Shown: positions 1 to 25,694 of the stretch, piece after piece
How positions within the stretch are numbered: the stretch's first letter is position 1
Layout: every line of letters starts with the position of its first letter
Made by a program: the position numbers and the translations under genes
Notes under the pieces: model-generated
Seen by the model: the letters and a program-made list of their open reading frames with translations, nothing else
Told to the model about the DNA's origin: nothing
Database searches by the model: none
Source of the DNA: a virus
Virus record (IMG/VR): IMGVR_UViG_3300010354_000572
Span: 1-25,694 of that record
Strand: one strand, 5' to 3'
DNA length: 25,694 nt

Positions 1-893
1 AACCTCCCGAAGTTAAAGTTTGCATAGCTGAAGGATTCACGATTGACCAGTTTGAACATGCCAAACTCATTGGACATCACATAACCTTCAGCATCAATCC
101 TATCGGTGCCAATGTAAGCGGCAGGTCCATTGTTGCGGCACAGATAAAGGCAATCTTCCTTGATTGACTTAACCAACTTCCACAATCTGATCAGGTTAGC
201 GTCACAATCAAAAGCATCATCCTCAACCTCACGTTGCTCACGGATGCAAGCATTCAGTTGTTTCTTCAGTTCTGCCAGTTGCTTACCTGAAACAAACTCA
301 CAAGTTGTAGACATTTGGCGGGCAAAATCTACAACTTCCTCAACATCACTGAAAGACTTCTGATTGTGCAGAATGTATGCATCAGGTTTCACAAACTTCA
401 CCGTATCGGTATCATTCCAGATGGCACGGTCAGGCATTGCTACAGCATCCCGAATATCGCTCACATGAGTGTAGAAAGTGTGCGGAGCGATGATGATATT
501 CTGGCGAACAATCGCAGGAAACTTATAGGTGATAGTGTTGGGTTTATACTCATCAGAACCACCGAAACCGATGAAGTCTGCCTGATAAATTGTTTCCGTG
601 CGGGGAAGATACTTCAGGCAAGCACACAGAATCTCAATCAGACTTGCGTGGGTTGCCTCATCATAGAGGGCAAACACATCCTCCTGAGTATAGCAAATTT
701 TAGGAGTCCGCTTATTGAATACACTTTTGGTTCCAACAAAAAACTTACCGTTTGCAGGATTCGTGCCGAACACAATAGCGGGAGCACCATCAATCTTGAC
801 GCTTAAGTTACCCCCAGCAACAAACCAATCCAGGACGGTCAGATCACCATTCAGGATGGAATCTTCAGGGTGTTCGATGTGCTTGTTCTGCAT
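1..893 (-). CDS. DUF6267-like phage protein, 3' end outside window
   Basis: Open from an ATG at 891-893 to the window edge, so the C-terminus is missing; 297 residues are visible. The N-terminus (HIEHPED near residue 6, then VKIDGAPAIVFGTNP at 32-46, then GKFFVGTKSVFNKR) matches my memory of the DUF6267 proteins of T4-like cyanophages. K33-x-D35-G36 has the form of motif I of covalent nucleotidyltransferases (DNA and RNA ligases), where the lysine is adenylated; this is suggestive only, since the other motifs were not identified. It is the second gene behind the module at 1041-1100, 41 nt after a 26-residue ORF. No Shine-Dalgarno is seen before the ATG; instead the leader holds a 10-bp tandem repeat. 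Confidence 0.8.
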   Translation of the reverse strand, partial: MQNKHIEHPEDSILNGDLTVLDWFVAGGNLSVKIDGAPAIVFGTNPANGKFFVGTKSVFNKRTPKICYTQEDVFALYDEATHASLIEILCACLKYLPRTETIYQADFIGFGGSDEYKPNTITYKFPAIVRQNIIIAPHTFYTHVSDIRDAVAMPDRAIWNDTDTVKFVKPDAYILHNQKSFSDVEEVVDFARQMSTTCEFVSGKQLAELKKQLNACIREQREVEDDAFDCDANLIRLWKLVKSIKEDCLYLCRNNGPAAYIGTDRIDAEGYVMSNEFGMFKLVNRESFSYANFNFGR

Positions 894-930
894 TGGTTTG
901 GATTGGTTTGGATTGGTTTGGATTGAACTG
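891..930. repeat. 10-bp tandem repeat in the leader of the DUF6267-like gene
   Basis: The plus-strand unit GATTGGTTTG occurs exactly at 901-910 and 911-920, with a 9/10 copy at 891-900 that overlaps the start codon and a half copy at 921-925. It fills the whole gap in front of the gene where a ribosome binding site would be expected. Replication slippage is the likely origin. Confidence 0.85.
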
Positions 931-934
931 ACGG

Positions 935-1015
935 TCAGCGGAGAATACGATAGAGCATCATAATCTGTCCGGCACCAAGAATATAAGCAACCAGAACCAG
1001 AATACCTGTCATCAT
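935..1015 (-). CDS. 26-residue hydrophobic membrane peptide
   Basis: ATG at 1013-1015 (a second ATG follows directly) to TGA at 935-937. The product, beginning MMTGILVLVAYILGAGQ and ending YRILR, is essentially one transmembrane helix with a basic C-terminus, as in the small subunits of membrane complexes. Its support is positional: it is the first ORF behind a complete promoter module and shares the leader of neighbouring genes (TTCAGTTCAAAC). I do not recognise the family. A cytochrome b6f or photosystem small subunit was considered, but no known one matches by eye. Confidence 0.5.
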   Translation of the reverse strand: MMTGILVLVAYILGAGQIMMLYRILR

Positions 1016-1040
1016 AAATCGTTTCGTTTGAACTGAAAGA

Positions 1041-1100
1041 ATTGTAGGGCATGGTGGGGACCCTTGCGAGTCCCCTTGTGACAGTTCAGCGACCGTCAGT
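1041..1100 (-). promoter_or_regulatory. Promoter-terminator module A
   Basis: On the minus strand: dyad right half TGTCACA (1077-1083), weak left half around 1094-1100, hairpin GGGGAC/GTCCCC at 1056-1075, -10 TACAAT at 1041-1046, spacing 30 bp. It drives the 26-residue ORF and the DUF6267-like gene. Confidence 0.75.
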
Positions 1101-1253
1101 GTAGTCTCCGATGATGATGCCTGTCGCGTTGTCCCGAACCTGAGCGTACCCATACTCCTCGGAGAGGTCCAGGCAGAGGTCCCATGCACGGTCGGCATCG
1201 GTGGTGGTGTTCTCCCAAGGAGCGGAAGGGCAGATCACGTCGTAGCGGGTCAT
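1086..1253 (-). CDS. Small conserved-looking protein, 55 aa
   Basis: ATG at 1251-1253 in the recurrent start context CGCTCATGAC, TGA at 1086-1088 inside the next module. The product starts MTRYDVICPSAPWENTTTD and ends IIIGDYTDGR, soluble and acidic. Its codons are much richer in G+C (GAC, ACC, CTC) than those of the genes further right. No function is recognised. It is a monocistronic unit between two modules. Confidence 0.65.
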   Translation of the reverse strand: MTRYDVICPSAPWENTTTDADRAWDLCLDLSEEYGYAQVRDNATGIIIGDYTDGR

Positions 1254-1276
1254 GAGCGGTTGTTTGAACTGAAGTT

Positions 1277-1336
1277 ATTGTAGGGCACCCTGGCGGGGTC
1301 TGAGAGGGTCGGTGTGCCAGAATGCCGACTGGCACA
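1277..1336 (-). promoter_or_regulatory. Promoter-terminator module B (perfect dyad)
   Basis: A perfect dyad TGTGCCA-N10-TGGCACA (1313-1319 and 1330-1336), extendable to a 10-bp stem over 1311-1338, is followed by an ACCCT/AGGGT stem in the spacer and -10 TACAAT at 1277-1282 (spacing 30). It ends the 1349-1663 unit and starts the 1086-1253 gene. Confidence 0.8.
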
Positions 1337-1348
1337 CCCCGCTTAAAT

Positions 1349-1663
1349 CTAATTCAGACGCATACCTGAGAAGAAAGGAATAGGCGAACCTTGAAAGTTA
1401 ACGAACCACTGAAAGTTCTTTTGAAAGATACTCTCACCACAACCATGCTCGGAGAGAATAGCATTCAGGCGGGACTTTGTGGTTTTGGATTGATACCCAC
1501 CATCAAACAATTCGATCCAGGTTTCACCAATTCGGGCGATCAGATTGTCATGCAGGAAGACATCCACAACATTCGAACATGCAACAACTTCAGTATTATC
1601 AAGTTTCCAATCCTTGCCAGCAGTGATAGCGGCATTCATGAGGCGTTCGATCTTGCGGGTCAT
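1349..1663 (-). CDS. Conserved cyanophage protein, 104 aa, unknown function
   Basis: The start is set at the ATG at 1661-1663, in the same TCATGACCCGC context as its neighbours; the longer frame upstream only reads through the promoter module. The features I recall from cyanophage proteins are a DNTEV...NVVDVFLHDNLIAR segment (residues 24-45) and FDGGYQSKTTKSRLNAIL (about 53-70), followed by an aromatic Phe-rich tail. Soluble, no signal peptide. Function unknown. It stands alone between modules B and C. Confidence 0.85.
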   Translation of the reverse strand: MTRKIERLMNAAITAGKDWKLDNTEVVACSNVVDVFLHDNLIARIGETWIELFDGGYQSKTTKSRLNAILSEHGCGESIFQKNFQWFVNFQGSPIPFFSGMRLN

Positions 1664-1686
1664 GAGCGGTTGTTTGAACTGAAAGT

Positions 1687-1746
1687 ATTGTAGGGCTTGA
1701 TGGGGACCCTTGCGAGTCCCCTTGTGCCAGTGCCTCAGGCGGCACA
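1687..1746 (-). promoter_or_regulatory. Promoter-terminator module C
   Basis: Dyad right half TGGCACA (1723-1729) with left half TGTGCCG (1740-1746), together extendable to CTTGTGCC/GGCACAAG; hairpin GGGGAC/GTCCCC; -10 TACAAT at 1687-1692; spacing 30. The stop of the PD-(D/E)XK-like gene (1735) lies inside the dyad. Confidence 0.8.
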
Positions 1747-2190
1747 AGCATCAGTGAGAGTGAGGAAAGTTTCCCACAAATTATATTCATCCAGAAACTC
1801 ATCAAAGTTGATTACTTTTGTGTTTGGAACATTCATCCACTTTGAGAATGCATTAGAGCGGAAACATTCATCGTGTTTCCAACCTGGACCTGCCAAAACT
1901 ATCAGGGCATTTGTATAACCATAGGTCTCACATGCATGTTGTAAACAGATCTGCTCGTAAGGAATCTTTTCTTCAGCGGTGCCACTAACGTCCTGATACT
2001 TTAGGGAAACTATAGTTTGAACCGTTCCAACTCTCACAATCAAATCTACATTGTGAGAAGTTTCAGTTGGTCGCAGTCCGATGTTAATTTGCTCTTCCAC
2101 ATCATAACCAGCAGCAGACAAAAGTTCTTCACAAAAGTATTCAAAATCTTTGCCGGTTTTGTCAGTGTAACGGGAAGCGTGGGTGCCCAT
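1735..2190 (-). CDS. PD-(D/E)XK nuclease-superfamily-like protein
   Basis: 151 aa. An N-terminal helix with paired acids (DFEYFCEELLSAAGYDVEEQ, 15-34) leads to HNVDLIV (D49), then a strand TIVSLKYQ (59-66), then SGTAEEKIPYEQICLQHAC, YTNALIVLAGPGW and a C-terminal helix. The D...(x)xKxQ layout and the GTAEEKIPYE segment match restriction-endonuclease-like folds of cyanobacteria and their phages. The usual acid two residues before the lysine is Ser62 here, so catalysis is uncertain. It is monocistronic between modules C and D. Possible roles are host DNA breakdown or repair; this is inferred from the fold only. Confidence 0.75.
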   Translation of the reverse strand: MGTHASRYTDKTGKDFEYFCEELLSAAGYDVEEQINIGLRPTETSHNVDLIVRVGTVQTIVSLKYQDVSGTAEEKIPYEQICLQHACETYGYTNALIVLAGPGWKHDECFRSNAFSKWMNVPNTKVINFDEFLDEYNLWETFLTLTDACAA

Positions 2191-2214
2191 GGTGGTGTTG
2201 AGTGAACTGAAAGA

Positions 2215-2274
2215 ATTGTAGGGTATGGTGGGGACCCTTACGAGTCCCCTTGTGACAGTTATCAGGGTGTCACA
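2215..2274 (-). promoter_or_regulatory. Promoter-terminator module D (perfect dyad)
   Basis: Perfect TGTGACA-N10-TGTCACA dyad (arms 2251-2257 and 2268-2274), hairpin GGGGAC/GTCCCC, -10 TACAAT at 2215-2220, spacing 30. It drives 1735-2190. Confidence 0.8.
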
Positions 2275-2452
2275 GACCCATCGCCTCTGCCAGGGTGTTG
2301 TAGGCGTTCAGGTAGTAGTCTGCATCGGTGTGCTTGCCAGCCGTACGGCAGTCACAGGCAAGGCAGAGCACAGCGGTTCGGATCGTCGACCACTGTGCCT
2401 CAGTCAGGGTCACCGTGCAGAGGTCCAGCGGGAGGACGTTGGTGCGGGTCAT
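2270..2452 (-). CDS. Small soluble protein, 60 aa, unknown
   Basis: ATG at 2450-2452 in the shared start context; the stop lies in the dyad of module D. The sequence MTRTNVLPLDLCTVTLTEAQWSTIRTAV is followed by a Cys pair (CLACDC, residues 30-35) and an aromatic helix (DADYYLNAYNTLAEAMGL). The LTEAQW...A pattern is common in phage helical proteins of unknown role. G+C-rich codons resemble those of the 1086-1253 gene. Monocistronic. Confidence 0.75.
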   Translation of the reverse strand: MTRTNVLPLDLCTVTLTEAQWSTIRTAVLCLACDCRTAGKHTDADYYLNAYNTLAEAMGL

Positions 2453-2475
2453 GAGCGGTTGTTTGAACTGAGGTT

Positions 2476-2535
2476 ATTGTAGGGCCTGATGGGGACCCTT
2501 GCGAGTCCCCTTGTGCCACTTCACAGATCGTCCAT
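2476..2535 (-). promoter_or_regulatory. Promoter-terminator module E
   Basis: Dyad right half TGGCACA (2512-2518), degenerate left half (2529-2535), hairpin GGGGAC/GTCCCC, -10 TACAAT at 2476-2481, spacing 30. It drives 2270-2452. Confidence 0.75.
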
Positions 2536-2676
2536 TGGCGGCAGGTCACCACACCCATAAACCAGACAATAATTCTCAGCAGCAACTTCCTGAGATTGAT
2601 TTATAGTTGCCGATGCCTTAGTTTGAATGTTGAATGACATCAGAAAGATGCTGGAGAGAATTAAAACTTGCCGCAT
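2521..2676 (-). CDS. Small secreted or periplasmic protein, 51 aa
   Basis: ATG at 2674-2676, TGA at 2521-2523 (inside module E). A typical signal peptide covers residues 1-23 (MRQVLILSSIFLMSFNIQTK then ASA, the cleavage-site pattern). The mature part is only about 28 residues with two cysteines (YCLVYGCGD) that could form a disulfide, and an acidic end (PPMDDL). It lies 30 nt after a one-helix membrane gene, probably in the same transcript from module F. Function unknown. Confidence 0.6.
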   Translation of the reverse strand: MRQVLILSSIFLMSFNIQTKASATINQSQEVAAENYCLVYGCGDLPPMDDL

Positions 2677-2706
2677 GATGTTTTGATGTTTATTTGGAGT
2701 GAAGAA

Positions 2707-2871
2707 TTAACGACGGGGAAAACAATAACTTGGATTTACGTTACAGTTAGTTCTGTTCTCATAATTACTCACTGCAGTATCAATTCCATTAAGAATCCAA
2801 AAACCTGCTACAATTATAACCATAGCACCACACATTGTAGCGATTGCATCTTGAAATGATTTGTCAGTCAT
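2707..2871 (-). CDS. One-helix membrane protein, 54 aa
   Basis: ATG at 2869-2871, overlapping the TGA of the upstream frame in ATGA form; TAA at 2707-2709. A helix of about 20 residues (IATMCGAMVIIVAGFWILNG, about 10-29) is followed by a short domain with two cysteines (NCNVNPSYCFPRR). First gene of the module F unit. Unknown function; the two Cys outside the membrane suggest an oxidising compartment. Confidence 0.6.
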   Translation of the reverse strand: MTDKSFQDAIATMCGAMVIIVAGFWILNGIDTAVSNYENRTNCNVNPSYCFPRR

Positions 2872-3200
2872 GAGCGGTTGTTTGAACTGAAGTTATTGTA
2901 GGGCATGGTGGGGACCCCTAGGAGTCCCCTTGTGACGCTTAATGAATTGTCCATCATAGAGATCACTCTCATAATAGTGCTGATCTCTGTTGGAGTCTGA
3001 TAAGGAATAACATCCTTCAAAATGTTACCATTGGGTTGAATAATTGCGACCTCAAAAGTATCCTCTCCAATAACACCATAAAGACCAGAATCTTTAGGTC
3101 CTGCAACTATACTCACAACCCAACCGTTTGGCATGGTTTGTTGAGCTATTGTTGCACCTTTGATCTTATGATCGCGGAATTTGAAATCGGAGAAGTTCAT
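2868..3200 (-). CDS. Conserved cyanophage protein with a read-through C-terminus
   Basis: The start is taken at ATG 3198-3200, because upstream codons lie in the module G leader. The core (residues 1-85) resembles a common cyanophage family: MPNGWVVSIVAGP, GLYGVIGEDTFEVAIIQPNG, then DVIPYQTPTEISTIMRVI. No stop occurs before module F, so the frame reads through the dyad, hairpin, -10 and leader and ends with a TGA that overlaps the next ATG. The last 25 or so residues are therefore translated regulatory DNA. Function unknown. Confidence 0.75.
   Translation of the reverse strand: MNFSDFKFRDHKIKGATIAQQTMPNGWVVSIVAGPKDSGLYGVIGEDTFEVAIIQPNGNILKDVIPYQTPTEISTIMRVISMMDNSLSVTRGLLGVPTMPYNNFSSNNRS
2895..2954 (-). 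promoter_or_regulatory. Promoter-terminator module F
   Basis: Right half CGTCACA (2931-2937), left half remnant (2948-2954), hairpin GGGGACTCC/GGGGTCCCC type, -10 TACAAT at 2895-2900, spacing 30. It is embedded in the 3' end of the 2868-3200 frame and drives 2707-2871 and 2521-2676. Confidence 0.75.
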
Positions 3201-3224
3201 CGGGGTGTTGAGTGAACTGAAAGA

Positions 3225-3284
3225 ATTATAGAGCATGGTGGGGACTTTTAGAAGTCCCCTTGTGCAACTTAGCCGACTGTCCTC
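3225..3284 (-). promoter_or_regulatory. Promoter-terminator module G
   Basis: Right half TTGCACA (3261-3267), left half with GACA (3278-3284), hairpin GGGGACTT/AAGTCCCC, -10 TATAAT at 3225-3230, spacing 30. The hairpin arms differ from modules A-F at two positions yet stay paired. Confidence 0.75.
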
Positions 3285-3420
3285 AGAACTCTACTTCTTC
3301 AAGCGTAGGTTCGGGACTTTCATTTACACTTTCATCATTCACAAGACTATCAAGAATACGAAGAAGATCGTTGCCAGTGTTACCTTGACGAAGAAGATTC
3401 AGAGCAATTTGACGGGACAT
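3283..3420 (-). CDS. Small conserved cyanophage protein, 45 aa
   Basis: ATG at 3418-3420, TGA at 3283-3285. The sequence (MSRQIALNLLRQGNTGND then LLRILDSLVND) matches a short protein I recall as near-universal in T4-like cyanophages, with the RQGNTG-LL-ILD pattern; the tail is acidic (EPTLEEVEF). Two helices are likely. Function unknown. A T4-late-like element lies about 42 bp upstream. Confidence 0.75.
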   Translation of the reverse strand: MSRQIALNLLRQGNTGNDLLRILDSLVNDESVNESPEPTLEEVEF

Positions 3421-3461
3421 AATTCAGAAAAAAGAATAAAGAACGAAGAGTGAGAGAAGTA

Positions 3462-3469
3462 TATTTATT
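3462..3469 (-). promoter_or_regulatory. Late-type promoter AATAAATA
   Basis: On the minus strand AATAAATA matches the T4 late consensus TATAAATA at 7 of 8 positions and lies about 42 bp before the start of 3283-3420. It abuts the terminator-like hairpin at 3468-3492. Confidence 0.4.
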
Positions 3470-3492
3470 GACCCCTTCTCTCATAGGGTCAA
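3468..3492 (-). terminator. Hairpin after the 48-aa membrane gene
   Basis: Perfect 7-bp stem TTGACCC/GGGTCAA with an 11-nt loop, 8 nt after the stop at 3500. It has no T-run, so termination strength is doubtful; it could also protect an mRNA end. Confidence 0.45.
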
Positions 3493-3499
3493 GAATAAT

Positions 3500-3646
3500 T
3501 CAGTTACAATCTTGAGTTACATTACACATTTGAACTGCAAGGCGATCTGCATTCGCTTTTGTAATTTGTAGACCTGCTGAGAGAACATTACCACCAATCC
3601 AGAATACAAGAAAGAAAGCACCAAGAGGAACAATGATTTTAGACAT
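3500..3646 (-). CDS. One-helix membrane or secreted protein, 48 aa
   Basis: ATG at 3644-3646, TGA at 3500-3502. A hydrophobic stretch at residues 4-22 (IIVPLGAFFLVFWIGGNVL) is followed by a short soluble part with two cysteines (MCNVTQDCN) at the very end. It follows the 3684-3944 gene by 37 nt and so probably shares the transcript from module H. Function unknown. Confidence 0.6.
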   Translation of the reverse strand: MSKIIVPLGAFFLVFWIGGNVLSAGLQITKANADRLAVQMCNVTQDCN

Positions 3647-3683
3647 TTTGGAAAAGTGAGAAGGTTTTAGGTGAAGAACTTAA

Positions 3684-3944
3684 CTAGAAGTCAAACACGT
3701 CGCCGTTAATCTCAGCACGGTTAATCTTAGGGTCATTCCACTTTACACCGTCTGGAGTTTCCTTAGAACCACACTCCCAAAGGATTTCCAGCAGATCTTC
3801 ATAACAGCAGACATCATTATCACGAATAAGATTATAGAGACCTTCAGCATTCTCAATCCACAGAACAACATTCCAGGTCTCATAATTGGTCCAACCATTA
3901 TAGGTGCGGTTGGTCAAATCGGTTTGGTAGGTGGTGACGGTCAT
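3684..3944 (-). CDS. Phage protein with the NYETWNVxLWI motif
   Basis: 86 aa, ATG at 3942-3944. Residues 16-32 (NGWTNYETWNVVLWIEN) carry the strongly conserved N-Y-E-T-W-N signature of a family found in many phages and in mobile bacterial DNA, which I recall as DUF7249. The remainder is acidic and aromatic. No catalytic residues are apparent. First gene behind module H. Confidence 0.8.
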   Translation of the reverse strand: MTVTTYQTDLTNRTYNGWTNYETWNVVLWIENAEGLYNLIRDNDVCCYEDLLEILWECGSKETPDGVKWNDPKINRAEINGDVFDF

Positions 3945-3970
3945 GGTTGGGGTTCGTTTGAACTGAAGTT

Positions 3971-4030
3971 ATTGTAGGGCACCCTGGCGGGGTCTGGAGG
4001 GTGCCCTGTGCCACTTGTCAGGGTGTCACA
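3971..4030 (-). promoter_or_regulatory. Promoter-terminator module H
   Basis: Left half TGTGACA (4024-4030), right half TGGCACA (4007-4013), a strong 9-bp hairpin GGGCACCCT/AGGGTGCCC at 3977-4006, -10 TACAAT at 3971-3976, spacing 30. Same leader as modules B and E. Confidence 0.8.
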
Positions 4031-4164
4031 GTGTATTGAACTTGAGAACCGCCACAGATTGCCAGAGCAAATGTAGAACGGGTCGGTGAAAGTGAGATGA
4101 GAAAGATGCAGAAAACAGAGAAAAGTGCTTGTCTCAAAGTGAAAAAGAAGTTCCTCACCCACAC
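4018..4164 (-). CDS. Putative secreted small protein with GTG start, 48 aa
   Basis: This frame has no ATG; a GTG at 4162-4164 (or a TTG at residue 10) opens it and the TGA lies at 4018-4020 within module H. It has the look of a secreted protein: basic start, hydrophobic core ALFSVFCIFLISLS (residues 13-26), then STFALA as a cleavage site, leaving a tiny mature part (ICGGSQVQYTVTP). It resembles the other signal-peptide mini-genes here (2521-2676). The start is uncertain and the mature peptide very short. Confidence 0.45.
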   Translation of the reverse strand: MWVRNFFFTLRQALFSVFCIFLISLSPTRSTFALAICGGSQVQYTVTP

Positions 4165-4165
4165 A

Positions 4166-4224
4166 TAATCCCGAACAATTCGGGGGAGTGCCAGAGGTAG
4201 TGTGACGCTTTTCCCTCTGGCACA
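4166..4224 (-). promoter_or_regulatory. Two hairpins, a possible variant promoter module
   Basis: On the minus strand a perfect 10-bp stem GTGCCAGAGG/CCTCTGGCAC (outer ends about 4189-4224) is followed at once by CCCGAA-TTG-TTCGGG and then GGATTATG. It lies between the 40-aa membrane gene and the GTG-start gene. A half-dyad-like TGTGCCA is included, but no -10 at the usual 30 bp could be assigned. Confidence 0.5.
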
Positions 4225-4232
4225 TGAGTTAG

Positions 4233-4409
4233 TTATTTGCGATAAGGGCTATTCCAGTATGAACGAAAGATCCAATACATCAGAACTGGAGTAACGAACA
4301 ACGCAATCGCACCCACAAAAGTAGTGGAATTGCCAGCAAAATCATAAGTATTCATAGTTCCAAGATGATTATAAAAGTGACGGTGAAGAATAATACTACC
4401 GAATGTCAT
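4233..4409 (-). CDS. One-helix membrane protein
   Basis: The C-terminal 40 residues (MNTYDFAGNSTTFVGAIALF then VTPVLMYWIFRSYWNSPYRK) are a recognisable cyanophage mini-membrane protein: AGN motif, one helix, then FRSYW. Three in-frame starts exist: 4446-4448, 4407-4409 (used here because ATGA overlaps the stop of the ORF upstream) and 4353-4355, which has GGA a few bases before it and would give only the conserved 40 residues. The last may be the real one. Function unknown. Confidence 0.7.
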   Translation of the reverse strand: MTFGSIILHRHFYNHLGTMNTYDFAGNSTTFVGAIALFVTPVLMYWIFRSYWNSPYRK

Positions 4410-4516
4410 TTTGAACGAATGTAAGATTTGTTGATGATAGTTTGCCATTCATTTGATGCTGAGAGGCGAGGATTTAATTTAACCCATCGCCCCTGAAACT
4501 TTACAAGGATTTTCAT
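4406..4516 (-). CDS. Possible 36-aa coupled ORF
   Basis: Its ATG (4514-4516) overlaps the TGA of the acidic gene in TGATG form, and its own TGA (4406-4408) overlaps the next ATG in ATGA form, the usual coupling here. The product starts MKILVKFQGRWVKLNPRLS and is basic. Without those junctions I would not report it. Confidence 0.35.
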   Translation of the reverse strand: MKILVKFQGRWVKLNPRLSASNEWQTIINKSYIRSK

Positions 4517-4638
4517 CAGAAATCGTAATCAGCGGCAATGTAACCATCAAAATCAAAATCTTCACGAAGTTCTGGAATATCAAGGTCAAAGATCTCACCT
4601 GGCATATCTTGAATTTCAGCCCAGAGTTCATCAAACAT
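4516..4638 (-). CDS. Small acidic conserved cyanophage protein, 40 aa
   Basis: ATG at 4636-4638, double stop TGATGA at 4513-4518. The product (MFDELWAEIQDMPGEIFDLD then IPELREDFDFDGYIAADYDF) is strongly acidic and has the DMPGEIFDLDIPELREDxDF pattern I recall from cyanomyoviruses. First gene behind module I. Function unknown; a DNA-mimic or binding-partner role is possible but unsupported. Confidence 0.7.
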   Translation of the reverse strand: MFDELWAEIQDMPGEIFDLDIPELREDFDFDGYIAADYDF

Positions 4639-4664
4639 TGGAGAGATTTCAGTGGAACGAATGT

Positions 4665-4724
4665 AATGTAGCAGGGATCTTATGAGAACACAAGACCCTT
4701 TGTGACAGTTCTCAGGGTGTCACA
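4665..4724 (-). promoter_or_regulatory. Promoter-terminator module I (perfect dyad)
   Basis: Perfect TGTGACA-N10-TGTCACA (4701-4707, 4718-4724), imperfect stem AGGGTCTT/AAGATCCCT in the spacer, extended -10 TGCTACATT with hexamer at 4665-4670, spacing 30. The leader changes here to ACATTCGTTCC, the second regional type. Confidence 0.8.
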
Positions 4725-4990
4725 GCATCCCGATAGATTGACATACCCTTACGCATACGAATGTAGTCATCAATCATCTCACCAACCTGTTCGTAAATGT
4801 AGGAAGAACCTCCTACATCACAGAGCACATCTTCAGTGAGAACTTTAGAGAAATGCACTTCTTTGTCATTACTATCAAACTCAAAAACATCCTCTCCAGT
4901 GAATACAAACGCAGCACAAGCAGCGTTCTCACCTTGACTCTCAATCATTTGGTTGATGCTATCACGAAGTTCGGAGAGAGTTCGGAACAT
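4712..4990 (-). CDS. Conserved phage protein, 92 aa
   Basis: ATG at 4988-4990. LSELRDSINQMIESQGENA (4-22) followed by AAFVFTGEDVF and a helical part (YIYEQVGEMIDDYIRMRKG) matches a T4-like cyanophage family of unknown function, with the QGENAxxAAFVFTxEDVF pattern. The last residues (DAVTP) are encoded by the left dyad arm of module I. Single-gene unit behind module J. Confidence 0.85.
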   Translation of the reverse strand: MFRTLSELRDSINQMIESQGENAACAAFVFTGEDVFEFDSNDKEVHFSKVLTEDVLCDVGGSSYIYEQVGEMIDDYIRMRKGMSIYRDAVTP

Positions 4991-5015
4991 TTGGTTTTTT
5001 CAGTGGAACGAATGT

Positions 5016-5075
5016 AATGTAGCAGGGATCTTATGAGAACACAAGACCCTTTGTGACAGTTTGAGAATTGTCCTC
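5016..5075 (-). promoter_or_regulatory. Promoter-terminator module J
   Basis: Right half TGTCACA (5052-5058), left half GACA (within 5069-5075), spacer nearly identical to module I, extended -10 TGCTACATT with hexamer at 5016-5021, spacing 30. Confidence 0.8.
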
Positions 5076-5219
5076 TAGAGGAACGACACTACAAACAACC
5101 TCAGCTGGAGAACATAGTCTACGTGCTCGATCAGTTGCTTGTGAAATATCACTCGCAAAGATGACAAAGTTCTCATAATCTTGAAGATAACGATGAAAGA
5201 TAGAAACTTGATAGAACAT
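5031..5219 (-). CDS. Small protein, 62 aa, reading into module J
   Basis: ATG at 5217-5219, 3 nt after the stop of the previous gene. MFYQVSIFHRYLQDYENFVIF then ASDISQATDRARRL looks like a compact alpha/beta fold. The final residues after VVPLED are encoded by module J, whose hairpin supplies the TAA. Last gene of a three-gene operon. Function unknown. Confidence 0.75.
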   Translation of the reverse strand: MFYQVSIFHRYLQDYENFVIFASDISQATDRARRLCSPAEVVCSVVPLEDNSQTVTKGLVFS

Positions 5220-5222
5220 AAT

Positions 5223-5408
5223 TTACTTCAATGATGCGATGATTGGTTCAAGTTCTTCTATGATTTGACGAAGTGCAGATCTACTGTATCCACACGCATA
5301 AGGATAACCAAGTGTAGGATTGTCAGGTGCTTCTTTTGAAACTTGAATCGCTTGCTTTGCTGTAACGATTACCCTATCAAGTTTGTTTTTGATTGCTGTG
5401 TTATTCAT
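5223..5408 (-). CDS. Small helical protein, 61 aa
   Basis: ATG at 5406-5408 overlaps the TGA of the upstream gene (ATGA). It is mostly helical (NKLDRVIVTAKQAIQVSKEA; RSALRQIIEELEPIIASLK) with a central PYACGYSRSAL loop. No family or function is recognised. Middle gene of the operon from module K. Confidence 0.75.
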   Translation of the reverse strand: MNNTAIKNKLDRVIVTAKQAIQVSKEAPDNPTLGYPYACGYSRSALRQIIEELEPIIASLK

Positions 5409-5608
5409 GAAAGAACGATACGATAATCAATAGATTTAACACACCAACCTGTAGCAGCAGTGATTTCTTCTACAAGGTCATCTTCATCATCTGCATCCCA
5501 AATCATACCTACAGTGTCGTAGAGAACGTTATCATAATGATGTTCAGTGAACTCACCATCAACATCACTATCAAAATCAAACTCAATTTCAGTAACTTGA
5601 AACTTCAT
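5405..5608 (-). CDS. Conserved acidic cyanophage protein, 67 aa
   Basis: ATG at 5606-5608. MKFQVTEIEFDFDSD (1-15), then WDADDEDDLVEEITAATGWC (36-55) and KSIDYRIV. This WxADDEDDLVEEITxATGWCxKSxDY pattern is one I recall as common to cyanomyoviruses; function unknown. Very acidic. First gene behind module K. Confidence 0.85.
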   Translation of the reverse strand: MKFQVTEIEFDFDSDVDGEFTEHHYDNVLYDTVGMIWDADDEDDLVEEITAATGWCVKSIDYRIVLS

Positions 5609-5631
5609 TGGATTGTTTCAGGAACGAATGT

Positions 5632-5691
5632 AATGTAGCAGGGCACAAGTGAAACCACAAGTGCCCTTGTGACAGTTCTCAGACCGTCCTC
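5632..5691 (-). promoter_or_regulatory. Promoter-terminator module K
   Basis: Right half TGTCACA (5668-5674), left half GACG (5685-5691), strong hairpin GGGCAC/GTGCCC with further pairing inside (about 5641-5666), extended -10 TGCTACATT with hexamer at 5632-5637, spacing 30. Confidence 0.8.
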
Positions 5692-5990
5692 AGTTGATTA
5701 TAAACTTTGAGAACATCTTGATAGAGGTTCTGATACTCAGGCACGAACACATTCTTCACCCAAGCATAGAAGGTTTTAGCAAGTTCAATTACACGAAGCA
5801 CGAAAAGTTGCAGACGCTCAGTGCAATCATACTTCACCCAATTATCACGAATGACTGTAGCAACAGCAGCAACAAAAGCACAAGCAACTACAACAGCATC
5901 CATGAATTGATTGTAATGTTTGCGATAATCAATCTCACGAAGTTGGTTGAGAAGATCATCAGCAGGAGGAAAAGACTTGGTGAGTTCCAT
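5679..5990 (-). CDS. Membrane-associated protein, 103 aa
   Basis: ATG at 5988-5990. An N-terminal soluble helix is followed by one hydrophobic helix (AVVVACAFVAAVATVI, about 32-47) and an amphipathic region rich in aromatics (LAKTFYAWVKNVFVPEYQNLYQDVLKVYN). Topology is probably N-in with a peripheral C-terminus. Single gene behind module L; its 3' end runs into module K. Function unknown. Confidence 0.8.
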   Translation of the reverse strand: MELTKSFPPADDLLNQLREIDYRKHYNQFMDAVVVACAFVAAVATVIRDNWVKYDCTERLQLFVLRVIELAKTFYAWVKNVFVPEYQNLYQDVLKVYNQLRTV

Positions 5991-6044
5991 TATGTGAAAA
6001 GGGGAAAAAACTTGTGGGAGAGTTCATCTCTCAACCACGAATGC

Positions 6045-6104
6045 AGTATGCCACGAACTCAGACCTCACACAAGAGGGTTTGTGCCAGTTTGGGAATTGT
6101 CACA
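6045..6104 (-). promoter_or_regulatory. Promoter-terminator module L
   Basis: Left TGTGACA (6098-6104), right TGGCACA (6081-6087), spacer stem CCTC/GAGG, extended -10 TGGCATACT with hexamer at 6045-6050, spacing 30. The stop of the 67-aa gene falls in the left arm. Confidence 0.75.
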
Positions 6105-6303
6105 CTTTTTGAAGCCCAGATATAACTTTATCTAAAATTGAATTAACTTTGTCTATATCTTTTTCAAAAGCTATGGATTCTAATAATAAAATTATAATTT
6201 TAATTTTATCAAATATTAAAATAGGAACTCTTAAATGTTTTGTTTCACCTAACATGTGATATTTTTTTATAAATCCTTGATGCCCTTTTCTTGAATTACC
6301 CAT
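6100..6303 (-). CDS. 67-aa protein, possible ribbon-helix-helix DNA-binding protein
   Basis: ATG at 6301-6303. A glycine/lysine-rich start (MGNSRKGHQGF) is followed by ETKHLRVPILIFDKIKIIIL (20-39), which fits a short strand with R-V-P then a helix, as in CopG/Arc-type ribbon-helix-helix proteins, and a C-terminal helix ending ISGLQKV. Base use is much more A+T-rich than in its neighbours (AAA, ATA, ATT), suggesting separate origin. It has no standard promoter module; instead six copies of a GTTAAC-containing element lie immediately upstream, the arrangement expected for an autoregulated DNA-binding protein or a mobile cyanobacterial element. The function is inferred. Confidence 0.6.
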   Translation of the reverse strand: MGNSRKGHQGFIKKYHMLGETKHLRVPILIFDKIKIIILLLESIAFEKDIDKVNSILDKVISGLQKV

Positions 6304-6305
6304 AA

Positions 6306-6400
6306 TACGTTAACTTATATGCGTTAACTTATATATGTTACCACATAATAATATGCGTTAACGTATAATATTATACGTTACCTTATATGCGTTAACATAT
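6306..6400. repeat. Six-copy TATGCGTTAAC array
   Basis: GTTAAC or GTTACC cores start at 6309, 6323, 6337, 6357, 6377 and 6391 (spacing 14, 14, 20, 20, 14), each preceded by TAT/ATA plus RYG. GTTAAC is self-complementary. The array fills the promoter region of the 67-aa gene and is a candidate operator or iteron cluster. Confidence 0.85.
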
Positions 6401-6428
6401 AAAAAAGGGAAGGGCACCACCCCTTCCC
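6401..6428 (-). terminator. Intrinsic terminator
   Basis: On the minus strand GGGAAGGG-GTGGTG-CCCTTCCC is followed by TTTTTT: a perfect 8-bp stem with a U-run. It would stop transcripts coming from the ArdA-like gene before the GTTAAC array. Confidence 0.85.
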
Positions 6429-6611
6429 TCGTAACCCTAATCCACCCAACTATGTGTAACAAATATATCCACTCTACGAGATGTGTAACTTTTGCTTACG
6501 AGACGTGGCAAACACATTCCACGATGTATGTATCTAGATCGAGATAATGTATGTGATCTCGTCGAGATGATGTAATACTAGATGATATATGTGTTCTCGT
6601 CGAGATTGTTT
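6429..6611. other. Gene-free stretch with TCTCGTCGAGA palindromes
   Basis: No credible ORF. Perfect palindromic elements lie at 6557-6567 and 6595-6605, with degenerate ones near 6473-6482 and 6534-6544. The same 11-mer is tandemly arrayed at 9188-9353. Other contents are repetitive GTGTAAC and ATGTATGT words. Confidence 0.7.
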
Positions 6612-7031
6612 TCAGAAGTTAGAACTGAAAACGTAACCATTCACGAAATCAAAATCATAACGAAGGCAACTGTTCCAGGTTGCTTCCCAATCCACTACCA
6701 GATAAGCAGGAATATCACCATAAACTTCTTCAGTGAATTCTTCAGCAAAGTCTGCTGCAGAGTTATAAGAACCCCTATAAGCATCCCTCACATACTCCAC
6801 ATAAGAAACATCACCGTGATACTCAATGAACTCATCCACTACATCATAACCAATATCTTCACCTGCACTGACATATTCTTCATAATAACGAACAAAGTCC
6901 TGTTCGTTGTGCTCATCAATGAACGTAAGAATATCATCCAGAGCATAATTCTCTTCGATCAGTTTATCAATCTTCTCTACAGTATCAACAGAGAAGACTT
7001 CTTTGTAGTTGACGGAAAGAGTGACGGACAT
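6612..7031 (-). CDS. ArdA-like antirestriction protein
   Basis: 139 aa, ATG at 7029-7031 preceded by a good ribosome binding site (AAAGGAG). The C-terminal half carries the ArdA pattern: RDAYRGSYNSAADFAEEF (about 82-99), then IPAYLVVDWEATWNSCLRYD (about 106-125) and VNGYVF near the end; the ArdA equivalents are YRGxYxSxxDFAxEF, hDWExxA and DGYVF. ArdA proteins are acidic mimics of bent DNA that bind type I restriction-modification enzymes; this product is strongly acidic. It is somewhat shorter than typical ArdA (about 165), with the N-terminal domain least similar. It is monocistronic, behind module M and ahead of a strong terminator. Confidence 0.8.
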   Translation of the reverse strand: MSVTLSVNYKEVFSVDTVEKIDKLIEENYALDDILTFIDEHNEQDFVRYYEEYVSAGEDIGYDVVDEFIEYHGDVSYVEYVRDAYRGSYNSAADFAEEFTEEVYGDIPAYLVVDWEATWNSCLRYDFDFVNGYVFSSNF

Positions 7032-7335
7032 TGGAGGAACTCCTTTAGAACAATGTAAGAATAACAGGGTTTTAGGTGAAAGTCAAGGTGCTTGTGACAC
7101 TTTCTCAACTGTCCTTGATTGTCTATAAGAATTGTTATGAAACTCACACATAATTATTATAGGGTATTGACAGAGTATTCAATCATAAGTAGAATAGGTT
7201 TGTTACTTTGGAAGATAAGGATTAGCTAAGCTTTAAGAATACTCTAAGACCCTTAGGGACCCTTCTGAAGCACAAAAGAGTATCTAACCACCTAAAGAAG
7301 ATTAGAAGACCCTTAGAGAGGCATATAGACACCTC
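7032..7335 (-). other. Intergenic region upstream of the ArdA-like gene
   Basis: It contains module M (7058-7116), an additional TATAAT at about 7157-7162 with a weak -35 (GATTGA) 17 bp upstream, and an AAGGGTCCCTAAGGGTC-type palindromic stretch at about 7250-7270. I saw no ORF I would defend. Confidence 0.6.
7058..7116 (-). promoter_or_regulatory. Promoter-terminator module M
   Basis: Right half TGTCACA (7093-7099), left half GACA (7110-7116), -10 TATTCT at 7058-7063, spacing 29. The spacer hairpin is weak here. Confidence 0.6.
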
Positions 7336-7337
7336 TC
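7316..7337 (-). terminator. Hairpin after the 70-aa gene
   Basis: GAGAGG/CCTCTC 6-bp stem with a 10-nt loop, overlapping the stop codon of 7336-7548. The downstream sequence is only moderately T-rich. Confidence 0.45.
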
Positions 7338-7548
7338 AGCAATAAGAACGAAATGATATACGGTCCATGATACACATTGCTAAATCATATTTTAAATCTT
7401 CATCAATTTTACCTAAGGTTTCTTCAATGAATTCTGGAAGAATTTCTTGCATAAAATTCACATAACGTTCATCCTGAAAGATATAATTCACTGCTTCTTC
7501 AGTAAGTGCATTAGAGAGTTTTTGAATTGTAGTGTTTGAAAGACCCAT
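7336..7548 (-). CDS. Conserved cyanophage protein, 70 aa
   Basis: ATG at 7546-7548 overlaps the TAA of the upstream gene (TAATG). MGLSNTTIQKLSNALTEEAV (1-20) and DERYVNFMQEILPEFIEETL, DLKYDLAMCIMDRI match a helical protein family I recall from T4-like cyanophages; function unknown. Last gene of the four-gene unit from module N. Confidence 0.85.
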   Translation of the reverse strand: MGLSNTTIQKLSNALTEEAVNYIFQDERYVNFMQEILPEFIEETLGKIDEDLKYDLAMCIMDRISFRSYC

Positions 7549-7667
7549 TAGAGAAACTCCATGATGTAATAATCAAGTGTAACTTCAAGTTCTTCTGCTT
7601 CTTTTTCCCATTGTTGCCATTGTTCTGGAGAAACAATACAATCCAGTAACATTAAGAATTCATTCAT
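7548..7667 (-). CDS. Small acidic helical protein, 39 aa
   Basis: ATG at 7665-7667 overlaps the TGA of the previous gene (ATGAATGA), and TAA at 7548-7550 overlaps the next ATG. The product MNEFLMLLDCIVSPEQWQQW then EKEAEELEVTLDYYIMEFL is one or two acidic helices. Both junctions support translation. Function unknown. Confidence 0.65.
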   Translation of the reverse strand: MNEFLMLLDCIVSPEQWQQWEKEAEELEVTLDYYIMEFL

Positions 7668-7867
7668 GCGAGTAGTCCCAATTCAGCAACACGAAGTTCA
7701 CCTGGACGCTCACTTAAACGATCAGAGATACGATGAAATTGATTTACCATATTCATGTAATAAGCAGCAAGATGTGCATTACCTGAAGTGTATGCTTTAT
7801 CTTCTTGAATTTCAAGTGCAGTGATAATATCCATAATTTCACCAGAAGTGAATTTAATGGCAGTCAT
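7664..7867 (-). CDS. Small helical protein, 67 aa
   Basis: ATG at 7865-7867. KFTSGEIMDIITALEIQEDK (5-24), then NAHLAAYYMNMVNQFHRISDRL: two or three helices typical of small phage proteins with an I-x-T-A-L-E core. Function unknown. First gene behind module N. Confidence 0.8.
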   Translation of the reverse strand: MTAIKFTSGEIMDIITALEIQEDKAYTSGNAHLAAYYMNMVNQFHRISDRLSERPGELRVAELGLLA

Positions 7868-7891
7868 GAGGTGTTTCAGGTGAACGAATGT

Positions 7892-7951
7892 AATGTAACA
7901 GGGATCTCATGGAAACACAAGACCCCTTGTGCCAGTTCTTAGGGTGTCACA
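7892..7951 (-). promoter_or_regulatory. Promoter-terminator module N
   Basis: Left TGTGACA (7945-7951), right TGGCACA (7928-7934), spacer stem GGGGTCTT/GAGATCCC (imperfect), extended -10 TGTTACATT with hexamer at 7892-7897, spacing 30. Confidence 0.8.
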
Positions 7952-8142
7952 TCAGCGAGTTGGTTAAGAATGTGACGAGCAAACTTCATGAAATCATATG
8001 AAGTCACGCCATGCGGATCATAACCATCAAGCATATCAGTTTGATTGTAAGTGTTGACAATCAACAAACAAGCATCATACAATGCTGCTTGATGTTCTTC
8101 TACTGAACTGAATTGAATTGCGTTGTGAGTAGGAAGAGTCAT
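7939..8142 (-). CDS. Small protein, 67 aa, unknown
   Basis: ATG at 8140-8142 overlaps the TGA of the upstream gene (ATGA). FSSVEEHQAALYDACLLIVNTY is a helix and SYDFMKFARHILNQLADVTP a second; between them is DGYDPHGVTSYD. The last residues come from the dyad of module N. Function unknown. Confidence 0.8.
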   Translation of the reverse strand: MTLPTHNAIQFSSVEEHQAALYDACLLIVNTYNQTDMLDGYDPHGVTSYDFMKFARHILNQLADVTP

Positions 8143-8312
8143 GAGTAAAAGGGAGAAACTTCAACGGAACGAATGAGATTTGTTCTGTCTTGTGCTAAGT
8201 AATCATCAGCAATCTTACCACAAGAAGAATAAGACTTTACAATTCTTTCTTCATATAGGTTCTCATTCTCATCAGGAACCCAATATTCAATGAGAAGTCG
8301 GTAGGTTTTCAT
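8139..8312 (-). CDS. Small protein, 57 aa, unknown
   Basis: The start is taken at ATG 8310-8312, since earlier codons of the frame are module O. MKTYRLLIEYWVPDENENLYE (1-21) gives a beta-hairpin-like start, then SCGKIADDYLAQDRTNLIRSVEV. The layout recalls the 10337-10567 protein (YIVDYWVPF...), so a distant relation is possible. Function unknown. Confidence 0.75.
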   Translation of the reverse strand: MKTYRLLIEYWVPDENENLYEERIVKSYSSCGKIADDYLAQDRTNLIRSVEVSPFYS

Positions 8313-8333
8313 CAATGTCTCAGGAACGAATGT

Positions 8334-8393
8334 AGTATTGCAGGGATTGGGGGGCATTGCAACCCCCCTTGTGCCACTTAGCAAATTGTCAGT
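8334..8393 (-). promoter_or_regulatory. Promoter-terminator module O
   Basis: Right half TGGCACA (8370-8376), left half TGACA (within 8387-8393), strong hairpin GGGGGG/CCCCCC, extended -10 TGCAATACT with hexamer at 8334-8339, spacing 30. Confidence 0.75.
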
Positions 8394-8644
8394 TGTGGTG
8401 CCCTTTCTACCTTAAAGTTTCCAAGGGGACCATAAACAATTGACATATTCTCAGTGCCAAATTCTTTTATTACTTTCCAGGTTTCATGATCCACTTGAAT
8501 TAATACAGCACCATCCATTTCAGGATCTTCAAGGTGGGCATTATAAAAACCTTGAGCATATCCTACACTGGAGCAGAAGGCAGGGTAGTTAAAGAAACCG
8601 TGCTCATTCTGACCGAAACCGATTACCCGATAGGTGGTTGCCAT
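8378..8644 (-). CDS. Small phage protein, 88 aa, unknown
   Basis: ATG at 8642-8644, just after module P. MATTYRVIGFGQNEHGFFNYP (1-21), then SSVGYAQGFYNAHLEDPEMDG and LIQVDHETWKVIKEFGTE; the alternating pattern suggests a small alpha/beta fold. It ends inside module O (stop TAA in the dyad). Function not recognised. Monocistronic. Confidence 0.75.
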   Translation of the reverse strand: MATTYRVIGFGQNEHGFFNYPAFCSSVGYAQGFYNAHLEDPEMDGAVLIQVDHETWKVIKEFGTENMSIVYGPLGNFKVERAPQLTIC

Positions 8645-8840
8645 TGGTGGATGTCTCAGGAACGAATGTAGTATTGCAGGGATTGGGGGGGAAATCAAGT
8701 GGGGTTGTGCCAGTTCTCAGATTGGCACAGGAGTCAGGTGGAGTTTCTTTGGGTTTATTAGAATTAGAACGTTCTCTTTGAATACTAAAGATAGCAAATA
8801 CTCCAGTTATAACTAGAATTGTTAAGATTGTTTTCTTCAT
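8604..8840 (-). CDS. Membrane-anchored small protein with read-through tail
   Basis: ATG at 8838-8840. A hydrophobic N-terminal helix (MKKTILTILVITGVFAIFSI) and a polar part (QRERSNSNKPKETPPDSCA) are followed by codons that run through all of module P and 41 nt into the next gene before a stop. Whether the natural product really includes that tail is uncertain; a frameshift that removed an earlier stop is an alternative. Behind module Q. Confidence 0.5.
   Translation of the reverse strand: MKKTILTILVITGVFAIFSIQRERSNSNKPKETPPDSCANLRTGTTPLDFPPNPCNTTFVPETSTNGNHLSGNRFRSE
8670..8729 (-). promoter_or_regulatory. Promoter-terminator module P (perfect dyad)
   Basis: Perfect TGTGCCA-N10-TGGCACA (8706-8712, 8723-8729), extended -10 TGCAATACT with hexamer at 8670-8675, spacing 30. 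No convincing spacer hairpin. Confidence 0.75.
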
Positions 8841-8846
8841 AGAAGT

Positions 8847-8906
8847 ATTATAAGGGCAATAGAATTCAAATGGGTCTTATAATGTGCCACATAAAAAACT
8901 GGACCA
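8847..8906 (-). promoter_or_regulatory. Promoter module Q
   Basis: Right half TGGCACA (8883-8889), degenerate left half (8900-8906), -10 TATAAT at 8847-8852, spacing 30. TTATAAG and CTTATAA arms bracket the spacer, so the hairpin would include the -10. Confidence 0.6.
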
Positions 8907-8929
8907 TATCAGGTTGACAGGTCCAGTTT
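8893..8929 (-). terminator. Intrinsic terminator
   Basis: Perfect 10-bp stem AAACTGGACC/GGTCCAGTTT with a 14-nt loop followed by TTTTTAT on the minus strand. It would insulate module Q from transcription out of the repeat island. Confidence 0.8.
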
Positions 8930-9187
8930 CCGTGTTTAGAATGCATAATATGTTATGTGTTACGCATAATGTCGATATGAGAGTTCTTGATAATTACATG
9001 TATCTCGTGCGTAATCTTCATCTAGATCTTCTGTGTCTAGATCATGTGCATAGTCATATGAGAGTGTGTAGTCTAGATCGTAATCATCGTACATAAGCTA
9101 GTTTAGACCTCCATGATCGTGGTACTATAATAGCATGATCTAGTAGTGATGTCAACTAGATTGTTTATGTCTGGTTGTATATATGTG

Positions 9188-9370
9188 TCTCGTCGAGATT
9201 GTTATGATATGATGACATAATCTCGTCGAGATGTATATGAGAATGTGTAGGTCTCGTCGAGATGTATATGAGAATGTGTAGGTCTCGTCGAGATTTTGTG
9301 TGGTACTCATGTAGTATAGTCGAGATTTATAAGCGTGTCAAGTCTCGTCGAGATTTTATGTGGGTCTCGG
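9188..9370. repeat. TCTCGTCGAGA palindrome array, about 31-bp period
   Basis: Exact copies start at 9188, 9221, 9252, 9283 and 9343; a degenerate copy is registered at 9315 and a truncated one at 9365. The core of the array is an exact 31-bp tandem duplication (9221-9251 and 9252-9282). Each copy is a palindrome with one central base. Confidence 0.9.
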
Positions 9371-9445
9371 CACATTATGGCGGCGGTGCTTGACATTATT
9401 GAGTTCTTATGGTATCATGCGGGTAAAGGTCACAAGAACCGAGAG

Positions 9446-9570
9446 TATTCTATAAGCATTCAGAAGTATTCTATAAGCATTTAGAGGTATTCTATAAGAT
9501 TTCATAAGGTTCTTAAAGTATTCTATAAGTATTCATAAGGTTCTTAAAGTATTCAGAAGTATTCTATAAG
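9446..9570. repeat. TATTCTATAAG direct repeat array
   Basis: Exact copies start at 9446, 9467, 9488, 9519 and 9560, giving steps of 21, 21, 31 and 41 bp, close to 2, 2, 3 and 4 helical turns. The segments 9488-9518 and 9519-9549 are near-identical 31-bp repeats that also contain TTCATAAGGTTCTTAAAG. Confidence 0.9.
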
Positions 9571-9633
9571 ATTACATAATATTCTTTAAGTATTATAACA
9601 TTTGTCTGCATTCTCTAACATAAATCAAACATT

Positions 9634-9662
9634 GTTTCTACTACATAAATTATGGTAGAAAC
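9634..9662 (+). promoter_or_regulatory. Hairpin with late-type promoter before the HNH gene
   Basis: Perfect 8-bp stem GTTTCTAC/GTAGAAAC (9634-9641, 9655-9662) with a 13-nt loop containing CATAAATT, 6 of 8 to the T4 late consensus. It ends 6 nt before the start codon. A late transcript would begin in or near the right arm and could not fold the stem. Confidence 0.5.
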
Positions 9663-9668
9663 TTTCAC

Positions 9669-10196
9669 ATGGAAACACCCCGCTCCAGAAGGATTTCAGA
9701 GATAGAAGGACTTGAAAATTTCCTGGATTACTCAGTAGATGTTAATGGAAATGTTTATAGTCTCAAATTCAATAAAAGAAAAAGACTAAAACCAGGATGG
9801 GCAAAAAAAAGAGACGGATACCTATTTGTCCGTCTCAGTGATATAAGAGGAAATAAGAAGAATTTTCTGGTTCATAGATTAGTAGCAATGGCATTCATTC
9901 AAACAGATGACAATGACTTTTCAATGAGAATTAATCATAAGAACAAAGATATAAGAGACAACCGAATTGAAAACCTTGAATGGATGAAACCAAAGATTAG
10001 ATTCATTGAAGAAGACTATAAAGCAAGTACCTTAATTCTGGAGAAAGTAAAAGAGGTTCATATAGCATCTATTCGTAAAGGTCTTCCAATTTCAAAGGAA
10101 GATACCTTTATCAATACAATCATTGGCAATGCATTAGACTCTTATATCAAACAATATGGTTTAAGAAAGGTTATGAACTTGTCTGACCGCTCTTAG
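9669..10196 (+). CDS. HNH homing endonuclease (NUMOD4-HNH type)
   Basis: 175 aa, ATG at 9669-9671, the only plus-strand gene. Residues about 9-60 (ISEIEGLENFLDYSVDVNG, VYSLK..., KPGW, DGYLFVRLS) form a NUMOD4-like DNA-recognition domain; residues about 71-105 carry the HNH core: VHRLVAMAF with the first His, INHKNKD with the catalytic-pair His/Asn, then NRIENLEWM. A short unassigned C-terminal domain follows. Such free-standing nucleases cut alleles lacking them and spread by repair. It is inserted between minus-strand genes and its last 36 nt overlap the end of 10161-10340 convergently. A hairpin with a late-like element precedes it. Confidence 0.9.
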   Translation: METPRSRRISEIEGLENFLDYSVDVNGNVYSLKFNKRKRLKPGWAKKRDGYLFVRLSDIRGNKKNFLVHRLVAMAFIQTDDNDFSMRINHKNKDIRDNRIENLEWMKPKIRFIEEDYKASTLILEKVKEVHIASIRKGLPISKEDTFINTIIGNALDSYIKQYGLRKVMNLSDRS

Positions 10197-10340
10197 ATAT
10201 TGTGGATTATATCCTTGTGAAAGATAATAAGATAAAAGTTCATCACATTTTTCCTTTGTAAGAGAATGTGCTGCTTCTTCAATTAAATCCCATCCTGTTG
10301 AGTATTCATATTCAATTTTATAAAGTTGTTGATTACTCAT
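10161..10340 (-). CDS. Conserved cyanophage protein, 59 aa
   Basis: ATG at 10338-10340 overlaps the stop of the upstream gene; TAA at 10161-10163. MSNQQLYKIEYEY, WDLIEEAAHSLTKEKCDELL and GYNPQYLRAVR fit a common cyanophage family (YKIEY, AHSLTKxxC, YNPQYxRxVR). The final residues (QVHNLS) lie in the 36-bp overlap with the HNH gene on the other strand and may differ from relatives because of the insertion. Function unknown. Last gene of the long operon. Confidence 0.8.
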   Translation of the reverse strand: MSNQQLYKIEYEYSTGWDLIEEAAHSLTKEKCDELLSYYLSQGYNPQYLRAVRQVHNLS

Positions 10341-10567
10341 GTTACAAATGCCTCAATAAGACCTGATTGATATTCTTGACTTAATTCAAACTTTTGAGAA
10401 TGAATAACTCGTTCCATAATTTTATCAGCATAACGACTATCAAACTGTTCTTCTTGTGATAAAATTTGAAATGCTTCGTTATCAGATTCTGCGATTAAAT
10501 TTACAAGTCCACCATATTCTGAAGAAGGAAAGGGAACCCAATAATCAACAATATAAAGATACTTCAT
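10337..10567 (-). CDS. Conserved cyanophage protein, 76 aa
   Basis: ATG at 10565-10567. MKYLYIVDYWVPFPSSEYGG (1-20), then LVNLIAESDNEAFQIL and a helical C-terminus (DKIMERVIHSQKFELSQEYQ). I recall the YLYIVDxxVPFPxSEYGG start as a cyanomyovirus signature; function unknown. It overlaps the next gene by ATGA. Confidence 0.85.
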   Translation of the reverse strand: MKYLYIVDYWVPFPSSEYGGLVNLIAESDNEAFQILSQEEQFDSRYADKIMERVIHSQKFELSQEYQSGLIEAFVT

Positions 10568-10580
10568 TTTTCAGATTAAA

Positions 10581-10751
10581 CTACGTTTTGATTTTAGATG
10601 AATGTGAGAGATTTGTCAATTGTCTTTGAAGTTCAAATTGAATAGAAATTAAGTGATGTGTAAAAAACTGTTCGTATTCATTGTCTTGAATCAAACTTAA
10701 GATATTTTCAACTTGCATTAGGGCAAGAAGTAATTTAGTTTCAGCAGGCAA
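10581..10751 (-). CDS. Conserved cyanophage protein with TTG start, 56 aa
   Basis: A TTG at 10749-10751 is preceded, 7 nt away, by GGAGGA, the best ribosome binding site in this stretch; it overlaps the end of the glycine-zipper gene by 11 nt. The product PAETKLLLALMQVENILSLI (2-21) then QDNEYEQFFTHHLISIQFELQRQLTN fits a helical family I recall from cyanophages (ETKxLLALxQVExxLSLIQDNEY). An internal ATG (residue 12) would cut the conserved start, so TTG is preferred. Confidence 0.7.
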   Translation of the reverse strand: MPAETKLLLALMQVENILSLIQDNEYEQFFTHHLISIQFELQRQLTNLSHSSKIKT

Positions 10752-11103
10752 ATGATAATCCTCCTATAGATGCTCCAAGTGCTGTAGCCCATCCTTTACT
10801 TGGTGGTGCAGAAACAGCATTGCCAATTGCACCACCAAGAATAGCACCAAATAAAGTGCGAGATGGATTACAATTGGGATTTGTAACTCTTCCATAATAT
10901 CTTCCGCTATAACCGCTATAATTACATGGAACATTATAAGATTGAGTTTGAACGTTTCCTGGATAATAATTTCCGTAACCATCATATCCACCAGGAACAT
11001 AGACTTCTCGGTATTGAGTACAAACTCCAAAAGTATTCACTTGTTGTGACATTACAGGAGTAGGAAGAAATAAAAGAGAACAGATGAGTAGAAGTTTTTT
11101 CAT
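10741..11103 (-). CDS. Secreted glycine-zipper protein
   Basis: 120 aa, ATG at 11101-11103. Signal peptide at residues 1-19 (MKKLLLICSLLFLPTPVMS, then QQ); a Tyr/Gly-rich middle (VPGGYDGYGNYYPGN, SGYSGRYYGR) and a C-terminal glycine zipper (FGAILGGAIGNAV ... GWATALGASIGGLSFAC) as in the 2TM glycine-zipper family of envelope proteins. Several cysteines in the mature part. Envelope-located product, perhaps altering the host surface; inferred. Alternative frames over the same DNA are open but lack such features. Confidence 0.85.
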   Translation of the reverse strand: MKKLLLICSLLFLPTPVMSQQVNTFGVCTQYREVYVPGGYDGYGNYYPGNVQTQSYNVPCNYSGYSGRYYGRVTNPNCNPSRTLFGAILGGAIGNAVSAPPSKGWATALGASIGGLSFAC

Positions 11104-11152
11104 TTAAGTTGAATTGAATTGAGTTGAAAAAAATTACCACTCTAAATGATTT

Positions 11153-11563
11153 TTAATCGTCGTAGACTCTACACTCTAATGCATCAGGATGACTATCACA
11201 ATAAAGTTCAAGAGGTGATGGGTCATGAGTATCATCAGGATGATTTTCCTGATAAGTCTCTAAAGCAGAAAGTTCATCTGCAGTATGTCTACGCATCTGA
11301 GGTGAAATTGTGGGATTGTCAAGAATTTCTTTGTCTTTTTGAATATGTGAATGAATATCGGACATTGAATTATAAGAGTTTGTAACGTTATTTATTTCTA
11401 CATCACCTTTTCCTTCCAGAGTTCTTACAAATAATTCTGTAAAAAACTCCATCTTTTCTGGTGATACAGAAGCAGGGTTGTAATGAATAGCATCATTCAG
11501 TGCGACCATTTCAATCCATTCTTCTTCTGAAATGTTTGTCATTCTTTTTGTAAAGAAGGTCAT
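11153..11563 (-). CDS. Conserved cyanophage protein, 136 aa
   Basis: Start at ATG 11561-11563 or the second Met eight codons in (MTNISEEEWIEMV). The C-terminal signature SALETYQENHPDDTHDPSPL then ELYCDSHPDALECRVYDD is one I recall from many T4-like cyanophages; the two Cys are conserved in memory. Helical, acidic, no known function. Confidence 0.85.
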   Translation of the reverse strand: MTFFTKRMTNISEEEWIEMVALNDAIHYNPASVSPEKMEFFTELFVRTLEGKGDVEINNVTNSYNSMSDIHSHIQKDKEILDNPTISPQMRRHTADELSALETYQENHPDDTHDPSPLELYCDSHPDALECRVYDD

Positions 11564-11617
11564 GAGACAAGAGAGTAATAATAATATTTAGAAGAAATGT
11601 GTTGAAATGCTGATAAA

Positions 11618-11842
11618 TTAGAACAGACCGCCGAAGAATGAATTGCTTCCTCCTTCTTTTTTCATCATGTCTTCAATTTTATCTGCCATCTCTTCAACTT
11701 TCATGATATAATCAATTGCGGTCATAATCTCAGAGATTTGCTTATTGACAATTGGTTTTTCATTTCGTGCTGCATGTGACAATGCGTTTCTTAGGCATCC
11801 TTGTGCTTCTTCTAAGGATTGACTGACTTTTGGTGAGAGCAT
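11618..11842 (-). CDS. Conserved cyanophage helical protein, 74 aa
   Basis: ATG at 11840-11842. MLSPKVSQSLEEAQGCLRNA (1-20) and a coiled-coil-like stretch (YIMKVEEMADKIEDMMKKE, about 45-63) followed by a flexible GGSNSFFGGLF tail. The PKVSQSLEEAQxxLRNAL start is a familiar cyanophage protein of unknown function. Confidence 0.85.
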   Translation of the reverse strand: MLSPKVSQSLEEAQGCLRNALSHAARNEKPIVNKQISEIMTAIDYIMKVEEMADKIEDMMKKEGGSNSFFGGLF

Positions 11843-11882
11843 AATTTTAAGAAAGTGCTTGAGATTATTTAAGAAATTTGAA

Positions 11883-12134
11883 CTATTCGGTTTTTACTGT
11901 ATGTTTAGAAAGAACATTCATAAGTTCTTTCATTTTTTCTGGTCCAAGAACAATTTCTTCAAAGTTACCATAGTTAGATCTTTTTCCAAAGATATATGAA
12001 ATGGCACAACGAACTCTTTGCCAGAATGGTAATGGTGCAAGATGAATAGAAATAAAACAATATTCCTCATCATCAGAAATGATTAAAATATGTTCGTGAG
12101 AACTACATTCACAAACAAATAAATCACTTGGCAT
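11883..12134 (-). CDS. Conserved phage protein, 83 aa
   Basis: The start is set at ATG 12132-12134, which overlaps the end of the previous gene by 11 nt; a longer frame only covers that gene in another frame. FVCECSSHEHILIISDDEEY (6-25), FISIHLAPLPFWQRVRCAISYIFGKRS and EEIVLGPEKMKEL follow a family found in T4-like and other phages (C-x-C-xSxEH...FWxRVxxAxxYIFGxRS). The membrane-like segment is amphipathic. Function unknown. Confidence 0.85.
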   Translation of the reverse strand: MPSDLFVCECSSHEHILIISDDEEYCFISIHLAPLPFWQRVRCAISYIFGKRSNYGNFEEIVLGPEKMKELMNVLSKHTVKTE

Positions 12135-12645
12135 GTTTTTTGAGTACATAAGAACAACCGTCTTCTGAAGGGGACCATTCGAGTGTATCACCTTCTTGAA
12201 GGTTTGCAGCACTCAATAGATCATCTGGAAATGTAACGTAATATTCACCTGATGGACCATCTACTTCAATTGGAATAATCCATTTTTGATTTGAATGTTC
12301 CTTTTCTGCAGCATCACACATTGCATTCAATTCTTCATCAGTGTATTGTGCTGAATACTTACGATCCTGAATAGTTTGTTCTTTATTCCAGAAATCATTC
12401 CATTTTTGATTGATTTCTTCATGAGATTTCACAACAGTTTCCTGCCATGCTACCTTAAACTTCTTATCAAACTCATCAAGATAATAACCAAGAAATTCAT
12501 GGGCGGCAGACATTAGAGTTTCTGCCTTATCATATTGATGTTCTTGAATACGGTCAATTGCAGTATCAATAATCTCACGGGCAGAAACAATCTTGCACGT
12601 AACCATCTCAAGATCATTCATACTGCTCCATTGCTTAGTTGTCAT
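12124..12645 (-). CDS. Protein with AbrB-like C-terminal hairpin domain, 173 aa
   Basis: ATG at 12643-12645, overlapping the upstream TGA. N-terminal part helical (residues 9-75, including IVSAREIIDTAIDRIQEHQYDKAETLM); the C-terminal 50 residues (WIIPIEVDGPSGEYYVTFPD, DLLSAANLQEGDTLEWSP, YVLKK) have the strand-P-x-x-L-L-x-x-x-L-x-x-G-D-x-L-x-W layout of AbrB/SpoVT-type swapped-hairpin domains. Such domains bind DNA as dimers or serve as antitoxin parts. No toxin is adjacent. The assignment is by pattern only. Confidence 0.7.
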   Translation of the reverse strand: MTTKQWSSMNDLEMVTCKIVSAREIIDTAIDRIQEHQYDKAETLMSAAHEFLGYYLDEFDKKFKVAWQETVVKSHEEINQKWNDFWNKEQTIQDRKYSAQYTDEELNAMCDAAEKEHSNQKWIIPIEVDGPSGEYYVTFPDDLLSAANLQEGDTLEWSPSEDGCSYVLKKHAK

Positions 12646-12817
12646 GAGTTTTGAGTTCCTCTTGAATTGCTTCTTGTATCATAGCAGAAATTTCCTCAGA
12701 TGTCTTTCCGTTAAGGACACTCCATCTACTGTCACAAGGATCCCATTCTATTGTGAACGTGCCGTCTTCATTTTGTATAACCTGAAGGCTATCATTTGTT
12801 TGATTAATTTTAGACAT
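12635..12817 (-). CDS. Conserved cyanophage protein, 60 aa
   Basis: ATG at 12815-12817. QNEDGTFTIEWDPCDSRWSV (15-34), then LNGKTSEEISAMIQEAIQEE. The EDGTFxIEWDPxDxRWSxLNGxTxEEI pattern is familiar from cyanomyoviruses, function unknown. Its stop overlaps the next start. Confidence 0.85.
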   Translation of the reverse strand: MSKINQTNDSLQVIQNEDGTFTIEWDPCDSRWSVLNGKTSEEISAMIQEAIQEELKTHDN

Positions 12818-12827
12818 AAAATAAGTA

Positions 12828-13076
12828 TTAATTAGAGAAAATTTGAATTAGTTTAATTGCTTCTATAATCGCAAAGAAACTACGAATTGTCATCATATCC
12901 CACATTTTTACCTTATAAAAGTAAGGAAAGGATAATAGATTTCCAAATAATCTGAAGTATATACCCAGCTCAACACTATTGAATAAAATTACGGCATATC
13001 CAATAATAAAGAATGTGTTTCCAATAATTCTAAACCAACTGAGAATTATATACTTTGGATGAATAAATCTATCCAT
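12828..13076 (-). CDS. Integral membrane protein, 82 aa
   Basis: ATG at 13074-13076 overlaps the TAA of the upstream frame (TAATG). Three hydrophobic segments are likely: YIILSWFRIIGNTFFIIGYA (9-28), ILFNSVELGIYFRLFGNLLS and MTIRSFFAIIEAIKLIQIF, with a conserved-looking FYKVKMWDM between. I recall similar proteins in cyanophages; function unknown. Confidence 0.8.
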   Translation of the reverse strand: MDRFIHPKYIILSWFRIIGNTFFIIGYAVILFNSVELGIYFRLFGNLLSFPYFYKVKMWDMMTIRSFFAIIEAIKLIQIFSN

Positions 13077-13276
13077 TATTCATCTCTGGGTTTTGATTTA
13101 TTGCATTCATTACAGTAATAAGAAAATCCGTGTTGAAAGTATTTTACCACTTGATAATGCTTCACGTCAAGTGGAAATTCTTGACTGCATTTACTGCACT
13201 TCCTTTTTGTGTTGTTTTCGAACTCTTTTGAGTTCTTTGAGTTCCATTTTAATATTTTTATAAGCAGTTTCTTCAC
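13076..13276 (-). CDS. Zinc-ribbon-like protein with GTG start in an overlapping frame, 66 aa
   Basis: Two CxxC pairs, CSKC (27-30) and CNEC (55-58), are spaced as in a small zinc ribbon (CSKCSQEFPLDVKHY, FSYYCNECNKSK). The only start is GTG at 13274-13276, preceded by GGAGGG at good distance, inside the upstream gene; the two genes overlap out of frame by 86 nt. The basic N-terminal part (KKLLIKILKWNSKNSK) is the overlap. The zinc part itself is free of overlap and looks conserved. Confidence 0.65.
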   Translation of the reverse strand: MKKLLIKILKWNSKNSKEFENNTKRKCSKCSQEFPLDVKHYQVVKYFQHGFSYYCNECNKSKPRDE

Positions 13277-13370
13277 TTATTTTCCCTCCAATTTCCATAG
13301 CACAAATTACATCTACTCTGGTTCCAAAATGTGCTAATGCTTTTTCTAACTCATTTAAATCTTCATACAT
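13191..13370 (-). CDS. Conserved cyanophage protein, 59 aa
   Basis: ATG at 13368-13370 overlaps the upstream TGA by 8 nt; TAA at 13191-13193. MYEDLNELEKALAHFGTRVD (1-20), VICAMEIGGKISEETAYKNI and a Lys-rich helical tail (KMELKELKRVRKQHKKEVQ). The DLxxLEKALAHFGTRVDVICAMEI core is familiar from T4-like cyanophages; function unknown. Highly charged, possibly nucleic-acid-associated. Confidence 0.85.
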   Translation of the reverse strand: MYEDLNELEKALAHFGTRVDVICAMEIGGKISEETAYKNIKMELKELKRVRKQHKKEVQ

Positions 13371-13626
13371 TGAATTTTTTTCCTAAATCGTCAGCAACAA
13401 TATCTATACGACGATCTACCGCTTCAATCGAATTTGAAAGTTCATAAAGACAGTTTGATGTTTCAATATTTTCTTCTTCTAATCTTTTTATATCTAAAAG
13501 CATTCCATTCATCTTTTCTTCCAGAACATTCAATTTCTCTAAAAGTTCTGCTAATACACTTGTATCCTTGTCTTCCATGTAATATCCTTTCATAAAAGGA
13601 AATAATTCAGATAGTCTTGAAATCAT
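13363..13626 (-). CDS. Coiled-coil protein, 87 aa
   Basis: ATG at 13624-13626 with GGAG seven bases before it, overlapping the upstream TGA. From residue 17 the sequence is a continuous heptad-type coiled coil (LAELLEKLNVLEEKMNGMLL, IKRLEEENIETSNCLYELS, IEAVDRRIDIVADDL). Probably a dimeric or trimeric helical protein. Similar proteins occur in cyanophages; function unknown. Confidence 0.8.
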   Translation of the reverse strand: MISRLSELFPFMKGYYMEDKDTSVLAELLEKLNVLEEKMNGMLLDIKRLEEENIETSNCLYELSNSIEAVDRRIDIVADDLGKKFNV

Positions 13627-13796
13627 TTGATAACTCCAGTTTGTTTAAGATAAGCATGATAACGCATAAAAGATTGTAGTCGCACAGGAACACCTAAACT
13701 ACGACAACATTCCTGATATGAAAGAAATTCATACCAGGGAGTGGTTGGATCAAGCGTTGGTAATCCATTCTGGTTTTCTTTCTGGTATTCTAACAT
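13623..13796 (-). CDS. Conserved cyanophage protein, 57 aa
   Basis: ATG at 13794-13796, which overlaps the preceding gene by 47 nt in another frame; TGA at 13623-13625. MLEYQKENQNGLPTLDPTTP (1-20), WYEFLSYQECCRSLGVPVRL, QSFMRYHAYLKQTG. The LPTLDPxxPWYxFLSYxxCC pattern is one I associate with cyanophages. Function unknown. Confidence 0.75.
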   Translation of the reverse strand: MLEYQKENQNGLPTLDPTTPWYEFLSYQECCRSLGVPVRLQSFMRYHAYLKQTGVIK

Positions 13797-14286
13797 AATT
13801 GTCTTTTACCCAACTCTTAGTATTTACATATTTACGATAGGCAGTTATGTCATCAATTGTCTCATCGTATTTAATCTCATCAGGCATTGCTCTCGCAAAT
13901 TTATCCACCATACAATGAATGGTGATAGGTTGTTTGATTTTCTGATGAAAGATTTTCTTTGCTTCAAAGAGAGGTTTGGCACAGGCATGAACTTTATCAT
14001 ACCTTTGATAGTATTCAGTACATAAATGAATTCCATGTGCGATTAACCATGCTAAATTATATTCATTCTTTTCCGCCCAAACAGTACATGGATGATTGCG
14101 AAATGCTCCTTTCTGAGTTGCATAAGGTTCTCCATCTGCCCTATAAATTTGCCCCCAATTATGATACCACTTAGAGTAAATAATGGAGACCATTTGACAG
14201 GTCTCTAAAGGCATCTTCACTACATGTTTATCGGGAAGTTGTCTTGCTGCGGCAAGTGGATTTCTATCAACGGCAAAGATATTCAT
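13750..14286 (-). CDS. Widespread phage protein with DKHVVKM and HPCTVWA motifs
   Basis: 178 aa, ATG at 14284-14286. MNIFAVDRNPLAAARQLPDK then HVVKMPLETCQMVS (1-34), later FRNHPCTVWAEKNEYNLAWL (62-81), LCTEYYQRYDKVHAC and MPDEIKYDETIDDITAYRKY. This invariant-looking set belongs to a family found across T4-like phages and some bacteria, without an established function to my knowledge. Conserved His, Lys, Cys and Trp make an enzyme plausible. It overlaps both neighbours, as part of the long operon. Confidence 0.85.
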   Translation of the reverse strand: MNIFAVDRNPLAAARQLPDKHVVKMPLETCQMVSIIYSKWYHNWGQIYRADGEPYATQKGAFRNHPCTVWAEKNEYNLAWLIAHGIHLCTEYYQRYDKVHACAKPLFEAKKIFHQKIKQPITIHCMVDKFARAMPDEIKYDETIDDITAYRKYVNTKSWVKDNYVRIPERKPEWITNA

Positions 14287-14501
14287 AGCAATTCAAGTTC
14301 ATTTGCGATATTGAGAATGTCTTCTGATTTTACCATATAAGTTCCATCCACCCATTCCTCATTATTACTCACAAGAACACGGAGAACATTAGCAATAGCA
14401 TTATTATTGAGTTTTTGAACTGTAAAATCTACTCGTTTATCTGCGAAAGTAAAATAAAAAGCATTTACAATTTCTTGTGCTACTTCTTTTTTGTTAGTCA
14501 T
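14283..14501 (-). CDS. Small helical protein, 72 aa
   Basis: ATG at 14499-14501; the TGA overlaps the next ATG. MTNKKEVAQEIVNAFYFTFA (1-20) then KLNNNAIANVLRVLVSNNEEWVDG and EDILNIANELELL. It shares a helical ELEAL-type ending with the 14709-14948 protein. Function unknown. Confidence 0.8.
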   Translation of the reverse strand: MTNKKEVAQEIVNAFYFTFADKRVDFTVQKLNNNAIANVLRVLVSNNEEWVDGTYMVKSEDILNIANELELL

Positions 14502-14712
14502 TTTCTTTCATCACAGGATACTCAAATTCTACACCAATCTGTTCTAAAAGTGTGCGGGCAAACATAATCTCACCATAATCAGAACCATCTTCAAAAATAT
14601 CCCAACTGTGTGGTGGATAATTATAATGTGGATTTAGATTATAACAAGTTGGTTGTTCTGCGTATTTTTTGAGAACTTCAAGAAGAAGTTTGAGTTTTTC
14701 GGTGTCAGTCAT
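14494..14712 (-). CDS. Small acidic protein, paralogue of 15161-15394
   Basis: 72 aa, ATG at 14710-14712. MTDTEKLKLLLEVLKKYAEQ (1-20), a variable Tyr/His/Asp-rich middle, and FARTLLEQIGVEFEYPVMKE at the end, identical to the end of the 15161-15394 product; the DNA is identical over 64 bp (14499-14562 versus 15166-15229). The pair arose by local duplication with divergence of the middle. Function unknown. Confidence 0.8.
   Translation of the reverse strand: MTDTEKLKLLLEVLKKYAEQPTCYNLNPHYNYPPHSWDIFEDGSDYGEIMFARTLLEQIGVEFEYPVMKEND
14499..14562. repeat. 64-bp direct repeat, copy 1
   Basis: Identical to 15166-15229, encoding the shared C-terminus of two paralogous genes 667 bp apart. It offers a site for homologous recombination that would delete the two genes between. 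Confidence 0.9.
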
Positions 14713-14948
14713 AATGCCTCCAGTTCAGTAGCAATATCTAAAATTGCCTCACGAATACTTTCATTTCTTGTTTCAAGTGCTTCATCCCACTCTCTATGCC
14801 CCGAAAAACAGGCATAATTTTCGGGGGCAACATTATCAGCAAGAACACGAAGAGCAGCAGCAAAACCCTCTCTAATTGTTCCTCCGTGAGAAAATACTTC
14901 ATCAGCAGCATCTACGATTGCTTGTGCTTGGGGAGAGAGGTTAGTCAT
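14709..14948 (-). CDS. Conserved helical phage protein, 79 aa
   Basis: ATG at 14946-14948. MTNLSPQAQAIVDAADEVFS (1-20), REGFAAALRVLADNVAPE, SIREAILDIATELEAL. The LSPxAQAIxDA...AAALRxLAD layout occurs in many phages and bacteria without a known role. Stops and starts overlap on both sides (8 and 4 nt). Confidence 0.8.
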   Translation of the reverse strand: MTNLSPQAQAIVDAADEVFSHGGTIREGFAAALRVLADNVAPENYACFSGHREWDEALETRNESIREAILDIATELEAL

Positions 14949-15168
14949 AACGATAATTTTTAAATTGAGGGATTTCTCCGCAAACTTTGTTTACAAAATC
15001 ACTACCTTTTGATTGAGTAGTAGCAACTCTACATTCCATATTCTTTGCGTATGCTTGTTGGTATATAATTCGTTCTTGTGCTTCTCCCAAGAAGATAAGA
15101 GTAATATACAGAGCAATCAGGAGAAAAAATCCAAGAGCAAAAGAAAGTTTCAGTTCAATTTTAGGCAT
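14941..15168 (-). CDS. Membrane-anchored small protein, 75 aa
   Basis: ATG at 15166-15168. One N-terminal helix (LSFALGFFLLIALYITLIFL, about 8-27), then a periplasmic-type domain with two Cys (MECRVATTQSKGSDFVNKVCGEIP). Positive residues before the helix predict N-in. The function is unrecognised. Confidence 0.75.
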   Translation of the reverse strand: MPKIELKLSFALGFFLLIALYITLIFLGEAQERIIYQQAYAKNMECRVATTQSKGSDFVNKVCGEIPQFKNYRYD

Positions 15169-15394
15169 TTTCTTTCATCACAGGATACTCAAATTCTACA
15201 CCAATCTGTTCTAAAAGTGTGCGGGCAAAGAGGATTTCACCAAATTCAGCACCATCATCAAAAGCAGTATCATAACTACCATCATAACTTGGACTGTAAT
15301 CGTCTCCATATACATTATAGCAGTGCTTCCTTTCTGCGTATAATTTGAGAACTTTGAGAAGAAGTTTGAGTTTTTGTTCGTCAGTCATCATCAA
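15161..15394 (-). CDS. Small acidic protein, paralogue of 14494-14712
   Basis: 77 aa from ATG 15392-15394 (two more ATGs follow directly; the third gives MTDEQKLKLLLKVLKLYAER). The ends match the 14494-14712 product exactly while the middle (Tyr/Asp-rich, DDYSPSYDGSYDTAFDDG) differs in length and sequence. Function unknown. Confidence 0.8.
   Translation of the reverse strand: MMMTDEQKLKLLLKVLKLYAERKHCYNVYGDDYSPSYDGSYDTAFDDGAEFGEILFARTLLEQIGVEFEYPVMKENA
15166..15229. repeat. 64-bp direct repeat, copy 2
   Basis: Exact match to 14499-14562; see that entry. Confidence 0.9.
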
Positions 15395-15624
15395 TCTCCA
15401 AGAACACCAGACCTTACACTTTCTACACCATCAATATATCCCCTATCATACTCATCACCTGCTCCAATATCATAACCAACACCATATGCTTTATCATAAA
15501 GTTCTCGGGCAAACTTCACAAAGGCATCAAAGTTTCCAGAATACTCCCAACCATCATTCTCATCCCAATCTTCCTCAAAGTGTTCTTTTACAAGTTCAAG
15601 GATTTGTTCGTCAGTCATAATCAA
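15391..15624 (-). CDS. Small acidic protein, 77 aa
   Basis: ATG at 15622-15624 (or the Met two codons on). MTDEQILELVKEHFEEDWDE near the start resembles the first residues of 15161-15394 (MTDEQKLKLL), so the genes may be distantly related; KFARELYDKAYGVGYDIGAG also echoes their FARTLLEQ. Rich in Asp, Glu, Gly and Tyr. Function unknown. Confidence 0.8.
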   Translation of the reverse strand: MIMTDEQILELVKEHFEEDWDENDGWEYSGNFDAFVKFARELYDKAYGVGYDIGAGDEYDRGYIDGVESVRSGVLGD

Positions 15625-15833
15625 GCATCCTCCAAACGAATGTAATTTTCAAGTTGTCGTCCCATCATATCGTGAAAATACGATAATCCCCTATCAAAAA
15701 CAAGAGTATCATAATCTTCTTGTGTGGGTTCGTCTTCCATTTCCATATCCTTCCAAACTTCCAAGAAATCTTCAACGGACATATGATATTCCAGAGGAAT
15801 GTATGCGACTTTGGGAGTGATTGAGTTAGTCAT
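15621..15833 (-). CDS. Small acidic protein, 70 aa
   Basis: The start chosen is ATG 15831-15833, which overlaps the upstream TGA in TGATG form; the longer frame only adds four codons. MTNSITPKVAYIPLEYHMSV (1-20), then EDFLEVWKDMEMEDEPTQED and LSYFHDMMGRQLENYIRLED. Mostly helical. Function unknown. Confidence 0.8.
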   Translation of the reverse strand: MTNSITPKVAYIPLEYHMSVEDFLEVWKDMEMEDEPTQEDYDTLVFDRGLSYFHDMMGRQLENYIRLEDA

Positions 15834-16096
15834 CAGTAAGTCCAAGGAAGAGTTTTCAGTTCATCATCAGTAAATTGAACCCCATCATCAAGTCGTGCTT
15901 CGTTCTTATACAAATACCACTGCTTGAAGTTGGTAACATATCCTCGCAAATCACCATCCTCATCTACAAAATACACAAGAACATCACAATACTTATTTCT
16001 ATCCCAAGTGAGAATGGTGCATTTACGGATGGGTGCTTTTTCAAATTCAATATCACCAAGTCCCTCAATAGGATAATCAGTGTAGGCATCAAGCAT
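15833..16096 (-). CDS. Conserved cyanophage protein, 87 aa
   Basis: ATG at 16094-16096. MLDAYTDYPIEGLGDIEFEK (1-20), APIRKCTILTWDRNKYCDVL, GYVTNFKQWYLYKN. I recall the AYTDYPxxxLGDxxxxxAPIRKCxIxxxDxNKYC start from cyanomyoviruses. First gene of the long operon driven by module R. Function unknown. Confidence 0.85.
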   Translation of the reverse strand: MLDAYTDYPIEGLGDIEFEKAPIRKCTILTWDRNKYCDVLVYFVDEDGDLRGYVTNFKQWYLYKNEARLDDGVQFTDDELKTLPWTY

Positions 16097-16121
16097 TTGG
16101 AGTTCCTTTGTGTATGAGAGT

Positions 16122-16180
16122 ATTATAAGGCAAAACCACCTCCTTGTGGGAAGTGGTGTGCCAGTTCTTCAAGTGTCCCT
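16122..16180 (-). promoter_or_regulatory. Promoter-terminator module R
   Basis: Right half TGGCACA (16157-16163), left GACA (16174-16180), spacer hairpin CCAC-TCC/GGA-GTGG, -10 TATAAT at 16122-16127, spacing 29. The segment 16117-16177 is identical to 17067-17127 (module S). It drives the roughly 6-kb operon down to 10161. Confidence 0.8.
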
Positions 16181-16321
16181 CTTCTTCCATTTGAGGGGTG
16201 GTGGTGTTGTTGGTTTGTTTCGGTTCTCATATAATACTCCACCCAACCAAAAAACACCAGGAGCAACTTCTATTTCTTTTGAGAATAAGAATTTGAGTAG
16301 AGTTTTAATCATTTCAATCAT
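16169..16321 (-). CDS. Small protein with basic, proline-rich tail, 50 aa
   Basis: ATG at 16319-16321 overlaps the upstream TAA (TAATG); TGA at 16169-16171 inside module R. MIEMIKTLLKFLFSKEIEVA (1-20) is an amphipathic helix, then GVFWLGGVLY and a KPTTPPPLKWKKRD tail. Possibly membrane-peripheral. Function unknown. Confidence 0.65.
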   Translation of the reverse strand: MIEMIKTLLKFLFSKEIEVAPGVFWLGGVLYENRNKPTTPPPLKWKKRDT

Positions 16322-16521
16322 TATTCAGTCCATTCACGAAGGTCTACAATTTTATACCAATCACAACTCCATTCCCATCCATTTACGGTATATCCTTTGG
16401 GTTTTTTGGGTTCTACTTGTGCCCTTGCTTCTTCATAGGTAGAGAAACACCCAATCCAATCACCAGTATCCCTAGAAGGGTAAAAATTTTCTCCAGCAAT
16501 CAGCAAATAAGGTTTATTCAT
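16321..16521 (-). CDS. Conserved phage protein, 66 aa
   Basis: The start is taken at ATG 16519-16521, overlapping the stop of the previous gene. MNKPYLLIAGENFYPSRDTG (1-20), DWIGCFSTYEEARAQV, WYKIVDLREW. The YLLIAGxxxYP...FxTYEEA...W..IVDLREW layout is widespread in phages that infect cyanobacteria and other hosts; role unknown. Confidence 0.85.
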   Translation of the reverse strand: MNKPYLLIAGENFYPSRDTGDWIGCFSTYEEARAQVEPKKPKGYTVNGWEWSCDWYKIVDLREWTE

Positions 16522-16703
16522 TTCCGTGCCTCCAAGCAAATAGAACAAAGACAATCATCAGTTTTAGGAACTCTATACATTATGTGATTACCAGAACAAC
16601 AATCCCTATCACCACATTTCATACAATTATCACAAACCCACTCTTTTTGGTTGCGACACTTGACAAAATCTTCAAGAGTGTATTGTTGGAGAATAGAGGT
16701 CAT
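16518..16703 (-). CDS. Cysteine-rich, probably zinc-binding protein, 61 aa
   Basis: ATG at 16701-16703; TGA overlaps the next ATG. Nine cysteines, including CDNCMKCGDRDCC (24-36) and CLCSIC (51-56), enough for two zinc sites. Small zinc-binding proteins of this kind often contact nucleic acid or protein partners; the partner is unknown. Confidence 0.75.
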   Translation of the reverse strand: MTSILQQYTLEDFVKCRNQKEWVCDNCMKCGDRDCCSGNHIMYRVPKTDDCLCSICLEARK

Positions 16704-16712
16704 TTCAGTTCC

Positions 16713-17042
16713 TCAAAACTTGTCTTCAATATCTTGTTGTGTTGCTACTTCCACATTAGGATAACTCACATCCTCATAATCACCAAAATCAAAATCCATA
16801 ATCAGTTTTGAGGCAACATTATCACACAGATAATCAGCAAAAATGTTAGGGTCAAGTTCCCCCTCATCTGTAAGCATATCATCATTCTTATGCTTTTCGG
16901 GGTCAAACCTCACATAAAAAGTTACTTTATAACCTTTTAGATTTTTTAGATTATCTTTGTGTTTTTCTTGTTCCTTATGTTTCTGGATTTGAAGTTGAAG
17001 TTCGTTGATTTGGTCTTCAGTCAGTTGAGAGAGGTCAATCAT
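16713..17042 (-). CDS. Acidic protein with N-terminal coiled coil, 109 aa
   Basis: ATG at 17040-17042. Residues 5-35 form a charged helix (LTEDQINELQLQIQKHKEQE); the rest is alpha/beta (GYKVTFYVRFDPEKH, DYLCDNVASKLIMDFDFGDY). Unrecognised. First gene behind module S. Confidence 0.8.
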   Translation of the reverse strand: MIDLSQLTEDQINELQLQIQKHKEQEKHKDNLKNLKGYKVTFYVRFDPEKHKNDDMLTDEGELDPNIFADYLCDNVASKLIMDFDFGDYEDVSYPNVEVATQQDIEDKF

Positions 17043-17071
17043 TTCAGTTCCATTTGGTTGCTTACGAGAGT

Positions 17072-17130
17072 ATTATAAGGCAAAACCACCTCCTTGTGGG
17101 AAGTGGTGTGCCAGTTCTTCAAGTGTCCTT
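17072..17130 (-). promoter_or_regulatory. Promoter-terminator module S
   Basis: Identical to module R over 61 bp (17067-17127): right half 17107-17113, left half 17124-17130, -10 TATAAT at 17072-17077, spacing 29. The TAA of the phosphoesterase gene is immediately upstream. Confidence 0.8.
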
Positions 17131-17929
17131 AAATTTCAATCTCCAAATTAGGATTGAAGTTTAAATTTAATCCCTGATTATTATAACCATTATAATAACC
17201 TCTTGGATTACAAATTACTCTACAATCCCCAATCAGGTAGTCAAAACTTTCGTGAGTATGACCGTGACTCCAGTATTTAATTTGAGGATTACTCAAAATC
17301 AAATCATCAAGGTCACTTACATAAGCACCATTAGCAATACCAGAATTTTTATATTTTGGATGAATTGATTGATAAGATGGTGCATGATGTGTCATTACCC
17401 AAACATTCTCATTCTTAAACTCTTCCAACTTTTCAATCAAAAACTGCTTGGACTTCTTATGAAACTTGAGAGTATCATCAGGGTTCATCTTACGATAATT
17501 TGAACCAATACGAATGATTTTATAATCATTCATACATTGAGATGCCTCCATCATTTCCAATGGGTTCTCATTACGAAAATCAGTCCAAAGAGTACAACCT
17601 AAAAAAATCGTATTATGAATTTTTACATAATCATTCTCAAGGTAATGGATTTGCTTTGGAAAATGTTTTTTTAGGGCATCAAAAGTTCCTTCATAATTGT
17701 ATCCATATGCCTCATGGTTTCCATTAATATACAGAACTTCATTAAAGTTTTCTACGCATTTTAGTAGAAAATTCTTATAAACTTTATGAAGTTTTCCATT
17801 GGTTTTGAAATGACGAGCACATAGAATATCTCCACCCAATATTAATGTGTCCCCCTCACCAATATTGGGAACTCCATTACCATCTTCACACATCTCCAAA
17901 TGAAGATCGGATACAACTGTAACTCTCAT
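17129..17929 (-). CDS. Calcineurin-like metallophosphoesterase
   Basis: 266 aa, ATG at 17927-17929. All five metal-site blocks are present in order: D8-x-H10 (SDLHLE), GGD (32-34), GNHE (70-73), the HH at 181-182 (MTHHAPS) and GHTH (223-226). The fold hydrolyses phosphate esters (nucleotides, nucleic acids or phosphoproteins) with two metal ions; the substrate cannot be told. Related phosphoesterases are common in T4-like phages. Last gene of the unit driven by module T, 4 nt behind its neighbour. Cytoplasmic, no signal peptide. Confidence 0.92.
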   Translation of the reverse strand: MRVTVVSDLHLEMCEDGNGVPNIGEGDTLILGGDILCARHFKTNGKLHKVYKNFLLKCVENFNEVLYINGNHEAYGYNYEGTFDALKKHFPKQIHYLENDYVKIHNTIFLGCTLWTDFRNENPLEMMEASQCMNDYKIIRIGSNYRKMNPDDTLKFHKKSKQFLIEKLEEFKNENVWVMTHHAPSYQSIHPKYKNSGIANGAYVSDLDDLILSNPQIKYWSHGHTHESFDYLIGDCRVICNPRGYYNGYNNQGLNLNFNPNLEIEI

Positions 17930-17933
17930 TTAA

Positions 17934-18302
17934 TTAAGACTGTTGTTTTTCAATGAAATTGTCAAGAGCATCAAGGTCACATTTAAATTCCTGTTCTTGG
18001 TTTTTATCGTGATAAAAACTCCATAGGGAATTATGAACGTCCATAAGGTTATTCACCCAAAATCCAGCAGGATAAATGCCAAGAGCATCCATAAGACCAC
18101 GATGACTACAACCTTCATTTTCTGCTTTACACATAATATAGCAGATTGCCTCTACCATATCAAGTTTATCTTCTTCAGAAAGCATAAAATACTTTCCTAC
18201 AGCACGTTGTTGTGATTTTTTATTTTCTTCTTGTAATTTCTTAAAAGTATCAGAATCCCACCACTCTTGTAGTGCTTTTCCAAATTCGTTTGGTTCAGTC
18301 AT
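17934..18302 (-). CDS. Conserved phage protein with YPAGFWV motif, 122 aa
   Basis: ATG at 18300-18302 behind GAGGAAA, overlapping the upstream stop. FMLSEEDKLDMVEAICYIMC (39-58), ENEGCSHRGLMDALGIYPAG then FWVNNLMDVHNSLW (62-95). This set is familiar from T4-like cyanophages; helical, unknown function. Confidence 0.85.
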   Translation of the reverse strand: MTEPNEFGKALQEWWDSDTFKKLQEENKKSQQRAVGKYFMLSEEDKLDMVEAICYIMCKAENEGCSHRGLMDALGIYPAGFWVNNLMDVHNSLWSFYHDKNQEQEFKCDLDALDNFIEKQQS

Positions 18303-18495
18303 TTTCCTCTTTAATAATCAGTGTGTAGTTTTTTTTCTTAAATTTACAGCGGTCAATATATTTCTTTGCGTGTTCCTCACATTGAAAATAACAAGTTTTA
18401 GTATCTTTTAAATCTTTTCCATCTTTATGAATTACTTTGACTGGAAACCCAGAATGAGGAAATTCATTTTCGTCTGTTTTCTTTTTCATTATCAA
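18295..18495 (-). CDS. Small basic protein, 66 aa
   Basis: ATG at 18493-18495 overlaps the upstream TGA (or Met3). Lys-rich: MKKKTDENEFPHSGFPVKVI, CYFQCEEHAKKYIDRCKFKK. Three Cys and a His (C-x3-C...H) may bind a metal. The end, NYTLIIKEE, is a strand. Function unknown. Confidence 0.75.
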   Translation of the reverse strand: MIMKKKTDENEFPHSGFPVKVIHKDGKDLKDTKTCYFQCEEHAKKYIDRCKFKKKNYTLIIKEEND

Positions 18496-18677
18496 TCCAA
18501 TGTGTGTTGTTCTTGTTCTACTTTTTCAAGATAGTGATAAATTGTTTCATTGCTATATGAAAACTCTTCAAACCGATTTGCATTTTTATCTTTTAGAGAG
18601 TTTAACATATTAATCCAATCATAATATGAATTGATGACTGAACCATAATGTATATCATTCATAGTATTATACCTCAT
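18492..18677 (-). CDS. Small protein, 61 aa
   Basis: The start is taken at ATG 18675-18677 because it overlaps the previous TAA (TAATG). An internal Met (MNDIHYGSVINSYYDWINML) is an alternative start. Aromatic-rich helices (YSNETIYHYLEKVEQEQ). Unknown. Confidence 0.7.
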   Translation of the reverse strand: MRYNTMNDIHYGSVINSYYDWINMLNSLKDKNANRFEEFSYSNETIYHYLEKVEQEQHTLD

Positions 18678-19024
18678 TATTTTTTGTAAAGATACCCAGA
18701 TGCCCAATCTGCGTTCTCAAGCAACCATTCCCTATCTTTAATCAGAAGAAGATTATAACGCTCTCCTTTTGCTGGTGACTTCCAAGAAGCAGACTTCAAC
18801 ACAGAACCACTCTTACGGTCAATGAAGCAATGAACCGAACGGGAACCACGAGCATCCATAATAACCTTGAAATACTTACGACCACTCTCAATGATGAAGT
18901 CATAACCCTCCGGAGCATCGTCACGAAGGGCGTCACACAGCATTAGAGCATACTTGCGGACATTCAGTTCAATAGTGTTCCGAGCGTCCTGCTGGGCAAC
19001 GTAGTCGGCAAAGGTGGTCGTCAT
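18677..19024 (-). CDS. Conserved marine-phage protein, 115 aa
   Basis: ATG at 19022-19024, right after module T. Residues 45-95 carry the recognisable core: ESGRKYFKVIMDARGSRSVH, CFIDRKSGSVLKSASWKSPA then KGERYNLLL. This core recurs in many marine phages (cyanophages, pelagiphages) with no assigned role. The C-terminal extension (WLLENADWASGYLYKK) is extra relative to what I remember. Confidence 0.85.
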   Translation of the reverse strand: MTTTFADYVAQQDARNTIELNVRKYALMLCDALRDDAPEGYDFIIESGRKYFKVIMDARGSRSVHCFIDRKSGSVLKSASWKSPAKGERYNLLLIKDREWLLENADWASGYLYKK

Positions 19025-19044
19025 TGGTTTTGTTGTGTATGAGA

Positions 19045-19392
19045 TTAGTATAGGGCAGAAATCAGAGCATTGGTCTGGGGCTGTGCCACTTTCTTAACTG
19101 TCTTAACAGTTTTGATTTTTGTTACACTTACACAATCAGCACCCTTTGGTGGTGGCATCGCAGAATATGATGTTACATAATTAGCAGGTTTTCCTGGTTT
19201 CTTAGAATTAATTGGGGAATAAATTGTCATATCTTTTTTACGAACAAAACCCCAGATGGTTTTAACTTCTTTTGTTTTGTAATTAAAAGAACCATTGTAT
19301 TTCAACCATACAGCATGATATTGGTTATCCCAATCACGCTGTATGACATATGAATAACCTTCAGGTGCTTTTGGAAGAAAGATTGAACTCAT
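19045..19392 (-). CDS. Conserved cyanophage protein whose end covers module T, 115 aa
   Basis: ATG at 19390-19392, overlapping the stop of the gene before. APEGYSYVIQRDWDNQYHAV (9-28), TKEVKTIWGFVRKKDMTIYS, INSKKPGK...TSYSAMPPP follow a family I recall from cyanophages (IWGFY-K..YxPxNSKKxGxxV...TxYSAM). After about residue 90 the frame runs through module T, giving the low-complexity KTVKTVKKVAQPQT end. Function unknown. Confidence 0.8.
   Translation of the reverse strand: MSSIFLPKAPEGYSYVIQRDWDNQYHAVWLKYNGSFNYKTKEVKTIWGFVRKKDMTIYSPINSKKPGKPANYVTSYSAMPPPKGADCVSVTKIKTVKTVKKVAQPQTNALISALY
19047..19105 (-). promoter_or_regulatory. Promoter-terminator module T
   Basis: Right half TGGCACA (19082-19088), left GACA (19099-19105), weak spacer stem CAGA/TCTG, -10 TATACT at 19047-19052, spacing 29. 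It is embedded in the C-terminal codons of 19045-19392. Confidence 0.7.
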
Positions 19393-19532
19393 TTGATTTC
19401 AGAGTATTTGATTTTTTCAAATTCATCTTCATCAGGAATATTGTAAATCAATTGATAATAGTCCTCATAATCAACACCCAAATAGGATGCAAAATCTTCG
19501 TGATCATCGTGGAATTTACAAGTGTCAATCAT
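19389..19532 (-). CDS. Small acidic protein, 47 aa
   Basis: ATG at 19530-19532 behind a strong AGGAGG six bases away; TGA overlaps the next ATG. The product MIDTCKFHDDHEDFASYLGV then DYEDYYQLIYNIPDEDEFEK is acidic and aromatic. Good initiation signals and coupling support it. Function unknown. Confidence 0.7.
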   Translation of the reverse strand: MIDTCKFHDDHEDFASYLGVDYEDYYQLIYNIPDEDEFEKIKYSEIK

Positions 19533-19555
19533 TGTTCCTCCTGTATTTGAAAGTA

Positions 19556-19615
19556 ATCATAGCATGAAAAAGGCACAATGAGAACCTTCACTGTGCCAGT
19601 TTTTGAATTGTCATT
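19556..19615 (-). promoter_or_regulatory. Promoter-terminator module U with intrinsic terminator
   Basis: Right half TGGCACA (19592-19598), left TGACA (19609-19615). The spacer pairs GGCACA with TGTGCC and is followed by TTTTT, a textbook terminator; extended -10 TGCTATGAT with hexamer at 19556-19561, spacing 30. Confidence 0.85.
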
Positions 19616-19808
19616 TTACGATTTTCCAGTTTGGATCATTGATTTTATCTACCCAAAAGAAATATTGTTTATTTAGAGAGGCAAGAAACATTTTTTGATT
19701 GGTTTCTTGTTCTACATGACATCCATGAAACTTATCCATCAAATTATGAAACCTATTTTTTGCTTTAGAAGAAATCGGTTCAACATTTACCATTTGACGT
19801 TTCATCAA
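19611..19808 (-). CDS. Conserved marine-phage protein, 65 aa
   Basis: ATG at 19806-19808 (or the next codon). MVNVEPISSKAKNRFHNLMD (6-25), VEQETNQKMFLASLNKQYFF then WVDKINDPNWKIVK. The pattern SxKAKNRxxNxM...CxVEQ...FLxSxNxxYxFWVxxxNDxNW recurs in marine phages; function unknown. The stop is at the left arm of module U. Confidence 0.85.
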   Translation of the reverse strand: MMKRQMVNVEPISSKAKNRFHNLMDKFHGCHVEQETNQKMFLASLNKQYFFWVDKINDPNWKIVK

Positions 19809-19809
19809 T

Positions 19810-20253
19810 TTACCTCAACAAGGGAGCAGAAGGAATTTCAACAACTTTGGGAAGTTTGGACTTATCAAATTGATGAGTATCATAACATACCCATTCTCCA
19901 TTACGAAATACATAAGCATACTCTTCTACATTATCGGGATGTAGATATTCTGCCAAATCAGCATCATGACGAGGAGGGAACTGATCGCCACGCTGAGAGT
20001 AGTATTGAGGACCGTATTCTTTTACTTTATTGGAATAGGAACCACCAAATTCATTAGGACGATTAACCCAACGTTCATCACTCCAGCAAGAACTCATATC
20101 ACCACCATCAATCAGTTCGGCGGCAAGTTCTTTGCTATTGTAATGTGTTTTTAGAATACGACCCAACCATTCTGGATATCCATCCCAATGATGATAAGAG
20201 GAAAGTATAGACCCATCAGAGAGTTCAATTCCAATTCTACTTCTGGTTGCCAT
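19810..20253 (-). CDS. Conserved phage protein, MATRSRIGIEL family, 147 aa
   Basis: ATG at 20251-20253. The N-terminus MATRSRIGIELSDGSILSSY then HHWDGYPEWLGRIL (1-34) is highly conserved in phages of many hosts; then ELIDGGDMSSCWSD and an aromatic C-terminal part (EYAYVFRNGEWVCYDTHQFD). His/Trp/Asp conservation in HHWDGYP suggests a binding or catalytic site, but no function is known to me. First gene behind module V. Confidence 0.85.
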   Translation of the reverse strand: MATRSRIGIELSDGSILSSYHHWDGYPEWLGRILKTHYNSKELAAELIDGGDMSSCWSDERWVNRPNEFGGSYSNKVKEYGPQYYSQRGDQFPPRHDADLAEYLHPDNVEEYAYVFRNGEWVCYDTHQFDKSKLPKVVEIPSAPLLR

Positions 20254-20275
20254 GTGTTTGATTGATTACCTTTGT

Positions 20276-20334
20276 ATTATAAGGCATTCATGAGGGGATT
20301 GGGGGGGTCTTGTGCCAGTTTAACATGTGGCATA
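20276..20334 (-). promoter_or_regulatory. Promoter-terminator module V
   Basis: TGCCA-N10-TGGCA core with right half TGGCACA (20311-20317) and left half at 20328-20334, a C-rich spacer without a clear stem, -10 TATAAT at 20276-20281, spacing 29. The stop of the methyltransferase gene is near the left arm. Confidence 0.7.
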
Positions 20335-20850
20335 AGGCACATATAGGGTTCCATATTTTTTAAAATGTTTATTAAACAAATCTAATCTGTTACCAAGATA
20401 TACAATAGCAGATTGAAATGGTGCTGCATTTCCATCTGGCTTATTTCCAAATTTTAATCTTTTATTAACTGCAATCCATGGATAATTACTTACCGATTTC
20501 CACCATTTAGTTGAAACATCAAGTTTAATGAGTAAAATTAATTCTTTAGCATTTCCACATTCATATTGATGCACCGCATATGGAATCCAACACTTACTGT
20601 CACTGTAAGGATGATTCATAAACACGGAATTAGCAACCCAATCATGTGCCAATCCGTTTGTTTTTTCTGTATAAACTTTCTCGGCTGGAACATTTTGTTC
20701 TTCTTTATCTTCACTATTTGAACAAGGATCTAAATCAACGGGTCCATCAAAAAATTTTATAATATCACCAACAAAATCTACTGGAGTATTCCAACAATCA
20801 TGACGTGTTCCTGTTGATGCTGTAAGAGCCTTGAGTGCATTTGATGCCAT
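20320..20850 (-). CDS. Phage DNA N6-adenine methyltransferase (Dam family)
   Basis: 176 aa, ATG at 20848-20850. The phage Dam layout is clear: CWNTPVDF (19-26), VDLDPCSN (38-45, the SAM-binding acidic block), AHDWVANSVFMNHPYSDSKC then WIPYA (68-92), and RLKFGNKPDGNAAPFQSAIV for the strand near the end. The catalytic tetrad reads N-H-P-Y (79-82) rather than N-P-P-Y, an unusual second residue. Members methylate adenine in duplex DNA, often to protect phage DNA from host restriction. Preceded by its own TATAAT element. Confidence 0.85.
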   Translation of the reverse strand: MASNALKALTASTGTRHDCWNTPVDFVGDIIKFFDGPVDLDPCSNSEDKEEQNVPAEKVYTEKTNGLAHDWVANSVFMNHPYSDSKCWIPYAVHQYECGNAKELILLIKLDVSTKWWKSVSNYPWIAVNKRLKFGNKPDGNAAPFQSAIVYLGNRLDLFNKHFKKYGTLYVPYATC

Positions 20851-20873
20851 TTTAATTCGTTTGAGTATTTTTA

Positions 20874-20885
20874 ATTATAACACCA
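20874..20885 (-). promoter_or_regulatory. Extended -10 promoter of the methyltransferase gene
   Basis: GGTGTTATAAT on the minus strand matches an extended -10 (TGnTATAAT) about 25 bp before the start of the methyltransferase gene. The standard dyad is not present at 29-30 bp, so this is a different promoter type. Confidence 0.5.
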
Positions 20886-20922
20886 TTTAAATGTTATTGA
20901 GAAATTATTGAACCGTCTATTT

Positions 20923-21147
20923 CTAATTCCTCCTCATACAATCTAAAGGATTATGAAGTTTTTCTTTTGTATTGCATCCTTTATATGTATTTACAGGTGA
21001 TGACATAAAAATATCAATCATGGGAGGAATTAAAAAATAAAGGGCACCAATACCAATTCCAGTAAATACACCAATCCAGTAGTGCTTGTTAATTTGATTA
21101 ATCCAGTAGTGCTTGTTAATTTGATTTATAAATTTGTCTCTATACAT
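20923..21147 (-). CDS. One-helix membrane protein with a tandem duplication, 74 aa
   Basis: ATG at 21145-21147. The N-terminus contains INQINKHYW twice, produced by an exact 27-bp duplication. A helix (IGVFTGIGIGALYFLIPPMI, about 25-44) follows, then NTYKGCN with a pair of Cys (KGC...LDCMRRN). The TYKGC...LDC ending is shared with the preceding gene's product, so the two are paralogues. Function unknown. Confidence 0.7.
   Translation of the reverse strand: MYRDKFINQINKHYWINQINKHYWIGVFTGIGIGALYFLIPPMIDIFMSSPVNTYKGCNTKEKLHNPLDCMRRN
21073..21126. repeat. Exact 27-bp tandem duplication
   Basis: Copies at 21073-21099 and 21100-21126, in frame, adding nine residues to the membrane protein. Recent, since there is no difference between copies. 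Confidence 0.95.
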
Positions 21148-21148
21148 T

Positions 21149-21373
21149 TTACTTTGAAGAACAATCTAGAAAATACTTATATTCAGCAAGCATACTATTT
21201 GTCCAACTAACAACATCACAACCTTTATAAGTATCTACCACTTCAAAGTTTGTAGATGGTTTTGGTGGTTCTTGTGATGGTTTCAAACCAAGGATATGAA
21301 CTGCAAGTGCTATAGAAAATGATCCAAGCATTACACCCAAAAGAAAAATACGACCTTTATCAAGATGTTCCAT
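21149..21373 (-). CDS. One-helix membrane protein, 74 aa
   Basis: The start is taken at ATG 21371-21373, five bases after the upstream stop; a longer in-frame start would overlap the previous gene by 53 nt. GRIFLLGVMLGSFSIALAVH (about 7-26) is the helix; KPSQEPPKPS a linker; VVDTYKGCDVVSWTNSMLAE then YKYFLDCSSK the conserved end with two Cys. Related to 20923-21147. Function unknown. Confidence 0.75.
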   Translation of the reverse strand: MEHLDKGRIFLLGVMLGSFSIALAVHILGLKPSQEPPKPSTNFEVVDTYKGCDVVSWTNSMLAEYKYFLDCSSK

Positions 21374-21377
21374 AAGT

Positions 21378-21683
21378 TTAAGAAAAATTGTAATGAACTT
21401 CAGTATAAAACTCTTTATAGCATTTTGCATTGGAGAATTTCATCATCACAGGAGGAATGTAATAAGCACATTCAGTGAAGAAATCTTCCTTACTGAGGAA
21501 TCTTAGACCACCATACATTCTCATAAAAGTACAATAACGACCACCTTTGACTTTTCCAGTCACCAGATTTTCACTCAATACTGGATGAGAGCAAGTATCA
21601 CCACCGTCACCAGAACCAGTAAGATGGTCAAACCAAGATTTCTTATACCACTTACAATCTTTACAGAGTTTGAGGTCAGTCAT
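21378..21683 (-). CDS. Zinc-site protein with shared C-terminal module, 101 aa
   Basis: ATG at 21681-21683. The N-terminal half is a small Cys-rich domain: CKDCKWYKKSWF (7-18), CSHPVLSENLVTGKVKGGRY then C (31-51), a layout common in phage CxxCKWY proteins. The last 43 residues, from GLRFLSKEDF to HYNFS, match the end of the unrelated 24038-24604 protein at 37 of 43 positions. It reads like a fusion of a zinc domain to a mobile tail. Function unknown. Confidence 0.8.
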   Translation of the reverse strand: MTDLKLCKDCKWYKKSWFDHLTGSGDGGDTCSHPVLSENLVTGKVKGGRYCTFMRMYGGLRFLSKEDFFTECAYYIPPVMMKFSNAKCYKEFYTEVHYNFS

Positions 21684-21976
21684 TTCAAAACCTCATCAAC
21701 ATCAACCGCATCATAATCATCAATGCAAAGTTTAAACCTTACAAAATCAGTAAAGTCCATAGCATCACATTCATAAACACAATGTCCACCATTATTATCA
21801 CTTTGAGTATAATTGGAGAAGTAATCATCAATTACTACCATAATAGCAAGAGCACGAGATTGGTCGTGTTCTGTGATGGTCTTATGGGGGTGTGCAACAA
21901 TCTTTGTGATACATTCAAATAGTTCTTCACGAGTGTATGAGAATGCCTTTGCTTCCTCATTTAGTTTGTACGTCAT
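21680..21976 (-). CDS. Acidic helical protein, 98 aa
   Basis: ATG at 21974-21976, overlapping the upstream gene by 20 nt; TGA overlaps the next ATG. YTREELFECITKIVAHPHKT (14-33), ALAIMVVIDDYFSNYTQSD, CDAMDFTDFVRFKLCIDDYD. Unrecognised. In the operon from module W. Confidence 0.75.
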   Translation of the reverse strand: MTYKLNEEAKAFSYTREELFECITKIVAHPHKTITEHDQSRALAIMVVIDDYFSNYTQSDNNGGHCVYECDAMDFTDFVRFKLCIDDYDAVDVDEVLK

Positions 21977-22163
21977 TCACCCATTCCTCATAACGTGTGT
22001 TAATCTTACCATCATTGGTAAAAATATTCAAGTGCCCTGTGTTACCATTCTCAAAATAGAATGCCATCCACACATGTTCACCTTCATCCATCACCTCATA
22101 ATGAAATGATTTGATGTTGTCAAGCAGAAACTCATCTGGGTTATAAAGCTCTTTGTCTGTCAT
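21957..22163 (-). CDS. Small acidic protein, 68 aa
   Basis: ATG at 22161-22163. FLLDNIKSFHYEVMDEGEHV (13-32), then WMAFYFENGNTGHLNIFTND: an antiparallel-sheet-like pattern. Its start overlaps the stop of the broken gene upstream (ATGA), which supports that gene's original frame. Function unknown. Confidence 0.8.
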   Translation of the reverse strand: MTDKELYNPDEFLLDNIKSFHYEVMDEGEHVWMAFYFENGNTGHLNIFTNDGKINTRYEEWVNDVQTK

Positions 22164-22464
22164 TGGTATCTCCTAAAGATCTTGAATGTGATCAGATCAC
22201 CTTCATACGCAGAAAGGTATTCTGGTGAAAAATCAGGTTGACCATAATAAAGTGGGTTCATAGGTGGCAAATACTTTTGGTTTGATTCAATTTTACGATC
22301 CTGACAGATTGCCCTTCCTGTTTTAAGATCTTCTAGAAGAAATCTTCTAGAAGAAGTTTAAGATTGTGAATTGCTATCCTGTTTTCTTGAGGATAGGATG
22401 GTTTTGGTTTTTTTACTTTTTGATTGTAGATTTCGTCGTATTTTTGAAGGAGTGGGTTAGTCAT
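22160..22464 (-). pseudogene. Frameshifted gene broken by a 14-bp tandem duplication
   Basis: ATG at 22462-22464 opens MTNPLLQKYDEIYNQKVKKP... and meets TAG at 22333-22335 after 43 codons. An exact 14-bp tandem duplication (22328-22341 and 22342-22355) causes this. Removing one copy restores a 96-residue frame that continues LLEDLKTGRAICQDRKIESN, later MNPLYYGQPDFSPEYLSAYE and ends in TGA overlapping the next ATG, as in every other junction of the operon. The C-terminal part is protein-like (PLYYGQPDFSPEYLSAYEGD). Function unknown. A sequencing error is less likely than a real slip because the unit is exact, but cannot be excluded. Confidence 0.8.
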
Positions 22465-22685
22465 TTCAGTTCCTCAAAAGTAAATTTCATTCCATCATCA
22501 TCAATCGTGGTGTTGATATAATCCTTATATTCACCAAAATCCTTATAAGAACCAAACTTACTATAAATCATTTTTTCAACAAAATGCTCATACATTCGTT
22601 CAGTTTCTTGAAAATCTCCATCACACCACTCCTTAAACATTTCAGGAGTCAACGTGAGTTCGGCAGTGATTTTTACTGGTTTCAT
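22461..22685 (-). CDS. Small protein, 74 aa
   Basis: The start is taken at ATG 22683-22685; the longer frame covers the gene before. MKPVKITAELTLTPEMFKEW (1-20), CDGDFQETERMYEHFVEKMI, DDDGMKFTFEELK. Strand-helix pattern, acidic. Function unknown. Its TGA overlaps the start of the broken gene. Confidence 0.8.
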   Translation of the reverse strand: MKPVKITAELTLTPEMFKEWCDGDFQETERMYEHFVEKMIYSKFGSYKDFGEYKDYINTTIDDDGMKFTFEELK

Positions 22686-22686
22686 T

Positions 22687-22878
22687 TCAGTTGTCCTCTT
22701 GGTTACGGAATACTTTAGCAAACTCTTCTGCTGCCTCAAAGGCAAACTGTGCTGCCATGTTGAATACTTCTTGTCGTTCCTCTTCTGTGATAGTATTCAT
22801 ATCAGTTACGGTCTTCAACCACTCAGTATAAAGAGTTTGACCCAAATCAACAAATCGTTTTTGAGAGAAGTCAGTCAT
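22687..22878 (-). CDS. Small helical protein, 63 aa
   Basis: The start is set at ATG 22876-22878, with GAGGAA five bases before it. MTDFSQKRFVDLGQTLYTEW (1-20), TEEERQEVFNMAAQFAFEAA then EEFAKVFRNQEDN: helical, acidic at the end. Unrecognised. Confidence 0.75.
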   Translation of the reverse strand: MTDFSQKRFVDLGQTLYTEWLKTVTDMNTITEEERQEVFNMAAQFAFEAAEEFAKVFRNQEDN

Positions 22879-22879
22879 T

Positions 22880-23101
22880 TCAGTTCCTCTTGAAGAGTTT
22901 GTAGATTGCATCAGCAAGTGCGAGTGCTTCTTCATTATTCATACAAATGTGTTGAACTCGTTTATCTCCAGTATCCTTGATAAACTCCCAATAGGAAATG
23001 GTGCAACCTTCACATCCCACATCAAGGTGAATGTCTTCTACAGTGTACCAAAAATCTGAATGCTCTTGAATACGAACTTGGTTGGTGATTTCAATGGTCA
23101 T
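22880..23101 (-). CDS. Small protein with a Cys pair, 73 aa
   Basis: ATG at 23099-23101. DFWYTVEDIHLDVGCEGCTI (16-35) has a C-x2-C pair, then SYWEFIKDTGDKRVQHICMN and an Ala-rich helix (EEALALADAIYKLF). A beta-sheet followed by a helix. First gene behind module W. Unknown. Confidence 0.8.
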   Translation of the reverse strand: MTIEITNQVRIQEHSDFWYTVEDIHLDVGCEGCTISYWEFIKDTGDKRVQHICMNNEEALALADAIYKLFKRN

Positions 23102-23130
23102 TTGGAAGAACCTCCCTTGTGTATGTAAGT

Positions 23131-23189
23131 ATTATAGACCAAAAAGGACACCCGAAGGTGCCCCTTGTGACAGTTTGAGAAGTGTCCTT
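23131..23189 (-). promoter_or_regulatory. Promoter-terminator module W with intrinsic terminator
   Basis: Right half TGTCACA (23166-23172), left GACA (23183-23189). The spacer GGCACC-TTCG-GGTGTCC followed by TTTTT is a tetraloop terminator; -10 TATAAT at 23131-23136, spacing 29. A strong GGGAGG site precedes the next ATG. Confidence 0.85.
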
Positions 23190-23946
23190 ATGATATACGT
23201 CTTCTATTATTTTTAGATGTATCTATTCCTCTTCCTTTTTGATATGAAACTATACCACCAGCAGTAGATACATAACCAGTTTCGCAACATTCCCATCGTT
23301 GAGAATTTGTTATTTGAATTGTTTTTTTGGCAGTTTTACTCCTTTCTTCAAAAGTAAGTGAATATAAACCAGCACCAAGTTCTTTACTTCTTTTAGCACC
23401 TTTCAATCTTGCTTCTTGTTTTTCTTCTTCGGTCATACCAAAAATACCTTTTTTCAATCTTTTACAATCTTCTGCAACTTTTTTAGCACCTTTACTTCTT
23501 GCTTTTCTTTTTTCTTCTTCACTCATACCGAACAAACCAATACCAAGTTTTTTTACTTTATTCCCACCTTTCTTCCCATTTTCCTTCAGTTGTTCGGATG
23601 TGAGTGAATAAACTCCTACACAAAGTTCTTTTGCTTTTTTACCACCAAAAGAACCATCAGTAAAGTAAAACTTTGTAGAAGTTTGATATGCTTTATTAGC
23701 AAAGTGTGGATTTTCTACTACCTTATAATGTTCCTGTAAAATGATTTCGTCGGCATATGCTTCTGCTCTCGTAGAGTAGTCACTTTTGAGTATTATTTTT
23801 TGAGTTGGTTTGAATGTTTTATCTCTTGAAGAACCCAGATACTTTGTATCTTCTTCTGGGGGACACTTACATCCTCTACTACCAATATAACCTCTACCCC
23901 ATTCTTCATAAGAATAATAGGTATAGTAATACCTTGTTTGTTTCAT
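23188..23946 (-). CDS. GIY-YIG homing endonuclease with NUMOD repeats
   Basis: 252 aa, ATG at 23944-23946. The GIY-YIG catalytic domain is at residues 5-90: YYYTYYSYEEWGRGYIGSRG (6-25), YLGSS (36-40), and a catalytic-type Glu in ILQEHYKVVENP. Next come four related repeats (residues about 110-210) of the form G-hh-S/GM-S/T-EEExxxARxKGAK, NUMOD-like DNA-binding units, and a terminal W-C-ETGYVSTAGGIVSYQKGRG helix-turn-helix-type motif. Such genes copy themselves into alleles lacking them. It has a T4-late promoter and a hairpin leader of its own, so it is expressed apart from its neighbours. Confidence 0.93.
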   Translation of the reverse strand: MKQTRYYYTYYSYEEWGRGYIGSRGCKCPPEEDTKYLGSSRDKTFKPTQKIILKSDYSTRAEAYADEIILQEHYKVVENPHFANKAYQTSTKFYFTDGSFGGKKAKELCVGVYSLTSEQLKENGKKGGNKVKKLGIGLFGMSEEEKRKARSKGAKKVAEDCKRLKKGIFGMTEEEKQEARLKGAKRSKELGAGLYSLTFEERSKTAKKTIQITNSQRWECCETGYVSTAGGIVSYQKGRGIDTSKNNRRRIS

Positions 23947-23955
23947 AGTTCTACT

Positions 23956-24027
23956 CTATAGGTCGCAATACTATTTATACAAGAAAGGTGCCCGAAAGCA
24001 CCCTTCTACCTATAATGCGACCTACAG
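23956..24027 (-). promoter_or_regulatory. Late promoter inside a translational hairpin (I-TevI-like)
   Basis: On the minus strand 12-nt arms (24016-24027 and 23956-23967) pair with one G-U. TATAAATA, identical to the T4 late consensus, lies at 23972-23979 just before the right arm, so late transcripts would start at about 23966 and lack the left arm. Early read-through RNA could fold the stem, whose end touches the probable ribosome binding site. A smaller hairpin is nested inside. Confidence 0.7.
23984..24005 (-). terminator. Terminator after the 188-aa gene
   Basis: AAGGGTGC-TTTCGG-GCACCTTT can pair over 8 bp (one G-U) and runs into TTCTT. It would limit read-through from 24038-24604 into the endonuclease gene. 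Confidence 0.65.
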
Positions 24028-24034
24028 GCACTTT

Positions 24035-24042
24035 TATTTATG
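24035..24042 (-). promoter_or_regulatory. Second late-type element CATAAATA
   Basis: CATAAATA on the minus strand overlaps the stop of 24038-24604 and matches the late consensus at 7 of 8. It lies outside the left hairpin arm, so its RNA would fold the stem. Confidence 0.3.
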
Positions 24043-24604
24043 AGAAATTATAATGAACCTCTGTGTAAAAATTCTTGAAACACTTAGCATTAGACAGTTT
24101 CATCATTACTGGGGGAATGAAATAAGCACACTCAGTATAAAAATCTTCTTTAGATAAGAATTTCAATCCGTTAAGCATCCAAGTTCCAAACTGTTCGTGA
24201 AATTCTCTTACTGCACGATATTGTTTGGATGTGATAGGCATATACTTATTTTCTTCACCAAAATCCTCAGCACGGGCATTTGCTTGAGTTAGAAGTATGC
24301 AAGTAGTTTGTCCCTCCCCTGTACCGAAGTATTCAGCAACCATATAGACCCAGTGTTCATCTACTGGGAATACATCACGCTGATACTTCTCCTCGTATTC
24401 TTTCATACAAGCATCTGCAACTAACTGGAAGTTTTCTTTCTTCTTTGCCTCCAACTCTGCTCGCAGTTCTACCTTCTCTGTTTCAGCAAGTTGTTTGAGA
24501 GCATCAGAATACTTGTCAATACCAGCAATAGCAGTTTGAATTGCTTTGATTCTTTGGTCTTCATTCATTTTTTCAAGTACTTTATGTGCTGTGTTTTTAG
24601 ACAT
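24038..24604 (-). CDS. Protein with shared C-terminal module, 188 aa
   Basis: ATG at 24602-24604. Residues 1-75 are helical and charged (MNEDQRIKAIQTAIAGIDKY, ELRAELEAKKKENFQLV), the middle is alpha/beta (DEHWVYMVAEYFGTGEGQTT, CILLTQANARAEDFG), and the last 43 residues (GLKFLSKEDFYTECAYFIPP onward to HYNFS) match the tail of 21378-21683. Function unknown. Monocistronic behind module X. Confidence 0.8.
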   Translation of the reverse strand: MSKNTAHKVLEKMNEDQRIKAIQTAIAGIDKYSDALKQLAETEKVELRAELEAKKKENFQLVADACMKEYEEKYQRDVFPVDEHWVYMVAEYFGTGEGQTTCILLTQANARAEDFGEENKYMPITSKQYRAVREFHEQFGTWMLNGLKFLSKEDFYTECAYFIPPVMMKLSNAKCFKNFYTEVHYNFS

Positions 24605-24627
24605 AAGAGTCTTATGTGTATGAAAGT

Positions 24628-24686
24628 ATTATAGCACCTTATGAGGGTCCTGTGAGTGCCTCTGTGCCAGTTTCAAAAGTGTCTTC
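24628..24686 (-). promoter_or_regulatory. Promoter-terminator module X
   Basis: Right half TGGCACA (24663-24669), left GACA (24680-24686), spacer stem GCAC/GGTGC, extended -10 TGCTATAAT with hexamer at 24628-24633, spacing 29. Confidence 0.75.
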
Positions 24687-24821
24687 TCTTACTATACTTT
24701 CTATAATTCTTCCCTTAAATGCTAAAATACGAGCAGCAGAAATTGCTGCTTCCTGAGTGTCTAATCTTTTCCATCTTTGTTCTATATCATTCTTATGATA
24801 GTAAGTGATTAAATAACTCAT
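24639..24821 (-). CDS. Small protein ending in module X, 60 aa
   Basis: The start is taken at ATG 24819-24821; longer in-frame starts lie inside the upstream gene. MSYLITYYHKNDIEQRWKRL (1-20), DTQEAAISAARILAFKGRII. From REDTFETG on, the codons are those of module X, whose spacer supplies the TAA. Unrecognised. Confidence 0.7.
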   Translation of the reverse strand: MSYLITYYHKNDIEQRWKRLDTQEAAISAARILAFKGRIIESIVREDTFETGTEALTGPS

Positions 24822-24831
24822 CGTAGTTTTT

Positions 24832-25188
24832 TCATTCCAAACTCTTGATACATTTTTGAACCAAGTCATTCCACCTTTTAGGAGTAAGTTTCTCACTAGC
24901 ATAAGAACCTCGAAAAGGATACTTATACCAAGTCAGGGAGAAGTTCTCACTTGGAACTTCAAAGTTGGGTTTCTCCATTTCATCTTCATCATCACCCCAA
25001 TAATAAGACCTCATAGTAAAGAAATCATTGGAGAAATTAGGAGAATATATGAAGTTCTTATCTCCAGTTTTTTCAGCAATCGCATCCATCAAGATTTCAA
25101 ATGGACCACTCATCCATTTTTCACGAGGTACACTATATTCTTGTGTAGGATTTCCAAATAACATTTGCCCGAGTTCAAGGTCTTTCAT
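24832..25188 (-). CDS. Protein of unknown function, 118 aa
   Basis: ATG at 25186-25188. MKDLELGQMLFGNPTQEYSV (1-20), WMSGPFEILMDAIAEKTGDK, FFTMRSYYWGDDEDEMEKPN then FEVPSENFSLTWYKYPFRGS and a C-terminal helix. The pattern of NFxxRSYYWG...NFxxxxxxxxxxWYKYPxR resembles phage proteins I have seen without a function. Soluble. Confidence 0.8.
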   Translation of the reverse strand: MKDLELGQMLFGNPTQEYSVPREKWMSGPFEILMDAIAEKTGDKNFIYSPNFSNDFFTMRSYYWGDDEDEMEKPNFEVPSENFSLTWYKYPFRGSYASEKLTPKRWNDLVQKCIKSLE

Positions 25189-25199
25189 AATGTTTTGCG

Positions 25200-25694
25200 T
25201 TAATGAGGTGATGAATTACGAAGTTTGGATTTTATTTGTTTAATAGCATCATTAAATCCTTCTACAGAACATTCAACATAAGCATTTTGAGAACCTTTTG
25301 CTGATTGTTCTTTTGGTAACCATAATTGAATCTGGTCTACCAAATCTTCAATAGAAGTTTCCATATCCCAATCACTATGAGTTGTGAATATATCACACCA
25401 CCAACGATAAAGGATGTCTGTCAGGGTTTTTGGTTTTTCAACTGATGAAACTACACCTTGCTTGACTGCTTCTCTAAATGCTTCTTTCAGGGATTGTTCC
25501 GTTTGCTCTGGATTTTGAGGTTTCAACCAATCTAATGGGTCCTCATTTTGATGCTCTTCACACCATTCCACACTCTCACGAACAGCATCTTTTATTTGTT
25601 GTCCTTTCCCATAAGTAAATACCGCCCACCTAAACCAAGCAGCAGGAGAAAGTTCATAATAACCATCACTCAAATATCCACTCAACTTTTCACC
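25200..25694 (-). CDS. Acidic helical protein, 5' end outside window
   Basis: The frame is open to the window edge (upstream codons read GEK before LSGYLSDGYYEL), so the start lies beyond; a TTG at 25683-25685 is not convincing. Residues visible: SPAAWFRWAVFTYGKGQQIK, WCEEHQNEDPLDWLKPQNPE, LTDILYRWWCDIFTTHSDWD, and a C-terminal helix. Tryptophan-rich and acidic. Unrecognised. Confidence 0.75.
   Translation of the reverse strand, partial: GEKLSGYLSDGYYELSPAAWFRWAVFTYGKGQQIKDAVRESVEWCEEHQNEDPLDWLKPQNPEQTEQSLKEAFREAVKQGVVSSVEKPKTLTDILYRWWCDIFTTHSDWDMETSIEDLVDQIQLWLPKEQSAKGSQNAYVECSVEGFNDAIKQIKSKLRNSSPH

Follow-up and report, generated by a model that had tools for sequence, protein, structure and literature searches.

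Twenty-four copies of a promoter cassette, all on the minus strand, were found in the 25,694-nucleotide window (the whole stretch of DNA analysed, IMG/VR record IMGVR_UViG_3300010354_000572) of a virus of picocyanobacteria. The copies are probably early-region sigma70-type promoters of a T4-like cyanophage, each with an upstream dyad bound by a dimer and often with a hairpin-forming spacer. Most T4-like cyanophages examined also carry the switch, at almost the same spacing, so it is a real, general promoter type common to these phages.

Promoter cassettes in the window

Every candidate site was realigned and exactly 24 were obtained, with end points at 1041 and 24686, in agreement with the initial annotation. 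The full consensus is GACA-S-TTnnnnAA-S-TGKCACA-N29/30-TAYAAT-N6-A(+1), in a cassette of ~85 bp. With the conserved A taken as +1, the dyad lies at about -62 to -42 and is centred at -53.5/-54.5, and the stop codon of the preceding gene is usually within it. The distance from the right half to the -10 was 29 bp in modules M, R, S, T, V, W and X and 30 bp in the remaining copies, exactly as first described. Where dinucleotide shuffles gave 9.45 ± 3.18 copies of TGKCACA, the window has 36; TGKCACA-N(29,30)-TAYAMT matched 13 times on the minus strand, and neither on the plus strand nor in the reversed control. Neither Rfam nor tRNA searches found anything in the window. The right half TGKCACA, initially assigned to all 24 copies, was present in most, with one-base variants in F (CGTCACA) and G (TTGCACA). 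The left half GACA or GCCA, 10 bp before it, was exact or one base off in 24/24, with TCCA in Q. The full or near-full palindromes listed for B, C, D, I, P and V were recovered, and the A/G mismatch attributed to about ten copies was counted in 9–10.

Modules A to H all have 30 bp spacers, with hairpins in A and C to H, and the -10 is TACAAT, or TATAAT in G. Their dyads are GACG..TGTCACA in A (1041..1100; -10 at 1046-1041), a full TGTGCCA..TGGCACA in B (1277..1336), TGTGCCG..TGGCACA in C (1687..1746; stop of the upstream gene within the dyad), a full TGTGACA..TGTCACA in D (2215..2274), GACG..TGGCACA in E (2476..2535), GACA..CGTCACA in F (2895..2954), GACA..TTGCACA in G (3225..3284) and TGTGACA..TGGCACA in H (3971..4030).

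Modules I to P carry a -35-like TTG at 17 bp from the -10. Module I (4665..4724) has a full dyad, an N30 hairpin, TTGTGT and the -10 TGC-TACATT; J (5016..5075) has GACA..TGTCACA, the same spacer as I and TTGTGT-17-TACATT. An N30 hairpin is also found in K (5632..5691; GACG..TGTCACA, TTGTGG-17-TACATT) and N (7892..7951; TGTGACA..TGGCACA, TTGTGT-17-TACATT). The others are L (6045..6104; TGTGACA..TGGCACA, N30, TTGTGT-17-CATACT, extended TGG), M (7058..7116; GACA..TGTCACA, N29 without hairpin, TTGACT-17-TATTCT), O (8334..8393; GACA..TGGCACA, N30, TTGCAA-17-AATACT, extended TGC) and P (8670..8729; full TGTGCCA..TGGCACA, N30 without hairpin, TTGATT-17-AATACT).

Module Q (8847..8906) has TCCA..TGGCACA, N30 without hairpin and TATAAT. 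Module R (16122..16180) consists of GACACTTGAAGAACTGGCACA, an N29 T-tailed hairpin and TATAAT; dyad, spacer and -10 are identical in S (17072..17130), whose downstream gene is unrelated. GACA..TGGCACA is shared by T (19047..19105; N29, TATACT, DUF7717-family ORF downstream), U (19556..19615; N30, TATGAT, right half forming part of a T-tailed hairpin) and X (24628..24686; N29 without significant hairpin, TGC-TATAAT). V (20276..20334) has TATGCCA..TGGCACA, N29 without hairpin and TATAAT, and W (23131..23189) has GACA..TGTCACA, an N29 T-tailed hairpin, TATAAT and the leader ACTTACATACACA.

Core promoter elements

The -10 (TAYAAT, often preceded by TG) begins 12 nt ahead of a Y(-1)A(+1) step, and IMG/VR modules have a conserved CATA initiator at the predicted +1. 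An ATG follows ~17 nt (15–20 nt in most modules) after the predicted +1, so that -10 and initiator stand at the distance from gene starts expected of sigma70-type promoters. About half of modules have a near-consensus TATAAT. The proposed absence of a -35 box held in 16/24 window copies but not in I–P (8/24), where TTG lies at exactly the canonical 17 bp. In nine other genomes 40/148 modules have TTG at 16–18 bp, as do 18/120 IMG/VR modules at 16–17 bp; enrichment of TTG was confined to the canonical -35 distance. In the window, the trade-off between a weak -10 and TTG was perfect (8/8 vs 0/16); in other genomes no trade-off between a weak -10 and TTG/TGn was seen (p = 0.27), and the window pattern therefore probably reflects one cassette lineage.

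Recurrence and fixed spacing in other viruses

IMG/VR was searched with GACA-N10-TGKCACA-N{15,45}-TATAAT. Although 15–45 bp were allowed, TATAAT lay 28–30 bp after the dyad in 143/164 matches (28 bp, 16; 29 bp, 94; 30 bp, 33; 31 bp, 4; 32 bp, 5; other values, 0–2 each). Free variation of the spacing, which would have counted against the initial annotation, was not seen. No dyad was found one helical turn away from the usual spacing. Shifting the half-site distance to N11 as a control gave 12 viral loci, compared with at least 120 for N10. A set of 120 IMG/VR modules with similarity below 85% keeps the spacing, and dyad positions beyond those imposed by the search pattern were conserved.

Nine of ten other cyanomyovirus genomes examined carried 20–43 dyads each, the tenth, S-CREM1, having few; S-CREM1 and S-RSM4 are true cyanomyoviruses, yet contain few modules. 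One dyad each was found in T4 and Ma-LMM01. A strong -10 was located at 28–31 bp on at least one side of 124/230 unique dyads in ten genomes, where ~3% would be expected by chance. Syn9 carries the module, and in P-SSM2, P-HM2 and Syn9 modules cluster in the small-ORF region before gp25. Syn9 has -10s at 48561, 51003, 52999, 127495 and 148745, and modules of S-PM2 include those at 5079, 8576, 9856 and 11350. Sixteen ortholog groups, including a gp32-type ssDNA-binding protein, a helicase and cobS/cobT-type genes, kept the module upstream while their spacers differed. Orthologues of the DUF7717-family ORF behind module T are likewise preceded by a module in S-SRM01, S-PM2 and P-SSM2. Of the initial interpretation, a promoter class common to T4-like cyanophages, its rigid spacing, a pseudo-palindromic DNA/protein site and the lack of a host counterpart among the genomes sampled are supported.

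Divergent use of one shared dyad was noted at window position 8894, at 39303 in P-HM2 and twice in P-SSM2; these cases are suggestive, in a number not above chance. The window case is a possible plus-strand promoter on the module Q dyad (8886..8942; TGGACCA, N30, TTGACA at 17 bp, -10 TAGAAT).

Spacer hairpins and termination

Spacers were described as often hairpin-forming, which held for ~16/24 in the window; 5–8, among them P, Q, M, V and X, had no significant hairpin. Window spacers folded better than shuffles (mean z -2.1). T-tailed hairpins were identified in R, S and U by terminator scan and in W by eye, with 3 to ~5 canonical in all, and in the 1–9.6 kb half of the window they were no commoner than in shuffles. 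Among IMG/VR spacers, 27/120 showed almost no fold and only 29/120 a T run. Many spacers lack a fold or T run, and termination is therefore not a general property of the module; the initial proposal that the cassette is joined to the preceding operon's terminator is not supported as a general rule, with a T tail in only 3 to ~5 of 24 spacers. Some copies, judged by their hairpins, may nonetheless terminate transcription.

The dyad as a DNA site and alternative readings

Dyad positions 4 and 13 lack complementarity, forming 32 Watson-Crick pairs where 50 would be expected, and the dyad has no greater tendency to fold (z -0.61) than random sequence from the window (z -0.65). With neither Watson-Crick covariation nor excess folding, an RNA stem was ruled out, and the dyad is conserved at the DNA rather than the RNA level; it is most probably the predicted binding site of a dimeric protein, as first favoured. 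The same data bear on an RNA-level element (tandem hairpins at an mRNA 3' end, or a processing site, beside a coincidental -10), a reading that draws on the folding of window spacers, the T tails of some and the position of the dyad at stop codons. It is very improbable: modules without a spacer hairpin still keep dyad, spacing, -10 and initiator, and the -10 recurs at its fixed distance far above chance. That the cassette is mainly a PeSL-like recombination hot spot shuffling small genes, its spacing kept through recent duplication, would fit the pairs R/S and I/J, which have identical spacers and cores, and C/E (97–98% identity), all with unrelated flanks (~26% identity). Mean spacer identity over all same-length window pairs is only 42%, however, and spacing persists among the divergent IMG/VR modules and orthologous genes retain the module although spacers have changed. 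Distant phages with a single copy of the module already show the same spacing and dyad, which would leave recombination only a secondary role; it can follow from the cassette without being the reason for its spacing. This account has little probability.

An operator is a somewhat stronger contender, although still unlikely: a host or phage repressor would shut the promoters off from the dyad, which would then not be an activator site. Repressors commonly bind dyads of such size, the near-consensus TATAAT of about half of modules could work alone, and several modules have a -35-like TTG. Repressor sites usually overlap the -35 or -10, whereas this dyad is wholly upstream at a rigid 28–31 bp, is not displaced by a helical turn and precedes promoters that mostly have no -35. 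A question apart from these is the origin of the bound protein, which has an appreciable, if less than even, chance of being a hijacked host transcription factor (as proposed for NtcA) and not a phage or virion protein. Early genes have to be transcribed before phage proteins have been made. Phylogenetic profiling found no DNA-binding protein matching the module distribution among phages, and cyanobacteria do contain rare exact-consensus dyads lacking a -10 (26 matches in 386 cyanobacterial-phylum genomes; control, 0). Against a host factor, those matches sit in unrelated contexts, the composite of dyad and -10 was present in 0/386 of the same genomes, and the dyad resembles neither NtcA sites (GTA-N8-TAC) nor the CRP consensus. 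DUF7717, phrog_1920, phrog_507, DUF6561, MazG and others were rejected as the regulator, each failing in at least one genome or having no DNA-binding match.

Proposed mechanism

In the promoter reading preferred here, host RNA polymerase would read the TAYAAT -10 and start at Y(-1)A(+1), 12 nt after the -10 begins, and translation would begin ~17 nt after +1. A dimeric protein, most probably bound to the pseudo-palindrome (-62 to -42), would touch polymerase from a fixed site just upstream of the -35 region; this contact may replace that of the -35, making a good -35 hexamer unneeded in most copies. Its effect would be activation rather than repression. With the dyad overlapping the previous gene's stop and a 29–30 bp spacer that often forms a hairpin, some of them T-tailed terminators, the ~85 bp cassette may end one transcription unit and begin the next. 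Early timing is suggested by gene position and published generalities.

More tentatively, and at less than even odds, the module may be an undescribed promoter class in which a rigid -54 dyad and a dimeric activator, virion-delivered or host-borrowed, switch on the early region. If so, the window would rank among the densest arrays observed, and activator site, hairpin and core promoter would make up one exchangeable ~85 bp cassette. Whichever reading holds, the fixed-geometry motif offers a defined bait for isolating the binding protein and a means of predicting early transcription units in uncultured cyanophages. It bears on the ordering of early transcription in T4-like cyanophages, which lack MotA/AsiA and in which this ordering is not fully explained so far.

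Comparison with known promoters

The Ogr/Delta-activated late promoters of P2/P4 are activator-dependent, with a dyad centred near -55 and a poor -35. They may be the closest architecture we know, and the likeness is one of architecture only: a dyad upstream of the promoter, centred near -55. The P2 consensus is TGT-N12-ACA, bound by a C4 zinc-finger activator (PMC3931495), whereas the module has GACA-N10-TGTC(ACA) and belongs to lytic phages of cyanobacteria. When 27 conserved S-PM2 proteins were scanned against Pfam, no Ogr-type C4 zinc-finger protein was seen. T4 middle promoters (MotA/AsiA) share a strong -10, and their -35 contact is replaced by a phage-directed factor; the MotA box, however, is no dyad and sits near -30, and neither T4-like middle promoters nor motA/asiA occur in cyanophages according to PMC5780444. 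NtcA-type promoters (GTA-N8-TAC) have been predicted in cyanophages (Sullivan 2010, PMC3037559). They too place a palindrome upstream of a -10 without a -35, but their half-sites differ and GTA-N8-TAC is absent from the module consensus.

Doron et al. 2016 (ISME J, phage Syn9) reportedly described a novel element that controls early-gene transcription and is both conserved and abundant in T4-like cyanophages. The module, present in Syn9 and most cyanomyoviruses tested, is probably this element, to judge by description rather than by motif. PeSL (promoter-early stem-loop) cassettes are said to be known from T4-type phages (Arbiol 2010; Comeau 2014). Like these, the module combines a stem-loop and a promoter in gaps between small hypervariable genes, in many copies, with near-identical copies between unrelated genes (R/S, I/J, C/E), folding in ~16/24 spacers, a stop codon inside or close to the dyad and an ATG after +1. 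Unlike them, it has a dyad spanning roughly -62 to -42, a rigid 29–30 bp gap and mostly no -35. PeSLs were judged too sparse in S-PM2 by a study that describes them and records one there, with its stem-loop at 11369-11391 (PMC4503421); this stem-loop lies inside a module found at 11350-11405.

Copies in the window and their anatomy

The closest annotated relatives of the 25,694-bp virus contig from IMG/VR were the Synechococcus myoviruses S-SRM01 and S-PM2, which places the virus among T4-like cyanophages. Each TGKCACA was realigned on both strands of the window, which gave back the 24 minus-strand copies listed in the initial annotation (A to X in coordinate order, ends 1041 and 24686), no more and no fewer, with the -10 at a spacing of 29 or 30 bp. 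TGKCACA alone was four-fold enriched (36 vs 9.45 expected). The composite pattern (TGKCACA, spacer and -10) had 13 exact matches on the minus strand; neither the window plus strand nor a reversed control gave a match.

On the minus strand, the stop codon of the previous gene was followed by the dyad GACA-N10-TGKCACA, and a gap of 29 or 30 bp separated this from a TAYAAT-like hexamer, with ATG beyond. Stop codons lay mostly within the dyad or directly ahead of it, and ATG typically 15–27 nt past the inferred +1 (exceptions: A, L and Q). A consensus built from 120 non-redundant IMG/VR modules (matches outside the window) was conserved also at positions left free by the search, both in the dyad, GACA-[C/G]-TTnnnnAA-[C/G]-TGKCACA, and in an initiator YATA. 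The initiator A falls 12 nt after the start of the -10, and the dyad centre would therefore lie at -53.5 or -54.5. At window 8883-8942 and at P-HM2 39295-39312, one dyad was flanked on either side by a -10 box at 30 bp; those of P-HM2 lie ahead of the divergent genes PHM2_064 and PHM2_065.

Spacing and -35 region

The rigid spacing extended beyond the window: with 15–45 bp permitted, 143 of 164 IMG/VR matches had 28–30 bp. Changing the half-site gap from N10 to N11 reduced viral loci from at least 120 to 12. Dyads scoring at least 12 bits numbered 20–43 per genome in nine annotated cyanomyoviruses (shuffled controls, 0–8), one each in T4 and Ma-LMM01, and twelve in S-CREM1 (at most one or two module-like); podovirus P-SSP7 had no pattern matches. 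A strong -10 stood 28–31 bp from 124/230 unique dyads (~1.7% per side by chance).

The absence of a -35 box, proposed initially, stood for the other copies but not for I-P, where the -10 has TTG at exactly 17 bp and a TG one base ahead of it. TTG was enriched at 16–18 bp in a minority of modules of other genomes (40/148), and 18/120 IMG/VR modules had it at 16–17 bp. The geometry thus fits a sigma70 promoter with the dyad directly upstream and a -35 that would for the most part have decayed or given way to hairpin sequence. Modules of S-CRM01 (HQ615693; e.g., 127444, 130596, 139432, 149104) combine a TTGAC -35 with a common leader, mostly AGCTAAGTGGTC, and appear to be a distinct cassette lineage.

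Dyad, hairpin and termination

The inner C/G positions of the dyad (4 and 13) were for the most part C-C or G-G, with fewer Watson-Crick pairs than expected (32 vs 50). Folded as RNA, window dyads resembled random sequence from the window (mean z -0.61 for dyads, -0.65 for random), whereas window spacers did fold (mean z -2.1). An RNA stem was rejected on this pairing deficit and random-like folding, and the earlier preference for protein binding was supported, making the dyad a putative protein site. Nearly no hairpin was present in 27/120 IMG/VR modules, which still kept dyad, spacing and -10; the hairpin is an optional part of the module.

Fusion to the terminator of the previous operon, also proposed, was retained only in part. 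T-tailed hairpins were found in R, S and U (by scan) and W (by eye), whereas hairpins at 1-5.7 kb lacked a T tail, and the terminator scan gave no excess there. Termination is plausible at some copies and unproven at most.

No phage gene family tracked module distribution across the compared genomes. A search of 386 genomes from the cyanobacterial phylum, among which marine picocyanobacteria may be few or many, gave no match to the full consensus with -10. Exact-consensus dyads without a -10 gave 26 matches there (reversed control, 0) in unrelated contexts; three lay at the 3' end of a purH-like gene adjoining a manganese-catalase-like gene. A putative dyad-binding factor could come from the host, arrive with the virion or be made anew by the phage.

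Genes served and relation to known elements

Modules clustered in the small variable-gene region ahead of gp25 (P-SSM2, P-HM2, Syn9). Several phages also have them, with spacers that differ, upstream of gp32-type, helicase, cobS/cobT-type and DUF7717 genes. The position of the modules suggests early or early/middle expression. R/S, I/J and C/E were identical or near-identical modules between unrelated genes (flanks ~26% identical), as likewise described for the PeSL (promoter-early stem-loop) cassettes of T4-type phages. Doron et al. 2016 reportedly described a novel regulatory element governing early genes in Syn9 and conserved in T4-like cyanophages. The module is probably that same element. 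The hairpin of one S-PM2 module has been noted, without the dyad (PMC4503421).

Other features of the window

The palindrome TCTCGTCGAGA(T) occurred in about eight repeats (6542-6606 and 9188-9368), and TTGACA-17-TATNAT-like boxes lay nearby on both strands (8914, 9155, 9341, 9390); together these may form another regulatory array. At 9448-9597, TTCTATAAGNATT(C/T)A recurred in degenerate direct repeats. Repeated palindromic units with GTTAAC (GCGTTAAC / TATACGTTA) at 6300-6410 were followed by a T-tailed hairpin (6430-6405). An HNH_3 endonuclease domain (9669-10196, plus strand) marked the sole clear plus-strand gene in the minus-strand gene array. Pfam domains on the minus strand were PD-(D/E)XK nuclease (1735-2190), CP12 (11153-11563), pyrimidine dimer glycosylase (13750-14286), calcineurin-like phosphoesterase (17129-17929) and Dam methylase (20320-20850).
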